A program made the position numbers and the translations under genes. A DNA stretch of 64,000 nucleotides, taken from positions 372,001 through 436,000 of the forward strand of contig NZ_CP032678.1 of NCBI RefSeq assembly GCF_003627215.1, given 5' to 3'. Shown here in pieces: positions 1 through 64,000 of this stretch (position 1 is its first letter; each line of letters opens with the position of its first letter). The stretch is from Pseudomonas sp. Leaf58. GTDB lineage: Bacteria; Pseudomonadota; Gammaproteobacteria; Pseudomonadales; Pseudomonadaceae. A model generated the notes under the pieces. It was not told where the DNA came from and did no database searches. It saw only the letters and a program-made list of their open reading frames with translations.

Positions 1-205
1 CTGCAGCGAGGCACCGATCGGCAAAGGCCTGGCCCTGCAAAAGGTGATTCTTGTCATGATTCTTGCGAAGCTGAAAGGCTTGGCGGTATTGGCTGACCAC
101 CTCGTTGATACTGGCGCATGCTTCGCCCAGCTCACGGGCTTGTGGAGAGCAATGAAATGTTCTGGCGGTCATGAGGGGCAGTGTTCGGTCGGGATATAGT
201 TTCAT
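1..205 (-). CDS. Hypothetical protein, N-terminal part (gene runs off the window)
   Basis: The open frame begins at ATG 205 and stays open to the window edge, giving 68 residues (MKLYPDRTLPLM at the N-terminus). It is the most upstream end of a minus-strand gene whose C-terminus lies outside. No family is recognised. The minus-strand genes that follow the same direction (278-586, 590-988) may belong to one transcription unit. Confidence 0.5.
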   Translation of the reverse strand, partial: MKLYPDRTLPLMTARTFHCSPQARELGEACASINEVVSQYRQAFQLRKNHDKNHLLQGQAFADRCLAA

Positions 206-277
206 CCTAGCCCTTGCTGGCGACCCAATGCCAACGGTAATTGCTTTTAGCATCGCTCTGGGCCACGGCCCTGGGTG

Positions 278-586
278 CTAGCCGGAAAAAGTTGGGATGG
301 GCCCCTGGTGCAAGGCATGCAGATAGGGTCGAGAGAACTCCCGCTCCTCATCCACATCGACCAGGCCTTTGACCGCCAGCACACCCTGGACAAAACCCAT
401 CCAGCGCGACAACTTGTCGAAAGGGTAGCGATGCGCATTTTGCATGGCTTCCGCACACAGTCGAGAGAGGTGCTCGCCGCGACATTTTTCCGGCAAGTCC
501 TGGAGCTCGGCCATGTGACTGGCGATCAGTTTCTGGTACCGACCAAAGAGCACTTCGACGGCCTGGGCTTCAGCGATGGTAAGCAT
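278..586 (-). CDS. Hypothetical protein, 102 aa
   Basis: A soluble 102-residue protein with no membrane segment and no recognised domain. The start ATG at 586 is preceded by an AGGAG ribosome binding site 6 nt away and follows the stop of the upstream gene (590) by a few bases, so the two are probably translated together. A plus-strand frame covers the same bases but lacks comparable start signals. Confidence 0.65.
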   Translation of the reverse strand: MLTIAEAQAVEVLFGRYQKLIASHMAELQDLPEKCRGEHLSRLCAEAMQNAHRYPFDKLSRWMGFVQGVLAVKGLVDVDEEREFSRPYLHALHQGPIPTFSG

Positions 587-589
587 GGC

Positions 590-988
590 CTACTCCTGTT
601 CAACCTCAGCATCTTTCAGCACGGTCACGAGCTGATGCATGATCATGATTTTCGGCGCAGGTTCATCGCCGAGCGTGTGATGATCAATGAAGTCCTGCGC
701 CTGGGTGATGACCCCGTCGCGGTCGGCGGGCAGCCTGAGCAAGGCGGGGTCGCGGGGTACCTTGCAGCGGTTGGCAAAGTGAATAGCCCTTCCTGCGCAC
801 TGTGGTGCCTGGGCCGCCTGCGCTTCCCAGTCGGTACGTTCGTAGTCCACGTGCATATGGCACGGCATGCGTTGCTCAGCTTCCGAGGTCTGCAGAAACT
901 CAAGGGGTGTGGAGCCACCCAGCCAGCCGCGAGCGCTCTGCACTTTCCAGGGGCATTCTCGGCAAGGGCGTTTGTGCTGTCGCTTCAT
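590..988 (-). CDS. Small zinc-ribbon-like protein resembling DUF6283
   Basis: About 132 residues. The N-terminus carries CRECPW, followed by PCH and, further on, a CAG segment with PR and LRLP. This arrangement of CxxCPW, a Cys-His pair and a third Cys resembles the DUF6283 family, small presumed metal-binding proteins common on Pseudomonas plasmids and phages. The family match is from memory. An upstream in-frame ATG at 1075 exists, but the extra residues do not look conserved. ATG 988 places CxxCPW near the N-terminus, though its ribosome binding site is weak. Confidence 0.55.
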   Translation of the reverse strand: MKRQHKRPCRECPWKVQSARGWLGGSTPLEFLQTSEAEQRMPCHMHVDYERTDWEAQAAQAPQCAGRAIHFANRCKVPRDPALLRLPADRDGVITQAQDFIDHHTLGDEPAPKIMIMHQLVTVLKDAEVEQE

Positions 989-1194
989 GGAGGGGTTCCG
1001 CTGAGTGAGCCTCAGATAATGATCCTCTCGGGAGGAAAATGGAAGGGGGCAGTCGATTGCTTTGTTTGCTTGCAAACAGCTGCTTGGATTGTGGGTTGCA
1101 GGTCAATATGCGCAATACTTGAGGTTGCTCGTTTTTTCGGGGACAATTCCTTCATAACAAGAGGCCCAGCGCGGCCATACACCAGGATTTTGTT

Positions 1195-1599
1195 GTGAAA
1201 GTTGACCTCAATCAGGCACTGGCGACCGTGGTTGCCATCCTCAAGAAATTTCCAGTAGGCGCCGCCCGCACTGATGACCTTGCCCGCATGGAGTCCCTGC
1301 TTCAGGATCGCGAAGCTCAGAAAACAGAGTTCTACGTGGGGCTGTCCAGGGCCATCGACATGACCAAGACCCTGTGGCACCTGCTGAATGATGACGACCG
1401 CAGGGTCGTGCGCCACGCCCAATCCGACCTGTACGCGGGCATTGAAGATCAGGGGGTTGATGTGGATGTTGATGTGGATCGGGAGTTGCTACGGCGGTTG
1501 GAAGCCCATGCATTGCGCCACAACAAAAGCCTCAACCAGGTTGTTCAAGACGCACTGGCCGGCTGCGTCAGTGGCTTGACCTTTGCCATGCGTGCGTGA
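1195..1599 (+). CDS. Hypothetical protein with a C-terminal RHH-like helix pair
   Basis: 134 residues from a GTG start. The first 85 residues are helical without a recognised domain. The C-terminal 40 residues follow an acidic VDVDVDVD stretch and read ELLRRLEAHALRHNKSLNQ, similar to the helices of ribbon-helix-helix proteins (a strand, then two helices with a conserved Asn/Ser turn). DNA binding is inference. It is the only plus-strand gene before the CRISPR-like array. A competing minus-strand frame (1012-1422) has poorer protein character. Confidence 0.5.
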   Translation: MKVDLNQALATVVAILKKFPVGAARTDDLARMESLLQDREAQKTEFYVGLSRAIDMTKTLWHLLNDDDRRVVRHAQSDLYAGIEDQGVDVDVDVDRELLRRLEAHALRHNKSLNQVVQDALAGCVSGLTFAMRA

Positions 1600-1689
1600 G
1601 GGCTCAGGCTTGCTCCACGACTCGTTGCATGACGTTCTTTAATACCCCTTTGAGGCGCACTATCCACTGTAACCGCCTACAACGGACTG

Positions 1690-1716
1690 GTTATCCCTGC
1701 TTTAGGGGCGGGGAAG
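1690..1716. repeat. GC-rich hairpin like IS200/IS605-family element ends
   Basis: On the minus strand this reads as TGACCTTCCCCGCCCCTAAA followed by GCAGGGATAA. A C-rich arm, a CTAAAG loop and a G-rich arm are characteristic of subterminal hairpins of IS200/IS605 (tnpB-type) elements. A better copy lies at 59332-59364. No transposase or tnpB frame is present, so it would be a remnant. It lies about 30 bases upstream of the CRISPR-like array. Confidence 0.35.
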
Positions 1717-1743
1717 GTCAGGCTGTTCGAGGTCATTTATATC

Positions 1744-2002
1744 CATCACCGCCTTATCGGCGGCTTAGAAATGAACTTGGAGCAGGCCTCCACCCGCGAC
1801 GCATCTCCCCGCCAGCAGGCGGCTTAGAAGTGCGAGGCGGATGTGCCAGCCCATGGCAATTGCCTTACCACCTTTCAGGTGGCTTAGAATCTGAACACCA
1901 CGCCGACGATCTCCTCGGTGGCATCCACGCCCAGCAGACGGTTTAGACAAAGGGGCAAGCACAAGCTCCTGGAGCATTCCCGCCAGCTAGGCGGCCTAGC
2001 AG
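1744..2002 (+). CRISPR. Decayed five-unit type I-F-like CRISPR array, no cas genes nearby
   Basis: Five units each contain a 5-bp stem and a CTTAGAAA-like 3' tail. The stems start at 1749 (CCGCC-TTATC-GGCGG), 1809 (CCGCC-AGCA-GGCGG), 1868 (CCACC-TTTCA-GGTGG), 1927 (degenerate) and 1980 (CCGCC-AGCTA-GGCGG). Intervals are 60, 59, 59 and 53 bp. Type I-F arrays have 28-bp repeats (5-bp stem, 5-nt loop, CTAAGAAA or CTTAGAAA tail) and 32-bp spacers. With that frame the first two spacers here are exactly 32 nt (1772-1803, 1831-1862). The compensatory CCACC/GGTGG change keeps the stem paired. Repeats vary more than in an active array, so this is a relic or a diverged RNA-producing element. Confidence 0.6.
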
Positions 2003-2008
2003 GATGGG

Positions 2009-2422
2009 TTATGCGCTTCGAAGGCTGAAGCCCATGCCACGGGCAGCGCAACGGAGTTTTCCAACAAACCGATCAATGTTGATCTGGTCGCGTAACTCTG
2101 GCCAGCGCGTACCTGCTATAAAATCAGCCAGCACCGTCATCAGCAAATCGGACACCTCGGTATCCCCCCAGCCATATTCAGCCAATTTGGCGCGTTCGAC
2201 GGGGTACAGGGACAGTATCTGCACAAGTTGCTCAGCACTGAGGATGATCCCTGTTTCGGCAGCAATGTGCTCGGCGGCCAGCGCTACGGTCTCTTTAGCC
2301 GGAACGAGGTGCAGGTTGGCTAATGCGTGCTGCATGCGTGCTCGCTGAATGGTGATGTAGACACCATCCACCAACTCGTCATCGTCCATCAGGGAAAAAC
2401 GACCCGGTTCGACAATCAACAT
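2009..2422 (-). CDS. Hypothetical protein, 137 aa
   Basis: Soluble helical protein of unknown function. I place the start at ATG 2422, preceded by GGAG 6 nt upstream (MLIVEPGRFSLM). A further in-frame ATG at 2536 would add 38 basic residues without a good ribosome binding site. The acidic segment DDDELVDG near residue 11 and the helical remainder match nothing I recognise. Its 3' end lies 7 bases from the last CRISPR-like repeat. Confidence 0.6.
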   Translation of the reverse strand: MLIVEPGRFSLMDDDELVDGVYITIQRARMQHALANLHLVPAKETVALAAEHIAAETGIILSAEQLVQILSLYPVERAKLAEYGWGDTEVSDLLMTVLADFIAGTRWPELRDQINIDRFVGKLRCAARGMGFSLRSA

Positions 2423-2764
2423 GGTTAGCTCCGGTAGAACATTTGAGGTCTTTTCGGGATTATGCCAACGGCTCGGCCACAGGCGTCTGAGCGTTTTCCA
2501 AGGCCTCGGGGTGGCCTGGTCTTGCATTCTCATCAACGCTGCGGCAGGCTCTCGGCAGCTCGGTGTCGGGAGTTGTCTGATACTGGCCGAAGGTTTTATG
2601 AAAAGCTGGTTTTTTTTAAAGGCGCCTTGGTTTGCTCGTAGGGCACCTTGATGATCACTTTACTTAGATATTGGGTTGTTGTCTACTGCTGGTCGTTCAT
2701 TGAGCGCTGGCGCCAGCGACTGAATCTGGGGGGGCGTGTTGATCACACGGCATGGATCGAGCCT
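2423..2764. other. 342-bp stretch without a confident gene
   Basis: The minus-strand part up to 2536 could be an N-terminal extension of the preceding gene. On the plus strand a 55-codon frame (2651-2818) begins MITLLRYWVVVYCW and would encode a small membrane peptide. It lacks a ribosome binding site and overlaps the end of the next minus-strand gene, so it is left uncalled. A T8 run sits at about 2610-2617. Confidence 0.4.
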
Positions 2765-4210
2765 TCAGGTGTCATCCTGCCCGTTATCGAGCCCATATTG
2801 AACAACCTGGGTGCCTGATGCCAGCGGGACAAAGTCGTAGGTGTGCGAACCGACGTCCAGACGAAGGTTGTCAGCGCCGATACCAGGGGATAGGTCAGGG
2901 CCAGTGGAATTAGACATTTCTTCAGCTGCTGCACCAGGTGTTTCGGGCCATGACTGGGCAGATACGCAAGTGCTGAGTTGGTACTTGCGGCCCACACGCA
3001 GCAGGCGGTCAAGAACGTCCAGGGGCGAGCCAATGGCAGTGACCCCTGAAATGGGTGGCTGGAGCAGTGCCAGCTCTTCCTGGCGAGTACGTCTGCTGTG
3101 CAGTACGCGCATTGCGCTGCTTACGCGACCACGCAGCGCCGACAGCGCTTCGTCATAAGCTTCACAGTCCATGGCAAATTCACATGCTCGCTCCCAACTG
3201 TCAGCTCGCTGGAGAGCGTGCCAGGCATAGGCGCCGCGAGCGACGGACAGATCCGTGTATTGCTCAGGATGCACTTGCGTACCCAGCAGGTACAACGCGA
3301 ATTCTTCGTCACGCACCGCCTCGACATCCAGGTGGTGCAGGCGATCGCTCATGAAGCTGTAAAAGTGATCGTAGACCTGCTGTTTGGTCAGATGTGACAG
3401 TTCGGGGTACATGGCGACCAGCTTTAGCGCTTCGGCATTTTCTTCCGCGCTCTCTGGCGCTTGAAGGTCGGTCGTGAAGTCGGGTTTCGGCAGCTCGCGG
3501 GTTGCTAGCAAGGCCCAGATAGCAGGCAGGTCTGAGTCAGGGAGATTCAGGAGGGCATCACGCTCTGCCTCCCAATCACGGGTAAGGGTAGCTACCGCGC
3601 TGTACAACTCCTGATTGAAAGCGCTCAAGCCAGGTTCAAATCGAGCCGAGCTCAAATCACTGGGGCATTTCTGCCGGGATGCATTGACAGTAAACGCCGG
3701 CTTTGCAGGCAAATCCAAGGTCAGTGGCGTGTTGAATTGCAGCCATTGACCTTCGTACTGAAAGTCGCCCGTGCTGGCGATCGACCGACCGATCAGGATA
3801 TCGGCCAAAGCACGTTGCGCCTCGCGATGGGTTAAAAACAGCGCTGGAACGCGGGCTTCCAGTGCATCGTGCTGCAAGCAGAATCCGCCCTCAATGCGCT
3901 CGATGGCGTACCCGACTGGCACAACCTGGTAATCGATGACAGCGATGGCGGGGTCGACCCAGGAGGTGGCCACCAGCGCTATGACCGCCTCCGGTGCAGT
4001 CGCCGGATCAATGGCCTGTTCTTGCACCTGCTGGAGCAGCCGCTTAAACACGAACACCTGCTCACCCCGCACCAGGTAGCGTGCATTGGGTACGCCCGAC
4101 AGGCTCAGCACGGCTCGTTCAAGGCGTTGATTATCACCCCATAGCCGCCAATACTCATCGAGTATCACGATTCTTTGCTCAGGAGCGACCTGATCGCTGG
4201 CTTGGAACAT
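2765..4210 (-). CDS. Hypothetical protein, 481 aa
   Basis: Large soluble protein, mixed alpha/beta in the first 200 residues and helical between about residues 230 and 380. No signal peptide, membrane segment or catalytic motif is evident. It does not end in the Lxx[DE]LGL tail found in many other large genes of this window (it ends GQDDT). It is followed on the minus strand by a gene-poor stretch and preceded by the 4339-5331 gene with a 128-bp gap. Confidence 0.7.
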   Translation of the reverse strand: MFQASDQVAPEQRIVILDEYWRLWGDNQRLERAVLSLSGVPNARYLVRGEQVFVFKRLLQQVQEQAIDPATAPEAVIALVATSWVDPAIAVIDYQVVPVGYAIERIEGGFCLQHDALEARVPALFLTHREAQRALADILIGRSIASTGDFQYEGQWLQFNTPLTLDLPAKPAFTVNASRQKCPSDLSSARFEPGLSAFNQELYSAVATLTRDWEAERDALLNLPDSDLPAIWALLATRELPKPDFTTDLQAPESAEENAEALKLVAMYPELSHLTKQQVYDHFYSFMSDRLHHLDVEAVRDEEFALYLLGTQVHPEQYTDLSVARGAYAWHALQRADSWERACEFAMDCEAYDEALSALRGRVSSAMRVLHSRRTRQEELALLQPPISGVTAIGSPLDVLDRLLRVGRKYQLSTCVSAQSWPETPGAAAEEMSNSTGPDLSPGIGADNLRLDVGSHTYDFVPLASGTQVVQYGLDNGQDDT

Positions 4211-4338
4211 GAAGGCGGACTCCGGGTGGCTTAATGACTGTTCCGCACTATATCGTGTTAAGCGTATATTGCAAGCGCCATTGCTTCCCTACACGCCGCC
4301 GTTTCAGTTCGAGGGGCAGGGCGGGCATTGAGGATCGA

Positions 4339-5331
4339 TCATTCCATCTTGGCCAGGCGATCACGCATCATCTGCTGGCGGCGCAAGTCATCCCTGCGAT
4401 TGAGTGCTTCTTCCACTTCAATTTTGCGTAAAATGAGGTCTGGAGCAAGTCCTCGCAGGTGCCAGCGCAGGCCCCTGGCTAAAGCAGCAGGCTCTTTGAT
4501 CCCTCGTTCCAGAAAAGGCAGCACGGGATCGTCGGCCAATACCCTCTGCAGCTCAGCAAGGGGTTTTAGCGTATGAGTGTCCCGCCCGCTCGCAAGACCC
4601 ACCAGGTCTTCGAAGGTTGCGCGGGCATCGAGCCTGTTCAGGCGGGCAACTTCCTTGCGCACCAAGCGCTCCTGCTCCAGCAGCGCCGCCCTTGGCAGCT
4701 TGGGCCATTCAGGGATGTAGGGGATTGGCACCCGGTCGAGCTGATAGCGTCGTGCAGTCAGGTCAAGGTCATTGGCAGCCCAGTCATCCAGGATCAGCAG
4801 GAACATGTGGTTGAATTCATGCGCCCAGCCTCTGGAGAGGGTTGGAATAACCGAGTTATCCAGGTTGTACCAGCCGAGGGCATTCCAAACCGTCTCAAGG
4901 TCGGCAGGTATGGTGTCCGCAAACTTGATGAAGGCTGGGGCGCCCAAGGGGTGGTCAGATCCCTGACGAGCTTCGAGAACAATGTAGCCTTGATCACACA
5001 GGGCTTGCACATAGCTGGCAATCCGGGCATCGATCATCAGGACAAGGCCAGTAGTCAACACCACCTCGCGTTGTGTTATCTTTTCGTGTGGCACTTTAAA
5101 ATGGCTGCGCCAGTCTGGGCAAAACCGGAAATGGGTGACAAATTTGCCGAGAAACTTCTGCGAGTACTGGGCCTGTTCAACCATCGCCTGATATTCATCA
5201 CCCGGCGCTTCAATCAGCAGCCGCACGAGGCCTGCGTCTGGCCCGTGAGGCACTGGTTCGTAAACGTTGAGGCTGCAGGCCAGTCCGTCCACAGTGGTAA
5301 ATTCCAGGTCGTTGCGTTTGAGGGATAGCAT
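4339..5331 (-). CDS. Hypothetical protein with an HExxH-like motif, 330 aa
   Basis: Soluble protein of unknown family. At about residue 172 it carries GWAHEFNHMFLL, which fits the HExxH zinc-peptidase signature inside a predicted helix. A third ligand cannot be assigned, so protease function is only a possibility. The last 70 residues are charged and helical (many Arg/Glu), typical of a coiled coil. The ribosome binding site at ATG 5331 is weak. No Lxx[DE]LGL tail. Confidence 0.65.
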   Translation of the reverse strand: MLSLKRNDLEFTTVDGLACSLNVYEPVPHGPDAGLVRLLIEAPGDEYQAMVEQAQYSQKFLGKFVTHFRFCPDWRSHFKVPHEKITQREVVLTTGLVLMIDARIASYVQALCDQGYIVLEARQGSDHPLGAPAFIKFADTIPADLETVWNALGWYNLDNSVIPTLSRGWAHEFNHMFLLILDDWAANDLDLTARRYQLDRVPIPYIPEWPKLPRAALLEQERLVRKEVARLNRLDARATFEDLVGLASGRDTHTLKPLAELQRVLADDPVLPFLERGIKEPAALARGLRWHLRGLAPDLILRKIEVEEALNRRDDLRRQQMMRDRLAKME

Positions 5332-5680
5332 GAGTGAGTCTGCCTTGCCAAAGCCTGCTGGCCAGATTCACCCTGCACGTCAAGATGATGGAATATGTGA
5401 TAATCCAGGCATCGGTTGACTTTATGCAAAACCGTGAATACTGACGATCAGAGCTATTTAATAGTTTTTATTGTTGTTAGTGGAATATAGCCCTGCAACG
5501 CAGTTTGTTCAATAACACTGTCCAAACACTAATAAAACAAAAGCGTTTTGCAAAATGGCAATAAAGTTATATAGGTAATATAAAAGTATTGCCTGATTTG
5601 TGGTTTATCAAAATATTGATATATTTCGACGGAGCGGCTAGACTGCTTGCCTACCTATTGACCTCATGCAGGCCTGTCGT
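5332..5680. other. AT-rich intergenic region between divergent genes
   Basis: About 350 bp, clearly richer in A and T than its surroundings, separating the minus-strand gene at 5331 from the plus-strand gene at 5681. It holds the promoter described at 5548-5575. No frame in it looks coding. Confidence 0.6.
5548..5575 (+). promoter_or_regulatory. Putative promoter with AATGGCAAT element
   Basis: TTGCAA (5548-5553), then AATGGCAAT (5554-5562), 7 nt, then TATAGG (5570-5575), a sigma70-like arrangement with a 16-nt spacer. The same nine-base word lies 7 nt before the -10 of the promoters at 57605-57633 and 61945-61973, which points to a shared regulator. It would drive the gene at 5681. Confidence 0.5.
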
Positions 5681-6061
5681 ATGTCAGATTCTGTGCAACA
5701 TCCTTCACCACTACCCATTTTCGAAGTGATTTCCCAGCAGGGTAACCGCCGCTTCTTCAGTCAGTCGGATGCGCAGTCCATGAAGGCCTTGCTTGATCAG
5801 TACCCAGGCATGATGGGCCCTGGCGTGGCCGGTGAGTCTTCAATTGAAATGCTCGAAGGTGATCGGGCCTGGCAATTCGATTACGTGATTAGCTTCATGA
5901 ACGAGTTCTACCGTTCGCGGTGGTGTTCGGGGGGGCTCTGCGGCTGTATGGGATGCGCCAACGGATCCGGGGGATTGGCTGCACTGGGGTTTACTAAGGA
6001 GGACTGGTTGGCCTGGCGATCGCGGCAAATCCAGTTCATTGGCCTGCATAACGTCAGCTAA
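5681..6061 (+). CDS. Hypothetical Cys-rich protein, 126 aa
   Basis: Small soluble protein. The first 70 residues look like an alpha/beta fold. Around residue 90 there is a Cys/Gly-rich loop (WCSGGLCGCMGC) with four cysteines that could bind metal, followed by a C-terminal helix. An alternative start five codons upstream (5666) is possible; neither has a strong ribosome binding site. It is followed by a terminator-like hairpin and shares a promoter element with the ter-type genes, so it may belong to the same stress response. Confidence 0.65.
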   Translation: MSDSVQHPSPLPIFEVISQQGNRRFFSQSDAQSMKALLDQYPGMMGPGVAGESSIEMLEGDRAWQFDYVISFMNEFYRSRWCSGGLCGCMGCANGSGGLAALGFTKEDWLAWRSRQIQFIGLHNVS

Positions 6062-6062
6062 T

Positions 6063-6125
6063 CGGCATTATAGTGCATGATTCTTTTGCGCTTCGCTGAA
6101 AACCAGCATTATAATGCCGTTTTTT
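6063..6125 (+). terminator. Long-loop inverted repeat followed by a T run
   Basis: CGGCATTATA (6063-6072) is repeated in inverted form as TATAATGCCG (6110-6119) and followed by six or more T. The loop of about 37 nt contains a smaller TTTTGCG/CGCTGAAAA pairing. The position right after the stop codon at 6061 suits a terminator. Confidence 0.5.
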
Positions 6126-6142
6126 AGACCGGACTGACATCC

Positions 6143-6814
6143 TCAGATGCCCGGCGATGGCTCATCAACCAGCTTTTTGGTGCGGGCCATCAATTGCGGG
6201 ACGAAGAAGTTCACCATGCGAACCTGGTCAATCAACATGGATTTTGCCAGTTCGTAAAAGGACTTCTGCTCAGGGAACAGCTTGCGGGCAGTCTTGGCCA
6301 TCGGCAGGAAATAATCATCCACTTCTTTAGCGTAGGCGAGCATTTTTTCATTGGAAAACACGCCTGTCATGGTGGACAGGTTGTGGAGCCTGTCGATCAA
6401 TTTCGCTACCGAGGCGACAGGGCAGTGCGCCATTTCCTGGAAATACTGTTTTTTGGAAATTTCCACCCCATCACGGTATTTGGACAGCCTGACGCTGTAG
6501 GTGACCACCTCTGGGAATTGCGCCTGCAGAACCGCTTTGCTTTCGGGAAAATCCTCGACCAGGTCGTGCGCCAGGATCGCCAGGTAGACCGATGCCGGCG
6601 AGGTGAGGTTGAGGTGCTGGGTGATGGCGACACCGAGAATGCTGAGCTGATGGTAAAACTCAGGAGTTACCCCATCCTTACGCGTGCCGCTGTGGTAGTG
6701 GGCGGCCAGCTCCATGAGTTCCAAGACGCGATTGTACTGGGGATCTTCTTTCGCCATATCCGTCAGGCTAGCGCGAATGGTTGAGCGCAGCTTTACAAAA
6801 TCAGTGGTATTCAT
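6143..6814 (-). CDS. HD-domain hydrolase related to RelA/SpoT-type (p)ppGpp hydrolases
   Basis: 223 residues from ATG 6814. It shows the SpoT/Mesh1-like HD pattern: HSGTRKDGVT near residue 41, a second-helix His near 55, LAHDLVED with the HD pair at about 83-84, and KLIDRLHNLSTM near 132, where Asp completes the Mn site. Single-domain members hydrolyse the 3'-pyrophosphate of (p)ppGpp or related nucleotides. No synthetase domain is present. An in-frame ATG 11 codons upstream is less likely. Substrate is inferred from the family. Confidence 0.8.
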   Translation of the reverse strand: MNTTDFVKLRSTIRASLTDMAKEDPQYNRVLELMELAAHYHSGTRKDGVTPEFYHQLSILGVAITQHLNLTSPASVYLAILAHDLVEDFPESKAVLQAQFPEVVTYSVRLSKYRDGVEISKKQYFQEMAHCPVASVAKLIDRLHNLSTMTGVFSNEKMLAYAKEVDDYFLPMAKTARKLFPEQKSFYELAKSMLIDQVRMVNFFVPQLMARTKKLVDEPSPGI

Positions 6815-6952
6815 CAGGCAGTTTCCGGCAGGTGGGTGTTTTTGCATTACACCATTGGAATTGGGTCTGTGAAAACCCCGCTAACCAATAAACCTGAAAA
6901 TTGGGAGACCCAGGTTAACTGCCGTTGTTAGCAATCATCCGCCGCCGACGCA

Positions 6953-6973
6953 CAAAAAAGCCCCTGAAGGGGC
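6953..6973 (-). terminator. Rho-independent terminator
   Basis: Read on the minus strand: a GCCCC-TTCA-GGGGC stem-loop (6960-6973) followed by TTTTTT. It lies directly downstream of the minus-strand gene at 6993-7148. Confidence 0.75.
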
Positions 6974-6992
6974 CTTTTGCATTGGATATCGC

Positions 6993-7148
6993 CTATCGGA
7001 CAGGCGACTGAGGGTCTTGCGCCGCTTTTTGGGCCAAATAATCAATCATCGCTTGCGCCCCTGCCGAGGTTTTGGATTGACCCCCCTTGTGCGTTAGGCA
7101 AGCAGGATTCGCAGGGGTAGACGGCGCAGACTGTTTTTCAGAGTTCAT
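6993..7148 (-). CDS. Small hypothetical protein, 51 aa
   Basis: The start at ATG 7148 has GGAG 8 nt upstream. The protein is Ser/Ala/Pro-rich at the N-terminus with a C-terminal helix (AGAQAMIDYLAQKAAQD). The terminator immediately downstream supports a real gene. Function unknown. Confidence 0.6.
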   Translation of the reverse strand: MNSEKQSAPSTPANPACLTHKGGQSKTSAGAQAMIDYLAQKAAQDPQSPVR

Positions 7149-7220
7149 GGGCAGTGCTCCTGAATTGGGGGGGGTGGTAAGAGTATACACCGATCGCTGT
7201 AAGGCACCGGAACCTTTACC

Positions 7221-7739
7221 TTATTGATCCGCTAGGGCCTCCAGAAATGGCGATCCCTGGGTGATCTCTATATAGCTGCCATGTGGCTGGTAGAGCATGT
7301 GTAGTGTGCTGGCTCGCCCATCGGCAGGGTGCTGCACACACTCGCCAGGCCAGTTGCCATCAATCACTGCGAGACCCAGCTGGGGGTGTCGGGCCGCGAT
7401 CACCCAGTGCCAATCACGCGGGCTGACATGTTCACCACAACCTCCCACTTTCAAGATGGCCAGCGCCGGCAGGCAATCCCAGTCCCGCCATTTGCACAAA
7501 CGAGTGCCCAGTCCTGCTATGGTCAGGGCCGCCCGCAGCTCCTTGAAGTTCGTGCCATACCCCGAGCGGTTAGGCCTGGGCCCACCATAGCCAAGTCGAT
7601 CAAAAATCGCCTGAGCCTGCTCGTAGCCAGTGCCCGCGACACCCGCCAGGGCGGCGATGCCGCAATCACCATTGCCCCGCTGCGCCACCCGTAGCGGAAG
7701 GCGGGTAATGCACGGAGCGCTTTTGGAGTCAAAGACCAA
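7221..7739 (-). CDS. Papain-like (C39-type) cysteine peptidase-like protein
   Basis: 172 residues. QRGNGDCGIAALAG near residue 20 places a candidate nucleophilic Cys at the start of a helix. WHWVIAA near residue 110 gives the His, and AVIDGN shortly after gives the Asp/Asn, the C39/papain-like order. The start is TTG 7739, inside the last codons of the upstream gene. The ribosome binding site (GGAGG) is formed by the LEA codons of that gene's LEADLGL tail, so translation is coupled. It could process or cleave partners encoded in the same operon; that is inference. Confidence 0.65.
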   Translation of the reverse strand: MVFDSKSAPCITRLPLRVAQRGNGDCGIAALAGVAGTGYEQAQAIFDRLGYGGPRPNRSGYGTNFKELRAALTIAGLGTRLCKWRDWDCLPALAILKVGGCGEHVSPRDWHWVIAARHPQLGLAVIDGNWPGECVQHPADGRASTLHMLYQPHGSYIEITQGSPFLEALADQ

Positions 7740-7962
7740 GATCCGCCTCCAGCTTCCACGTCAGCAGAGTGTCTTTGCCCGCGTTTTTCACTAGGTCGTC
7801 ATCAATCAGTGCGCCGACCAGCATGGCAGAATCTGGATCATTGACCCTGGCGGCAAGCTTTCGGGGCTGCAGTTGGTAATAGGCGACAATCGTGGCGGCA
7901 TACGCCTTCAAAGCCTCCCGCAGATTGGTACCGTCCGATCGGTTGGTGTAGTCCAGGGTCAT
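7729..7962 (-). CDS. 77-aa protein ending in LEADLGL
   Basis: The smallest carrier of the tail motif (LEADLGL-stop). The rest is a helical 70-residue protein without a recognised domain. Its start (ATG 7962) overlaps the stop of the upstream gene by ATGA, and its end overlaps the peptidase gene by 11 bp, so the three form a coupled set. A tail on so small a protein shows that the motif is separable from the large array proteins. Confidence 0.7.
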   Translation of the reverse strand: MTLDYTNRSDGTNLREALKAYAATIVAYYQLQPRKLAARVNDPDSAMLVGALIDDDLVKNAGKDTLLTWKLEADLGL

Positions 7963-9041
7963 AGGGGGGACAGGGCCATCAGTCGTGGCAGGGGCTTTTC
8001 CTGCGGCTGCGCCATCGGTTTCAGATCAGGGGTTAGGGCGCGGGTCAGTTCAATCATCATATTGAATTGAAGCGGCGAAAAGTACATGCCCACCACGCGC
8101 TCAGCCGTGGCGGCGATTTTGTCCAAGCTGGCAGGGGTCTTTAAGGCAGGGTAAGACTCTGGATACTGATCCAGGTAGCGGCTGGCAAAATCTCGAATCC
8201 CCTTGAGCAGCGTATTATTTTCGCTTTCGTCGCTGTACACCGTGAACTGCTCGATCAGCTTTAGATAAGTGTTTGCAGGCACGTGTGGAATATGCCCATA
8301 GACAATCGACGGATCGGGGTTTTCGTTCAGTGCTTTCAACACCGCCAGGTTGTTCTTCAGGGCCCTACTTGGGTCGAGGACATAAATGACCAGCGCAGCA
8401 TCCCTTAACGACGGGATGGCAAGGGGGGAGCGGGCAATGATTTCCATCAGCTCCACGCCTGACTGAAAGTTCGGGGAGGGCGCAAAGTAGCCAATGCGTT
8501 TAGCGATTTCGCCATACTGCTCCGCCTCCGACTTGGCGGGTCTAGGGGCCTGTTGCACCGCCTGCCTCATGGTTTTCAACGTCTCTTCCATCTGCAGCAA
8601 CAGATCTGGATCTTTGGCCACCCGCGCCAGCATAGCGCCACTGGTGCGGTGGTTTTCCATCATGAAGTAGATTTCAATCAGTGGCCTGTCTTCCAGCGGG
8701 GCCGTGGTTGCAATGGAATCGACCAGGCTGTGCGCCGCCTCGGCCAGCCCACCGCAGAAAAACCGAAAGGCCAGGAGCGCCCGCAGGGTTTCGGGCAGAA
8801 AGTGGTACTCCAGGTCATTCTCGCGATAGTCCCGGCGAATGGCCTTCTGACGACCCTCATCGGCGAGCACTTCCTGGATGATTTCTGCAGCTTCCTGGTA
8901 GCCGAGTAGATCAACCAGGTGTTGGAGATCAGCTTTGCGTTTGGGCTGTGTCAGGGCACGAAACGCCCAAGCCACCGGATCTTCTCCGGCGATCAGGCTG
9001 CCGAGGTAGTCCACGGGCTTTGGCTTGATGAAGTTGAACAT
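7959..9041 (-). CDS. Hypothetical helical protein, 360 aa
   Basis: Predominantly helical soluble protein resembling the neighbouring large genes in composition but ending MALSPL, not the tail motif. Lies 5 bp after the 9047-10573 gene and overlaps the next gene by ATGA, so it is inside the hipA operon. No domain recognised. Confidence 0.7.
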   Translation of the reverse strand: MFNFIKPKPVDYLGSLIAGEDPVAWAFRALTQPKRKADLQHLVDLLGYQEAAEIIQEVLADEGRQKAIRRDYRENDLEYHFLPETLRALLAFRFFCGGLAEAAHSLVDSIATTAPLEDRPLIEIYFMMENHRTSGAMLARVAKDPDLLLQMEETLKTMRQAVQQAPRPAKSEAEQYGEIAKRIGYFAPSPNFQSGVELMEIIARSPLAIPSLRDAALVIYVLDPSRALKNNLAVLKALNENPDPSIVYGHIPHVPANTYLKLIEQFTVYSDESENNTLLKGIRDFASRYLDQYPESYPALKTPASLDKIAATAERVVGMYFSPLQFNMMIELTRALTPDLKPMAQPQEKPLPRLMALSPL

Positions 9042-9046
9042 CGGTG

Positions 9047-10573
9047 TTATAGCCCCAACTCTGATTGAAGGATGGATTCTAAATCGCTGGCCCGCAGACG
9101 GTCAGTCAGACCTGGGATATCTGAAGTCACCAGCCCCAAAAACCTGAGGTCGACCAAGGAGATATCCACCTGATTGGCTAAGGCCTCTATCACGCTGGTC
9201 TTGAAGTGGTGATGGGCGGCCATCGCACCCTGGAATAGCGGGGCATACGGGGCGCCCATGAGGTTGCGCCCCTGCAGTTGCAGGATCGGCTCGAACAGGT
9301 TGATCACACTGGTTGGCTGATAGTGGCTCCAGGCGCCTGGGTGGGCACCGATTGCCTTGATTGCCTTGATAGAAGATTGCGTCGACAATGATTGAGTTTC
9401 CAGCACCTCATCCAGGGCCTGCAAATGCCCATGCCCGGCGTGGATCAATGCCTCGACCAACGGCGCATCGTGGTGCACACGCTGCGCTAGCTGGCGCTTC
9501 ACGACAGAGCCATAGTGTGCGGTGAAATACTCAAGGGACGCCTGTATCTCCACAGCGTTATGGCCGGCAAATGCCAGAACGGGCCCCTTGGCAAAGATCG
9601 GATGAGCATCAGCCTCAGGCACCCAGCTGCTGCCTTCACCAAAAACTTCTCGCAGGTGGTCAGGGCTGATCGACAACGCGTTATACAACACTTGGTTGAC
9701 CGTGGCCTCCATCTGTTCTGTACGCACATGGCGCCTGAGCACCAGGGGCGCCCGTGCACGCACGAGGCTGGCAATGGCGTTGGCCGGCAACCCTTGATTG
9801 ATCATCAGGAAAACCGGGTCGTAGATACTCAACGCAATCACATGCTGCGTATGATCACGGCGCACTTCGGCATCATCCCACTTGAACGCAATCACCTGGT
9901 GCAGTTTGACCAGCGCCTGTTCGAACAGGACGTCATCATGGCTGCCCAGCACCACCAGCTGGTGTCGTTCAGCCGCCGTCAGCTGACTGGGATTGATGTC
10001 AGGTGGAAGCAGCTCGCCGTAAAGAGCGTGATGAAGTGAATCATGGGCAATCCAGAGCAGATCCGGTCGAGGCGAGCAGACCCCACCGTACTGATACATG
10101 TCCTGCTCCAAGGTTTGGATTGATCGAGGCAGGGCATAGACCAGCAAGCTGATGGCCTTGAAGCGCGCTTCCAGCGGCGTATCATGGACAAACCATGCGG
10201 TGACTGCGTGGATGCCATGGTAAATGGCCCTGCCAATGACATCCACCACGTCCACGGTATCCAGCTCGGAGTTGGCAAACGCTGAAAGATTTCCGCCTGA
10301 AGCACAGTAAGCATGAATAAAATTGATGTCTTTGATGAACGCCCCTTCAATGGCCATCTGGAAGAAAGGGATACGCCGGGGGTTTGCCAGGTGTGCTTGC
10401 ACATAGGGCTCGAACAAGTTTCCACGCACGAAGCTGGCCAAGTCTGGATACGCGCTAAGGCTGGCACCCTGGTCATCAATGAATTGGTTGATCGCGCTGC
10501 AGATGTCTTGTGCCCGCACCTGCTCCTGGGTGGACAGCCCATTCAGCAGGTCTTGCGAAAACAGGCTCCTCAT
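9047..10573 (-). CDS. Large tail-motif protein (ends LQSELGL), 508 aa
   Basis: Helical protein of unknown function with C-terminal LQSELGL. ATG 10573 has GGAG about 10 nt upstream. Upstream in-frame starts include ATG 10582 and a GTG at 10609 that overlaps the XRE gene's stop (GTGA). It follows the XRE regulator gene directly, which links a tail-motif protein to the HipA/XRE module. The segment FAGHNAVEIQASLEYFTAHYG is the only distinctive stretch noted. Confidence 0.75.
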   Translation of the reverse strand: MRSLFSQDLLNGLSTQEQVRAQDICSAINQFIDDQGASLSAYPDLASFVRGNLFEPYVQAHLANPRRIPFFQMAIEGAFIKDINFIHAYCASGGNLSAFANSELDTVDVVDVIGRAIYHGIHAVTAWFVHDTPLEARFKAISLLVYALPRSIQTLEQDMYQYGGVCSPRPDLLWIAHDSLHHALYGELLPPDINPSQLTAAERHQLVVLGSHDDVLFEQALVKLHQVIAFKWDDAEVRRDHTQHVIALSIYDPVFLMINQGLPANAIASLVRARAPLVLRRHVRTEQMEATVNQVLYNALSISPDHLREVFGEGSSWVPEADAHPIFAKGPVLAFAGHNAVEIQASLEYFTAHYGSVVKRQLAQRVHHDAPLVEALIHAGHGHLQALDEVLETQSLSTQSSIKAIKAIGAHPGAWSHYQPTSVINLFEPILQLQGRNLMGAPYAPLFQGAMAAHHHFKTSVIEALANQVDISLVDLRFLGLVTSDIPGLTDRLRASDLESILQSELGL

Positions 10574-10605
10574 TTTGACCATTCTCCAAGTATGCAGGAC
10601 GACCT

Positions 10606-11001
10606 TCACGTTACATTGTTATTCGCCCGCGCTTTCTTACGCAGGGAGCGGTTCTTGGCCGCAATTGGGTTGGTGCCACGCATGGAGGTGTTGAGCGCCA
10701 GCTGGTCACTTTTGCTTAGTATGACCTCATCACGCACGATGGCGCCAAGCGTCATTCGCATCCCAAACTTGTTCAGGATGCTATTGAGGGTATTGATGGT
10801 GGGATTGGCCTTGTCGTTTTCCAGCTGGTACAGCGCCTTCGTCGACATCTGGCACATTTTGGCGAAAGTGGTCTGATCGAACCCCGTGACCTCGATCCGC
10901 AACCGGCGAATGGAGGTGCCCAGCGTCTGCCTACCCAGGACATTTTCCTTGAGGATATCTTCGATCAGCATTTGGCGCTGTTCGGGACGGAGGTGGTTCA
11001 T
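10606..11001 (-). CDS. XRE-family helix-turn-helix regulator paired with HipA
   Basis: 131 residues. An HTH of the XRE/HipB type spans roughly residues 42-95 (TTFAKMCQMSTKALYQLEND, then NPTINTLNSILNKFGM). A basic C-terminal tail (NRSLRKKARAN) follows. The start at ATG 11001 overlaps the hipA stop by ATGA and has GGGGG 6 nt upstream. By analogy with HipB it should neutralise HipA and repress the shared promoter. Gene order is the reverse of the usual hipB-hipA. Confidence 0.8.
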   Translation of the reverse strand: MNHLRPEQRQMLIEDILKENVLGRQTLGTSIRRLRIEVTGFDQTTFAKMCQMSTKALYQLENDKANPTINTLNSILNKFGMRMTLGAIVRDEVILSKSDQLALNTSMRGTNPIAAKNRSLRKKARANNNVT

Positions 11002-12314
11002 CGCAGCCCCCATTCTGTCAGTCGTTTGTCCAAGTCATTGAGGGGGATGTTCCGCGATGCCTTGACCTCCTCGGGCAGCTCGCTCAAGAGCCCAGGCAGA
11101 GCGCGGAATGTTTCGGCGCTTGTTTTCAGGTGTGTCATGAGCCGATCGGGCGCCACAAGCTCCCGAAGATCTACGCAAATTTGCCCCCAGTCGGGATTGC
11201 CTTTGCGTTCGGCATCCCACTTGGTGGCGCGAGTGACCCCCTCTGCGTCCAGCACCATCGGCGCCAGGTCGTAGATCGGAGCAAGCTGAAAACGCCCCTC
11301 CGTTCGGAAAATAGCGCTGTTGCGACCGTGGTTATCCGAATTGCCCAGTATTTTGTTCAGCAGGTCGCGCCGAACGTATTCGAACACGAGCCCCTCGATT
11401 TCGTCACCCTGCCCATTCTGGCGCCAGAGCTTGGCCAATGCATATAACACCGCCTCGTGATCCATGCGCTGACCTTGCTCCTTGACGTTGCAGACCGAAT
11501 AGATGGACTCCATGGCAATACGCTCAACGCGGCCATTCACCACGCGGCGGTCAAACCGAGGCATCCACAGGCTGGGCTTTTCAGCCTCGCACAATTGCAT
11601 CCTGGCCACCGGCACCGTGTCCAACCCCAGCTGGGCGATGGCCTTGTAATATTGGTACTCAGCCCTGAGAATCGCCTTGTCGGTCTCGGTCACCTTGTTG
11701 CGGGCAAACTTGATCAGCCAGTGGTGCTGCGCCTGGTCGTCAGGAAGCATCGCATCTGCGTAGAGCTTGCCTTGCGCATCTTCAACCATTAACAGCTTGG
11801 GCGCCTCGCCTTGAGCACCAGTAGCCCCACCCAGGGCGGCCCCGGCTTCGTAGGCGTACTCCAGGAATTCATTGGTTCTCTCAACGACCTCGTGCTGATC
11901 AAATGCTTCAAGGGCCCCGGCCTTGAGGTGTTCGACAGACTCCTTTACGCGCAGGTGGCCAATTGGAGAGGGGGTGCAGCGCTTGAAGAGGTAGAACAGC
12001 ATATCCAACCCTTCAGTATTCTCCCCGCCGAAGCGCTTGACCAACGAGCGATACGCCGCCCCGGCAGGAATGATGTCATACACAAATGCCGGGTAGCCGG
12101 TATCCCGATGGGCATCCCAGGCCAGCGGCAGGTTGACACTCACTGCAGGCTCCAGCCGTGTTTCCAGCTGGTCGATGAAGTCCACCAGGTAGCCACCGTC
12201 ATAGGCGGTGGAGCATGCCCCCACTATCACCTTTTGCGGGTTCTCGATGGTCAGTAACAGCGCATCACGCCACTGGCCTTGGACAAAGGTTTGAATCGTG
12301 AGCTGATCAGTCAT
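10998..12314 (-). CDS. hipA: HipA-like serine/threonine kinase toxin
   Basis: 438 residues, the usual HipA size. Visible features are WLIKF (ATP-binding Lys region, about residue 197), MPRFDRR, and LLNKILGNSDNHGRNSAIF with the catalytic Asp and metal-binding Asn, followed by LAPIYDLAPM. In known systems HipA phosphorylates GltX or another translation factor, stopping growth until the antitoxin neutralises it. First gene of a minus-strand operon that continues with xre and tail-motif genes. Symbol by homology; target unknown. Confidence 0.85.
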   Translation of the reverse strand: MTDQLTIQTFVQGQWRDALLLTIENPQKVIVGACSTAYDGGYLVDFIDQLETRLEPAVSVNLPLAWDAHRDTGYPAFVYDIIPAGAAYRSLVKRFGGENTEGLDMLFYLFKRCTPSPIGHLRVKESVEHLKAGALEAFDQHEVVERTNEFLEYAYEAGAALGGATGAQGEAPKLLMVEDAQGKLYADAMLPDDQAQHHWLIKFARNKVTETDKAILRAEYQYYKAIAQLGLDTVPVARMQLCEAEKPSLWMPRFDRRVVNGRVERIAMESIYSVCNVKEQGQRMDHEAVLYALAKLWRQNGQGDEIEGLVFEYVRRDLLNKILGNSDNHGRNSAIFRTEGRFQLAPIYDLAPMVLDAEGVTRATKWDAERKGNPDWGQICVDLRELVAPDRLMTHLKTSAETFRALPGLLSELPEEVKASRNIPLNDLDKRLTEWGLR

Positions 12315-12337
12315 GGCGATGTCGATACCGGAACTTT

Positions 12338-12418
12338 AATACTGCTTATGGTATGCTAAACCGAAACAAGCGGCAATATAGTTCTGCTTTTTGCGCGGTC
12401 TAAAAAATAATCAGTATT
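12338..12418. promoter_or_regulatory. Inverted operator half-sites between hipA and the divergent gene
   Basis: AATACTGCTTAT (12338-12349) and ATAATCAGTATT (12407-12418) are inverted copies matching at 11 of 12 positions. They flank the promoter region shared by hipA (minus) and the plus-strand gene at 12464. HipB-type regulators bind such spaced palindromes, so this is the likely autoregulatory site. A TAGCATACCATA segment on the minus strand could be the hipA -10 region. Confidence 0.5.
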
Positions 12419-12463
12419 TTAGTGCCGAATATGAGTGACCATTTCATCGAAAGGAACGTTTCC

Positions 12464-12907
12464 ATGACCTCATCCGTTCAAGATACCAACCTGTTGACTG
12501 CACCTTTTCCAAGCCAGGCCGTGCAGGCCCTGAACACCTTTCAGACTCACACATCAGGCGGCTTCTTAGGCCATCCCTATACCTGCGCGAACCGAGGTGA
12601 TGGCTACCATGGTGAGGAGGGCGGGGATCTCGGGGTATTGATTGCTACGGAAGAGGGCGGGGTTTGTCCGCATTGCAGCTACACGCAACAGACAGCCCAC
12701 AAGATGATGGTGGACACGGGCAGTGCCGCGCAACGGGATGTATTTAGGGGGCTTGTCAAATCCACCCAGTTGCGCGATCTGTTGAAGCAACGGATTGATG
12801 CGTACCAGGCACTGCAGACCCGCCACCCGGCTGCACCAGGGGTTGCGGTGATGTTGATGAGCCTCAGGGGCAAATGGGCGCAGCTGGGCGCTGAGTCAGC
12901 GGAGTAA
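12464..12907 (+). CDS. Hypothetical protein with CPHC zinc-finger-like motif
   Basis: 147 residues from ATG 12464 (AAGGAA 8 nt upstream). The middle carries HPYTCANRGDGYHG and GVCPHCSYTQ, a Cys-His-Cys-Cys arrangement typical of a small zinc-binding fold in Pseudomonas hypothetical proteins. The C-terminal half is helical. Divergent from hipA and possibly under the same operator. Confidence 0.7.
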   Translation: MTSSVQDTNLLTAPFPSQAVQALNTFQTHTSGGFLGHPYTCANRGDGYHGEEGGDLGVLIATEEGGVCPHCSYTQQTAHKMMVDTGSAAQRDVFRGLVKSTQLRDLLKQRIDAYQALQTRHPAAPGVAVMLMSLRGKWAQLGAESAE

Positions 12908-12989
12908 CCCGCATTCAGCCCAAGGTTGGGGCAACAAGCCTTGGCTGCAGTGCGTGCCGAAGCCTTGTTCCTAAACTGCCTGAAAGCTG

Positions 12990-13370
12990 TTAGTGGGGCT
13001 GCATGGAGACTGAGGCCTCACCCTCACGTATGTCTTGCGCAATGGCCGCAAAAGGCACGCTCAGGGGCAATTGCTTCGCCCACTGCTCAGTCGCGCCCAT
13101 GCAGTCGCGCTGAGGTTCGCGTACAGTCTGTCCAGACTGGCAATGCCGATAGTAGGCGAGCACGTCACGGTAATTGGGGCCCTTCAGCGCCAGCTCCTGG
13201 TACATCTTGGTGTAGGCCGCATGGGTCTGAGCGCGCTCTACGAGAAGTATGGCCATGGCACCGACACAGCAGAACATGCCTGCATAAACGCACTTCAAGG
13301 CCCACCGGGCCATCATGCCCGAGGTGCTGACGGCTACGCGGGTAGCAACGGATGGTTTCTGGTTAGACAT
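12990..13370 (-). CDS. Small single-pass membrane protein, paralogue 1 of 3
   Basis: 126 residues: one membrane helix at about residues 22-45, then an exposed domain with YYRHCQ and DCMGATEQWA. The two Cys are at the same places in the next two upstream genes and could form a disulphide in the periplasm. The end reads DIREGEASV, matching IGSGEAQVY and VRHGEQTIY in the paralogues. Function unknown. Confidence 0.65.
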   Translation of the reverse strand: MSNQKPSVATRVAVSTSGMMARWALKCVYAGMFCCVGAMAILLVERAQTHAAYTKMYQELALKGPNYRDVLAYYRHCQSGQTVREPQRDCMGATEQWAKQLPLSVPFAAIAQDIREGEASVSMQPH

Positions 13371-13384
13371 GAAGCTACCCCTGC

Positions 13385-13780
13385 TTACTGCTGGCGTGTA
13401 CGCAGGTAGACCTGAGCTTCGCCGGAGCCGATGTCGTTGCGAATGGTTGAGAAGGGTACCTCCAACTCAAGCTTTTGCGCCCAGGCCTCGGTTTTGTCCA
13501 TGCAGTTACGTGCGACCACGTCCCTGGCAATCGGGATACCTCTGCCAATGACCCCCACAGTTCCCCTGGCAACGCATGACGCATAAAAGCTGACCAGGTT
13601 GCGGTGATCCTGGCTCTTGGTGCCGAGCACAGCGTACATATCGTGGTAAGCCGCTTCCGGGGAATTGGCCTGGCGATTTGCCCAGGCGGAGATCCCATAT
13701 GAAAAGACCGCCGTCGCCGCGATCGCGGCGCCTGCCAGCCACAATGCAGCCACAACGACTTTGCGCGCATTCATGCTCAT
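13385..13780 (-). CDS. Small single-pass membrane protein, paralogue 2 of 3
   Basis: 131 residues with a membrane helix at about 9-32 and the paired Cys (FYASCVARG, NCMDKTEAWAQ). It starts with ATG overlapping the upstream gene's stop, and ends 14 bp before paralogue 1. The three genes clearly arose by duplication and have diverged strongly. Confidence 0.65.
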   Translation of the reverse strand: MSMNARKVVVAALWLAGAAIAATAVFSYGISAWANRQANSPEAAYHDMYAVLGTKSQDHRNLVSFYASCVARGTVGVIGRGIPIARDVVARNCMDKTEAWAQKLELEVPFSTIRNDIGSGEAQVYLRTRQQ

Positions 13781-14175
13781 TTACCATTTAAAAACGTGGA
13801 AGGAATCTGCGCGTAGATGGTTTGCTCGCCATGGCGCACATCCTGCTCAACCTGGAACAATTGAGCGTGGGTTGGCTTCAATAACAGCATCTCCTGCACC
13901 GTTTCGCCGAGACAGTTGGTGGCGGGGCCTGCGCCTTTACGATCAGGCGTGCAAAGACGGTACTTGTCGATGAACGCTTTGTGCAGCGGTGACTTTTCCT
14001 GCAGCTGATCGTACAAGGCTTCAAGGCGATACGTGCGCTCGACAGCCTTTTGGACTTCAAAACCAAAGATGACCAGCACCACCAGCGTACCGATACCAAT
14101 GACGATGCCGTCCAGTGCGGTTTCTGCAATGCCGAGCCGGCGTTTCAAGCCAAACGGATGAGATGAAGTGGACAT
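13777..14175 (-). CDS. Small single-pass membrane protein, paralogue 3 of 3
   Basis: 132 residues: membrane helix at about 22-44, conserved KYRLC and NCLGETVQ, C-terminal HGEQTIYAQ. First gene of the triplet. A motif CAATATATCATTAA (plus strand, 14226-14239) lies upstream and contains the likely -10 (TATATT on the minus strand). Confidence 0.65.
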   Translation of the reverse strand: MSTSSHPFGLKRRLGIAETALDGIVIGIGTLVVLVIFGFEVQKAVERTYRLEALYDQLQEKSPLHKAFIDKYRLCTPDRKGAGPATNCLGETVQEMLLLKPTHAQLFQVEQDVRHGEQTIYAQIPSTFLNGK

Positions 14176-14352
14176 GACGGTCTCAATGCCGGGGATCGGC
14201 AGCTTCAGGACTGAAAGGTTGAGTCCAATATATCATTAAACAGTGCTGGTGTGTCATGGATTGATGCGCCAGCTGTGCAAGATCGGGGTGCCCTTGTGCA
14301 TCCTTTGAAATATGCCTATATTGTACACACCGTTTGTAATCACACCGTTCTC

Positions 14353-14529
14353 ATGAGTCCTTATTTACTTTACGTCACATTCTTTGCTGCATTCTGGCTT
14401 GGCGCAGGGTTCGCGATGATGCGGATCTTCTGGGTCAGGAGTAAAAGCACCCGACCATTGGCCAGGTGCTGGAGCAGCCTAATGGTGGTTATCGTATGGC
14501 CGTACCTGCTGAAAAAGTTATCCAGCTAA
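14353..14529 (+). CDS. Small membrane protein, 58 aa
   Basis: Starts at ATG 14353 (MSPYLLYVTFFAAFWLGAG) with two predicted membrane helices (about 4-24 and 36-50). A longer frame from 14251 lacks start signals. It overlaps the next plus-strand gene by about 30 bp, as small co-translated pairs do. No family recognised. Confidence 0.5.
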   Translation: MSPYLLYVTFFAAFWLGAGFAMMRIFWVRSKSTRPLARCWSSLMVVIVWPYLLKKLSS

Positions 14530-14879
14530 TCCACTGGCTCAAGCTGAGGCGTCTTGCCTTCAGGTTTGATCACAAAACCAAGGTCATCTGCTTTGCTGGG
14601 TTCATCGTGCCAGGACTGCCGGCGATTGACAGTCCGGGGTGGCTGTATTTGGCTGCACTGATCGGCGTGGTGGTGTTGGCCGTGGCGCCTGTACTGATTG
14701 GTAAAAGCGTTGCCAAAGAGATCGAGCACCGATTTGGCAAGGCAGTGCTTGAGCGTGCGCTGCATCACTGCACGCTGGGCCGCTATTTGCGAAACAAGAC
14801 GTTTACGATTGGTGATATTCAAGCGCAGCTTGAAGCCGAGCGACAAGACCAATACGCAGGGGCATCCAACGACGCTTAA
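14496..14879 (+). CDS. Hypothetical two-helix membrane protein, 127 aa
   Basis: ATG 14496 with GGTGG about 7 nt upstream (a GTG at 14466 is also possible). Two hydrophobic segments at about 32-46 and 51-73 form a hairpin; the C-terminal 50 residues are charged and helical, probably cytoplasmic. Unknown function. Confidence 0.6.
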   Translation: MAVPAEKVIQLIHWLKLRRLAFRFDHKTKVICFAGFIVPGLPAIDSPGWLYLAALIGVVVLAVAPVLIGKSVAKEIEHRFGKAVLERALHHCTLGRYLRNKTFTIGDIQAQLEAERQDQYAGASNDA

Positions 14880-14969
14880 ATAGGATATTGACAGAATGGC
14901 AAGCAGCCACGATACTCCATCGCACTTGCCCCACACCTTCTGCCGTGGGCCTCTTTGTCGGAGCCTGTC

Positions 14970-15398
14970 ATGACCAAGTCGATTCTCCTGGATGGTACCT
15001 CTCGCCGGTTGTTTGAACAGCAGGCGCCCGCAGCGCTGAACCTGGATATGACCAGAAACACCGAAGGCGATTACGCTGACCCCATGACCCATGGCATGTA
15101 CCTGGGCTTCCTGGTTGGGCATGTCACCGGCCTTTCCCACGGTCTGCGTGTGGCCAAAAGCGAGTTCGAACAGGCGTACACCACGGCTGCCGACCGGGCG
15201 ATGATTGCACAATCGGAAATCGGCACCTCTGCAGGGCTGGCAGCAATTGACCTTGCGGTCGAAGCGTCCGATCACGACCGTGCCGCTGTTGCCCACTCCC
15301 TGGCGGGCTTCTCGCAAACCTTGATGAGCCAGCATGGCGAAATTGTTCGTACCATGACCCTCGAAAATCACCTGGCCAACTACAAGCAAGCCTCGTGA
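14970..15398 (+). CDS. Hypothetical protein, 142 aa
   Basis: Soluble, helical, no recognised domain. ATG 14970 is preceded by GGAG 7 nt upstream. It ends 37 bp before the next gene and is probably co-transcribed with it. Confidence 0.65.
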   Translation: MTKSILLDGTSRRLFEQQAPAALNLDMTRNTEGDYADPMTHGMYLGFLVGHVTGLSHGLRVAKSEFEQAYTTAADRAMIAQSEIGTSAGLAAIDLAVEASDHDRAAVAHSLAGFSQTLMSQHGEIVRTMTLENHLANYKQAS

Positions 15399-15435
15399 TC
15401 GGGCACTGCCTGGCCGGCTTCTTGGAGACGTGGTG

Positions 15436-16716
15436 ATGTTCGATAACCAGCCGACCGAACAGATCCTGCGCTGGATCAGTCAAGGCCAGGTGTTGCAGCA
15501 GCAATCCGAGTTGTTTCGCCATCAGACCCTCAGCCCGGATACCCTGCTGGTAGCAGGCTTCTGTGCACTGGAACTCCAGCGGGCGCTGGACTTCTTCCAT
15601 GGATTTGCTCCCGCGCTGCAGAGCAGCATTACCCATTGGGTCGATGGCTTGCTCGCGGCTGATTATCGAAATAATGAGTTCGTGGAAACCCTGAGCGACC
15701 GCTTTCATGCCGTACTGATCAGGGGGCTTGCGACCGAAGCAGGAACATCCCACTGTTACCAGATCCGCTGCAATCAAGCGCGCAAGTGGATCGCCACAAT
15801 TCATGAGCCTCGGGGCTGTGTGTCACTCCGTTTCGACCTGGAACTGTGGGACGGCGCCCATCTGCTCGGGCAGACCATGATTGAAAAAGCGTCTATCAAA
15901 GGGGCAGAGCACTCGCTCCTGATGCGCTATGCGCCTCGCGACTGCATCATCGGCATCCTGAGCCTGTGCTTGGCCAATGAACGCGGTTCCTGCGAGGTGC
16001 CATTGCGCAGCAAACTGTGGGCGCCAGGGGGAGCGAGCGCACTGGTCGAGGTCGGCCTCCAGCGTTCATCGCGTGTGCTCTGGGCTGACGATGCCACCCA
16101 CGCGGCATTGAAACATACGCCTGCAGTGGCGCTTTTTCCCAAGCTTGAAGGGGTCGCCCCCGGTCGATACGCCTATTACAGCGGTCAGTTGCCGAAAGAG
16201 AGTCCCCATCCAATGGATGGGCGGCATGATCATTATGCGCTTCAATTTCCCGATGATCTTGGGGGAGCATACGCGACCCAAATCCACAGCGACGGATGGA
16301 TTGCCTGGCAAGCTCGATCGGATCAGCAGGATCCATCTCAGGCCGATGGCCCCTTGAGCCTGGCACTATGCGTCGATCTACGGCTAACTTCAGGCGATGT
16401 GCTGCTTGGGTGTGATCCAGGTGACTTTAACTGGGCGCCCTACGGTCGTGGAACTATCGAAGCCTACCGGATTGTCAGGCAGCGCCAGCACCTGCTCGAT
16501 GTCCATGTGCTGGGGGCCTATGAGCGTTACTTGGCAGAACTGATGGGGATGTACCCTTTTGTGAAAGTCGCGGAGACCTACAGTCGCTACGAGGACTGGG
16601 CGCTGGAGATCGTTGAGACCCGGTCGCGGTACGAGTTGGTCAGCGTCTATTCTAGCAGTCGCCATGGCCTGCTCTGCAAAGCGATTCCAAGAATTTTATG
16701 GCGTCTGGCGCAGTGA
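15436..16716 (+). CDS. Hypothetical protein, 426 aa
   Basis: Large soluble protein with a helical first 90 residues and a beta-rich remainder. ATG 15436 has GGAG 8 nt upstream; two GTG codons directly before it are also open. No motif recognised and no tail motif (ends LWRLAQ). It converges with the minus-strand gene at 16727. Confidence 0.65.
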   Translation: MFDNQPTEQILRWISQGQVLQQQSELFRHQTLSPDTLLVAGFCALELQRALDFFHGFAPALQSSITHWVDGLLAADYRNNEFVETLSDRFHAVLIRGLATEAGTSHCYQIRCNQARKWIATIHEPRGCVSLRFDLELWDGAHLLGQTMIEKASIKGAEHSLLMRYAPRDCIIGILSLCLANERGSCEVPLRSKLWAPGGASALVEVGLQRSSRVLWADDATHAALKHTPAVALFPKLEGVAPGRYAYYSGQLPKESPHPMDGRHDHYALQFPDDLGGAYATQIHSDGWIAWQARSDQQDPSQADGPLSLALCVDLRLTSGDVLLGCDPGDFNWAPYGRGTIEAYRIVRQRQHLLDVHVLGAYERYLAELMGMYPFVKVAETYSRYEDWALEIVETRSRYELVSVYSSSRHGLLCKAIPRILWRLAQ

Positions 16717-16726
16717 GTAATGGCTT

Positions 16727-17272
16727 TTACGGGCCTGGCTCTTGATCTTGCACCTTAGACTCGAACTTGCAATTTGGCAGCAACCCAATTTCCTGCATGG
16801 CGACTACATAGCGAGCGAGCGCCTCGCGTTCTCCCGGCAGGTAGTCTTCCAAAAGACCACTTGCCAACCATTGCGTCAGCAAAGCGGCTGCCTCATCGCC
16901 AATCAACTCGCCCGGCTCGTTAGCCAAGGCCAGATATTCATCCCTAAGCTCTTCTGACAAGCTCAGGCCTTTTGCATCGGCGAGATAACCCTGTGTCCCC
17001 GGCAAGTGGCAAAACGCATGCACAAGCGCCCACAGCGGCTCCCCCAGGCCATTCTCGAACGCATGCTCATCGACCAGCACGCCGATAGGCAAATGGAGCG
17101 TTTCTGCCATGGTCAGGGCGAATAGATGGCAACGGCCATGGCGATAATGATCAACGGTGTGCGTTCCAAACACGGGGAAGTCGTCGACCACCTGGCAGAC
17201 ATTGTCGTCACGCGGGAGCAGATCGGTTTTGGACAGCTGCGGCTTGGTTGGATTTTGCTGCACTCTTGGCAT
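16727..17272 (-). CDS. Hypothetical protein with a Cys-His-Asp pattern
   Basis: 181 residues. HYRHGRCHLFALTMAE near residue 43 followed by LVHAFCHL and then YLADAKGL gives a Cys-His-Asp order seen in small papain/transglutaminase-like folds (G-x-C-H-x-F-A, then H, then D). Many such proteins occur in plasmid and phage accessory regions. Enzyme activity is inference. The ribosome binding site is unusually close to the start. Confidence 0.55.
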   Translation of the reverse strand: MPRVQQNPTKPQLSKTDLLPRDDNVCQVVDDFPVFGTHTVDHYRHGRCHLFALTMAETLHLPIGVLVDEHAFENGLGEPLWALVHAFCHLPGTQGYLADAKGLSLSEELRDEYLALANEPGELIGDEAAALLTQWLASGLLEDYLPGEREALARYVVAMQEIGLLPNCKFESKVQDQEPGP

Positions 17273-17334
17273 TTCCTGACTCCGGGTAGGGCGCAGAGGT
17301 GTGCGAGATGCAAAGCGATCGGAGCTGAGCCCGT

Positions 17335-17586
17335 TTAGCTGCGCATGAAATATTGGGCGAACATGCCAAAGAACCTGTTCAACTGAGCGGGTGTCATGGG
17401 TTTGTTCATCATGATGCGAAATTCAGCCTCATCAAGCAGGGCTTCGCTGGCCAGCTTGAGCCCGCGCTCCTCCAGGCAATCCATCGGGCAGCGCCGTCTG
17501 GGCCTGAAGGCCTTGATCAGGAGGTAGAGGCACAAGGCGTAGAGGAGCAGGTGGATCAGTAGCTGGAAAGTGGACTGCAGGCTCAT
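17335..17586 (-). CDS. Small membrane protein, 83 aa
   Basis: One N-terminal membrane helix (about 6-25), then RPRRRCPMDC, a basic segment that would keep the rest in the cytoplasm. AGGA lies 8 nt before the ATG and overlaps the end of the broken M41 peptidase gene, so the two are an operon. Confidence 0.6.
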   Translation of the reverse strand: MSLQSTFQLLIHLLLYALCLYLLIKAFRPRRRCPMDCLEERGLKLASEALLDEAEFRIMMNKPMTPAQLNRFFGMFAQYFMRS

Positions 17587-17589
17587 TGA

Positions 17590-18656
17590 TCAATCCTGAA
17601 TGGACTTGAATTTGGGAGATGCGGGGCAGCCGGCAACCGCGCCGACCTTGTCGAGAATCTCCACGAGATCCTGACCCGCCACCTTGCGATCGTGTTCAAG
17701 CTGGTCACTGAGCAGCTGAAGGATGTTCTCATTGGCTATCAGCAGTTCACGCACCAAGGCTTGCTGCGAGCGTTTGAGCTCGATCAGGGTCTTGTGGTTG
17801 TGGTCTTCCTGCCAGGTGTTCTGTGGTGCGTGGAAATAGATGAGATCATCATGGCCACTCAGGTATTTTTGGGCGAGGGTGTTCCAGTTGCGGTAATCAC
17901 TGGCACCGCCGAGGCTGATTTCGCCCAGCAACAGTCGTTCAGCCTCAATGCCCGCAAGGGCAACAGCATCTCCCATTCAACGTGGATTTTGCTGTCCAGG
18001 GCGTGGTTCCAGGCGGGCCCGGTGCAATAGCCCAGACTGCCACTGTCGTCGGTTTTTTTGCGCATCACGATTTCCATGCCCAGCGGGAGGTGGCGATGCA
18101 GGCCCAGCACCACGGCATGCCCGGCTTCATGCACGGCAATGATGCGTCGATCCAGGGCTGTCAGGGGCTGCGCGTGGCCTGCCACAGGAAGGCCAAACAG
18201 GCTTTGGGTGTGCGTGGCCAGTTTCTCGCCCAGTTTGCGCACATAGGCTGTACCGATGAAGCAGATCAGGCAGAGGGTAATTTCAGCGAGGTGTTGGTTG
18301 ATGAATTTGGACACCTCTGTCACATCACCCGCAATCAGTGGGCCAACCTGCAAGGCACCCGCGAACAGACCGACCAGTAGCGTTTGTTCAACGATCGCGC
18401 CGATTGAAGTATTTTGACCCCGGCCATTGCGAATCAGCGTGTTCCACATTTGCAGCCAGATCATACCCGGTAGCACCATGGGGGCGAAACTCTCGATCTT
18501 GAGTAAATGGATCAGGCTGGTCAGGGGGGCGAGCACCAGAAATGCCATGGTACCAATGGACAGCAGGGAGTCGAGTAGTGACTGCTTTATGGACTCAGGC
18601 TCAACCGGCTCAAGAACGATATGATCCTTCGAGTCATGGGGCGAGAGGGTGCTCAT
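17590..18656 (-). pseudogene. Membrane-bound M41 (FtsH-type) peptidase without AAA domain, frameshifted
   Basis: The first frame (18656 to about 17950) gives several membrane helices and, near residue 176, HEAGHAVVLGLH, the M41 zinc motif. The rest of the M41 domain continues in another frame from about 17976: AGIEAERLLLGEISLGGASDY, equivalent to the FtsH segment with the third zinc ligand. The two parts make one protein of about 350 residues with no Walker A/B or SRH of the AAA ATPase. Either a stand-alone M41 protease broken by an indel, or an assembly error at about 17950-17976. Confidence 0.75.
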
Positions 18657-18750
18657 TGGGTGTCCTTATGACAATTGGCAGCTATTTTCCATATGCCAAT
18701 ATACATAAAAAGCGCAGCAATAGCATCCCTGAGGGGGCAGTCGCTATTTA

Positions 18751-18767
18751 CCCCGGCGTTGCCGGGG
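18751..18767 (-). terminator. Hairpin after the 3' end of the large array
   Basis: CCCCGGC-GTT-GCCGGGG (18751-18767), right after the stop of the last array gene (18773). There is no T run, so termination strength is uncertain. Confidence 0.4.
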
Positions 18768-18772
18768 CTGCT

Positions 18773-19945
18773 TCACATGCCCAGGTCTTCCCCGAGGATG
18801 TCCTCGCGCAGACAGTCGAGCTGAAGGAGAACGCTTTTTGGGAAAGCGTCGGACAGCATAGCCAGCAAAGCCTGCTTTGCGTCCTTTTGCTTGATGCCAT
18901 TGGAATCTTTGGCGCCGTCGATCAGGGTGGTCATAATACGATTGACTGCCGCCGGATTTTGCAGGCTACCCGTCTCCGCGCCTGAGTCAGACGGCTTGTT
19001 TAAAAACCTGATGACAGCCGGCGCTATCAAGTAGATGTTGCTGCTCTTTGCAATCATGTTCCACTGTTCTTTTGGAAACTCAAGATTGGGGTAGCGATCA
19101 ACTAGGGTGAGAAGTGCGACGATTTCCTCGTTGCTCAGACCGACCTTGCCGCGCTGGATGGGGAAGAGCTGGTCGAGCTTGGAGCTCAGGCCTTTGTCAC
19201 CAAAGTACTGATGGGCGATATCAAGGTAGGCGGAATCCATCTGCCGGATATCAAATTTGGTGTTGTCGAATACTGTTTGCGCCAGGTCATCATGGCCTGC
19301 CGCGCATAGCGGCGGGATGATCGTCAATGTTTCGACCCAATGCCCTTGCACCGCCGCAGCGGCTTGGATGACCGGCATATGGTTTTGCAAAATGCGGTTC
19401 ATCTGCTCAGGCCACGGCGCCGAGATGGTGCTCATATGGTAGATGATCTCCTTCCCACCCATATCGTCCTGGCTGATATCAGGCATGGACAGGGCCGTCT
19501 CAAACAACTTCAGCGCAATATCTTGGCTCTTGGAAGACAGCGCCGTGCAATATTCGCCAACACAACCGGGTCGCGAATCTTCGAATAAGCACCACTGCAA
19601 GTTTTCAAGAATCTGGTTATCCAGGGCCTCCGTAATGCCCAAATGCGCCGCAAGATTCCGACCTGCAGCCACGAAGGGGATAGTGGCCAGCAGTACGTGC
19701 ATGTGATCAGGGGCAATGGTCGGAGCCCCGGTGTCGGGGTCGCGGCGATCAGAACGAAGGAAGCCGCTGAGAAGTTGCTGTCGTAAGTCAGTGATGGCTC
19801 TATTTAGCCCGTTGGCAGCCAGGTCTTTGAAAACGGCATTCAGTGCTTCCAGCGGTGCAAGACAGGCTTGAAAGCCACTGTCTTCACAGGTTTCGATCAA
19901 TGCACTGCCTTGATTTCGCATTTGCACAGCGAGCAACATATCCAT
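18773..19945 (-). CDS. Tail-motif protein (ends LGEDLGM), 390 aa
   Basis: Last gene of the 25-kb array. Mostly helical, no catalytic motif seen. The C-terminus EDILGEDLGM is nearly the same as that of the next gene upstream (EDILGEDLGL), although the bodies of the two proteins are not obviously similar. Starts 3 bp after the upstream gene's stop. Confidence 0.75.
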   Translation of the reverse strand: MDMLLAVQMRNQGSALIETCEDSGFQACLAPLEALNAVFKDLAANGLNRAITDLRQQLLSGFLRSDRRDPDTGAPTIAPDHMHVLLATIPFVAAGRNLAAHLGITEALDNQILENLQWCLFEDSRPGCVGEYCTALSSKSQDIALKLFETALSMPDISQDDMGGKEIIYHMSTISAPWPEQMNRILQNHMPVIQAAAAVQGHWVETLTIIPPLCAAGHDDLAQTVFDNTKFDIRQMDSAYLDIAHQYFGDKGLSSKLDQLFPIQRGKVGLSNEEIVALLTLVDRYPNLEFPKEQWNMIAKSSNIYLIAPAVIRFLNKPSDSGAETGSLQNPAAVNRIMTTLIDGAKDSNGIKQKDAKQALLAMLSDAFPKSVLLQLDCLREDILGEDLGM

Positions 19946-19947
19946 TG

Positions 19948-21114
19948 TTACAGGCCCAGGTCTTCGCCGAGGATGTCCTCAGCATGGTGTTCAATACCCT
20001 TCATGAACTGGCGAAGCGCCGGCACTTGCTTAATATTGGCAAGCCATTGTGGCCGATGCTCCAACACGAAGCTGAGTGTGGTTTTCAGGTGGTCTTCATT
20101 CACGGTGTCCTTGTAGTTGACCACGGCAGTTTCCATCCAGCCAATCATCGAGCTGCTTGCTTTTGACGTGGTCAGGTGCAGATCATCAAATTTCACCAGC
20201 GGCGCCTTCGACGCAAGGAAATGCATCACCAGCAAGCCGGTGTGCTGCACATGGTCATCGTGGGTGAACGGCGTGTGTTTGATCTTTTCCACCAAGGGGG
20301 TCAAGTTCATGCCCGTGCGCTTTTCAATCTCCAACAGCGCCGTATGCTTCAGGGTGTTCGATTTCGGGAAGCATTTGAGCAGCATGACTTGCGCGGCATC
20401 AGGGTAGCCATGCTCATGCAACGCAATAGCCTCCTCAACACGAGGCAGGTCAAAGGAAGTGCTGGTGCGCTCCACCGCAGGGATGAACTCCTTCAACACC
20501 AGCCCCAGGTCGTGATGGATCTCAATATCCAGCTGCTCTTTCAGTCCGCCGTAATAGGCGGCGATGGCGTAGGCCACGTTCTCGGGCGGAAAGACCTGCG
20601 GGCAGCTTTTGGACACATCGGCCAGGAAGCGGATGAACCCCAGGGCTGGCTCGCCATGGCCTTTGCCCTGCGCGGCGATGTCCCGGCAGATGCCGCAAGC
20701 GTCCTGCTTGAGCGTGTAGTGTTCGAACACGTTGGCACTGTCCGTGTAGGTCTGCAGGGCCCTGAGCAGTGATCGCGGTGAGCCGCTGATGTAAAACCGC
20801 AGTGCGCTATGGTCAGGAACAGGCAGGTGCATGGCTAAGCTTTCCTGTAGCTCGCTCCAATCCTCGGGCGAAAATACGAAAGCCGCGCTAAACCCGGCCT
20901 CCAGGTAAAGTCGCTGAGCCTGCTGAGTCGCTTGCTTGACCACGCCATCAAACCCCTTGCTGCGCGCAGGGGCGAGCAGGGCGCCAATGTTGTGCGTCAG
21001 CCGAATGGCCTGGTCAACGGAGGAGCCTTCACTGGTGCAGACATGAATCAGGCTAGAGAAGGCGTTCATGACCCTTTCGTGGGTCACAATTGCGGAATGC
21101 GGTTTATGGGGCAT
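19948..21114 (-). CDS. Tail-motif protein (ends LGEDLGL), 388 aa
   Basis: ATG 21114 has GAGGA 8 nt upstream, better than the in-frame start at 21147. Helical protein; a His-rich stretch (KHTPFTHDDHVQHTG) lies near residue 293. No known domain. Confidence 0.75.
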   Translation of the reverse strand: MPHKPHSAIVTHERVMNAFSSLIHVCTSEGSSVDQAIRLTHNIGALLAPARSKGFDGVVKQATQQAQRLYLEAGFSAAFVFSPEDWSELQESLAMHLPVPDHSALRFYISGSPRSLLRALQTYTDSANVFEHYTLKQDACGICRDIAAQGKGHGEPALGFIRFLADVSKSCPQVFPPENVAYAIAAYYGGLKEQLDIEIHHDLGLVLKEFIPAVERTSTSFDLPRVEEAIALHEHGYPDAAQVMLLKCFPKSNTLKHTALLEIEKRTGMNLTPLVEKIKHTPFTHDDHVQHTGLLVMHFLASKAPLVKFDDLHLTTSKASSSMIGWMETAVVNYKDTVNEDHLKTTLSFVLEHRPQWLANIKQVPALRQFMKGIEHHAEDILGEDLGL

Positions 21115-21163
21115 GGCAAGATCCTCGATATATCCCCAGTGTACCACCAGCCATCATGGCCAA

Positions 21164-22102
21164 TTAAAGCCCTAAATCATTTTCCAGGTTCGCTTGAACA
21201 TCCAGCTCAAGCCCCTTGGCCTGATATTGCTCCTGAACCCAGGCCATCAGCCCCTGGCCACCTAGGTGTGGCAAAGCCCCCTGGCCACGGATTTCCCAGA
21301 GGATTCGGCTTTCTGCGCCCTTGGTTAGCCACGTTATTTGGCGCGTGACGGGGTTTCGAGTGGCCTGCGGAAACCGTGCATGGACAATCGCCGCGCCCGC
21401 CGCTTGAATGGTGCAAGCGATCGATTTGAACTCAAGTGACCCACCGCGCAGGAGCAAGCGATTGGACTCTTCGAAGAGTTGCAATACGACATCCAGTGCA
21501 CCTTCCAAGGTGCTGGCGCCGCCGCGCAGCCCCTCACGGTCGAGCCACTTGAGCATGTCGACATGATCGCCAAATTTGTTCATTGCTTGGACTTGGCCAA
21601 GCTCCTGCGTGTGGTGGATGACCTCGAACTGTATTGGGCCCGCCAGGCCAGGGGCCAGGGAGAATGGCTCAACCTTCTGGTTTGGCAAAACAAAAGCCCC
21701 TGCCACATCGGCGACAAAAAGCGCGAAAGATGGATATTCGGTCACTGCGCTAATCAGTCGATCGAAAGCTTCCTCTTCCTCCGGATGCTGCTGCAACTCG
21801 GAGATCAACTCGTTCAAGGGGATCTGGGCGCCGCGCAGACTGGCCTCGATTTGCGCATCGCACAGGCGATTGAGCTGTTTCGCCAGGTGCGAAAACTGCA
21901 ACTCATCCCCGAGCTCCAGGCGCATGTGATCGCCCAGCCATTGGAGGCCAGTCGGGATAGAGCCATCTAGGTACAGGGCGGGCAAGTAGCAGTCGTCTGC
22001 CGGGGAAGGTGTGCGCAATTCCTCCTTAAGCTTCAACCAGAAGAAAATGTCCAAGCGACTGTCGAGCAGTTTCAACACCTGTTTCTCTCGCGACTGGCTC
22101 AT
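21164..22102 (-). CDS. Tail-motif protein (ends LENDLGL), 312 aa
   Basis: Start ATG 22102 overlaps the upstream stop (ATGA). N-terminal half helical, C-terminal half more beta-rich than in other array proteins (LEFKSIACTIQAAGAAIVHA). DLGL is encoded gat-tta-ggg-ctt here, unlike its neighbours. Confidence 0.75.
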   Translation of the reverse strand: MSQSREKQVLKLLDSRLDIFFWLKLKEELRTPSPADDCYLPALYLDGSIPTGLQWLGDHMRLELGDELQFSHLAKQLNRLCDAQIEASLRGAQIPLNELISELQQHPEEEEAFDRLISAVTEYPSFALFVADVAGAFVLPNQKVEPFSLAPGLAGPIQFEVIHHTQELGQVQAMNKFGDHVDMLKWLDREGLRGGASTLEGALDVVLQLFEESNRLLLRGGSLEFKSIACTIQAAGAAIVHARFPQATRNPVTRQITWLTKGAESRILWEIRGQGALPHLGGQGLMAWVQEQYQAKGLELDVQANLENDLGL

Positions 22103-22761
22103 GGCTGCATCCACGGCTCATCATCGAGCTCATCGTCGAATTCAGGGCCATCATGGAGCGCGACCAGGTTGTTGAGCATGAACTCGGCAGTGACACCAAA
22201 TGCCGGCAGGACGGCGTCGACTGCCTCCTGGTTGACCTCTCCCAGCGCGATCAGCTCGGGCAGGGTGGTTTTGCGCAATGAAACCGGGAGTCCCAGCATG
22301 GTGCCTTTGAAATGGTTGAGGACATCCTGCTGGGTACGCACCCCGTTAGCATCGAGTAGCAGATCACCCGTCGCATCGGCGAGCATGCTGTGCAATGGCG
22401 CGTCGTGCTGGTCGACGACCAGGATCAGGCTGTCAGGCGCCTGCAGATAACCGGCCAGCGCGACGGCGAAGGTGCAGTGGTGCTGGTGAGCGTATTTGAG
22501 GGTCAGGGAGGCAAGTTGGCCATATCGCTCAGGCTCGCTCGACAACAGGTCATACAGCACCGTGCTGTCCTCCAGCCCCTCGTAGAAGGGAATGATCTCG
22601 CCCGACATGAAGGCATCAGCAAACTGCCGGGCAAATACCTCAGCACCTTCCGGAACTGGAGGTAGCGGTGCGCGCAAAGCGTTGGTGAGCCGATGGAGGG
22701 TCAACTCGTCTTCTGCCGGCGCCGCGCTTAAATTTGTGGTGCCCGTAGTTAGGTGTTTCAC
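22099..22761 (-). CDS. Hypothetical protein inside the array, no tail motif, 220 aa
   Basis: GTG 22761 with AAGGAG 7 nt upstream is preferred to the TTG at 22821. It ends in an acidic stretch (EFDDELDDEPWMQP) instead of the tail motif. Apart from the radical SAM gene it is the only intact gene in the 18.8-43.5 kb block without the tail. Translationally coupled to the next gene. Confidence 0.7.
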   Translation of the reverse strand: MKHLTTGTTNLSAAPAEDELTLHRLTNALRAPLPPVPEGAEVFARQFADAFMSGEIIPFYEGLEDSTVLYDLLSSEPERYGQLASLTLKYAHQHHCTFAVALAGYLQAPDSLILVVDQHDAPLHSMLADATGDLLLDANGVRTQQDVLNHFKGTMLGLPVSLRKTTLPELIALGEVNQEAVDAVLPAFGVTAEFMLNNLVALHDGPEFDDELDDEPWMQP

Positions 22762-22856
22762 AAGTTCAGCTCCTTGAAAGGCCGTCCTGGCGACCCCTTT
22801 AAACGAATGCTCAGTGTGCAATACTCGGGGCTAGCTGTCGATCGAGCTGCGTAGTC

Positions 22857-24107
22857 CTAAAGCCCCAGATCCAGGCACAGCTTCTCTTCCCTGACGCTCT
22901 CCATTTCCATGTAGGATTCAGGGAGGCCTTGTTTGATCAAGCGCTTGATCAGGTACTGATCCTTGGCCATGAATATCGAGAGTAAGTCCTGCCGTTTGTT
23001 GCGCGCCGTTTCGGTTATCCCCACCGATTTCAGCAGTTGGATCAGCTGCTGTTCGTAGAGAAAGCGACCCTCCGCGTTGGAGAATTTGCGCTGAATCAAC
23101 CAGGGGAGCTCAATGTCCGAGAGATCGATCTGCAGCGCGTCCTTGTCCAGGAAATAGGAGGCGGACATTCTCCACTGTTCCTCAGCGTCCTCATTCAGCG
23201 AGGCGCGAATGAATGACTCGGGAATTTCCACGCCCAGATGGTCAAGGTCGTGGTACTTGCGCTCAGGCAGCTGGTGCTTGCGGTGCAGTACGCGCTGACC
23301 AACTTCCAGGGCAATTTGGCCAAAACCCGAATTTTTCATCGCGATCAGCAATTTTGGCTCCGGGGTGTTGTACCCCATGCTCAGCATCGGCAAAATCGTT
23401 TCGAAGGACTTCTCGTTGGCCTTGATGAATTTTTCCATGCCCGGATACAGGTATTGGGAGGTATAGGCCTGAGACTCAATGATCAATTGCCAGACGAAAT
23501 CCGTCTTGACCATCGTGTAGGCACTGTCGATCGGTGTCGCGCTGCCCCAGGCTCTGAACGCAATGTCCATGGCCTGGAACGCTTGCTTCTTCGAAAAATT
23601 GATCGCCATGGATCTCAGTTGCTCTGCACTGAAGACCTCTTGACGCAAGAATCGTTGGAGTAGTTTAACGTCCAGTGCCTCAGGCGTTTCTTTGTGCCAG
23701 CTCACGTAGTACTCGGCTGTAAAGGGCAGCCGGCGTTCCATGATGGGAAGTGCGTACACGGTGTCTTTCTGGAAAATGGGGTGGCGTTCGACGGCCTTGT
23801 AGGCCATGGACAACATCTGACGCTGGAAATATTCTCCCTGACCTTTTGCATGATGCTCCAAAACGTAGCAGATGTCTTCTACGCAGTTCTCGAAGTTTTC
23901 ACAGATGTTCTTGAACGTCGCGAATTCGTGTTCATGGAGAGCCTCCCATGACGGTTCTTTGTCGCCAAACTCATGGCTGCGCAAGTCCTCTTCGAAGCCC
24001 ATGTGAAAACAATCGACAATACGCTGCAAATCTTGCTCGATTCGCTTGAATCTCCACATCATCAACTGATGGGCATCATGCTCGTTCAAAAAGTCTGGCG
24101 TTTTCAC
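22857..24107 (-). CDS. Tail-motif protein (ends LCLDLGL), 416 aa
   Basis: The best start is GTG 24107, which overlaps the upstream stop as GTGA. Its ribosome binding site (GGGAGA) lies in the codons of the upstream gene's LLGDLGL tail. A long upstream extension overlapping the previous gene is therefore rejected. Helical throughout, with several Trp/Phe-rich helices. Function unknown. Confidence 0.75.
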   Translation of the reverse strand: MKTPDFLNEHDAHQLMMWRFKRIEQDLQRIVDCFHMGFEEDLRSHEFGDKEPSWEALHEHEFATFKNICENFENCVEDICYVLEHHAKGQGEYFQRQMLSMAYKAVERHPIFQKDTVYALPIMERRLPFTAEYYVSWHKETPEALDVKLLQRFLRQEVFSAEQLRSMAINFSKKQAFQAMDIAFRAWGSATPIDSAYTMVKTDFVWQLIIESQAYTSQYLYPGMEKFIKANEKSFETILPMLSMGYNTPEPKLLIAMKNSGFGQIALEVGQRVLHRKHQLPERKYHDLDHLGVEIPESFIRASLNEDAEEQWRMSASYFLDKDALQIDLSDIELPWLIQRKFSNAEGRFLYEQQLIQLLKSVGITETARNKRQDLLSIFMAKDQYLIKRLIKQGLPESYMEMESVREEKLCLDLGL

Positions 24108-25303
24108 AGGCCGAGGTCTCCCAGCAATTGCTCTTCGCTCAAGGCCGCGCTGTGCCGCCAGTAGGGCGACTTTTTCAGCGTTTTGGCCATGTGCTCCTTC
24201 GCTCCGCGAACCGTTGCACACAGCTCGTCCAGGAAGGCCCCCGTGCGGACAAGGACGTGCTCATCCTCGGGGACATTCAGAAGCAACGCCACGCTGATGC
24301 GGTCGACATCGGCAGAGGTGAAATAACTGGCGTTGATGTGCATGTCGAAGTTTGCCCTCACAAGGCTGTAATCCAGCAAGTTGAGATTCATGTATGTCAA
24401 TGGGTAATTCTCACCGGCCAACTCGCAATGTACTTGCTCCAGGAGCGCCTGATCAACCACAAAACCCTCGTCTTCCAGCATGCGGATCAGATCAGTCCCC
24501 TGATAGTCCTTGATCCATTCAATGCACAGGCACGTGGCGAGCTTGTCCAGACCGTTTCGGTACAAAGACCCGATAAAGTTCATGTCGTGGATGGAGGGTG
24601 CCTGTTTGGCGGTTGGACGCAAGGCCACCAACTGGTCTTGGTATTGCGCCAGCAGCTTGAAGTAGGGGTTGCCCATATTCATTTCTTCGGGGAACAGGGT
24701 CACGTAATGCCTGATAATCGTATCGGCAAACGCGGGTACATGCGGTACTGTCCGGGCTGCGCTCTTTACACCCGCTTGCCGCTGGGTTTCTAACTCGGCA
24801 AAGTAATCCAGCAGGTGCTCTGCCACCATCGCAAAAGCCTCAGCCCCCAAATTTTCTGACATCATTTTCGTGTATGAGCCCAGGTCGCCAGGCTGACAGA
24901 GCTCCAGGGGTGCAGTTTTCACAAAGCTCTGTGCGATGCGCATGCCGGTTTCAGCGGGCAGTCGGTTGGTGGACGGCAGGATTTCCAGCGGCATGGGGAA
25001 GTGATTCAATAAATGCTTAATGATGAAGGGTCTTGCATCCGGGTCGGCGGAACTGACCAAGGAGATATTCCCCTTGAGGAGCTTGGTCACACGCTCGTGG
25101 ATCAGCAGTGAGCCCGACAGGGCAGGGTGTTTCAGCGCTTGCGCCAGATCCTGGAAAAATACAGGCACATCCGCCTCGAATTCCACCTGCTCAGCCTCGC
25201 TACGGCGAGCCATGAGATAGCAGCTGATCTTGGTTTGCCGATCATCAAGCTCATGAAGCAGGTTGGCAATGTCAGCAGGGGTAAGCATGTCAGGAAGCTG
25301 CAT
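24104..25303 (-). CDS. Tail-motif protein (ends LLGDLGL), 399 aa
   Basis: Helical protein beginning MQLPDMLTPADIANLLHELD. No domain recognised. The 4-bp overlap with the next gene and the 64-bp gap upstream place it in the array operon. Confidence 0.75.
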   Translation of the reverse strand: MQLPDMLTPADIANLLHELDDRQTKISCYLMARRSEAEQVEFEADVPVFFQDLAQALKHPALSGSLLIHERVTKLLKGNISLVSSADPDARPFIIKHLLNHFPMPLEILPSTNRLPAETGMRIAQSFVKTAPLELCQPGDLGSYTKMMSENLGAEAFAMVAEHLLDYFAELETQRQAGVKSAARTVPHVPAFADTIIRHYVTLFPEEMNMGNPYFKLLAQYQDQLVALRPTAKQAPSIHDMNFIGSLYRNGLDKLATCLCIEWIKDYQGTDLIRMLEDEGFVVDQALLEQVHCELAGENYPLTYMNLNLLDYSLVRANFDMHINASYFTSADVDRISVALLLNVPEDEHVLVRTGAFLDELCATVRGAKEHMAKTLKKSPYWRHSAALSEEQLLGDLGL

Positions 25304-25367
25304 GGAGAAGGCTCGTTCCGAAGTGGGATAGCTTCAGGATACCTGGGGAGTTAACTCAGGAGGTAGC

Positions 25368-26444
25368 CTACAGTCCCAAATCCACCTCAAGCAGCGCGGT
25401 CATACAGATGGAGCTCTCTTTCAACCATTCTTGCGGGTAACGTCGCACGATTGCTACGGTAACCTTTTCGGATTGATGAGTCAGAAATGCATCAAGGAAT
25501 GTCCCCACGCGGGCGCGCAACCCGTTGTCTTCACGGATGTAACCCGCTTCTACGGCAAATATAAGGGAATCCATCATCGGCTCCCACGCTTGCTGCATGG
25601 CGGGCCTAGTAGCGACTTCTAACAGCGCATCCAGATGGCAGTTGCGCAGCAGACAATAGCTGACTTTCGCATCCAGTGATGCACCCTCTGTTGAAAACAG
25701 ATCATTGACGGACAACCGGAAGGAGCACTGCAGCTTGAAGTCATAATAAAGCAAATCGCTGCCTCGGGCCTGCAGGGAGAAATCGGAAAAATCCAGGGTG
25801 ACTCCCGCTGCCTTCATGTCCACCATCTCGCGAAAACTCCACTGCGCCCCAAAATGACTGTTCATCAGTGGCATAATTTGCTTCTGATGGTCGCCCCTGG
25901 TCAGCCAGGCAAGCACAGGTTCGGACAACTGTTCTGGTGCCGCCCTCATGGCCCACATTATCAGCGAGGGAAGCGCATCCGGATTGTATTTGAAGATTTC
26001 GCTCATCAGTGCGCACAAAAGCGGGGCATCACCCTGTTTGATGAGCAGCTTCCCCAAGGCAATCGCTCGGGAGGACACCGAATCTTTGGGATCAAAAGCG
26101 ACGGCCTGGTGTGTGGCAACGTTGTCGATCAGTGTCCCCCGCAAGTCCGTTGCTTCATGCAGGCGCATCAGGTCATAAACCCTGGCTAGGCTGACCGGAA
26201 AATTCTCGGCCAGCAGCTGAACAAATGGGGCGGAATCGGCTTCGGCGATAATCCCGTCAATTTTCTCGCTAATCGGAGTGAAAGCTGCATAGCGTCCACG
26301 CAGGGCGCATTCATGCATGAACTGATGAAGGGCATGCACCGCCTTCTCTGCGCTCAGCAAATCGTCATCTGCCGAGCACTCGGCCAGGCATTCGGCGAGG
26401 TACAGAATGTGATTGCTGTGGTTCTGGATGTGGTCGAATTGCAT
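25368..26444 (-). CDS. Tail-motif protein (ends LEVDLGL), 358 aa
   Basis: Starts 2 bp after the upstream stop. Helical, with MHECALRGRYAAFTPISEKI near residue 48, which resembles a segment of the neighbouring 26447 protein (IECMLYGDITAIVEHRTALL). This suggests the two are distant paralogues in the N-terminal third as well as at the tail. Confidence 0.75.
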   Translation of the reverse strand: MQFDHIQNHSNHILYLAECLAECSADDDLLSAEKAVHALHQFMHECALRGRYAAFTPISEKIDGIIAEADSAPFVQLLAENFPVSLARVYDLMRLHEATDLRGTLIDNVATHQAVAFDPKDSVSSRAIALGKLLIKQGDAPLLCALMSEIFKYNPDALPSLIMWAMRAAPEQLSEPVLAWLTRGDHQKQIMPLMNSHFGAQWSFREMVDMKAAGVTLDFSDFSLQARGSDLLYYDFKLQCSFRLSVNDLFSTEGASLDAKVSYCLLRNCHLDALLEVATRPAMQQAWEPMMDSLIFAVEAGYIREDNGLRARVGTFLDAFLTHQSEKVTVAIVRRYPQEWLKESSICMTALLEVDLGL

Positions 26445-26446
26445 GG

Positions 26447-27577
26447 TTACAGACTCATGTCGACTTCAAGTTGATGCGTTCGGTACCCTTCGCAGGACAG
26501 TTTCATCTCGTCGGGCCAGGATTGTGCCTTGAGGGCCTTGTAGTTTCTGCCGGTGGCATGCCACCAATAATCCAGCAGAAAGCCGATTCGCGTTGGGTCA
26601 TGAGGAACATTGCAGTCAGTCAGGATTCGCATGCTGTCATCGATGTCCCTGAGCACCCGGTCGGGGAAACTGGCGTGAATTTCAGGGGGTATTGGTGCAT
26701 CCTCGAAGGCCATGGTGTACATGGTGAGGGCGATAATCTTGCCCGGCTGAAGCTGGCTGGTGTCTCCAGCCTGTTTCCACAGCGCCAGGATTTTTTCATC
26801 ACTGAGGATGATCCCGGCTTCCAATCTCAGCCTGCAGAGCTCGCCCTGATCCGGGATCTTATCCGAATTGCGAATGATGATCTCCGCGAGCTGGTGCAGT
26901 TCAGCGCTGGCCAGACTCAGGCCCACGTCATAGGTGATATCGGACGCACAGGGGACTGAGACTGGGTCTAGATTGATAATGGCCTGCTGGTTGGCTACGG
27001 CCCACTGCAGGAACGGTTTCTGTGGCTCGCTGGCGCGCCCGGTGAGTTCGGCGGCTTTTTTCAATGCATCAATGATCACCGCTTGCAGCCCTTGAGGGTG
27101 ACGGGTCGTCAGCAGCAATTCATCGAGCAGGGGCAGGGCGAATTCAAACTGATCATTTTCTAGCCAGGTAGTGATGATGACATCGATCCCCAGGGCCTTT
27201 TTGACCGGATGCATTTCCCAGGGCCTGAATTTCATGAGGTTGTCAAAGACGCATTCGTCGAACACGCAAGCCTTTTTCAGGTGCCGTTTGGCACAGACAA
27301 TCTCGCAGGCTTCTTGCAGCGACAAGCTCTTGTCACCGATGACTTTGATTTGCAGGGGAGCGTTGCGATCGCCCATGGCGTTGATCTTCGACAGCAACGC
27401 TGTGCGATGCTCGACAATCGCCGTGATGTCCCCGTAGAGCATACATTCGATCTGGATCTTGTCCAGCTGCATCAGTTCATTGTCGAGCGTGCGCTCATCG
27501 CCAGTCTCGATGGCCCGGATCATCCGCGCCTGACGTTCCAGCAGGTTGGAGTGTGTGGAGAATTCAGTGAGACTCAT
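26447..27577 (-). CDS. Tail-motif variant protein (ends LEVDMSL), 376 aa
   Basis: ATG 27577 overlaps the upstream stop (ATGA); a longer frame to 27634 would overlap the preceding tail. The tail LEVDMSL keeps the -7 Leu, the acid and the hydrophobic ends but has Ser in place of Gly. Helical, unknown function. Confidence 0.7.
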   Translation of the reverse strand: MSLTEFSTHSNLLERQARMIRAIETGDERTLDNELMQLDKIQIECMLYGDITAIVEHRTALLSKINAMGDRNAPLQIKVIGDKSLSLQEACEIVCAKRHLKKACVFDECVFDNLMKFRPWEMHPVKKALGIDVIITTWLENDQFEFALPLLDELLLTTRHPQGLQAVIIDALKKAAELTGRASEPQKPFLQWAVANQQAIINLDPVSVPCASDITYDVGLSLASAELHQLAEIIIRNSDKIPDQGELCRLRLEAGIILSDEKILALWKQAGDTSQLQPGKIIALTMYTMAFEDAPIPPEIHASFPDRVLRDIDDSMRILTDCNVPHDPTRIGFLLDYWWHATGRNYKALKAQSWPDEMKLSCEGYRTHQLEVDMSL

Positions 27578-28718
27578 AGCCCGAGATCCAGTTCTAGTCG
27601 GTGTACCTGAAACCAATCCGTTGCCCTGATCCAATCCTCGGGGATTTGAGTGAGTTTGGACAGTCTGGAAAGGTCACGCATGTTTTTGTGCTTTGAATTT
27701 TCGATAAGTATGTTGAGGTATTCGCCGACTTTCCCGCCATCGCCAGCTGGCGGAGCGGGTTGGCCATCGATATAGCTTTTGGCGATCTTGAACAGGATTT
27801 CATCACGCGCATTGTGTTCGGTGTAGCGGTGAATGAAGGTGCGCGTGTCCAAGTGATTGGACTCAAACAGTGCGTGGGCCAGCGGATTGGCCAGCGACAA
27901 CTCACCTCTCCACGTCAAGCCCTGCACGAGCTTGACCAAGTCCACCTCATCCAGGTGAGAACAATGAAATTCAACAGTCTCCGGTAGTCCTTGTGGTGGC
28001 GCTTGTGTGTATTCAGCACGTCGATTTGACACCCCATACCAATCAGATGGCGCAGTGGGCGCACCATCCTAAGACGCTGGTATCCATGCGCGTAATCCAG
28101 GGTCAGGGTGATGTTCGGCAGCTTGAGCGTAGTCAGGACTGTCTCCAGCAGTTGATGGTGCTCCGTGCTGAGCTTCAGCCCAGACGGACACATGCCGATC
28201 GAGTGTACCAGGTGCCTGGCCACGCGGTGGAATTCTGCGGTCGTTGGCTCCAAGTTCTGCAGATGCCGGGCCATGTGGCTCGTCACGGCGCCATAGGCAG
28301 AACCGTTTGACAGCGCCTGGAGCCGTCTTAGGAGCGTCCGGTAGCCTTGCTCATCCTGCCCGAAGGTCAGGGTAGCGATGTCCAACTTGTGGCTGAAAAT
28401 GTGCTCATCAATCTCAGGGTGAGCCCCGAGGTGCTTGAACGTCATGTGGTCGTTTTTTGGCAGCAAAGGCAACAGCGGTAACAGGAATGCAGGCGGGCGA
28501 AGACCCCAGCCTAAATGCTTGTCTTCGACCGTCGCGATGTTGCGCAGGGCGTCCATCAGGATGGTGTGCTGGGCGGCGAGATCGTCAAACCGGTTGTCTT
28601 CGATGCTCTGACGCATGTGCGCCTTGGCGTGCTCGACGCGCTCCAGAAACAGCAGCGCGTCATTGGCCAGCGCCGCCTCGCGAAAGCGCTCGGAAGGCAC
28701 CAGCGCCTGAGGGTTCAC
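27574..28718 (-). pseudogene. Tail-motif protein (ends LELDLGL), split by a frameshift
   Basis: The N-terminal part (GTG 28718 down to about 27960) and the C-terminal part (about 28000 to 27574) are in different frames and overlap. Joined they make about 380 residues, the normal size here. The second frame reads sensibly from VEFHCSHLDEVDLVKLV. GTG 28718 overlaps the radical SAM stop (GTGA), so this gene is coupled to the radical SAM gene. Decay or an indel error cannot be told apart. Confidence 0.65.
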
Positions 28719-29596
28719 TTTGCAACCTCAATGAAGGTGCCGCAGCTGGCGAACACATCTTTGCCCACACGCGGCACAATGCGTACGGCCTCTGGCTTGA
28801 TCAGGGATGTCAGCAGGTCGGTGTTGCGGTGAATGACCGCTTCTTCAGGCTCCCGGCCATAGCGGGCGTCATAGGGGTTGTAGCGCACGATGTTGAGGTT
28901 GCACTTTAAACCCACTGCGTTGATGGCGTTACCGATGAGTTCCATGTCCTGCTCGGAGTCATTTTCGCCTTCGATGAATGCGAAGTGAATCTTGGGCGTC
29001 TTCCCAGTCGCTTCCTGCCAGGCCTTGAGCATCTCCAGACCATGCTCAGCCGAGTGAGCCTTGGCCAGCCAGCGCTTGCGAAACTCCGGCTTCATCGAGT
29101 ACAGGGAGTAGTAGATCTCCGGATGCACCTCGGGGAAAATGTCCATCAGCGACAGATCGCCCAACGAGCGCGGCAGGATGGTCGAAATCAGGAATTTGGA
29201 TTTCAGGTTGCGCTCGTCCGCCTGCTGCTTCAGCGCGTTCAGCAGTCGGGCACTGTTTTCGAGGATCAGCGGGTTGTTCAATGCTTCGCCACGGGCCATG
29301 AAATTGAAGTGCACCAGCTCGGCTTTTTCGGTCTTGTCGTAATACTCCATGACCAGGGCGGCCTGCTTCATGAAGTCTTCGAAGGTGGCGTTGTCCAGCT
29401 TGTTTTGACCACTAGCTGTCAACCAGCAAAATCGGCATGCAGCGGCACAGCCCGATTGACTGGACAAATAGGTGATGAAATAGGCCTGCTCGCGTCGCAC
29501 ATAACGCGCTTCGAACGAGAAGAAATTCGGGGCGCGGTACGTGAAATTCACGGACTGGTCGAGGGCGCTTTTGAGCACTTGAATGTCTTGATTCAT
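28715..29596 (-). CDS. Short RlmN/Cfr-like radical SAM protein
   Basis: 293 residues from ATG 29596 (GGAGGA 5 nt upstream), against about 370-385 for RlmN. Cys50, Cys54 and Cys57 form the CxxxCxxC 4Fe-4S site, and GEALNNP near residue 100 resembles the RlmN GEP-type segment. ASCGTF places Cys285 at the position of the methyl-carrying Cys355 of E. coli RlmN. By the same alignment the resolving Cys118 is Tyr43 here, and the N-terminal RNA-binding domain is missing. RlmN/Cfr enzymes methylate C2/C8 of adenosines in 23S rRNA or tRNA. Substrate here unknown; it sits among tail-motif genes. Confidence 0.8.
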   Translation of the reverse strand: MNQDIQVLKSALDQSVNFTYRAPNFFSFEARYVRREQAYFITYLSSQSGCAAACRFCWLTASGQNKLDNATFEDFMKQAALVMEYYDKTEKAELVHFNFMARGEALNNPLILENSARLLNALKQQADERNLKSKFLISTILPRSLGDLSLMDIFPEVHPEIYYSLYSMKPEFRKRWLAKAHSAEHGLEMLKAWQEATGKTPKIHFAFIEGENDSEQDMELIGNAINAVGLKCNLNIVRYNPYDARYGREPEEAVIHRNTDLLTSLIKPEAVRIVPRVGKDVFASCGTFIEVAK

Positions 29597-29624
29597 AAAT
29601 CCTCCGGCAATCGTGGCTGTGGCG

Positions 29625-30962
29625 TTAAAGGCCCAGTTCAGTTTCGAGGCAATCCACATACCATCCTGGTAGTTTAGACGCGACAGGGCCAATGACGGGG
29701 TCGCTGCCCATGGCTTTGATCGCTCCTGGTCGCTGAGCCATGAATTCTGCGACCAGGGATTTCAGGTGTTCTCGATTAACCGGGTAGCCTGCTTCGGCGG
29801 CACGTCCGGTATCACTCCCGATATTACCACTGATCACCTCTACAAAGGCCTTGTAGTCCTGATCCTCAGCGAATTCCAAGAGGTTTTCCTGAATGGTGGG
29901 CGCCGTAGTCATCAGCTGGTAGCCAACCACCACTCGCAATGCCTCCACGGGGTCTCGCCCGAAATTGTATAGCGTAGACCAGTGAGTGAGCATGGGCGCA
30001 ACGTCAATGCCCATCAGGCGCTCCACATCGATGAGGAACGTGAAGGGATTGCCCCGGTGAAAATACTGAATGTGCTTGTACCCCTGGGACATTAACGGCG
30101 CAGCGACCTCAGCGAGGCCGGCACTCGCCATGTTGAGCAAATGCTGGATATGATCGCCGATTCGACTGAAGTGATGGTCGCTGACATCGAAATGACTGAA
30201 AAATGCCTCAAAGCGGGATTTTTGCAGAAGTGTGAGCGAGAGTGGTTGATCGAATGCTTCCAGGCCAAAACGCAGCAATGGCTCTCCCACCCAGGGTTGC
30301 AAGCCGTCGCCGTAGAAAAACTGAAGCGCCTCCATCAAATCAAGGGCTAGATCGACGCTACCCGCTTCAACTAGTTTTTGCCGGAGGCTGGCGTAGCCAC
30401 CGCTCAGCATTTCATCCGCCGCGTAGTCTGTGGGCTGACCTTGAATGCTGATGGCTTCGCCGGGCAAGCAACCGTGGATGATGGCGTTGACCAGCAACCT
30501 GTCCAGATCAGGATCAATGCCGATAAGGCCTATGGCGTTGTGCATCTCCTGGGGAATACCCGTGAGGCTGACCAGCGTAGTGACTACGGCGACAAGCTCT
30601 GCCTGGACGGCAGGATCAATCCAGTCTTTTCGCTTACAGTGCTGCCCCCAGACCCTGCCGAGCACACCATACAGTGACGCAGAACTCGTGCGAATCCACG
30701 ATCGATTGAGTGGATCCTGTTCGATGAGACGGGCGCCTTCACCTGCAATCTTCAGGAGTCTGCCAACCAGCGTATCTGGAGTCCAGTTGGCTGCTTCGCG
30801 CATAGGCAGCAGGTCTGACGCAAGGCTGTCCATCAGGAATTTGAAGGCACGCGCTTCACGCAGTTTTTGAGTCGCGGGACTGGGCACGGTCGGGTCGTCC
30901 TGAATTCGATTATTGCCAGTATTGCCTGCTGACAGGCTTGCAGGCAATCCTTTTTGCAGCAA
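29625..30962 (-). CDS. Tail-motif protein (ends LETELGL), close tandem paralogue A
   Basis: One of three clear tandem paralogues (with 30969 and 32291). All share PTIxENL followed about 45 residues later by HLKSLVAEFMAQRP and the tail. Start uncertain: TTG 30962, or GTG 30887 with AGGA upstream. Helical; the shared segment suggests a helical-repeat scaffold. Lies 28 bp before the radical SAM gene. Confidence 0.75.
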   Translation of the reverse strand: MLQKGLPASLSAGNTGNNRIQDDPTVPSPATQKLREARAFKFLMDSLASDLLPMREAANWTPDTLVGRLLKIAGEGARLIEQDPLNRSWIRTSSASLYGVLGRVWGQHCKRKDWIDPAVQAELVAVVTTLVSLTGIPQEMHNAIGLIGIDPDLDRLLVNAIIHGCLPGEAISIQGQPTDYAADEMLSGGYASLRQKLVEAGSVDLALDLMEALQFFYGDGLQPWVGEPLLRFGLEAFDQPLSLTLLQKSRFEAFFSHFDVSDHHFSRIGDHIQHLLNMASAGLAEVAAPLMSQGYKHIQYFHRGNPFTFLIDVERLMGIDVAPMLTHWSTLYNFGRDPVEALRVVVGYQLMTTAPTIQENLLEFAEDQDYKAFVEVISGNIGSDTGRAAEAGYPVNREHLKSLVAEFMAQRPGAIKAMGSDPVIGPVASKLPGWYVDCLETELGL

Positions 30963-30968
30963 TGAGAA

Positions 30969-32231
30969 TCAAAGCCCCAGGTCGGTCTCCAGCTTGTGCA
31001 CGTAATAGCACGGCAGCGTTCTCACGATCGGGCCAAGATAGGGATCATCGGCCATTTGGTTGATCGCGTTCGGGCGCTGAGCGATGAATTCTGCGAGCAG
31101 GTCGTTGAGATGAGTTTCGTTGACCTTGAATTCGGTAGGGTCGAATTTCTCATGCCGTTCATTGGCCACGATTTGCGCGATGATCTTAAAATGCCCGTCA
31201 TAGGAAAATTGGAGCAGATTTTCCTGGATGGTCGGCTCAGCTGTCAGAAGCTGATAGCCCATGATGGCCTGTAGTGCTTCACGGTCGTTTTCCCCGTTAT
31301 TGTACGCTTCAGCTATCTTCGCGATTAAGGGCGCCATGCGCAATGTGGTATAGCGCTCAATGGCTGGCAAGAGGGTGATGGCATTGCTGGAGTAAAGGGC
31401 GGAAAAATGAGGCAGGGTGCGAACAATCAGTGTCTCGGCTTCTGGCACCAGGCCAGATTTGGCCATGTTGATGAATTCATTGATCGAACCCCCTGAAAAA
31501 TCGTGCGTGTCGACTACTGGCCATATGGTTCTGAAAAATGTCTCGACCTTCGAGCGCTGAGCATCGCCTAGTGCCACTGGGTTCGTGAACATTTTGATGG
31601 CCGACTCAAACAACGCGGCGTCCTGCCATTTCGCTGGCGCGCTTGCATGAAGCAAGCCCATGGTGTCGATCACCTCCATCAGGGGCGCAAGGGCCTTAGC
31701 TTCTGCCAGGCGCTGAACCAGATGTTCTGTCTGACGCTGATGGAGCACTTCATCACTTTCGTTCTGGTTATGCTTACCCTGAATGCTCATCCCCTTGGCA
31801 GGCAGATGGCGCAAGATCGCCTCGTCGACAATGCTCCGATCTAGATCAGGGGTTAGGCCCAAGAGACCATAATCGTATGTTTCGGCTGGGAGTCCCAACA
31901 CCTCAACAGCATTTACCATCAGCGCCGCAAACTCGGCTTTTAGGGTTGCATCAACCTCGTCGACTGCACCTGCATAGCGTTGCCACAACCCGGTGATTGC
32001 CGCGTAGAAGGGCGCGGAGCAACCTGCCAGCCATGTCCGATCGTATACCTTGGCCTGACAAAGATCAGTTGCGGCCCCCAGGAGATCCATGATCCTGGGC
32101 TGCACCCAGCCCCACTCGACGAGATTCAGGCCCTGGCCCTCCTTCAGACCCTGCAAGGTGGCACTGGTGGCTTCCAGCTGAGTGATAAAGCCAATGGCAT
32201 TCTTCAGGGCGTCTTGTCTGGTGGCTGTCAC
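30969..32231 (-). CDS. Tail-motif protein (ends LETDLGL), close tandem paralogue B
   Basis: GTG 32231 with AAGGAAAG upstream is the likelier start (TTG at 32276 also open). Shares EPTIQENLLQF, HLNDLLAEFIAQRPNAI and LETDLGL with paralogues A and C, and IGLTPDLDR-like segments near residue 125. Confidence 0.75.
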   Translation of the reverse strand: MTATRQDALKNAIGFITQLEATSATLQGLKEGQGLNLVEWGWVQPRIMDLLGAATDLCQAKVYDRTWLAGCSAPFYAAITGLWQRYAGAVDEVDATLKAEFAALMVNAVEVLGLPAETYDYGLLGLTPDLDRSIVDEAILRHLPAKGMSIQGKHNQNESDEVLHQRQTEHLVQRLAEAKALAPLMEVIDTMGLLHASAPAKWQDAALFESAIKMFTNPVALGDAQRSKVETFFRTIWPVVDTHDFSGGSINEFINMAKSGLVPEAETLIVRTLPHFSALYSSNAITLLPAIERYTTLRMAPLIAKIAEAYNNGENDREALQAIMGYQLLTAEPTIQENLLQFSYDGHFKIIAQIVANERHEKFDPTEFKVNETHLNDLLAEFIAQRPNAINQMADDPYLGPIVRTLPCYYVHKLETDLGL

Positions 32232-32290
32232 GGGGCTTTCCTTGTCACTGATGAGCGATGTTTCTGATCCGACCAAAGCCAGGGGCTGGC

Positions 32291-33559
32291 CTACAGCCCC
32301 AGGTCGGACTCCAGACGGTGCGCAAGCCAGCCCGGCGATTGGACTACCACGGCGTGCAGGTTCGGGTCTCTGGCTATGTCATTGATGGCGCTAGGGCGCT
32401 GGGCCATGAATTCCGCCACCAATGCCTTGAGATGTTCCTCGTTGATCGGGTATTCGCGGGGATCGATTTCTCGACTGAGGTCGGCGCCCACCATGGCCGA
32501 GATGGGCAGATAATCGGCATTGGTTGAAAACCGGATCAGGTTTTCTTCGATGGTGGGGGAGTCGGTTAGCAGCTGGTAGCCCAGGACGATGCGCAGTGGC
32601 TGCATATCGCGGTCGGAGGCGTTGTAGAGGTTCGCCCAGTGTCGCACCAGGGGGCGAACGTCAATCGAGGTGTGGCGCTCAATATCGACGAGAAACACCA
32701 AGTCTTTCTCAATGGCGAACTGGTTTTTGTGTTCATGAATGGTGCTCAGCAAAGGCTCAACAACATGCTCAAGCCCTGACCTTGCCATGTTGATCAAGTA
32801 CTCAGAATTGCCACGCACATCATCCAGCCCACGAGTGCGCTGCAGCGTCAGACGCGCAAAATAGTCCGAGAAGAAGTCACGCTGGGCGTCCGTCAGGTCA
32901 TGCCGGCTGCGAAAAACAGTGATACCGATTTCAAACAGTGCATCGCCACGCCATTTTTCCGGGGCGCTTGCATGTAGAACCGACAGCGCTTCCAGGACTT
33001 CCAGTGCCTGGCTTAGGCCCCCTGACTCGGATAGGCGTGAAACCAGGCTGTTGAGTCGGTTGTGGTTGGTGGTCTCCGGGTACTCGTCTTCGTACTGACG
33101 ATCACTGATGCTGATGCCACACCCCGTCAGGTTGTAGGCAACTATGTGGTCGGTGATTTTTTGGTCAAGGGCGGGCGCAATGCCAATCAGGTTGTGGACG
33201 TACAGCGAATCCGGCATGCCCATGACATCGATGGCACAGGAGATGAGTGCTGCGAATTCTGCGGCAAATGCCCGGTCTACGCCGTCCTCCTGCTGCACGT
33301 CATATTTGACCCACTGGCTGCCCATGATGGAATAGATCTGCTCAGATTCCCGCGCCACCAGCGACCTATGATTCGGATCGTTTTCGATCAGATCCGTTGC
33401 CGAGGTCAACACCTGCATGATGAGGTTCTGCACGCCAGTCCACTTGTCGCCTTCCAAATCCTCGTTTCTATAATTTTCCCAGAGGGCGGCATGTGCATCC
33501 GCGACCTGGCTGGAAAATTTCAACGATTGCTTGAATGCTTCAAGGGCCTTGCTTTTCAT
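32291..33559 (-). CDS. Tail-motif protein (ends LESDLGL), close tandem paralogue C
   Basis: 422 residues; ATG 33559 with GGAA 8 nt upstream. Shares SPTIEENLIRF, HLKALVAEFMAQRPSAI and the tail with A and B. The three copies keep order and spacing, so they came from recent tandem duplication within the array. Confidence 0.78.
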   Translation of the reverse strand: MKSKALEAFKQSLKFSSQVADAHAALWENYRNEDLEGDKWTGVQNLIMQVLTSATDLIENDPNHRSLVARESEQIYSIMGSQWVKYDVQQEDGVDRAFAAEFAALISCAIDVMGMPDSLYVHNLIGIAPALDQKITDHIVAYNLTGCGISISDRQYEDEYPETTNHNRLNSLVSRLSESGGLSQALEVLEALSVLHASAPEKWRGDALFEIGITVFRSRHDLTDAQRDFFSDYFARLTLQRTRGLDDVRGNSEYLINMARSGLEHVVEPLLSTIHEHKNQFAIEKDLVFLVDIERHTSIDVRPLVRHWANLYNASDRDMQPLRIVLGYQLLTDSPTIEENLIRFSTNADYLPISAMVGADLSREIDPREYPINEEHLKALVAEFMAQRPSAINDIARDPNLHAVVVQSPGWLAHRLESDLGL

Positions 33560-33646
33560 GGTATCATTCCGTCTCTGATTGCCTCAATTATGACCGGTGC
33601 GACAAGAGCATGACAATCAGGAGCACCGTGAACCAGGCGGGTTGGA

Positions 33647-34843
33647 CTACAGGCCGAGGTCGAACTCCAGTAGCTCCCTGGCCACTTCCGGGTGCTCGAC
33701 AAGGCTGGACGCCAGGAGCAGCTCTTTGGGCAGGTGTTTGGCGAAGAGGGCACCAGCCCGCGCCTGTGTACGCGGATCCGCCTGCATCTGCGCAAACAGA
33801 TCTTCCAGCAGGGCGGAGCAACGCGTCTTGTCGTAGACGCCCAGCGTCTGCAGTAGATTGGCAGTTTTTGCGATGACTTGGAGTGAAGCTTCAGGGGTGC
33901 CGTTGTTGGCCCTCCAATTCGTCCAGGTCGAGACCATGGCTTCGGATAAGTCATAAATCGACAGATGGGGGTTGGCCAGGTACAAGGCCGTGGCAAAGGA
34001 CTGCTCTTTGTTTCCGGCTCCCTGATCTACCTGGATGCAATAGGCCAAAGCCTCTGAATCAAAGGGAAGGTCACGATCAAGGAGTTTGGTCAGGTGCTCC
34101 TGCTCGTTTTCATGGAACTTCTTCAGGTGCTCGCTGCGCAGCAACACCTTGACGAGCTCGGGCACACACAACTCACGCACAGTGGCAATGAGCTCAATGG
34201 AGGCTTTGGCCCCACCCCCTGATTCCAGCATGTAATTCAATGTCGAGATGACCAGCTTTTGCTTAGCGCCGAAGGCTGCACGAAACTCCGAGTCGATGGG
34301 GCTCAGAGATGGCAAGGCCTTGAACATGGTCTTCACGAACTGCACGCCGACCATTTGAGGGTCGATCAGCTCGAACACACGGGTCACGATACCCTGCGTG
34401 ATGACAGGGTCATGCTTGACCAGCAACGCGATGATCTCCTCCGGCACCGAGTTGACATCGTCAAATTGCTGAGCCATCCAGCCAGGGTTGATAAAGATCT
34501 GCTCCGCCAATTGTCCAGTGCAGGCAGGATACGCCTTCATCACCTGCAGGGTCAGTTGCGCATCCAGAGGCACCTGACCGATGAGCAGGCGCATCGTGGC
34601 GTCACTCAAGGATGGCTTGTCCCCATTCCCCTGCTGAATCAGGCGCTGGCGACATTTGAGGTTGATCGACATCAGCGACAGCTGCTTGTCTGCCAGGTGG
34701 CGGTGATGGCCTTCGGCACACAGCATCTGCGCATACTGACCATACGTTTTGAACAACCCATCCAGCGCCTGCGTAGCATCCTGGTCGATCGCGGTTTTGA
34801 TGTCAGCCAGCACCTTGGTCAAGTTGCGCAGTTCTTCGAGCAT
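33647..34843 (-). CDS. Tail-motif protein (ends LEFDLGL), paralogue of 34861
   Basis: 398 residues. The N-terminal 120 residues align with the next upstream gene (YAQMLCAEGHH / LAQSMLAEGLG; QVMKAYPACTGQLAEQIF / VVLQHYPALTQQVGEALL). Helical. A second duplicated pair in the array. Confidence 0.77.
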   Translation of the reverse strand: MLEELRNLTKVLADIKTAIDQDATQALDGLFKTYGQYAQMLCAEGHHRHLADKQLSLMSINLKCRQRLIQQGNGDKPSLSDATMRLLIGQVPLDAQLTLQVMKAYPACTGQLAEQIFINPGWMAQQFDDVNSVPEEIIALLVKHDPVITQGIVTRVFELIDPQMVGVQFVKTMFKALPSLSPIDSEFRAAFGAKQKLVISTLNYMLESGGGAKASIELIATVRELCVPELVKVLLRSEHLKKFHENEQEHLTKLLDRDLPFDSEALAYCIQVDQGAGNKEQSFATALYLANPHLSIYDLSEAMVSTWTNWRANNGTPEASLQVIAKTANLLQTLGVYDKTRCSALLEDLFAQMQADPRTQARAGALFAKHLPKELLLASSLVEHPEVARELLEFDLGL

Positions 34844-34860
34844 ATGAGGTTCCGGGAGGG

Positions 34861-36051
34861 TCAGAGGCCAAGGTCGATCTCAAGTACCGAATCGGCGTGG
34901 GCGCGGCCATACCGGGTCTTGAGCAGAACGCTGGATTGGATGTTGGTGGTCAGCAGCTTGTGAATGTATCCACGATCCTTGACCCAGACATCTGCAGACA
35001 ATCCATCGATCAGGTCATCAAGCATCGTGGCCATGCGATTCTCATCCACCAAGTCAAACCTGACCAGCATCTTGTAAGCGCACACCAGCTGTGTAAAGGA
35101 CGCCTGGGGATCATTAGCCTCCCCGTCCTTGCCATTGGGCCCTTGCCCTACCCAGGCGCGTTTGTAGAGCGACGTGGCCACGGTCGGATCCAGACTGGGA
35201 TTTCCGGCAAACAGGGTCAGCATGAATGTATGGGTTTCGCCGGGGCAGCGCAGGTAGGAGGCTGCCAGGTCTTCATCGATCTGCAGGGGCTCCCGGATCA
35301 TCGCCTCCATTTCGTACAGCTCAATGTCGGTAAAGCACTCTGCCGTGAACAGCTCATCCTTCAAACGTTCAGACCCCGTGCGGTAGGCGCCAAGCATGAG
35401 CGGGGGCGTTGCGTAGAACCGATTGACGCGAGACAGCTCGACCACCCCCTGACGCAGGTCGTCCTCACGGGCGCACAAGGCCTGCTGGAGTTCCGTCGAG
35501 ATTTCTTCGCGAGGTAGCCGGCCAACGCAGTACAGCAGGTCATAGGCAAAACCGCCGTCGTTCCAGCCCTGGCCTATCTCGATAACAGCCTGGGTCAGCA
35601 CACGCCCTGCCTGGCCTTGCGGCTGTTTGGCCAGGTCGCGTATCACGTCAAACACCGCATCTCGACGTTTGGATGCGAGTTGACTGGCCAGTTCGTAGGG
35701 GGCACTTAGCAGCGCCTCGCCGACCTGTTGGGTCAGAGCAGGGTAGTGCTGCAGTACAACCTTGGCCAACCCCGTGGTGACGGGGGCCCGCTGGAGGATG
35801 ACCTCAATCAGCGATGATGGCTCACTCGCGCCATGCCTGCTCAGATGCCGGGCGATCATGTCGGTAACCGTGACCAGGGAGATGGCCTCCTGAAACACGA
35901 TATGCCCAAGACCCTCTGCCAGCATCGATTGAGCCAAGCGGCTATAATGATCAAAGCGGGTGTGCAGGGTCGCTGGATCTCCAGAGCCGTAGCAATCCAC
36001 AATCCCCAGGATGGCGTTTTGCAGATCCTGTGTGGTGTATGGCGATTTCAT
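34861..36051 (-). CDS. Tail-motif protein (ends LEIDLGL), paralogue of 33647
   Basis: 396 residues. ATG 36051 overlaps the upstream stop as ATGA, and its ribosome binding site GGAAGAG is formed by the LGRDLGL codons of the preceding gene. Helical, function unknown. Confidence 0.77.
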   Translation of the reverse strand: MKSPYTTQDLQNAILGIVDCYGSGDPATLHTRFDHYSRLAQSMLAEGLGHIVFQEAISLVTVTDMIARHLSRHGASEPSSLIEVILQRAPVTTGLAKVVLQHYPALTQQVGEALLSAPYELASQLASKRRDAVFDVIRDLAKQPQGQAGRVLTQAVIEIGQGWNDGGFAYDLLYCVGRLPREEISTELQQALCAREDDLRQGVVELSRVNRFYATPPLMLGAYRTGSERLKDELFTAECFTDIELYEMEAMIREPLQIDEDLAASYLRCPGETHTFMLTLFAGNPSLDPTVATSLYKRAWVGQGPNGKDGEANDPQASFTQLVCAYKMLVRFDLVDENRMATMLDDLIDGLSADVWVKDRGYIHKLLTTNIQSSVLLKTRYGRAHADSVLEIDLGL

Positions 36052-36887
36052 AATCCGAGGTCTCTTCCAAGCATCTGCTCTTGTCGCGAGGGAGTATACG
36101 CAAAAAGCTCAGAGGCAATCCCGCAGCGCTCAAAGCGATTGAACTGTTCGGCTTCCTGGTCACCAAACTCCTTGGCCACAGACCACATCAGGTCGACAAA
36201 GCGCTGTTGCTTCTTCCTCGGGACAGAGGCGGGTGCAGCGGCCAACGCCCGCGTCATCGCATCCAGGCGGTGATCATAGGATGCCTCAGTGCTGTTGCCA
36301 GCGTGGATGAACACCGCTGGAAACCGCTTCAGCGGCAGTCGGTACAAGTAGGCTTTGCATGCAAAATCCAGGAATTCGTTGGTATAACCCCTCACGCTTT
36401 TCAACATGGATCGCTCAACCATTTCGGCCAGGTGTTTATCGCTGGCCACCTCCAGCAATTCTTCGAACACGGATGAGTCATATTGCTTTTGGAGCTCTGC
36501 GCCGTAGAGGCTGCACCCTACCAGTAGGTCGAAGGGCCCGTTGGCCAGCGGCAGCATGCGCATGATCTGCTCACTGGTTTTGTCGCCGGCTTTCAAGAAT
36601 ACCCCGATTGTCACCAGATGGGCGCTGACGACCTCACAGAGGCCCTGGTTTTCAGGCGTCAGCAGCTCGGCCAGGTGATCAAAATTGCGCAACAGGTACT
36701 TCGTGTTGTCGTGCGCCAGCAAGGGGTCTTGCAACAAGTTATGCAATACCTCAGCGCCCTGCACCGAGTCTTGTTGCGCCATTTGATTGAACAAGTCGAA
36801 CGCCGCAAACCCGGTGTCCATGCTGATGAACCGATTGACGAGATCGCGGGTCGCGTGAATGGGCAGGGCAGGGTTGCTGGTCGACAT
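36048..36887 (-). CDS. Tail-motif protein (ends LGRDLGL), 279 aa
   Basis: Shorter member. Strong ribosome binding site (AAAGGAGAG, 4-5 nt before ATG 36887). Helical; near residue 218 PRKKQQRFVDLMWSVAKE is a basic-hydrophobic helix. No domain recognised. Confidence 0.75.
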   Translation of the reverse strand: MSTSNPALPIHATRDLVNRFISMDTGFAAFDLFNQMAQQDSVQGAEVLHNLLQDPLLAHDNTKYLLRNFDHLAELLTPENQGLCEVVSAHLVTIGVFLKAGDKTSEQIMRMLPLANGPFDLLVGCSLYGAELQKQYDSSVFEELLEVASDKHLAEMVERSMLKSVRGYTNEFLDFACKAYLYRLPLKRFPAVFIHAGNSTEASYDHRLDAMTRALAAAPASVPRKKQQRFVDLMWSVAKEFGDQEAEQFNRFERCGIASELFAYTPSRQEQMLGRDLGL

Positions 36888-36947
36888 GAAACTCTCCTTT
36901 TATTCAGTGTACGTTATGCCAAGGGGCAGCCTGCAAGGCTTCCCAGC

Positions 36948-38290
36948 TTAGATCTCCAGTTCGTCTTCCAGCCTGGAAACGGCCATGTGTTCAATTTCCG
37001 ACAAAATCCAGGCAGGCGATTTCGCGCATGCCAATTTGCGGTCACCTTTACTCCATTGGCCATAATTGGTTTCAATGATCTCGATGATGATTTCCCGTGG
37101 CATGGGTGAGCCCTGCTCTGCCGCGCCGATGAGAAACGCCACATCATCCCAACCGAACCTGTATCCGCCCCAAGGACGTGGCCAGTTCTGGGCAATCTCC
37201 GGATTGATGGTGATGTCGTGCTTCAAGGCTTGGAGGTAGGTTGTCGCAAATACCAGCGGGGCATCCCGGTAGCGGTAGGCAATAGCCTGGTAGGCCTGAT
37301 CCATATCCTCGCTCGATATTGGGTAATTGTGGCGCTTTAGCCCCTCCTGAAGACCATCCAGCTTCTTGGCATCCAGGTGCCTTTGCCCCGCCATTCGCCC
37401 CATCATGGACACTCGGGCGGCATTGATCTTTATGCCGGCTGTCTCGGCTGTTCTAACTGCATCCAGGAGACGGTTTAGATCCAGCCCCCTCTCCAGCAGA
37501 GGATCAATGTCTTGCTCGGTGACCAGTGCATAGCACAGGCGCTCGTAGTCCCCCAGGTTGTACTGCAGGGCCATTGCCCGTGACTGGCCGACGATGTTTT
37601 CGAACTGCAGGTAGTCGTACTGACCGCACGACCCGATGGTTTTTTCCAGTGATTTGAGCCCCAGTGTCGTCATGCCGCGCTGGTACATGTTCAGACTTGT
37701 GCTAAAGCTTCGATCCTCGGCCAGGTGTTCAGCCCAATCCAGTTCGAGGAAATAGGCCTCCTTGCTCAAGAACCAGTCCATGACGGGCCCCGGCTCGTTG
37801 GCCCCAAAGCAGGTGCTCATGGCTCTGCGCATGGGATAGACCCAGTGATCCCAGTAGTCAGCGGTCTCCAGCAGCTTGTCGAGGAAATACAACGACGCGT
37901 CATGCTGGTCACTTTTGATCATCTCGCAGAGACCGTCGTCAATGCGGGCATCGTCGTGGTGTAGGCATTGAAGCGGAACAGGTTGTCGATTAGACAGTTG
38001 TTCAACTCCGGGGATTTATCGTCGCTCAAGAAACCAAAGATGTTGTCGACGCTGAGCGAAACGTTCTGCGCCAGCGCCATAACCACATCGGCCTCAGCCC
38101 CCTCTTTGTACAACTGCTTGTTGAGCTGCGCCATGACCTGCTCGATCACCCAGAACTGCCGGTCTTGGGCAAACTTGTCCAGAGATTGGAGGAGCTCCAT
38201 CACGTGGTTGACCTGCGACTCGATTGAGTAACCGCCGCGCCCCAGTTGTTTGATAAGGGAGAGTTCGTGGTTGTAGTAATGGGTGTCCAT
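36948..38290 (-). pseudogene. Tail-motif variant protein (ends LEDELEI), split by a frameshift
   Basis: Frame 1 (ATG 38290 to 37919) runs to NLFRFNAYTT. Frame 2 picks up at about 37960 with DDARIDDGLCEMIKSDQHDA and continues to 36948. Joined length is about 445 residues. The tail LEDELEI has lost the Gly. ATG 38290 starts 1-2 bp after the upstream tail gene's stop. Loss of reading frame together with the most degenerate tail fits a decaying copy. Confidence 0.65.
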
Positions 38291-38291
38291 G

Positions 38292-39659
38292 CTAGAGACC
38301 TAATTCGTTGGAGAGTTTGTCGGACAGGAGCTGGTCGCTCAGCTCAAGCAGAAAGGTCGGCGCCTGTTGGCGCAGTTCCTGCTGCTCCCTTTCCGGCCAT
38401 TTGGGGTAGCGATCACGCATGATTCGCGTGAAGAATCCGTCTGACAGCGGCAATCCCTGTTCACGCGTATTGGCGTACATTATCGCCTGACCAACCTTTG
38501 CGGTGGAGGCGGCCTTGTTCAGCCGACTGGCCGCCAATTCGCCGGTCAACGCGTCCTCCAGCTTGATGCGCTCGGCTTTCGCCCAGATAAAGATCGTGCA
38601 GAGCTTTTCCAGTTCGACTTTGTCAATATTCCCAATTTTCTCATAAACCGAGCGTACGGTCTGCCTGTCCAGCTTACAACCCATGTCCGTTATCAGCTTA
38701 CGAAATGGCTTCCACAGCTCGATGAATTCATCCGGCTTGTTGCCCGCGAGGTGCAGCACGAGCTCCTGCAGTCGCTCGTGAACGATCGGCTTCTCTGATT
38801 CACGCCAGCCCTGGGCATTCTTCATCAGTCGTTCCAGGCCGTTGTCATTCAGGGTTGCGAGCAGGTCTTCGCACGGGCGGGGCCAGGTGGCAATGAAGTT
38901 GATTGTCGGCTCGGCACCGGCTCTCTCCGCTTCAGAAGAAGTAATGCTGCGGTTGAGCATCTTTGCATACAAAACCAGGTCAAAACCATAGACCTGATCC
39001 AAGGCGTTGGGCAGCATGCGCAAGCCAAGGTCGACCAGGCCTTTCTCGTGAATGGCAAAAGCCTCCGGTATGAACATGCCGCTGCCCAGGGCGCGGTCGA
39101 TGTCGCGCTTGAGCACATCCTGTTCGTGCACGACAAACCAGTTGAACAGCTTGGCCAGCTTGTCGCGATAGCAGGCGTGCACCGCCAGGCTGCTCACGCA
39201 CCAGCCCATAATGGTAGAGTTGCGATCATCGGTGATGATGCCATCCAGGATCAGGATGGCGCCGTCCTCGTTGTCATCCATCCAGCGGTCTTCGAACCAC
39301 TCACCCAGAGACTCAGTGTCATAGTCATCTTGGTCGACAAGGTTTTTCGCCAGGTTGAGTCTAGCTTGCGGGGCGAGATTGTTTCTGTGCAATAGCGTCA
39401 TGATCAGCTGGGGATGCAGATCCACCTGATTGGCCAACAGCTCAATGAGGGTATCGTGGTTGTGCTTGCTGTTGAGGCTATCGAATTCCTCTTGAATGGC
39501 ATTCATGGCGTCGGAAATGATGCGAAAGCGGCGCAGCTGGGCCAGCTCGTCCATTTGCTGAGAAAAATAGGCCATGCAGGTTTCAATTTTCTCACGCCCC
39601 TCAAGGCGGAACAGCTCCCGGACAGTCGCAAGGACTTCACTGCGCAGTTGATTGGCCAT
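38292..39659 (-). CDS. Tail-motif protein (ends LSNELGL), 455 aa
   Basis: ATG 39659 (MANQLRSEVLATVRELF) follows GGGGATC, which is part of the upstream gene's DLGI codons. Helical with conserved-looking acidic loop DDYDTESLGEWFEDRW near residue 114. Function unknown. Confidence 0.75.
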   Translation of the reverse strand: MANQLRSEVLATVRELFRLEGREKIETCMAYFSQQMDELAQLRRFRIISDAMNAIQEEFDSLNSKHNHDTLIELLANQVDLHPQLIMTLLHRNNLAPQARLNLAKNLVDQDDYDTESLGEWFEDRWMDDNEDGAILILDGIITDDRNSTIMGWCVSSLAVHACYRDKLAKLFNWFVVHEQDVLKRDIDRALGSGMFIPEAFAIHEKGLVDLGLRMLPNALDQVYGFDLVLYAKMLNRSITSSEAERAGAEPTINFIATWPRPCEDLLATLNDNGLERLMKNAQGWRESEKPIVHERLQELVLHLAGNKPDEFIELWKPFRKLITDMGCKLDRQTVRSVYEKIGNIDKVELEKLCTIFIWAKAERIKLEDALTGELAASRLNKAASTAKVGQAIMYANTREQGLPLSDGFFTRIMRDRYPKWPEREQQELRQQAPTFLLELSDQLLSDKLSNELGL

Positions 39660-39660
39660 A

Positions 39661-40710
39661 TCAGATCCCCAGGTCATTCATGAGTTGTTGTTCCATGTAC
39701 AGTGGTGAGAGCTCCAGCACTTTACGGGGCAGTCTCTCGTAGACTGGGTGTTTGACACCCTCTGAATGCGCAACCAGGTGATCCAGGAGCGCGATGTAGC
39801 GTTCGCTGGTGTAGACCTCAGGCTTGTCCGCAAACAGCCTCAGGGCATGAAACAGGTGCTCTTGATGCACAGGCTCGTTCGCCGGCAGTTCAATGCCACC
39901 GTATTCGAGGTAATAGCGCACCACCGCCTCAACGGGTTTGGCGCTAGCGGATGCCCAGCAGCGCTCCAGCCGCGAATCGCTGGGGGTGCGGTCAAGGGTC
40001 GCCCTCATCCAGACGAGATCTTCCCCACTAGGGATCATGTCAGAGCCGGCGAAGATCTCCTCGGCGAACCGGCGAACGCCATACTCCCAAAGTTTTCGGC
40101 CACAGGACAGACTGCACGCACGCACCCCAACGCTGGTGCGGTCGGCAAGTCTGACAATCGTCTGTTCATGCCGGATCAATATCTCGCGGTGTTCGTATTG
40201 GGCGGCTTTTGCCAACACGTGGGCCAGAGGGAAATCGATCAGGACGGTATCCTCCTGCTCGCACGTGTTGACCAGGTGGTCAATAATGCGTGCTGCCAGG
40301 TGGGTGGGCAAATGCTCGTAACGCAACAGTGATAAGTAGGCGACTGCATTGACATACCGCACCGCCTCAAGTCTCGGCACGCAATGTGCCTCGATCATAC
40401 GCTCAAGGAGCTCTTCGGACAGACCCCTCAGCCCATTTACTAGCTTGATCGACGGGGTGAAGTGATCGCAATAGGCCGTAGTTGCATCACTGAGGAATCC
40501 TTCCTTTTCCCATCGATGGCTGCCAATGGACAGCAAAATTGTTTCGAGAATCCCGCTTACCGTCGACGTCATGGCATCACGATCATGCCCTGGCGAGGAT
40601 GATATCTCCACGTTCAGCTGGCCCATCAGCTTGTCTATATCAAGCGTTGCCGGGCCATGGCAATGTTGGCGGAAGTCATCAATCAATCGGTCTATTCGCA
40701 GGCTACTCAT
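39661..40710 (-). CDS. Tail-motif protein (ends LMNDLGI), 349 aa
   Basis: Only member with a terminal Ile after an intact DLG. Helical. ATG 40710 lies 4 bp after the upstream stop. No recognised domain. Confidence 0.75.
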   Translation of the reverse strand: MSSLRIDRLIDDFRQHCHGPATLDIDKLMGQLNVEISSSPGHDRDAMTSTVSGILETILLSIGSHRWEKEGFLSDATTAYCDHFTPSIKLVNGLRGLSEELLERMIEAHCVPRLEAVRYVNAVAYLSLLRYEHLPTHLAARIIDHLVNTCEQEDTVLIDFPLAHVLAKAAQYEHREILIRHEQTIVRLADRTSVGVRACSLSCGRKLWEYGVRRFAEEIFAGSDMIPSGEDLVWMRATLDRTPSDSRLERCWASASAKPVEAVVRYYLEYGGIELPANEPVHQEHLFHALRLFADKPEVYTSERYIALLDHLVAHSEGVKHPVYERLPRKVLELSPLYMEQQLMNDLGI

Positions 40711-40713
40711 CGA

Positions 40714-42318
40714 TCAGAGTCCCATATCCAGTTCGAGCATGGCGGCACGCGCCGCTTCAGGGACGTTGAAATTCAGCTGCCCCACCACATCACCGCCCCA
40801 CTGCAGGAACTCGATCGCTGCCGTGTCCAACAGGTCGTGCGCATGTAGCATCTGCAGGGTATGGATCTTGACCTCATCACGCTCTGTCAAACCCCGCAAT
40901 TTCTGGATGCCTGCTTTGAGCGGCAAGTATTCAGGCCCGTACAGGGGTTGCGTGCCAAGCGACCATCTGCGTGGAATATGGGCCTGCTGCGCCCAGACGC
41001 ATGCTGCAAAGTAGGCTCCGCGCAACAGTGCCGGGGTGCTCTGATCAATGAACGGGGCCTGCTCGATCACCAGCGGCCACAGCTCTTGGGGTATGCCGTT
41101 ACGCCAGTGTCGGCTGAGCTGGCTGTGTTGCTCACGTGAATTGTCCGCCTGGCACACCCGGCTTAGGGCGGCAAAGCCGGTCGGCGATGATTCAAAGCGG
41201 CTGACGGGTATGCACTGCTGGCGCTCCATCACGGCGAGCATCGCAATGCAGCCGTGCCTGTCCCCTGGTGACAGGCGCTTCCATTGCCGGGTGGCTTCGA
41301 GGCGCTTTTCTTCCAGAAGGTCGTGATCCGCAAAACGCAGGCCCCAGAACCGCTCGGTTTCAACGATCACACTGTGGGTCATGATCTTAGCCAGAAATTC
41401 CAGGCTGTCCTGACTTACCAGGTAGCGCAACAAGCCCTTCATCCTGTTCCGCAGATCGTTCCAGGTATCGGCGGGGTTACGCTGACTGGCCACCGCCTGG
41501 CGACCAGGAATCTCCACCAGCGGCACCATGGCCACGACCGCCGCATTCATGCGGGCGACGATCCCGGTGTCATCCTTGTCGACCACGACACTTCGGCGCG
41601 CTAACTCATCGATTTCGTGTTGGAGAGCAAGTTCTGCGGTTAGCCGCGCCAGGGTGCTTCTGTCGACGCCTGAGGTCTTAAGTGCCTCCAGCGCATCCTT
41701 ATCTTCCACTTCAAACAGCGGGGTTGAGACGGACGTGACTGCCGTGAACTGTTGGGCGGTAAAGAATCCCCGGTAAGGCCTGGATCCGAATACCGCGCCA
41801 AGAGCCGCCATCGTCAGATGGCCGTTCTCATTGGATTGATCATAGAAATGCTTACGTATCTTGGTCTTTGACCAGGCTTGGTACACACGTTTGGCAAAAG
41901 CCTCGGTAAATTCAACCGTACGGGCGCCATGCACCAGCCCCATGCTGCGGAACAACCCTCGAACGCCGCCGCTGCCAAGCCGGTCAATGACGGGCAGTGT
42001 GTCGATATCAGAGTGAAAAATGCGCATGAAATCGCTGGCGCGCCCCCCGTCTTGCAGGAAGGCTTCCACGGCGGCCAGGTGCTCGTCCTCGACGAAGCAA
42101 TTCAAGTCGAACGTTGGCCAGCCCAGTTCAGCGCCTTGCTCAATATAGGCCTCGGGCAGCTCTTTTTTCTTTGTGAAGGCGGCCAAATTCGGATACTTGT
42201 CCGGATCTTGCCCGATGCTGAGCAAAAATACATTGATAGACGCCGTGATGTCCTGGCAGCGGGCACGAAATTCGGGAACCATCAAGTCGTCAGGCAGGGA
42301 GGTAAAGAGGGCCTTCAT
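40714..42318 (-). CDS. Tail-motif protein (ends LELDMGL), 534 aa
   Basis: Largest member in the main array. Its opening (ALFTSLPDDL, then DITASINVFL and YPNLAAFTKKKEL) parallels the opening of the 9047 protein (SLFSQDLLNGL, AINQFIDDQG, YPDLASFVRGNLF), so these two are paralogues although they lie 30 kb apart. AGGA lies 9 nt before ATG 42318. Confidence 0.77.
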   Translation of the reverse strand: MKALFTSLPDDLMVPEFRARCQDITASINVFLLSIGQDPDKYPNLAAFTKKKELPEAYIEQGAELGWPTFDLNCFVEDEHLAAVEAFLQDGGRASDFMRIFHSDIDTLPVIDRLGSGGVRGLFRSMGLVHGARTVEFTEAFAKRVYQAWSKTKIRKHFYDQSNENGHLTMAALGAVFGSRPYRGFFTAQQFTAVTSVSTPLFEVEDKDALEALKTSGVDRSTLARLTAELALQHEIDELARRSVVVDKDDTGIVARMNAAVVAMVPLVEIPGRQAVASQRNPADTWNDLRNRMKGLLRYLVSQDSLEFLAKIMTHSVIVETERFWGLRFADHDLLEEKRLEATRQWKRLSPGDRHGCIAMLAVMERQQCIPVSRFESSPTGFAALSRVCQADNSREQHSQLSRHWRNGIPQELWPLVIEQAPFIDQSTPALLRGAYFAACVWAQQAHIPRRWSLGTQPLYGPEYLPLKAGIQKLRGLTERDEVKIHTLQMLHAHDLLDTAAIEFLQWGGDVVGQLNFNVPEAARAAMLELDMGL

Positions 42319-42365
42319 CGCATCAATCCTGGATTTTTTTCACGATAACACGTGAGCAACGGGCA

Positions 42366-43505
42366 CTACAGCCCAATGTCACGCTGCAGGTAGGCTTCGC
42401 GCAACGTTTCGATTTCCATCAGGCCTTCCAGGCGAATATCAGCGACCAGAATGTGGCTCACCAACCGTGGCTTGTGCGTCACCAGGGTGCGCAAGACCTC
42501 GACCAGCCGTTGTGGCCCATGTGGCTCCGGCAGCTCCATGGTGTTGATGTTCTTGATCCATCCAGTCAGTACGTCAAACGCGATGGCGCTGCGCACCAGG
42601 TGATCCAAAGGCAGCACCAGTTCAGGGTTTTGAATGGCGTAACAAAGGTGCTCCAGCGTCAGATTGCCCGGCACACTCACCAGTTTGTCGTTGAAGTAGG
42701 CGGGGGCTGGGGCTTTGCCGATCGACGCCAACCGGTGCATGGCATTGTACGAATTACCTGTATTTTCGGGCCTCAAATGGGCCGGGACAATGGAGCCTAT
42801 GCCCAGTTTGTGCAGGGTGACGAACAAATCGAGACCAATCCAGCCATGCTTGCCGCCCACCATGTCACAGGGCAAATTGATCAGTTGTTGCAGGCACCGC
42901 TGTTTGCGCTGCAGTAAATTATGGGTATGCGGGTTGTCCGGGCAGTGACTGAGGTGGTTGTTGAGCGCCTTGAGGGCTGCAATGCAATGCTCGTGGCGCG
43001 TGCTGACTTGCTGATTGCGGAATTTTCCGTCCTTCGACAAGGCCAGGAACTTGCCAAATAGAGTGGCGAAGGAAGCTTCTGCGCCCTGGCAACACGCCGC
43101 GAATTTCCCGAGTGTGTGCAGGAATGGCAAGATGATGGATTGCCGAGGATCTGAGGCCAGAATTTCGGCCAGGCGCTCGCGCCCCGCTGGGCTCAGCGAG
43201 GGGAGTACCAGGCGATTGTAGTCATGGGTCGTGCCGAGGTGCTCGGCGATGGCCAGCACCACCTGGTCTGAGCGATGTGATGCCTCCAGGGAGGTGAGGG
43301 GTGTCAACGCATTGACCCAGGCACTGTGGCTGTACACCGAGCCTTGTGTGAACGCCGTGTTCAGCAACCCTCTGACCACACGCAGATGATCGGGCAGATC
43401 CGGCCACTGTGGATCGACCTTGATGCACCTGCAGATGTCCTGGATGTAATGATCAAAGGCTTGCAGATCCATCGGGTTGGTGAGGGCTTTTTCCTGGCTG
43501 TTCAT
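42366..43505 (-). CDS. Tail-motif protein (ends LQRDIGL), first gene of the main array
   Basis: 379 residues; ATG 43505 has AGGGA 7 nt upstream. A sigma70-like promoter sits just before it (43532-43560). Helical, with RLAEILASDPRQSIILPFLHTL near residue 120. Tail has Ile in place of the first Leu. Confidence 0.75.
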   Translation of the reverse strand: MNSQEKALTNPMDLQAFDHYIQDICRCIKVDPQWPDLPDHLRVVRGLLNTAFTQGSVYSHSAWVNALTPLTSLEASHRSDQVVLAIAEHLGTTHDYNRLVLPSLSPAGRERLAEILASDPRQSIILPFLHTLGKFAACCQGAEASFATLFGKFLALSKDGKFRNQQVSTRHEHCIAALKALNNHLSHCPDNPHTHNLLQRKQRCLQQLINLPCDMVGGKHGWIGLDLFVTLHKLGIGSIVPAHLRPENTGNSYNAMHRLASIGKAPAPAYFNDKLVSVPGNLTLEHLCYAIQNPELVLPLDHLVRSAIAFDVLTGWIKNINTMELPEPHGPQRLVEVLRTLVTHKPRLVSHILVADIRLEGLMEIETLREAYLQRDIGL

Positions 43506-43531
43506 GGTGTATTCCCTGGACTTGTACTGAA

Positions 43532-43560
43532 ATAGTACTGTTCTACCTACCAATTATCAA
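43532..43560 (-). promoter_or_regulatory. Promoter of the 25-kb array
   Basis: On the minus strand TTGATA (43560-43555), 17 nt, TACTAT (43537-43532), upstream of the first array gene. The -10 lies inside the small palindrome GTACT-GAAAT-AGTAC, a possible operator. No other good promoter was noticed before 18.8 kb, so the array may be one transcript. Confidence 0.5.
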
Positions 43561-43721
43561 TTAAAGCGTTGACCATTTGGCCATGCCGAGCGATAATTGC
43601 CGAATCAACCACAATCCCCCAATCAATCACCCCATGACCCTCAACCACAGACTAACCACCATCCTCTAGTCTGCCTCTTCGCATTTCGGAAGGGCTCAGA
43701 CCCCTTTAAGGAATGCATATC

Positions 43722-44777
43722 ATGAAAACCAAGGCTCCCCCACGCCAACTGTGGCGTACCCCCGAACTGCTGACCCCGGATCGCTTTCGCTCGTCCGTGT
43801 TGAAGCGGGACAACCACTGCTGTGTCTTTTGTCACCAAAAGCCAGTGAATGCCTATCACATTATCGAGCAGCGAGCGTTCCCATCGGGCGGCTTCTACCT
43901 TGAAAATGGCGCTGCGCTGTGTGAACAGCATCGCCAGGACTGCGAGATGACACTCATCAGCCTGGATGACGTGCGCAAGGCGGCGGGTATCGACACGGTG
44001 TGTGTACCGCCTGACTGGTACGAAGACGAAAAATTCGACCGCTGGGGCAACCTGTACCTGCCCACCGGCATGCGCAGCAAAGGCGAGCTGTTCTATGACC
44101 CTGCAGTCCAGCACATTCTAAAACAGGCTGGGGTGCTGGATCAGTTCACCGATTTGCAAAAGTACCCGCGCACCCTCCATGCACCCTGGTCAGAAGGCAT
44201 TCATGATGATGACCGCGTGATCGCCAGCATGGCTGCTTTCATCGGCAAAAGGGTGGTCGTCACGGAGAAAATGGACGGTGAAAACACGACCCTGATGCAG
44301 CACATCTGCCATGCCAGGTCGCTTGATTCGCGCCATCACTCCAGCCGCGATTGGGTCAAGAATTTGTGGGCGCGGTTCAAGCACGACATCCCGCTGGGCT
44401 GGCGCATCTGTGGGGAGAACTTGTTCGCCCAGCACTCGATCCGCTACAAACTTGACACCTACTTCCACGGCTTCAATGTGTGGAACGAAATGAATTATTG
44501 CCTGAGCTGGGCTGACACGCTTGAGTATTTCGATCTGCTGGGCATCAAGCCCGTCAAAGTGTTGTACGAAGGCATTTATGACGAAGAGAAGATCAGGGCG
44601 CTGTACAACAGCAAAGAACACCGGGAAAGCTGTGAAGGCTATGTGATCCGGGTGGCCGAGGCATTTCACTTGAGTCAGTTTCGCAATGTCGTCGCCAAGT
44701 TTGTGAGGGCAGGGCACGTTCAAACGGGCAAGCACTGGATGTACGACAGTGACATCAAGCCTAATGAGCTGGTTTAA
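43722..44777 (+). CDS. HNH domain fused to an Rnl2-like RNA ligase
   Basis: 351 residues. N-terminal HNH/zinc domain: Cys34, Cys37, His46, then NGAALCEQH and a further Cys74. C-terminal nucleotidyltransferase: KYPRTLHAPWSEG (148-159), motif I EKMDGEN with Lys183, motif III CGENLFAQHSI (230-240), IIIa YFHGFNVW, motif IV EGYVIR (305-310), motif V VVAKFVR (323-329). All ligase motifs are intact. Ligases of this family join or repair nicked RNA through an enzyme-AMP on the Lys. Start ATG 43722 has AAGGA 9 nt upstream. Divergent from the tail-motif array. Confidence 0.85.
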   Translation: MKTKAPPRQLWRTPELLTPDRFRSSVLKRDNHCCVFCHQKPVNAYHIIEQRAFPSGGFYLENGAALCEQHRQDCEMTLISLDDVRKAAGIDTVCVPPDWYEDEKFDRWGNLYLPTGMRSKGELFYDPAVQHILKQAGVLDQFTDLQKYPRTLHAPWSEGIHDDDRVIASMAAFIGKRVVVTEKMDGENTTLMQHICHARSLDSRHHSSRDWVKNLWARFKHDIPLGWRICGENLFAQHSIRYKLDTYFHGFNVWNEMNYCLSWADTLEYFDLLGIKPVKVLYEGIYDEEKIRALYNSKEHRESCEGYVIRVAEAFHLSQFRNVVAKFVRAGHVQTGKHWMYDSDIKPNELV

Positions 44778-44778
44778 A

Positions 44779-44805
44779 AAGGGCCTTCCGGGCCCTTCTT
44801 TTTAG
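44779..44805. terminator. Bidirectional terminator
   Basis: AAAAAGGGCC-TTCC-GGGCCCTTCTTTTT: a strong stem with a T run on the plus strand and an A run that becomes a T run on the minus strand. It separates the RNA ligase gene from the convergent 44810 gene. Confidence 0.8.
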
Positions 44806-44809
44806 CCTA

Positions 44810-45199
44810 TCAAGTGGGATTGTTGACAGCATGCCAAGCCTTGGCCAGTTCTTCGGACTCAGGCACGCCAGCCTCCACAAGCCCTGCAATGAGCTGGTTC
44901 AGGGTGGCCCAGGCCTTGGGGTCGGCCCTGCGAGGGTTGGTCATTCTGTCGTCCAGGAGCACACGCGTGACAGTGGGGCTGAACGCGGCAATGTACTTGG
45001 CATTGATGATGCGCTGAGCGTTATTCGTGTCGCTGGGAACCTGCTGGGCAATAGCGATGTCCATTTCAGTATCGGCTGCATAGACATTGAACACTGCGCC
45101 ATTATCGTTTACATCGGTGACCCAGGGCCCCTCTGACGCCAATTTTACAAGGGAATCTAGCGACGCGATATGTTCATCGCTCAGGGCGCAAGAGGTCAT
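44810..45199 (-). CDS. Ead/Ea22-like phage-type protein
   Basis: 129 residues. The pattern of LDSLVKLASEGPWVTD at the start and NAKYIAAFSPTVTRVLLDD near residue 80 matches the Ead/Ea22-like family of small phage and plasmid proteins (role unknown). ATG 45199 has AAGGAA 8 nt upstream. Probably acquired from a phage. Confidence 0.65.
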   Translation of the reverse strand: MTSCALSDEHIASLDSLVKLASEGPWVTDVNDNGAVFNVYAADTEMDIAIAQQVPSDTNNAQRIINAKYIAAFSPTVTRVLLDDRMTNPRRADPKAWATLNQLIAGLVEAGVPESEELAKAWHAVNNPT

Positions 45200-45297
45200 G
45201 GGAGGTTCCTTGGGGGCAAGACGGGTTTTTCTCAGGGTAGTGTTTCGAAGCTGATAGATCAACAACAATGCTGGGGTTTTCAGCGCATAATTAAGAT

Positions 45298-46123
45298 TTA
45301 CAATCCAAGGTCGCACTCCAATAAACCTGCGAGAAGCGGGCCATGGGCTGCAATTCCTTCGGCAAGTTCCCGCGAGCCAAAAACCTCCGCTGCGACCCGC
45401 AAATGCGCGTCGGTTTCTATGAGCAGGCAGACGTCCTTGAGAGGCTGTGCGCCTAGCTAGGCCTTCAGCAGAAACGCAAAGTTGCCAGGCGTGCCCTTGA
45501 GGTGGCGAAAGCAGTCAGCCACATCCTTGGGCTTCATCGGATTGCAGGATCGGGGCCATCAACCCTCCTTGATCTGAATGATCAGCTCGCTATAACCGTG
45601 GTCTTTGACCTGAGTTGAAATTTCGCTCAAGGCGAAATCGCGGAACACAACAGGGCAGCCAGGTTCGGCAGACAGGGAGGCCTGGGTTTGCAGGCGCTCC
45701 GACAGGTAAGCTTTCAGGTATCGAGGCATGAAGTCCACTGCCGCTGGATATAGTGCAACCAGTTCCGTCCCATGGAGTGCCATGAAGTTAAGGTTGAGGC
45801 GGGTGATGGCTTGCGCATTGGCGGTGACTGCCCGCAGCGCCAACTCCAGGTAGCTTGCGGGTTCGACGGCGCGAGCCGGAATCAGGCTAATCAGCCGGGG
45901 ATCCATTCCACGATTAATCGCTGCAGATAGGCCGATTGGCCGTTGAACCATGGCGGCAGAAAGGCCGCATTGGCAGGCTGAAAGCCAATGTACGTGGCGG
46001 CCAGCTCCGGGTTAGACACGAGGCGGGGGAGTCGACAATTGGGACACGCGTAGCCTGGCGCTGCACTTCTTGGCTATTCGCGGGATTGAAACCGTGCGCG
46101 GCGATGAATTCTTCGATGTTCAT
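45298..46123 (-). pseudogene. Decayed tail-motif protein gene (ends LECDLGL)
   Basis: Reading the minus strand, an intact start (ATG 46123, AGGA upstream; MNIEEFIAAHGF) shifts frame at about 46020 (SNPELAATYIGF) and again at about 45910 (LISLIPARAVEP). It then meets in-frame TGA at 45559-45561 and TAG at 45457-45459, and still ends LLAGLLECDLGL-stop at 45298. At least two frameshifts and two stops make it a dead copy of the array family. No single open frame spans it. Confidence 0.75.
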
Positions 46124-46225
46124 GGGGGATCCTGTCAGCTGAGCATAGCGTATCAGCCGAACAGGAGAAAAGGGCGCTCGCGGAGCGTTGATTGGTGGAC
46201 GCTACAACGCTGCTGGGTACCGCTA

Positions 46226-46711
46226 TCAGGCCGCCTGGCAGTAAGCGGGGTCACATTCGGTGTTTGCGATGTCGCTGGCAATCTGCAGATTGTTGAATGG
46301 GATCATCAGTTCGGCATTGAATACCGGCTCATCAATACCAGGCATGCCAAAGATGGCCACCACCAAGGTGCCATTCACTTTGATGCGCTTGAGCCGGGCT
46401 TCAGCTACCCACTGTGAGAAACTTTTTGCCAGATGGGCTTGCATGGTTGCTTCTTCATGTGGCTTTACACTTTGGCGCATTCGCTGAATCTGCACCTGCA
46501 GGTTCGCCCGCGAAACCCCGCGCCACACGCTGTAGAAATGTGGAATCAAGCGATCACACTGATTGGCCAGGTATCGGGCCAGTTGCGAGTGATAGGCCAT
46601 GGTTTCATCGGTCGACTTCACAATGATCAGGGTTTCGTTGTCAAGATCGGTGGGATCATTGACCGCCAGGGAATACACCTGATCATTGTCTACAGCCTGG
46701 ATCTCATCCAT
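46226..46711 (-). CDS. Hypothetical protein, 161 aa, in the second array block
   Basis: ATG 46711 with GAGGA 8 nt upstream. Mixed helix/strand, ends DPAYCQAA without the tail. CAATATACCATTAA upstream (46771-46784, plus strand) contains a -10 that also occurs before 14175, so it probably has its own promoter. Confidence 0.6.
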   Translation of the reverse strand: MDEIQAVDNDQVYSLAVNDPTDLDNETLIIVKSTDETMAYHSQLARYLANQCDRLIPHFYSVWRGVSRANLQVQIQRMRQSVKPHEEATMQAHLAKSFSQWVAEARLKRIKVNGTLVVAIFGMPGIDEPVFNAELMIPFNNLQIASDIANTECDPAYCQAA

Positions 46712-46788
46712 CGCATCATCCTCGAAGGGGGGTCGAATGTGCGAAATCTAACCAAGCCTGCTCATGGTGTCAATATACCATTAACGCG

Positions 46789-47925
46789 TCACAGGCCAAG
46801 GTCTTCTTGCAGCACCCCTTCAACTGCTGAATCTTCCTCCATAAGGTTCAAATAGAACGGATCCTTGCAGTGGTAATAACGGCGTTTGCGGATCTTGTCG
46901 GTGTCCAGCCCGGTGGCCACCAGTTCCTTGGGAAGCGTATCCATGACCAGGTTACAGAAATGGCGCGAAGCTTCGTGGTCAGCCGAGTTGCGAAACGCAA
47001 AGGCACTGAGAAAGAGCTTGAGGGCCTGCTCCCGATCCGCCTCGCCCAGATCATCATCCAGCGCCGCTATGTTGCTGCCGTTTTGCGTGGACAAGGTGAA
47101 GGCTGAAAGCCAGTCCAGGCCTTGGCTGGACAAGTGATTGATGACCTGTCCAAGGCCGTGTATCCCATCGGCGCCAATGCCATAGCGCAAGCCGGTATTC
47201 ACCAGATCGAAGATCTCCTGGGCGATCGCCTGGCCATAGCGCGTCATGAACGCCGGGGAGAGCGCCGGCATATCGACAAGCTTGCACTCACTGGCCAGGC
47301 CACTGGCCTGCCACACGCGTCTGGCATTGTTCACCACGCGGGCGTAGCGCTCCTCTGCACCCAGTTCAGCACAGCCAAACACCATCGTTCGGATTTCGGA
47401 GGCATCAACGCTCAGTGGCTGGGTGAACAAAATGGGCTTGATCAGCGACTGCAAGTAAGACGGGTAGCGGCGGTAGCCCTTGGCCGTCATGTCCATTTCA
47501 CCCTCGATCAAGGCCGAGTAGGCGCTGAAGTGCTCCGCCAGGTTGTAGGCCAGCATGTCCCTGATCATGTCTCGGCGGTTGCTGAACAGCGCTTCGAAGG
47601 TGGCCAATGGTTCGACCGAAGCAGGCACGAGGGTCAAGATACTTAACCCCGCTGCATTCAGCGCTTGTGCTTTTTCCCCTACGAAATTGAGCAGCGGCCC
47701 CATCAGTATATTGTAATTCGGGCCTGCCGCTGTTTTTGAGAGCTGTGCAGCGAGCTCGACCCAAGGGCTGTCGGGGCGCTGCTCGATGGTGTCGACAATC
47801 AGGTGGGCGGTTGCCAGCACCGCGCTCTTGTAACTGGTTGGACTGTGCTCTTTGCCAGTTTTTCCGAGGATGTCAGCAATCAACGGGTCAATAGCTGTCC
47901 CATGTTGGTGGATGTAATCCTCCAT
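46789..47925 (-). CDS. Tail-motif protein (ends LQEDLGL), N-terminus possibly frameshifted
   Basis: 378 residues from ATG 47925, which has a poor ribosome binding site. The likely original start is ATG 48005, 9 nt after GGGGC in the preceding tail codons: that frame reads MESKNKLLNYFMEL and then stops. The frame of this gene is open upstream as APFSYARAAFM. One indel near 47955 would join them, adding about 26 residues. Helical. Confidence 0.68.
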   Translation of the reverse strand: MEDYIHQHGTAIDPLIADILGKTGKEHSPTSYKSAVLATAHLIVDTIEQRPDSPWVELAAQLSKTAAGPNYNILMGPLLNFVGEKAQALNAAGLSILTLVPASVEPLATFEALFSNRRDMIRDMLAYNLAEHFSAYSALIEGEMDMTAKGYRRYPSYLQSLIKPILFTQPLSVDASEIRTMVFGCAELGAEERYARVVNNARRVWQASGLASECKLVDMPALSPAFMTRYGQAIAQEIFDLVNTGLRYGIGADGIHGLGQVINHLSSQGLDWLSAFTLSTQNGSNIAALDDDLGEADREQALKLFLSAFAFRNSADHEASRHFCNLVMDTLPKELVATGLDTDKIRKRRYYHCKDPFYLNLMEEDSAVEGVLQEDLGL

Positions 47926-48009
47926 GAATGCTGCTCTGGCGTAGCTGAACGGAGCTACCCATTGAGTTCCATGAAGTAGTTGAGCAGCTTGTTTTTTGAT
48001 TCCATATCG

Positions 48010-48930
48010 TCAAAGCCCCAAATCCAGTGTTAAGAAATCTTGAAGCACCTGCTCCCCATGGCCCAGCTGAACCTCCCGCTCAAGCAGTGCCTGACAAAGC
48101 TCCTGGGTGGTGAAGCCACAGTGGGCGTTATAGTAGTCCGGTATGTCATCATGTTCATGCCCAGGTTTGTGCCACACGATACCCTGAGCCTCTTGATAAC
48201 CTTCGAGCAGCGTAAACCCATAGAACTTTAATTGCAGACACATGCCGCGATGCAATGAGCCATCCCGTGCAGCCTGGAGCAGGGCATCCATGGCCTGCTC
48301 AAAGCAACCGTGGGTACTGATCAGGGTTTGCTCATAAAAGGGCGTCGGATCTTCCGCGCCGTCCACATTGAGCATCCGTCTTTCCCGGATGTGCTGCAAC
48401 CAGAAGCGCTGACTGAAAATTTCAGCGGGGCGAAGCTGGCTGGTGCGATCACAACGGTACTGCCCCTCCTCATGAACATACGCCTTCAGGGCTTTCGCCG
48501 CCTGCTCGATCACCTGAGGCTGAGGTCGATACGCTTCCAGAAATGCATCCACCTTGCTCCCCACGAGCGCTTCGAACACCCGATCAACCACGCAGCGCTC
48601 GTGGCTAGACATTGCCTGCAGGGCCCAGACCAGTTTGTCGAAGCGCAGCAGGTGCTCATCTTCCGGGGTAAATTCTCGGGAAAAGCTCATGACCATCAAT
48701 GTGCACATCAATGGATTAGGGGACTTGCTGCTGAAACCGCCCTCGACTACGGTCACGTGGAAACAATTGAAAAGGATGTCACAGACCACGGGGTTGCGCT
48801 CCAGATCGTTATCAGCGGCGATCCAGAAGTCAGTTGTGGTGATTTGACTATACCGATTGCGATGAATTTCTGCTGTCTTGGCAAACGCCTTGGACAGCGT
48901 GAAATTTTCGATTGGCTCTATGGGATTCAT
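48010..48930 (-). CDS. Tail-motif protein (ends LTLDLGL), 306 aa
   Basis: ATG 48930 has AGGAG 8 nt upstream; an in-frame start at 48981 overlaps the preceding tail and is less likely. Helical N-terminal two-thirds, then a mixed segment MCLQLKFYGFTLLEGYQEA. No domain recognised. Confidence 0.75.
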   Translation of the reverse strand: MNPIEPIENFTLSKAFAKTAEIHRNRYSQITTTDFWIAADNDLERNPVVCDILFNCFHVTVVEGGFSSKSPNPLMCTLMVMSFSREFTPEDEHLLRFDKLVWALQAMSSHERCVVDRVFEALVGSKVDAFLEAYRPQPQVIEQAAKALKAYVHEEGQYRCDRTSQLRPAEIFSQRFWLQHIRERRMLNVDGAEDPTPFYEQTLISTHGCFEQAMDALLQAARDGSLHRGMCLQLKFYGFTLLEGYQEAQGIVWHKPGHEHDDIPDYYNAHCGFTTQELCQALLEREVQLGHGEQVLQDFLTLDLGL

Positions 48931-48980
48931 GGCAGCGCTCCTCTTACTCTCAGTATGCAGGCTGCCGAATCCGCAAGTCA

Positions 48981-49934
48981 CTAAAGCCCCAAGTCATCCA
49001 TCAAGAAACGCTCAGCGGACTTGACTTCGCCCAATAGCGCCACTTCCACCTCATACAACGTGTCGGCAATGATTTTGGTATTGACTGGGCATGGCGAGTC
49101 CCATCGGCCATAGGTGTGAGCGTGTTTTTCCCACGTGTATTCATCATTGAGTCGCATGCAGGAAAGCAGTTGGTAATCTTTGAGGTACACGAAGACACTG
49201 CGATCTTCGCTGTTGTCTGGCAAATGCGTGAAGACCGCTTCGATCGCTTGCTTGAGAGTTGCGTGGTAGCTTTCGGTTTGAGATTTAAAGTCTTGCTCAG
49301 GTGGGTTGCCCCACGAGTAAATCATTTCCATGTCACAGGTGACCACTGAAAACCGATACCCAAACAACGCATCGCGGTACCAGCGTCCTTCAAACGGGCA
49401 TTTGCTATACGCTTGCTCCCCAACCTGCCGGCGCTGGCGGTCGGGCGGCAAGCGGCCAGGGCCCAGTACAGCCGCCTGGGTGGCACCAGCTTCCAGTTGT
49501 GCAAAGTCGATCCCTGCAACCTTGGTGAACACTTTCTGAAGCGTTCTGGCGCTTTCCTCATCACCGGTTAGCCGCCGTTCTACCTCATCCCAGTCCACCC
49601 AATCGGAAACCCGCCAGGGGTGCCGAGCTTGCCACAGCGAATGTTCGACACCATGGAGCACCTCGCTAACCCACTGCTGATCAGAAATCTTGTTGGCATA
49701 CATGCATTGGAGCAGGTACGGCTCAGGCTTGCTGGCCTGGTACTCGCGGTACTTAATGGGCGGCAAGCCCAGGAGCGCGAGAAACTGCTCCACGTGCTTG
49801 GAAAAGACCTGCTCGGATTCCAGCCCCTGAGGCACGTGCTCTTGAAACGCAAAGGAGCGGATGTGTCGTCCACGGCGGGCCGCGAAATGCTGGGTCAGCC
49901 GCCATTGCTCCAGGGATGATCGTGGTCGATGCAT
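48981..49934 (-). CDS. Tail-motif protein (ends LMDDLGL), 317 aa
   Basis: ATG 49934 with GGAG 6 nt upstream. More beta content than most members (YRFSVVTCDMEMIYSW near residue 206). First gene of the second block, divergent from the plus-strand member at 50103. Confidence 0.75.
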   Translation of the reverse strand: MHRPRSSLEQWRLTQHFAARRGRHIRSFAFQEHVPQGLESEQVFSKHVEQFLALLGLPPIKYREYQASKPEPYLLQCMYANKISDQQWVSEVLHGVEHSLWQARHPWRVSDWVDWDEVERRLTGDEESARTLQKVFTKVAGIDFAQLEAGATQAAVLGPGRLPPDRQRRQVGEQAYSKCPFEGRWYRDALFGYRFSVVTCDMEMIYSWGNPPEQDFKSQTESYHATLKQAIEAVFTHLPDNSEDRSVFVYLKDYQLLSCMRLNDEYTWEKHAHTYGRWDSPCPVNTKIIADTLYEVEVALLGEVKSAERFLMDDLGL

Positions 49935-50102
49935 GTAACACTCCAAGGCCCTGCTCTTTTCTTCACTTTACCCACGGAGCTCAAGTATCGTCAGCTATCA
50001 CCTGGCTGACCTGGATGCTGTTCGCTCGCAATGCTCCCTTGTTAAACTCAGAGTATCTTCAGCCGGCGCCAGGCTTGGCTTATCTCGAATTGTGAGTGCA
50101 CC

Positions 50103-51653
50103 ATGTCGAAAGTGATTCCCAACCCTGAACTCATCCTTAAAAATCTCGTGAAGAAATTGTACATGGGCCTTGAGGATGAAACCTATGATCCGAAGAAGAC
50201 CATCGGCAGCCAGCTGAAGGGCCCTGGTTTTTTGCAGCGTCAATTCTGGGAAAAATTCATCGACGCTTTCAATGAGCGTTTCAGCGGCCAGACCTATGAC
50301 ACGCAGGCCCTGTGGAAAGCTTTCCTCGACCAGGACATTGACCCGTTTCATGTCGAACACCAGATCGTGACAAAGTCCTACACCCGCAAAGAGAAATCGG
50401 CGCGTATGGTGCAACTGCATAACCCCTTGGCATTGCCCAAAGAGGAGGGTGGCGTAGGCCCGGTGGAGTATATCCGCCAGTGGGACGCGCTGCTGGATCG
50501 CAGCCATGGGTTTGTCGCGCCCTATGAAATTGACGACCAGGTTATTGCGCCCATGTCGCTGGCACCCAAGCAGCGCTTTTTCGAGAAGGCACTGCAGTCG
50601 GAACATACGGCTTTGTTCATGTATGCCTCGCGGCACTACGAGGACTACCTGAACGCCTGGGTTGACGGATTGCCCCGATACAGCAGCAAGGATCGTGTGG
50701 CCGTTGCCAAGAAGCTGATTGAAACCATCTGTGACTCTGGCATTAAGATGCCAAGCGCTACTGCACGTGCCGTGGGTCGCATGGGGCCTGCCTTGCTGCA
50801 AGCCGCCACCCTGCTTCAAAAGGTGGACTTTGGCACCGAGCTTGACGCGGGCTATCTCAGCAGCAACCTGCCAAGAGCGCTGGTATTGCATTTCCCCCAG
50901 CCTATGGAGCGTGTCGAAGCCGCGAAGGTCATCATGGGCATGAAGCTGCCTGAAGCCACGGCGGGTGCGCTGGAGTCAATGTTGCTGGAGCCTGAGTATG
51001 CGGTCGAGGCGCTCTCAAGCATTGAGCCTGAAGCGGCACTTGAGGCCTTTGGTAAAGAGTTGGGCTCCGCCATAGGCATTCACACGTACAACACCGTCAA
51101 TAGCGTGCCCCAGCTGATTGCCCTGGTTGAAACCTACCGAGAGCTGTTTATCCAGTATGGCATCGGCGACATCAAGGGGCATTCCTGCCTGGACGCCCTT
51201 TGTGTATCCCTGGAGGCTGCCGAGTACTTCGCAGTTAAGGGTTACATCCGAAGCAGTCCTGAGCTGAACTACGGCTACTCACTGTCTTCCCGCACTCCCT
51301 TCATTGCTCGGCTCACAACCATCAGTGCCGAGGACAAGACCCTGCAGAAGGAGGAGGTGGACAGGGTTTTGGATATCCTGACCAAACTTAATGCCATCAA
51401 CACACTGACTCCTTCCATTGAAGCCTATTTCAAGAATGACGTAGTGGTGGAGGTATTCATGAAACGCCCGGCTTTCGAGCACCTGGTGGTGCGGTTGATC
51501 GAGCGCGCCCAGGTTGATATCCATGAGCTGATCCGCACTGAAACACGCCTGAAGAAAGTTCAGGCGCTGGGTGTTGACCCACGCGCCCTGGAGGGCTTGA
51601 AGCTGTTCGACAAGCACCTGGACAGCTACCTGAGCAGAGACCTCGGCCTTTGA
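50103..51653 (+). CDS. Solitary plus-strand tail-motif protein (ends LSRDLGL), 516 aa
   Basis: Helical protein, the only tail-motif gene on the plus strand. The tail is followed by a terminator, with no downstream gene, so its tail cannot be explained by translational coupling. Segments such as LPRALVLHFPQPMERVEAAK (about residue 257) show no match to known domains. It shares a divergent promoter region with 49934. Confidence 0.78.
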   Translation: MSKVIPNPELILKNLVKKLYMGLEDETYDPKKTIGSQLKGPGFLQRQFWEKFIDAFNERFSGQTYDTQALWKAFLDQDIDPFHVEHQIVTKSYTRKEKSARMVQLHNPLALPKEEGGVGPVEYIRQWDALLDRSHGFVAPYEIDDQVIAPMSLAPKQRFFEKALQSEHTALFMYASRHYEDYLNAWVDGLPRYSSKDRVAVAKKLIETICDSGIKMPSATARAVGRMGPALLQAATLLQKVDFGTELDAGYLSSNLPRALVLHFPQPMERVEAAKVIMGMKLPEATAGALESMLLEPEYAVEALSSIEPEAALEAFGKELGSAIGIHTYNTVNSVPQLIALVETYRELFIQYGIGDIKGHSCLDALCVSLEAAEYFAVKGYIRSSPELNYGYSLSSRTPFIARLTTISAEDKTLQKEEVDRVLDILTKLNAINTLTPSIEAYFKNDVVVEVFMKRPAFEHLVVRLIERAQVDIHELIRTETRLKKVQALGVDPRALEGLKLFDKHLDSYLSRDLGL

Positions 51654-51662
51654 ATGCAAAAA

Positions 51663-51685
51663 GGCCGGCAGTCGCCGGCCATTTT
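51663..51685. terminator. Bidirectional terminator
   Basis: GGCCGGC-AGTC-GCCGGCC (51663-51680), with ATTTT after it on the plus strand and AAAAA before it (a T run on the minus strand). It serves the plus-strand tail gene and dcd. Confidence 0.75.
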
Positions 51686-51712
51686 CTGCTTCTGAGCGCC
51701 TGAGTGAACGGC

Positions 51713-52348
51713 TCAAGCCTTTGGTAAGGTCACGCCCCGTTGCCCCTGGTACTTACCCCCGCGATCTTTGTACGAGACTTCACAGGCTTCGTCGGACTGC
51801 AGGAATAGCATCTGGGCAACGCCTTCGTTGGCGTAAATTTTCGCGGGCAGGGTGGTCGTGTTGGAAAACTCCAGGGTTACATGACCTTCCCATTCTGGCT
51901 CCAGCGGGGTGACATTTACGATGATGCCGCAACGGGCGTAGGTGCTTTTGCCCAGGCAGATGGTCAGCACATCACGCGGGATTTTGAAATATTCCACGGT
52001 GCGAGCCAGGGCGAACGAGTTGGGTGGAATGATGCAGACATCGCTTTTGACGTCGACAAAACTGCCGGCGTCGAAGTTTTTCGGATCGATCACCGCCGAA
52101 TTGATATTGGTGAAGACCTTGAACTCGTCAGCACAACGCACATCATAGCCAAAGCTGGACACGCCATAGCTGATCACGCGGTTGTGTTCTTCCCATGTCG
52201 ATCGAATCATCGGCGGCAGGTGATTATCCTCACAATGCTGAACATAAGCGCGGTAGTCGCCAAATCGCATCTGGCGATCGCAGAAGGGGTCGATCATGGC
52301 GTGCTCCTGGGCCATGGTGCGGATCCATTTATCAGACTTGATGGTCAT
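51713..52348 (-). CDS. dcd: dCTP deaminase
   Basis: Deaminates dCTP to dUTP for dTTP synthesis. Hallmarks: [48 protein letters not shown] with the catalytic Glu region, and the C-terminal [13 protein letters not shown]. Start MTIKSDKW (ATG 52348) matches the family; the longer frame to 52372 does not. The protein is 211 residues against 188 usual: about 23 extra residues (about 27-52, including [16 protein letters not shown]) are inserted between the N-terminal helix and ISYG. Probably a plasmid copy beside a chromosomal one. Confidence 0.92.
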
Positions 52349-52400
52349 GCATATACCTTTTTCAGGCGCCATGCGGCGCTAAATGAGAGAAACGTCAAGC

Positions 52401-52421
52401 ATATCAGGATTTTGCTGATAT
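52401..52421. promoter_or_regulatory. Perfect inverted repeat upstream of dcd
   Basis: ATATCAG-GATTTTG-CTGATAT, 7-bp arms, 53 bp upstream of the dcd start. It could be an operator or a transcript leader structure. Confidence 0.35.
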
Positions 52422-52600
52422 ATGAATAATGCGTATATTGAATAAATTGCGTGAGGGGACGGTGCAATGCCCCCTTGAATTTGGGCTCATAAGGGGCGCG
52501 ATGCTGTTTTCCGGGGGGCGCTGGCTGATAGTGCTAGAATGCGGCAGGTGTCACCCTGCGCGATTGCTTGTTACCGTTAGGGCTGAACATCAATGTCTGT

Positions 52601-52633
52601 ATGCCCCTTGAAGCGCCCGTGCGCTCCAGGGGC
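52601..52633. terminator. Hairpin after the 52643 gene
   Basis: GCCCCTTGAAGCG-CCCGT-GCGCTCCAGGGGC with one bulge, just beyond the stop at 52643. It lacks a good T run on the minus strand. Confidence 0.4.
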
Positions 52634-52642
52634 TTTCAATAC

Positions 52643-53320
52643 TCATTTATTGCGTGGTGCATGCTTGGCAACATAATCCACGGCCCATTGCTTACTGTGC
52701 TGGCGTTCGACTTCCAACTCCATTTGAGCAATGCCGTAGGCAATCAGCCCCGCTTCCTGATCAGCCGTCAGCAGTGGCATGGGGATGTCCGAGGGTACAG
52801 AGGCGGTGCCCTCGATTTCGGCTACTCGCTCAGCCAGCCAGGTGTAAGCACCCCGCAAGCCCAGCTGGGCAATGCTGCCGATCAGCCGGCGCCCATTTTG
52901 CCGGTAAATCCAGAAGGGGGCTCGCTTGCCGACATTAAGCACGATGCCTGACACCGCAAAGGCGTCTTCTACATGCTCCAGCTTTTTCAGGCGCCAGGGC
53001 ACCAGGCCCAAGGCCTTTTCGCAGCTGTCGCGGTACGCCTGCGCCTCCAGGGTGGCGCCCTCGAAACTGCCGACAGTCCCGAAGTAGAAGCTTTTCTGAC
53101 AGCGCAGACGGTTTTGGTTCAGTGCCTGCCTGGCATCGGCAGTCGACTCGACCGACACCCGCCAGCCCCGGAAATCCTTCGAGGCATTGTCCACACGCTG
53201 ATGGATGCGCCGTTGGGCATAGTCCTTGGTGGAGCGCCAAGGGGCGTAGACCATCCATGGCTCAAGCTGATGGATCGCCAGGTGGCGCAGGTCGGCCAGG
53301 GTCATGCTGGGAGAATTCAT
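52643..53320 (-). CDS. Hypothetical protein, 225 aa, end of the TelA/DUF6384 operon
   Basis: Soluble, helical at both ends, Trp-rich N-terminal part (LEPWMVYAPWRSTKDYAQ). Starts 24 bp after the upstream coiled-coil gene and is probably co-transcribed with it. No domain recognised. Confidence 0.65.
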   Translation of the reverse strand: MNSPSMTLADLRHLAIHQLEPWMVYAPWRSTKDYAQRRIHQRVDNASKDFRGWRVSVESTADARQALNQNRLRCQKSFYFGTVGSFEGATLEAQAYRDSCEKALGLVPWRLKKLEHVEDAFAVSGIVLNVGKRAPFWIYRQNGRRLIGSIAQLGLRGAYTWLAERVAEIEGTASVPSDIPMPLLTADQEAGLIAYGIAQMELEVERQHSKQWAVDYVAKHAPRNK

Positions 53321-53344
53321 TCAAACCACTCCTAGTCGTGGGCT

Positions 53345-54712
53345 TCAGAAGCTATCGCTGGTGGAGATCGAACCACCGCCACTTGAGATGCTGTCACTGA
53401 CAGTGAAATTGTTGTCCGAGCGTGTACCGCTGCTGCTCGAAATGCTGGAGCTGTTGCTCTGGTAGCTCTGCGTTTGTTGCACGATACTGGAGTTGCTGGC
53501 GCAGGTTCGCTCGAAGTCATCCAGGCTGTAGTGGCCAACCAGGTACCCGGCCATCAGGCGATCGATATCAAAGCTGCCCGGAAACTCTCGGCGCGAACTG
53601 TCATAACCATTGCTGGCGTAGCTGTCGCGCAACGCCTTGGTTTTTTTGAAATCTTGCGCAGCCTGTTGCAACCGCCCCTGGATCTCTCGTTCTTGCGCCG
53701 CCAGGATGGGCGCCTCGTCATTCAGTTGCTGGTACTGGCGCAACGCAAGGTCGTCTGCACTGCTGCCGGTGTCCTTGGTGAGGCGGTCAAGGGTCGCAAA
53801 CGAGAATTGCGCCATCGTGTCACGGACTTTGCGGGTAATCTGCCCCATGATGCTGTCTTCCTTGGATTGGAAGTCATCAATGGCTTTCTGCTGCTCGGCA
53901 ATCTGCTTGCGGCAGTCTTCGCGCTTGGCCTTTGCCTGGGTCACAGCCTTTTCCATCTCATCGTAGCGGTGCTGACGGCGCACCTGCTGCTCGATGATGC
54001 GGTAGTTGTCAGTGGCACGGGCAACGGCCAGCCGGGCTTCCACCACCTTCGCATCAGCAAGGCCCGGCAGCTGGGTCAACACATCAAAGTCATGTTTGGC
54101 CTGGGTGTAATCGATTTTTTTCGCCACCCAGCCATCAAGGCGGCGGAACAGCCCCTTTCCGAGGTAATCGGTGTTGCCGTAACGCCTAGCCAGCAAGTAG
54201 CTGAACAATGGGTCGGCCTGGTAAGCCACCAATTTCTCGGCAGTTTCCTTGTGAATCTCGGCGGCCACCTGTACGCAGGTGTCCACGCAGGCGTTTGCCT
54301 CATCCATCATGCGACGCTTTTCGCGGAAGTCGCCCGACCTGGCCAGTTCTTCATAGACGCGGATCCGCATGGCTTCGAAGTCGGCTTGGGCCTGGTCGAC
54401 GGCAACATCGGAAAGACGAAGCGCTGTGCGCGAGCGATCCATCTGAAGGAGCACATCCTGGTAGGCTTGATCGCGGCGGCTGACGAGACTGTCCACTTCA
54501 CTGGTAACCGCACGCACTGGGTTCTTGGTCTTATCCAGTAAGGCTTCTACATGAATCGAGGCGATCGTGCTCATGCATTGCAGGCGCTTGGCCTCATTGG
54601 CTTGCTGGGCATGCTGGTTGCGGCGCAGCTCCGCCTCGACACTGGATTTGGCGCGATCGAGCTGATTGACCCGCTCTTCAATCTTGGAATAAATCTGTTT
54701 GCCTGTGGCCAT
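53345..54712 (-). CDS. Coiled-coil protein with Ser-rich C-terminal tail, 455 aa
   Basis: Long helical and coiled-coil segments (about 1-110, 210-300, 330-370) and a low-complexity Ser/Gly/Asp tail of about 45 residues. AAGGAG lies 7 nt before ATG 54712. It lies between the DUF6384-like and 52643 genes, an arrangement I associate with ter-type envelope stress operons. Function unknown. Confidence 0.65.
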   Translation of the reverse strand: MATGKQIYSKIEERVNQLDRAKSSVEAELRRNQHAQQANEAKRLQCMSTIASIHVEALLDKTKNPVRAVTSEVDSLVSRRDQAYQDVLLQMDRSRTALRLSDVAVDQAQADFEAMRIRVYEELARSGDFREKRRMMDEANACVDTCVQVAAEIHKETAEKLVAYQADPLFSYLLARRYGNTDYLGKGLFRRLDGWVAKKIDYTQAKHDFDVLTQLPGLADAKVVEARLAVARATDNYRIIEQQVRRQHRYDEMEKAVTQAKAKREDCRKQIAEQQKAIDDFQSKEDSIMGQITRKVRDTMAQFSFATLDRLTKDTGSSADDLALRQYQQLNDEAPILAAQEREIQGRLQQAAQDFKKTKALRDSYASNGYDSSRREFPGSFDIDRLMAGYLVGHYSLDDFERTCASNSSIVQQTQSYQSNSSSISSSSGTRSDNNFTVSDSISSGGGSISTSDSF

Positions 54713-54723
54713 GATCTAGCTCC

Positions 54724-56226
54724 TTACCAGCGCGTCAGGGTGCCGTTGAGCATCGGCATGGTGTAGTTGAATTCATAAAAACCGGATGGTTTGTCACCGA
54801 CGTTGGTGTTGTCCAGGATACCGTCAGCGATCTTGTCCTTCTTGACCGCGTTGTACCCCTTTTTACTCACCTCTTGGGCCCACAAGCTGACCCGCTCGAC
54901 TTTCTTGGTTTCGATGTTGGTGATGTCCATGGCACGGGCTTTGCCTGTCGCATCAACAGCGCGCACCACCAGGTACCAACGCTTAGGGCCCGGCGTGCTG
55001 GCGCTCTGCCCATTCTCATGGTATTCACGCTCGATACCCGATTTGCCAGCGGAGCTGGTGGTGATTTCCATGTGTAAAGGGGTGGCCACATAGTCGGCCA
55101 GCGCTGACACCTGGTCGGTGATGCGCGTGTAGCTGTCCTTGTTGCCCTGTTGGGCGGCCAGCTGCGCCTGGGCCATCAGCTTGTTCAGGCGCGCCTTGCC
55201 CTCGGCGTCTTTGAAGATTGGCTCGACCTGATTCTGCAGGGCCTGTACGTTGGCGATCAGCTGTTTTGCATTTTGCCGCCCTTGCAGCAACTGATTCAGC
55301 TGCTCTACGCCGACACGCGCTTCTTCAACACGGCCTTGACTGAAGTCCATCTCGGCACGCGACAGCTTGAAAGCAACATCGGGTTCGTTGGCGTAACTGG
55401 CGTACAAGGCCGATGCTCGCACCTGTGCCAGTTGCTCTGAAGTGCTCTTTAGCGACTCGACCACCGCTACCCGCTTGGCCATCTCGGAGCGAGCAGCAGC
55501 AAGTTCCTTGCTGAAGGCGGCGACGTGCGTGTGCGTCTTGGCTTCCCAGGCCGCTTGAGCGGCGACCGGATCTTTCTCGACCAGCGCTTTGTCAACAACC
55601 ATGCCGGTTTTGCCCCAGGCGCTGATCTCATCGCGCAGCTGGATCAACACCGTCAACTGGTCACTGACCGCCGCGAGTTGCTGGTGCAAGAGCAGGGCCG
55701 TGCTGGCGCCTTTCTTGGTGAGGGTGTTGAGCCATTGCTGGCGCTCAGTGATGTCTTTCCCCAGCTTCGCCAGGGACTGGTCGAAGTTTTCAACATCCTG
55801 CTGGATCGATGCGGCAGCCGACTCGCGGCCCATGCTGTCAAGTACCCCCGAAAGCTTCGTCGCGCCAATGGACAGCACCATGACCCCCAACACACCACTG
55901 GCGGCCATGAGCGACAGTTTCTTCCATTGTGGCCGCAGCCACAGGTACGCGCTGGCGAGCGATCGGCTGAAATTGCCGCCGCTCCACCCCTTGTAGGTGA
56001 AGCGATCCTTTTTGTAGGCGGCGACCGCTTTTTCAATCATTTCCGGGGTGACATCTTCCACCCCGTTGCGGCGATAGAATGCAGCAAACTCGGCTTCCAG
56101 CGCCTGGCGATCTTGATGCAGATTCAGGTGTTTCTCAAGCGACAAGCGCTCATGACGGATGTTATCGATGCTGGCAGCAATGGCCATTGCACTCGGTGTA
56201 TTCATCAAGTTCTCAGACATGACCAT
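54724..56226 (-). CDS. DUF6384-like membrane protein, 500 aa
   Basis: The N-terminal 75 residues (RHERLSLEKHLNLHQDR, then FYRRNGVEDVTPEMIEKAV) match the pattern I know from DUF6384 proteins, which occur beside TelA genes in Pseudomonas. One membrane helix at about 106-124, then a long coiled-coil region (150-370) and a C-terminal beta domain. Start may be ATG 56226 or 56220. Family assignment from memory. Confidence 0.65.
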   Translation of the reverse strand: MVMSENLMNTPSAMAIAASIDNIRHERLSLEKHLNLHQDRQALEAEFAAFYRRNGVEDVTPEMIEKAVAAYKKDRFTYKGWSGGNFSRSLASAYLWLRPQWKKLSLMAASGVLGVMVLSIGATKLSGVLDSMGRESAAASIQQDVENFDQSLAKLGKDITERQQWLNTLTKKGASTALLLHQQLAAVSDQLTVLIQLRDEISAWGKTGMVVDKALVEKDPVAAQAAWEAKTHTHVAAFSKELAAARSEMAKRVAVVESLKSTSEQLAQVRASALYASYANEPDVAFKLSRAEMDFSQGRVEEARVGVEQLNQLLQGRQNAKQLIANVQALQNQVEPIFKDAEGKARLNKLMAQAQLAAQQGNKDSYTRITDQVSALADYVATPLHMEITTSSAGKSGIEREYHENGQSASTPGPKRWYLVVRAVDATGKARAMDITNIETKKVERVSLWAQEVSKKGYNAVKKDKIADGILDNTNVGDKPSGFYEFNYTMPMLNGTLTRW

Positions 56227-56376
56227 TACGCCTTGGGTTTAGGTTTGCAAGGTGGCGCACGCTTTCACATCATGCGCCGTTCAGCCAATGGATTAAGTGG
56301 GAAGGACATCGTTACCGTGGATGACAACGACGGCCAATGTCGATACCCCTTCCCCTGGAATCAATATCTGGCTAAA

Positions 56377-57573
56377 TCAGGCGCGGGTCAGCAGCGCCAC
56401 ATACTTGGTTTTGCCTTCTTCGGTGGCAAGCGCGGCCTTGGCAGCGTTTTCGGTGCTTTCGCGGCGCAGCTCAGCGGTCATGGTCAGCTGCTTTTCCTTC
56501 ATCTCCACCACGTGGTCGATGAAGCGCACCAGGTGCTCTGCCATGATGCTTGGGCCATAACCGGCGCGCATGGCCGCCTCCACGTTCTTGCCACCGACTT
56601 CGGCCAGGTGCTCCAGGGCACGGCCAATACCGTCCGTCATGGCCTGGGCGGTGGCCGCAGCCTCTGCCATGCCGTTGTTCTGGGTGAACTTCACACTCAG
56701 GCCGGTCAGGACGATGTCGCTGGTGGAGAAGAACGACACCGCATGCTCGTACATGCGCGCCTTGAGGTCATTGTCCTGCTTGATGCTGGCAAAGATGAAC
56801 TCCGAGGTGTTGTAGGACACTTTCAGGTTGTCGGCGCAGTCCTTGACGACCTGGTAGTCGGCATCCATGGCCGTGTACTCGCTGATCTTGAGGTCTCGCG
56901 CCAGCTCCAGTTCCGAGCGGCGAACGGCGTCACCCTCTGCCGGGAAGGCGGCCAGTTCGGCTTGCGCCTGATCCAGTAGTTGCTTGGCCTTATCCAGTTC
57001 AGCTTCGGCACGCTGGAGAAGCACATGTGCCTGCACTTCACTGTTTTTAAGGGCGAAGCGAAAATCCTGGTAGGCCAGGAGGATGTTGCGTTCACGCTCG
57101 ACCTGATTACCCAGATCCTTGGAAACAGCATTATAGACGCTGCCGATCTTGTGGAATCGGGTCGGGAAGTTACCGCGACGGGCTTCCATCCACTTGATCT
57201 GAATTTTGCCCAGGAACGACAGCTTGCCGCCTTCTACCAGGGACACCTGGGTTCTTGCGTCGGTGATCACGGAGTTGAAGAGTGCAACGACCTGCTCCTG
57301 GCGATTGGCGAACTCCATGCCGGAGATCTGCTCGCGGGCCATCTGGTTGAAAGCCTGCTGGCGATTCAGCACCAGGGAGATCACCATGGCTTCGTCTTGA
57401 CCATACTTCGCGACACGCGCCATCAACTTCTGCACAGGGCCTTCTTCCGCCGTTGGCAGGGCGATGCCCAGTGACTTGAAGCCTGCGACAGCCTTGTCCA
57501 GGAAGGTCAAAGCCTGGTTGGCTACCGGGGATTTTACGGGTACGCCGAGGGTCGTTGCGGTCATGGTGGTCAT
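56377..57573 (-). CDS. TelA-like (toxic anion resistance family) coiled-coil protein
   Basis: 398 residues from ATG 57573 (AAAGG 8 nt upstream); the longer frame to 57636 runs into its own promoter. Almost entirely helical with heptads, and the C-terminal third (NNGMAEAAATAQAMTDGIG) resembles the TelA/KlaA family linked to tellurite and envelope stress resistance. First gene of the operon 57573 to 52643. Confidence 0.6.
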   Translation of the reverse strand: MTTMTATTLGVPVKSPVANQALTFLDKAVAGFKSLGIALPTAEEGPVQKLMARVAKYGQDEAMVISLVLNRQQAFNQMAREQISGMEFANRQEQVVALFNSVITDARTQVSLVEGGKLSFLGKIQIKWMEARRGNFPTRFHKIGSVYNAVSKDLGNQVERERNILLAYQDFRFALKNSEVQAHVLLQRAEAELDKAKQLLDQAQAELAAFPAEGDAVRRSELELARDLKISEYTAMDADYQVVKDCADNLKVSYNTSEFIFASIKQDNDLKARMYEHAVSFFSTSDIVLTGLSVKFTQNNGMAEAAATAQAMTDGIGRALEHLAEVGGKNVEAAMRAGYGPSIMAEHLVRFIDHVVEMKEKQLTMTAELRRESTENAAKAALATEEGKTKYVALLTRA

Positions 57574-57604
57574 GCGAGAAACCTTTGCGGAGGGATGTGT
57601 ACGC

Positions 57605-57633
57605 AATATAGGGTTAAATTGCCATTCCGTCAA
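57605..57633 (-). promoter_or_regulatory. Strong promoter of the TelA-like operon with AATGGCAAT operator
   Basis: TTGACG (57633-57628), 17 nt, TATATT (57610-57605). The spacer contains AATGGCAAT, 7 nt before the -10. An inverted copy of the same nine bases lies 25 nt upstream (57652-57660), so a dimeric regulator could bind across the promoter. Confidence 0.65.
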
Positions 57634-57699
57634 CACGTCTGGTTCAACAAAAATGGCAATTTATGGATAAAGGTTTGGTCGCCGACGCATCATTGGATT

Positions 57700-58216
57700 T
57701 CAGAAATGCAGGTAGTGGCCCAGGGCGCGAATGGCATCGTCTGCAGAGCATTCAGGGTGCCTGAGCACATAGGTTGAATCGGCGGCGCCCTGGAGTTTGG
57801 TGGCGATATCGTAGACCCCCGATGGATGCTTTAGGACACGGATGCAATTGCCCTTGGCGTCTTCCACCTCCACCAGGATTTCACTGCTGGCGGGGTAGGG
57901 GGCGGCGTTGGCCATGCTACGCATTGGAACACCAAGAAATTCGCGTATCTGCTCCTGCAAGCCCAGTATCCTGGATCAAGTAGAGGCGGGCACACTGTTC
58001 CGATCGTCACGCGACCCAGTGCCGACATGAAAATACCGGTGTTGCGTGTGAGCAGTCTGAAAGCACTTTGCTCGATGATCTGGACAAGTTCCTGATGGCC
58101 AGTCTGATGCAAATCAGCTTTGACCAATTCCCAGAGATCCTGGCCATGGGATTCGGGTAGGTCACATTGGAAAACGGAATTGAAGGTTTTTTTGAAGCAA
58201 TCGGAAGCGGGCTCAT
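57700..58216 (-). pseudogene. Hypothetical protein gene broken by two frameshifts
   Basis: ATG 58216 has GGGAG 8 nt upstream. The frame reads MSPLPIASKK, but after an A7 run (minus strand, about 58187-58193) the sensible sequence continues in the -1 frame (TFNSVFQCDLPESHGQDLWE). It shifts again near 57980 into the 57960-57700 frame (REFLGVPMRSMANAAPYPAS). Joined length is about 170 residues. The A AAA AAA run in this phase is also a classical -1 slippery site. Confidence 0.5.
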
Positions 58217-58327
58217 GGTATATACTCCCAATAAACGATTAACTGGTAACATCGTCATCCATGCTGATAGCCCAGAGCAAGGCTGTCAAGGTGGCGTGTC
58301 ATACACAACCTAAAAGGAGGGGGAGCG

Positions 58328-58540
58328 ATGCGATCGGAACGAACAGAGAAAATGCTGGCGCTGATTGATCAGCGCTTATCCGCGTATTCAGTCGAGGAAA
58401 TGATTGAGCGGTTGCATGCCTATGGCGGGGTCGGCCCAACGGTTAATGAGTTTTTGCAGGGCATGGGCTCCGGGGCTGTCCAACCAAACCCCATTGCCCA
58501 TTCCATCGGTCACAGCAGCGATAGCATCCCTGATGTATAG
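58328..58540 (+). CDS. Small hypothetical protein, 70 aa
   Basis: Strong ribosome binding site (AAAAGGAGGGGGAG) before ATG 58328. Helical N-terminal half, Gly/Ser-rich end. The 3' end overlaps the convergent 58510 gene by about 30 bp. Resembles small Pseudomonas proteins of unknown role. Confidence 0.65.
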   Translation: MRSERTEKMLALIDQRLSAYSVEEMIERLHAYGGVGPTVNEFLQGMGSGAVQPNPIAHSIGHSSDSIPDV

Positions 58541-59265
58541 ATATCCGATTCACGTCCCATGATGGGAGCCACCGTTTCTGGGAATTGCGGCCCAATCACC
58601 AACAGGTGGTTGCCATTCATTTCCAGCGACACGGTGGGGATCTGCTGCCCTTCCAGGGCATCACGCAGGCCCTTGAGGGCCGCATCGGTCTTGATACCCA
58701 TACCAATCTTGCCAAAGCCTGCGGTCAGCCACCCACGCAGGGCGGGATCTTGCAGTGGCAGCACGGCGTGAGACCCGGCATCGAGAGGCTGGCTGATCAG
58801 CTTGTTCATCATCTGCAGGCAACCGATGGCCGCCATGCGGGCAGCATGCTCTTTCGGTAAGGCTCGCTCCTTGGAGAACACAAACCATTGTCGGGCGATC
58901 AGGTCGGCGCCGGACATGGGCACCGCTTTATTCGGTGAGGCGCTGAACGCCCCCTGGGCAGCGGTGGTAAGTGTCGGCACGCCACCGAACTCGGTCAAAC
59001 CACGGTCGATGATGATGGACGCGTTGGCCGGATCGGGCAGGGAATTGTGCAGTGCCACTTCGTTTTCAACGGGGTGGACACTCACCGCTTGTTCACGCAG
59101 CAGTACCTGAAGGGTCATGTAGGCGGCATAGGGCAGCAAACGCAGATCCCCGCCATCATCCATGGCATTGAGCAACTGCGCGCAGGCGGCGTGCGCGACT
59201 TGTGAGGCAAGCTTGCCCTTGCGCATACCCAAGTCTTTGCGGAAAAACAGGTTCAATTCGCTCAT
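58510..59265 (-). CDS. Pth2-like peptidyl-tRNA hydrolase family protein, 251 aa
   Basis: FFRKDLGMRKGKLASQVAHA at residues 7-26 is the Pth2 signature (basic GK-A-Q-HA helix). IIDRGLTEFGGVPTLTT near residue 88 matches the Pth2 D-G-T-Q-GT region, and a second Pth2-like half (GIKTDAALKGLRDALEG, HLLVIGP) follows near residue 190. It is twice the usual length of about 120. Pth2 proteins release peptides from tRNA; stand-alone bacterial versions occur in ter-type stress gene sets. AAGGAG before ATG 59265. Confidence 0.7.
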   Translation of the reverse strand: MSELNLFFRKDLGMRKGKLASQVAHAACAQLLNAMDDGGDLRLLPYAAYMTLQVLLREQAVSVHPVENEVALHNSLPDPANASIIIDRGLTEFGGVPTLTTAAQGAFSASPNKAVPMSGADLIARQWFVFSKERALPKEHAARMAAIGCLQMMNKLISQPLDAGSHAVLPLQDPALRGWLTAGFGKIGMGIKTDAALKGLRDALEGQQIPTVSLEMNGNHLLVIGPQFPETVAPIMGRESDIYTSGMLSLL

Positions 59266-59331
59266 GCAACACTCCTTTCTAGAATGGGGTCATTATACGC
59301 AAGAGCACTGGCCGGCAATAGTCGCATTGAC

Positions 59332-59364
59332 TTCCTCCCCGCCCTAAAGAGCGGGGAATCATTC
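59332..59364. repeat. IS200/IS605-type end hairpin
   Basis: TGACTTCCTCCCCGCCCTAA followed by AGAGCGGGGAATC: a CCCCGC/GCGGGG stem with the CCTAAAGA loop typical of IS200/IS605 (IS1341 group) subterminal ends. No transposase gene remains. It abuts a truncated gene fragment (59388-59515). Confidence 0.5.
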
Positions 59365-59387
59365 TGCAAATGCTTGGGCTCCGCCGC

Positions 59388-59515
59388 TGGAAATCCACCC
59401 CGAGCATAGCGCCGATATAGCGCACATTGTCGTACAGCACGGGGGTGCAGTCGAGGAAGGTGAAGCCAGGCAGTCACTCGGCATGCCGGCGAAACAGCAC
59501 GGAGGTCAGGTACAT
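59388..59515 (-). pseudogene. Truncated gene fragment next to the hairpin
   Basis: ATG 59515 has an excellent AGGAGG site, and the frame reads MYLTSVLFRRHAE, an in-frame TGA (59474-59476, one base from Trp), then LPGFTFLDCTPVLYDNVRYIGAMLGVDFQ before homology-like sequence ends at the hairpin. An upstream fragment (about 59515-59640) reads NEVDQGLAFIGEALKARG without an ATG start. These look like remains of ter-module genes cut by an insertion element. Confidence 0.5.
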
Positions 59516-59704
59516 CGCATCCTCCTGGTCTGACCTTGGCCAGGCTTGCGCTGTGCGCCGCCCGGCAGGTACACGGCACCCCGCGCTTTGAGCGCCTCCC
59601 CGATGAAGGCGAGTCCCTGGTCAACTTCATTCAGGTTCCTTCGATCGGGCAGAGGTCAGCATCGCCCCATGGGTGGCGTCATGGGGATCACATCAAGATG
59701 CAGA

Positions 59705-59968
59705 TCACTGAACAACTGGGCTTTCATGGTCAACCTGGACGATCAATTTATCGATATCCCGAAGTTTATCCAACGCGGTGTCCAAATGGCCGCAAGCCCG
59801 CCACATTTCCTCGCTGGTGACATTATTACCGTGACGAATGTCGTCGATGTTCGCCAAGGCGTGCTTGACCGGGTTGCGCAAGGATTGAACGGCCTCCACA
59901 ACTTTTTCAAGATCCTTTAAGCGCGCCTCAAGGGATTGGATACGATGCTGTGCATTGTCCACGAACAA
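59705..59968 (-). CDS. Small coiled-coil protein, 87 aa
   Basis: Amphipathic coiled-coil N-terminal half (RIQSLEARLKDLEKVVEAV). It starts 5 bp after the stop of the StiP-like gene and so belongs to its operon. Function unknown. Confidence 0.65.
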   Translation of the reverse strand: MFVDNAQHRIQSLEARLKDLEKVVEAVQSLRNPVKHALANIDDIRHGNNVTSEEMWRACGHLDTALDKLRDIDKLIVQVDHESPVVQ

Positions 59969-59972
59969 CTCC

Positions 59973-61043
59973 TTATGGCGTGATGGCGCAGGCCTTGAGC
60001 GACATGTCTTCCCAGATCTCGATCTGCACGTCCTGGGCTCTGGCCATGGCGAGTAGATGTGCCACCTCGGGATCCTCGGTATCGCGCACGATCAACAGTG
60101 CCGGCTTCTTGCGCTGGAATAGGCGGGTGGATTCACCGATACCCGGTTTCAAGAACGTCGGATTGTTGATGTCCAGGCGGTTGGCCACCAGCTGGTAGAA
60201 CTCCAGCATCCTGACGCTGGCAGTCTCTTTGACTGTCACTTGGTGCAGCGTGGTGTGGCCGCGATCGATGGCCTGCTTGATGCACCCGGCGATTGTGTCG
60301 ACGAAGTAGCGGCTGAGGTCATGCGGCTCCATGTACTCCAGGTAGGCGGCACCGTGCATGCGCGGCGCTTCAGGCGTGCCCTGGTAGATAGAGCGGGAGA
60401 CAAGTCCGGAAATCGGCCCGCTCAGCAACGCACTGGTAATCAGGCAATCTTCCCGCGTCGCGGCATATTCAGCCACGCCGGCAATGTCGCTCAGGACATA
60501 CAGGGCGTCGTGGAATTGACCCAGGCGGTCGCCCATTTTTTTGAGGGCAAAAGACAGCTCGTTCCTGACCACGCCTTTACCCGTCCAGCCGTCGATGAAG
60601 TACAGCTGTTCAGGTTTATAGCCTTGGCTGAGGATGCTTTCGATAGCCACCTCGTCGAAACCTCGGCCTTGGACGATCGAGACGGTGAAGTGTGGTGCCT
60701 GTACGCCCCAGAAGGCCAGGGTGCGCTTGAGCAGAATGCCTGTCGGGGTGCCGGCACGCACCAGCGAGACCAACACCGGCTGTACCTCGCGGGTCTGGGC
60801 ATCGAGCAGGATCTGCGAGGCGAGGCTGAGGAACAGGTGCGCCAGCTGATCGCCGAAGCGCTCGGTCTGGGTTTTGAACAGGTCGAGAAACGCCTGGTCG
60901 GGCACCTCTTCGCGGCTGATCACTTCGTTGTAGTGCGTGCCCGCCGCGATACGGGCGGCACGCTCGTCCTTGGACAGAAACTCGGGGTGCAGGCGCTCCA
61001 GCAGTACAGTGACGTCTTCAGGGGCATAGGTATGTGGGAACAT
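59973..61043 (-). CDS. StiP-like phosphoribosyltransferase-fold protein of ter stress systems
   Basis: 356 residues. YFIDGWTGKGVV near residue 173 is the PRPP-loop-like motif of the PF11202 (cysteine protease StiP / PRTase-like) family, with VSLVRAGTPTGILL near 115 and HGAAYLEYMEPHD near 255. Comparative work on ter systems proposes that these act with HAD phosphatases in making or modifying a nucleoside-derived molecule. GAGGA lies 8 nt before ATG 61043. Downstream of the HAD gene, 10 bp apart. Confidence 0.75.
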   Translation of the reverse strand: MFPHTYAPEDVTVLLERLHPEFLSKDERAARIAAGTHYNEVISREEVPDQAFLDLFKTQTERFGDQLAHLFLSLASQILLDAQTREVQPVLVSLVRAGTPTGILLKRTLAFWGVQAPHFTVSIVQGRGFDEVAIESILSQGYKPEQLYFIDGWTGKGVVRNELSFALKKMGDRLGQFHDALYVLSDIAGVAEYAATREDCLITSALLSGPISGLVSRSIYQGTPEAPRMHGAAYLEYMEPHDLSRYFVDTIAGCIKQAIDRGHTTLHQVTVKETASVRMLEFYQLVANRLDINNPTFLKPGIGESTRLFQRKKPALLIVRDTEDPEVAHLLAMARAQDVQIEIWEDMSLKACAITP

Positions 61044-61053
61044 GATGGCTTCC

Positions 61054-61917
61054 TCAGATATTCATGTGGCGCTGGGCGTGTTGGCCAGCCTGCTCGGCAA
61101 TGGGAGAAACCGCTGGGGTGAGCATGAAATCACCCAGCCGCATGAAGGGCACATCGGTGTGCGAATCCCCCGCCGTCAAAATCAGCGCGATTTCACCGAT
61201 TTCATGCGCTGCCTGGTCGAAGCGTGCATCACCAATGCCTGTCTTCAATGCTGAAATCAGGCGCTGGGCAGCTTTCTCCTTGCTGACATAGGTCGGCCAG
61301 AAGGCTAGGGTGTAGTCGTTTTGATGCTGGATGTACGTACCCTGCAGGGTCTGGAGGACGGGCTCCAGCTGCAACTGCACGATCTGCATGACCTTGGCGA
61401 TCTCTTCGGCCTTGAGGTTTTTGATTTGCAGGGTGATATAAAACGGAACGTCACCGCCAAAGCTGTAGCTCAGATCGATCTTCGCCTTGGCGTGTGCTGG
61501 CAGGAACAGCTCGGGCAAAAAGGCACTGAGCGTGTCCAGGTCATGCTCCAGAGGCGCTTCGCAGACCCGAGCGGCATCACGGTAGGTGTCCGACCAGGCG
61601 GGCAATGGCGTCCAGATGGGGGAGTCGTCAATATTTCTGTAAAGGAGAGTGGCGCCGTGGTCGGTCAGGGCGAGCTGGTTGATATGCTCAGGTGCCCAGC
61701 CCCTGGTGCGCTGCATCTGATCAGGCGTGCGCGCCGTCACCGCAACGCAAAAGGCACGTGGCTTGAGGAGGTTGAACAAGGTGTTCTGAGCCTCGGTGGC
61801 GAAACAGTGGGCTTCGCCTGAAGCCTTGAAGGTCATCGGGTGGACACCGGCACTGTTGACCCGAAGGCTTTGAAACAGGCAGTTGTCCAGATCCGACAAG
61901 AAAAGAATGTCTTTCAT
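61054..61917 (-). CDS. HAD-family hydrolase of the ter-type module
   Basis: 287 residues from ATG 61917. Motif I FLSDLDNCLFQS (DxD) lies at residues 7-16, FCVAVTARTP is motif II, and LTAGDSHTDVPFM near residue 260 is motif IV: a Cof/sucrose-phosphatase-like phosphatase. The longer frame to 61983 overlaps the promoter and is rejected. It precedes the StiP-like gene, the usual pairing in ter-associated operons. Confidence 0.8.
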   Translation of the reverse strand: MKDILFLSDLDNCLFQSLRVNSAGVHPMTFKASGEAHCFATEAQNTLFNLLKPRAFCVAVTARTPDQMQRTRGWAPEHINQLALTDHGATLLYRNIDDSPIWTPLPAWSDTYRDAARVCEAPLEHDLDTLSAFLPELFLPAHAKAKIDLSYSFGGDVPFYITLQIKNLKAEEIAKVMQIVQLQLEPVLQTLQGTYIQHQNDYTLAFWPTYVSKEKAAQRLISALKTGIGDARFDQAAHEIGEIALILTAGDSHTDVPFMRLGDFMLTPAVSPIAEQAGQHAQRHMNI

Positions 61918-61944
61918 GAAGGTGATCCCAGGAAATGAATTGGA

Positions 61945-61973
61945 AACATACCGCGTGATTGCCATTTTGTCAA
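61945..61973 (-). promoter_or_regulatory. Promoter of the HAD-StiP operon with AATGGCAAT element
   Basis: TTGACA (61973-61968), 17 nt, TATGTT (61950-61945). The spacer begins A-AATGGCAAT, placed 7 nt before the -10 exactly as in the TelA-like promoter. Confidence 0.65.
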
Positions 61974-61983
61974 TTTTCTCCAA

Positions 61984-62284
61984 AAGCGAGCGAAAGATAG
62001 GTCTTGTCTACCCCACAGGCGGCATCGACTTGGTCTCGTAGCCGCCATCGGCGGGGTTGTGAAGGTGCACATTGACGGGTAAGCCATTCACGGCATGGCA
62101 TCTTCTAGTACCTGGTGACTCCGCAGCACTTCATTCAAAACTGCAGGCAGAATGCGGCAGAAGCGATCCTTGAAATGGATCTCGGCCTTTGGGATCGGAT
62201 TCTGTTTTATGGCCTTGATTGGTGGGAGTGCTCTGAAATTTTTCGGAAGATCTATTAAATTCAGAGAGTCAGCCCCACCCTCTC
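61984..62284. other. Intergenic stretch with gene remnants
   Basis: Minus strand about 62022-62102 reads VNGLPVNVHLHNPADGGYET and stops, like the C-terminal end of a lost gene. A plus-strand frame near 62130-62275 reads protein-like (GLDWWECSEIF) but has no convincing start. No intact gene. Confidence 0.35.
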
Positions 62285-62932
62285 TTAAGGCTCATGGTCT
62301 ATGTCAAGACTTACTACCTGGAACTTGGGCTTGGGTCTCGCAGTAACCACCTCCTCGCCAAGTTCAAGCAGAAAGTCGGAGAATTGCTTCGCAACTGGTT
62401 GGCCAACTAGCGCTTCTACAAGCCTGGGCGGGGCAATATAGGCTTCGAAGCGTGCAGAAGGCTGGAAACTATTCAGTTCGCCAAGCTTCTCAGAGAGTTC
62501 AAGCCAACGGGCTTCGTTCTGTGCAAAGTGTTCGGGGTACTTAGACAGGAACTTGTCCACGGCGCGGTTAACGACCACCAACTGCCGATTACGCCAGGCG
62601 AGGTAAGGGTTGTCTGACTGAGCGTCTGATTGATTGTGCTGTTCTGCGCAGGGGCGCTCGCAGGGTTCAATAAACTCAATGGTCAAAAGGCCGTAGCCAT
62701 CGGGCATCAATGGCTGAATGTAGTAGCCTGTGGCCTTAATTGCCAGGCCAGGTTGCAGGAGCTGGGACACTTTTAGATCATACTCGCCTTCAATGATCGT
62801 CCGCTCATCCCATCCAGCGTAGGTGACCTTCTTATCTACGAAAGCGCCCTTAACGCTAAAGTGCTTCTTGTCCCTCGTAACCTTGGGAAACTTGTTTATG
62901 ACGATCCTTTCGCCGACAATGCGTGTTTGCAT
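62285..62932 (-). CDS. Hypothetical protein, 215 aa
   Basis: N-terminal beta-rich domain (about 1-85, with KGAFVDKKVTYAGWDERTII) and a helical C-terminal half. The AT content and style differ a little from the flanking ter-type genes. No family recognised. Confidence 0.65.
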   Translation of the reverse strand: MQTRIVGERIVINKFPKVTRDKKHFSVKGAFVDKKVTYAGWDERTIIEGEYDLKVSQLLQPGLAIKATGYYIQPLMPDGYGLLTIEFIEPCERPCAEQHNQSDAQSDNPYLAWRNRQLVVVNRAVDKFLSKYPEHFAQNEARWLELSEKLGELNSFQPSARFEAYIAPPRLVEALVGQPVAKQFSDFLLELGEEVVTARPKPKFQVVSLDIDHEP

Positions 62933-63355
62933 AACTCTCTAACTCTCTTACGTTGCGCCCCCACTGCAGTGTAACACAACTCAACGAAAATCTGTAGTAG
63001 TAAGAGGCTGCTTATTCCTCCTAAGGTTGTGTTTCTGAGCTATTTCAAAATTACAACCACCAAGCTTTTTCCAAATCTGCAATCATCACGAGCAAAGGGT
63101 AATTCGTAAACAGGATCTCGGTCTTCGAGTCCAGGGCTGGTTTCGCAGCCTTCGCCATAGCTGCGCGCCAGTCAGGCTTGCAATTCAGTAGACATTGACG
63201 TCTAATCATGGCAGTGCTTCACCAATCCCTAAGGAGTCAGCATGCACGTAATTTTCAAAGAAGAAGAGTGGGTGTGAAGCTTTTCGATCATCTGTGGGCA
63301 CCGATCCTACGCTAGCCCTCTCCACGTCGGGGAGGGCGCGAATGATCGGTGACAC
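62933..63355. other. Gene-poor stretch with a short frame and a nested hairpin
   Basis: A 52-codon minus-strand frame (63051-63209, MIRRQCLLNCKPDWRAA) may be a small gene but has a weak ribosome binding site. A nested hairpin lies at 63299-63351. Nothing else is recognised. Confidence 0.4.
63299..63351. repeat. Nested inverted repeat
   Basis: Outer arms CACCGATC (63299-63306) and GATCGGTG (63344-63351); inner arms CCCTCTCC (63316-63323) and GGGGAGGG (63329-63336). It lies directly before the 63356 gene and could be a leader structure or an operator. Confidence 0.4.
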
Positions 63356-63628
63356 ATGTCCTCCAACAAAGAAGCGCGGCGTATTCGGCGCCAGGCTGAC
63401 GCTAAACAAATCTGCCGACAGTTTCGGATCGTGTTGTGCTACTCAGCAAACTCCGGCTACAGCCAAAAGCCCCTGGGTGCATGGCGCAAACAGCACGCAC
63501 TCAATTGCGGGCGATCCGGCTGCCATATGTGCTGCAATCCACGGCGTGTGTTCAAGGCTGTAACCTTGGCAGAGGTGCGCATCCAAGATGCGTTTGCCCA
63601 GGCTCTTGCCGACTACCATTGCGGTTGA
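63356..63628 (+). CDS. Small Cys-rich basic protein, 90 aa
   Basis: Basic N-terminal half (NKEARRIRRQADAKQ), then ALNCGRSGCHMCCNPRRVF, a C-x4-C-x2-C-C cluster like small zinc-binding proteins often found in mobile regions. The weak start context leaves the exact N-terminus open. Confidence 0.5.
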   Translation: MSSNKEARRIRRQADAKQICRQFRIVLCYSANSGYSQKPLGAWRKQHALNCGRSGCHMCCNPRRVFKAVTLAEVRIQDAFAQALADYHCG

Positions 63629-63863
63629 ACAAGACGTTAATGGCTGCAGGGGCTCCTGCGGCCATCACGCCGTAGCTCTGGCTCCAACCAGCACCAGCAC
63701 GCTGACGGTAAAAGCCATAGGGTATTGTGACTCGAAGGGTTTTCTCCCGAGATTGGCTGGCCTACGATCATTGAAAATTACCTCAATGGTTATGTGACTC
63801 TCGCATGGGAATCGATCGTCTCTTTATGCGTAAATTGACTTTTATTTTCCTCCGGGTAATCAT

Positions 63864-64000
63864 ATGAAATCCAGCTGCGGCAACGCCTTGCCTATCGCCT
63901 TGCAAGGGCCCACGCCCAATTGGTATACACGCCTTTTGCAAACACTGAATCGTTGGCGATCCAACGTCCACAACCGTCGCATCCTGGCTCAGCTCGATGC
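63864..64000 (+). CDS. DUF1127-like small protein, start only
   Basis: ATG 63864, open to the window edge (45 residues). WYTRLLQTLNRWRSNVHNRR followed by ILAQLD matches the beginning of the DUF1127 helix (usually WxRxxxxRRxLAxLDDxxLxDIG). Small DUF1127 proteins regulate RNA or phosphate metabolism in some proteobacteria; role here unknown. Confidence 0.6.
   Translation, partial: MKSSCGNALPIALQGPTPNWYTRLLQTLNRWRSNVHNRRILAQLD

What the first reader, a model, noticed from the sequence alone, without database searches (positions are those of the whole stretch)
7729..51653. A C-terminal tag, Lxx[DE]LGL, shared by 26 otherwise diverse proteins
Twenty-six loci end in Leu-x-x-acid-hydrophobic-Gly-hydrophobic and then stop: LEADLGL, LQSELGL, LGEDLGM, LENDLGL, LCLDLGL, LLGDLGL, LEVDLGL, LEVDMSL, LELDLGL, LETELGL, LETDLGL, LESDLGL, LEFDLGL, LEIDLGL, LGRDLGL, LEDELEI, LSNELGL, LMNDLGI, LELDMGL, LQRDIGL, LECDLGL, LQEDLGL, LTLDLGL, LMDDLGL, LSRDLGL, and a second LGEDLG. 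The -7 Leu is present in all. Bodies range from 77 to 534 residues and are mostly not alignable by eye. Leu codons differ freely (tta-ggg-ctt, ctt-ggt-ctt, ttg-gga-ctg, ctc-ggc-ctg). A conserved extreme C-terminus on variable bodies is how docking or sorting signals look, for example cargo-loading peptides. I know of no described system with this tag.
Basis: seen in the sequence. Interest (0 to 1): 0.9.

Follow-up and report, generated by a model that had tools for sequence, protein, structure and literature searches.

The report
Megaplasmid-private C-terminal protein address tag
Giant plasmids of Pseudomonas bacteria end about a hundred or more otherwise dissimilar proteins with the same short C-terminal tag, and each plasmid lineage spells the tag in its own way, which points to an undescribed molecular address system.

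Summary
The window lies on a 0.90 Mb megaplasmid of the pMPPla107 type. On four related megaplasmids (this one, pMPPla107, pPL1, FeN3W) 148, 156, 102 and 94 proteins end in one 11-residue tag; fewer than 1 is expected per plasmid by chance. A fifth plasmid (P. serbica) carries it too. The bodies are mostly soluble, dark proteins of many families (helical in the two modelled); only the tag is shared. Each lineage has its own dialect: E..LE.DLGL here, R[DE]..[FLM][GA].DLGL, G..FS.DLGL, and KK..[IV]S.[DE][LF][EDGS][LI]. Orthologues with bodies about 25% identical keep the last four residues 84-93% identical, by different codons, yet carry the dialect of the plasmid they sit on. That fits one plasmid-encoded receptor reading the whole set. 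I think the receptor most likely belongs to the plasmid's Dot/Icm-type conjugation secretion system, making tagged proteins translocated substrates (about 0.4). An intracellular docking hub is nearly as likely. The beta-clamp, encapsulin and one-family readings fail tests. No receptor was shown and nothing was tested at the bench. I found no description of such a tag in the papers searched.

The parts
7729..7962 (-). tagged ORF, 77 aa, LEADLGL
9047..10609 (-). tagged ORF, 520 aa, LQSELGL; orthologue M_529467 in pMPPla107 ends FARELGL
18773..19945 (-). tagged ORF, 390 aa, LGEDLGM
19948..21147 (-). tagged ORF, 399 aa, LGEDLGL; orthologue in pMPPla107 ends MGVDLGL
21164..22114 (-). tagged ORF, 316 aa, LENDLGL
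22857..24221 (-). tagged ORF, 454 aa, LCLDLGL; orthologue in pMPPla107 ends FMMDLGL
24104..25303 (-). tagged ORF, 399 aa, LLGDLGL
25368..26444 (-). tagged ORF, 358 aa, LEVDLGL
26447..27634 (-). tagged ORF, 395 aa, LEVDMSL; orthologue in pMPPla107 ends FGVDLGL
27574..28032 (-). tagged ORF, 152 aa, LELDLGL; overlaps 27915-28718 in another frame, perhaps one interrupted gene
29625..30962 (-). tagged ORF, 445 aa, LETELGL
30969..32276 (-). tagged ORF, 435 aa, LETDLGL; near-identical relative P0007 modelled as all-helical; orthologue in pMPPla107 ends FAVDLGL
32291..33559 (-). tagged ORF, 422 aa, LESDLGL
33647..34843 (-). tagged ORF, 398 aa, LEFDLGL
34861..36051 (-). tagged ORF, 396 aa, LEIDLGL
36048..36887 (-). 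tagged ORF, 279 aa, LGRDLGL; orthologue in pMPPla107 ends LGQDLGL
36948..37922 (-). tagged ORF, 324 aa, LEDELEI (weak variant)
38292..39677 (-). tagged ORF, 461 aa, LSNELGL; orthologue in pMPPla107 ends MGADLGL
39661..40710 (-). tagged ORF, 349 aa, LMNDLGI
40714..42318 (-). tagged ORF, 534 aa, LELDMGL; orthologue in pMPPla107 ends MATDLGL
42366..43553 (-). tagged ORF, 395 aa, LQRDIGL; orthologue in pMPPla107 ends FAADLGL
45298..45456 (-). 52-codon open frame ending LECDLGL, not listed as an ORF of 40 aa or more; probable remnant
46789..47925 (-). tagged ORF, 378 aa, LQEDLGL; orthologues end LAADLGL (pMPPla107) and ASSDFGL (FeN3W)
48010..48981 (-). tagged ORF, 323 aa, LTLDLGL; orthologue in pMPPla107 ends FGADLGL
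48981..49946 (-). tagged ORF, 321 aa, LMDDLGL
50103..51653 (+). tagged ORF, 516 aa, LSRDLGL; all-helical model; orthologues end LGSDLGL (pMPPla107) and IRNDLGI (FeN3W)

Best explanation
The tag is a C-terminal address signal: the last 11 residues form the end of a helix plus a free C-terminal hydrophobic residue, and one plasmid-encoded receptor reads it on the whole tagged set. Because the receptor drifts from plasmid to plasmid, all tags on a plasmid change together, giving four dialects. I think the receptor most likely belongs to the coupling complex of the megaplasmid's own Dot/Icm-type (MPF_I) type IV secretion system, so that the tagged, soluble, fast-evolving proteins are translocated substrates. 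Recipients would most plausibly be cells met in conjugation; eukaryotic targets are not excluded. SHOWN: the tag, its replicon restriction, the dialects, its conservation above the bodies, the scarcity of membrane segments, and the presence of the secretion system. MODELLED on two proteins only: the tail as the end of a helix. INFERRED: a single plasmid-encoded receptor (about 0.85). CONJECTURE: that the receptor is the secretion system's coupling complex (about 0.4, the figure given below for the whole statement).
For: Tag counts of 148, 156, 102 and 94 against under 1 expected. A blind search from random seeds recovers the sets in equal-sized samples of all four plasmids in most runs. Tails name their plasmid in 481 of 500 leave-one-out assignments. 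In 72 orthologue pairs between this plasmid and pMPPla107, residues -11, -10, -7 and -6 agree no more than in shuffled pairs (13 against 11.8, 13 against 10.1, 21 against 21.2, 13 against 9.5; all within 1.5 sd), so the dialect follows the plasmid and not the gene. Last four residues 84-93% identical against 26.7% overall in 61 tagged pairs; in 266 untagged pairs the last four are less conserved than the body (34-41% against 49.6%). Tagged orthologues are faster evolving (median 25.5%, n=61) than untagged (49.3%, n=387), and tags are absent from the first 100 kb of this plasmid and of pMPPla107, which in pMPPla107 holds partition, replication and some conjugation genes. Membrane-segment-like stretches in 3 of 500 tagged proteins against about 15% of untagged ones. 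Both models end in a helix that runs into the tag. DotA/TraY, DotD/TraH, DotG, DotH and DotI proteins are annotated on pMPPla107, and DotO-like, TraI-like, DotD, DotH and coupling proteins are in all four plasmids. The coupling protein's C-terminal third varies more (33-55%) than its ATPase core (71-94%); its N-terminus is also variable (43-61%). Legionella Dot/Icm effectors are reported to be recognised by an extreme C-terminal leucine or hydrophobic residue, by an E-block, or by a motif on a C-terminal helix (PMC7251119, Discussion read).
Against: A related Vibrio megaplasmid with the same kind of secretion system (DotO-like 40% identical) shows no tag set in 257 ORFs from 250 of its 883 kb, nor does the M. 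extorquens AM1 megaplasmid in 182 ORFs from 200 of 1261 kb (one and four Vibrio ORFs did pass the S and F models against 0.13 expected). So that kind of secretion system does not require the tag. The tag is far more uniform than Legionella signals as described. Few tagged proteins have a recognisable domain (3 of 125 here; 10 family matches among 88 in FeN3W, five of them DUF4116), so no effector-like activity is recognised. The FeN3W dialect is basic, not acidic, upstream. In 6 orthologue pairs with pMPPla107 only one partner is tagged. No receptor was identified. The sets were chosen with each plasmid's own model, so the 481 of 500 is partly circular. Positions -8, -5, -4 and -3 keep a slight gene memory.
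Confidence: 0.4

Rival explanations
1. The tag docks the proteins inside the cell onto a plasmid-encoded hub or polymer (a scaffold, compartment or regulator), in the way the eukaryotic peroxisomal PTS1 or encapsulin loading peptides work (both recalled), and nothing is secreted.
For: All shown facts fit equally: short C-terminal motif, free C-terminus, many soluble proteins, concerted dialects. 177 genes without the tag are shared by all four plasmids, any of which could be the hub. Vibrio relatives have the secretion system but no tag set in the part sampled.
Against: No shell or hub was found: no encapsulin family match in this genome or in three plasmids, and no PDZ_6 match on the three plasmids or on C2. 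No tagged enzyme set is recognisable.
Confidence: 0.38
2. One superfamily of helical repeat proteins whose last helix has a conserved cap; the tail is structural and family-inherited, not an address.
For: Some bodies are remotely related: 7 of 276 profile pairs reach probability 80 or more against 0 of 276 with untagged controls. Both models are all-helical and the tag ends the last helix. Gly at -2 would suit a helix C-cap (recalled).
Against: 24 profiles remain 19 groups. Only the tail is conserved. Four plasmid dialects switch in orthologues. FeN3W mostly lacks the glycine (20%).
Confidence: 0.08
3. The tag is a degradation signal read by a protease adaptor.
For: Hydrophobic free C-termini can be degrons (recalled).
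Against: A constitutive degron on about 100 or more proteins with private dialects would need a plasmid-encoded adaptor; none was sought beyond PDZ_6.
Confidence: 0.07
4. The tag is a sliding-clamp (beta-clamp) binding motif that brings the proteins to DNA replication.
For: DNA polymerase IV binds the clamp by QLVLGL and the consensus is QL[S/D]LF (PMC3716654, passages); DLGL resembles the second half.
Against: The conserved glutamine is missing: Gln at -6 in 8 of 148, 3 of 156, 2 of 102 and 0 of 94. The three named plasmids gave no match to the clamp family searched and in this genome the matches are on the chromosome only, so a host clamp would not explain plasmid dialects. The plasmid DnaE proteins instead hold QGMLF or QGSLF.
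Confidence: 0.03

Closest known systems
C-terminal translocation signals of Dot/Icm (type IVB) secretion substrates, Legionella
   Same: Extreme C-terminal hydrophobic residue, recognition elements on a C-terminal helix (in the two models here), very many soluble proteins, a Dot/Icm-type machine on the same replicon
   Different: Here one strict 11-residue motif with replicon-private dialects; no known effector domains; no transfer shown; the related Vibrio plasmid lacks a tag set in the part sampled
Peroxisomal PTS1 signal and encapsulin cargo-loading peptides (recalled)
   Same: Short C-terminal address on many unrelated soluble proteins
   Different: No shell gene found; receptor unknown; coordinated spelling change between plasmids
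Polymerase IV beta-clamp motif QLVLGL (PMC3716654, passages)
   Same: C-terminal L-G-L
   Different: No glutamine, an extra upstream half (-11 to -7), no plasmid clamp found

Membership tests
Dot/Icm (type IVB) secretion substrates | a type IVB machine is encoded with the candidates | tested here: met
   Dot-type genes and coupling protein on pMPPla107 with DotO-like, TraI-like, DotD, DotH and coupling proteins in all four plasmids
Dot/Icm (type IVB) secretion substrates | extreme C-terminal leucine or hydrophobic residue | tested here: met
   Leu at -1 in 91, 96, 78 and 47% (FeN3W Leu or Ile 91% together) and Leu at -3 in 88, 97, 91 and 55%; criterion from PMC7251119
Dot/Icm (type IVB) secretion substrates | E-block (EExxE) near the C-terminus | tested here: inconclusive
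   No consensus E-block within -11 to -1: single Glu or Asp at -10 in two dialects, basic residues in FeN3W; further upstream not scanned; not all effectors have it
Dot/Icm (type IVB) secretion substrates | translocated into another cell in a machine-dependent way | not testable with these tools
   needs a transfer assay
Beta-clamp binding motif | conserved glutamine at the first position (-6) | tested here: not met
Beta-clamp binding motif | a clamp able to explain plasmid-specific spelling | tested here: not met
   PF02767: none on W01-W03; chromosome only in own genome; rings in 10 of 14 controls
Encapsulin cargo | encapsulin shell gene in the genome or plasmid | tested here: not met
   PF04454: 0 of 4 records; rings in 3 of 14 controls
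PDZ ligand | plasmid-encoded PDZ domain | tested here: inconclusive
   PF17820: 0 of 3 named plasmids and none on C2; other PDZ models not run
Single homologous family with ordinary tail | bodies alignable and tail no more conserved than body | tested here: not met
pMPPla107-type megaplasmid (for the replicon) | shared gene order and core genes with pMPPla107 | tested here: met
   498 reciprocal best hits, largely colinear in the first 100 kb

The most novel reading that the evidence does not exclude
Pseudomonas megaplasmids run a private protein-addressing code: each lineage carries its own receptor and its own spelling of an 11-residue C-terminal tag on roughly a hundred or more proteins. 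This keeps the accessory proteome of one plasmid apart from that of the host and of rival plasmids, and it either delivers that proteome to recipient cells during conjugation or gathers it in a plasmid-specific assembly.
Probability: 0.5. Interest if true: 0.95.

Novelty: categorically new. Interest (0 to 1): 0.86.

Why it matters
Roughly 100 or more uncharacterised genes on each of these megaplasmids (8-16% of ORFs of at least 100 aa on four plasmids) become one testable group with a predicted common receptor. The four dialects are a ready-made specificity experiment: swap tags and see which plasmid's machinery accepts them. If the secretion reading holds, conjugative megaplasmids would deliver large effector sets; if not, bacteria would have an intracellular address code owned by a plasmid. 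The tag also marks such plasmids in genomes. If the secretion reading is right the novelty falls to a new variant of a known kind.
Full report
WHERE IT IS. The window is bases 372,001-436,000 of contig C2 (904,163 bases) of a genome of 6.34 Mb in two contigs. A tagged protein of the window finds pMPPla107 of Pseudomonas amygdali pv. lachrymans (971,889 bases), and a DUF6384 protein finds it and the megaplasmids of Pseudomonas sp. FeN3W (909,734) and P. silesiensis pPL1 (1,168,067). I call the four Q (own), M (pMPPla107), S (pPL1) and F (FeN3W). Mechanical ORFs give reciprocal best hits of 498 (Q-M), 311 (Q-S) and 346 (Q-F). 185 Q genes have reciprocal best hits in all of M, S and F, 177 of them untagged by the first-pass motif. 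M carries DNA polymerase III alpha and epsilon, DnaB, primase, topoisomerases and a Dot/Icm-type conjugation system, and Q gyrase A and B and RecA. Such replicons are rare: 2 of 398 genomes drawn from the family match the DotO-like profile at E of 1e-200.

THE OBSERVATION. The 25 complete tagged ORFs and one remnant are as described. A codon pattern for the heptapeptide and stop gives 149 hits in the genome against 17 for the reversed pattern. Eight listed hits are on the chromosome, which is listed first; the list was cut within C2. The same pattern gives 112 hits on M (control 3), 93 on S (3), 2 on F (5) and 0 on pNY8709-IMP (1). In 398 genus genomes only the own genome stands out, with 90 hits against at most 6 elsewhere for a narrower pattern. 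P. serbica IT-P366 has 108 hits by a looser pattern (control 37); most of the listed ones are on its contig C1, which by its extent I take to be the 1.06 Mb plasmid.

THE TAG IS ELEVEN RESIDUES LONG AND HAS DIALECTS. I built a position model of the last 11 residues for each plasmid by iteration, with a cut-off passed by 0.05% of internal 11-mers of the same proteins. Hits: Q 148 of 917, M 156 of 978, S 102 of 1239, F 94 of 861 proteins of at least 100 aa; expected 0.46, 0.49, 0.62 and 0.43. Q: Leu -7 97%, Glu -6 41%, Asp or Glu -4 94%, Gly -2 94%, Leu -1 91%, Glu -10 43%. M: Asp or Glu -10 92%, Arg -11 63%, Phe, Leu, Met or Ile at -7, Gly or Ala -6 80%. S: Phe -7 98%, Gly -10 57%, Ser -6 50%. 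F: Lys or Arg at -11 85% and -10 81%, mostly Ile, Leu or Val at -7, Asp or Glu -4 68%, Leu or Phe -3 90%, Leu or Ile -1 91%. F was seeded from homologues of tagged proteins and from a basic-residue filter, so I repeated the search blindly from random seeds on 250 kb samples, 12 runs each. Most runs converged on about 39 hits (Q), 57 (M), 26 (S) and 20-33 (F), while some stayed low at 6-17; a Vibrio sample of the same size gave 3-11 and an AM1 sample of 200 kb 1-6. Control runs of the procedure on untagged proteins of the four plasmids gave 1-25 hits, and on positions -26 to -16 gave 7-33. Left out one at a time, 481 of 500 tails are assigned to their own plasmid; since membership was set with the plasmid's own model this is partly circular. 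All 25 distinct P. serbica tails taken from 30 loci by the tag shape score best as S dialect. Gene models: 24 of 24 tagged minus-strand M genes in 389.7-439.2 kb end at a RefSeq stop.

THE TAG IS SELECTED APART FROM THE BODY. In 61 Q-M tagged orthologue pairs overall identity is 26.7%, while positions -4 to -1 are 84, 87, 93 and 87% identical. In 266 untagged pairs overall identity is 49.6% and the same positions are 34-41%. Codons agree at 67 of 214 identical last-four residues. In 72 Q-M tagged pairs (no coverage limit), agreement at -11, -10, -7 and -6 is 13, 13, 21 and 13 against 11.8, 10.1, 21.2 and 9.5 in shuffled pairs, within 1.5 sd. At -8 (12 against 6.5) and -5 (9 against 4.6), and slightly at -4 (59 against 56.7) and -3 (60 against 57.5), the gene's own history still shows. 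So the dialect positions follow the plasmid. Examples: Q RADILMDDLGL, M RDEILMSDLGL and S QGKIFGEDLGL all pair with F KKPILLSQLDL; Q LDSYLSRDLGL pairs with F KKNIIRNDLGI. In the window 12 tagged genes have reciprocal M orthologues, in the same order, with tails mostly in M spelling. Against full conservation: in 6 Q-M pairs only one partner is tagged.

THE BODIES. 491 tagged proteins of at least 150 aa, tails removed, form 247 clusters with 149 singletons. Of 276 profile pairs among 24 larger clusters 7 reach probability 80 or more, against 0 of 276 with untagged profiles, leaving 19 groups. So there are many families, some remotely related. Pfam at E up to 0.01 finds 3 families, one member each, in 125 Q members, one of them TerD (one search places it in tagged ORF Q_740462), and 6 families in 88 F members, five proteins with DUF4116. 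23 of 148 Q and 6 of 94 F proteins were left out of these scans for size or stretch limits, and M and S were not scanned. Membrane-like segments: 3 of 500 tagged against 66 of 429, 69 of 439, 93 of 571 and 68 of 453 untagged. Models of window 50103-51653 (pLDDT 81.4, pTM 0.77) and of P0007, 98% identical to window 30969-32276 (74.7, 0.55), are all-helical but for stray bridges, with a last helix running into the tag. Fold searches give only weak helical-repeat matches.

MECHANISM. A strict free-C-terminus motif on many soluble proteins that changes in concert per plasmid is best explained by one receptor per plasmid. The chromosome lacks the tag set and the hosts are close relatives, so the receptor should be plasmid-encoded. 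I prefer the coupling complex of the Dot/Icm-type system for four reasons. It is on all four plasmids. Its substrates are known to be read by C-terminal elements (PMC7251119, Discussion section read). The coupling protein's C-terminal third is among its variable parts. Finally, the tagged set looks like an effector set: fast-evolving, clustered, soluble, outside the core. Against it stands the Vibrio relative without a tag set in the 257 ORFs sampled. The hub reading is nearly as likely. Neither was tested directly.

LITERATURE. Papers naming pMPPla107 (19 listed; passages of PMC4105467 and PMC8544880 seen) describe the plasmid's spread and costs; PMC4105467 reports a self-transmissible ~1 Mb plasmid needing a type IV secretion system. 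The passages seen mention no tag. Searches for megaplasmid with C-terminal motif (no paper), for DLGL or LGL motif (3 listed), for megaplasmid with tag or paralogue terms (2 listed) and for FeN3W (1 listed) gave no description of it in their listings. Many subscription papers are missing from the library and no bioRxiv preprints are held.

LIMITS.

Noticed in passing
window 28715-29692 (-): RlmN-like radical SAM protein (TIGR00048, 64.8 bits, far below its 290 cut-off), conserved at 57-68% in M, S and F and with tagged genes within 5 kb in all four, densely so in Q and M.
   Followed up: partly
C2:885153-887699 and C2:892605-895133: A plasmid-encoded SecA-like protein (orthologue annotated in pMPPla107 as DEAD/DEAH helicase) lies near the type IV coupling protein; both have orthologues in all four megaplasmids. 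A second SecA on a conjugative plasmid is odd.
   Followed up: partly
C2:42905-44425 (-): The plasmid DnaB ends in PYPDIPF, like the tip of single-stranded DNA binding protein (recalled).
   Followed up: no
window 27574-28718 (-): Two overlapping ORFs in different frames, only the second tagged: probably one interrupted tagged gene.
   Followed up: no
window 43713-44777 (+): RNA ligase (PF09414) with orthologues in all four megaplasmids, inside the tagged region; the Vibrio relative also has an RNA ligase family protein.
   Followed up: no
window 53345-61983: Block with a DUF6384 protein and conserved unknowns, with weak Pth2-like and HAD-like matches below cut-off; TerD and vWA-TerF proteins lie elsewhere on C2.
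   Followed up: no
L307 and L309 (G206, probably Pseudomonas benzenivorans, chromosome): Run of about eight small ORFs (71-120 aa), several ending like LExDLxL, with a tail tape measure gene about 18 kb away; a relative is named colicin-immunity-like. Looks like a separate family.
   Followed up: partly
C2:751653-752783 (-): TnpB/IS605-type protein 92.6% identical between this plasmid and pMPPla107, well above the median of 49% for untagged genes: perhaps a recent transfer.
   Followed up: no
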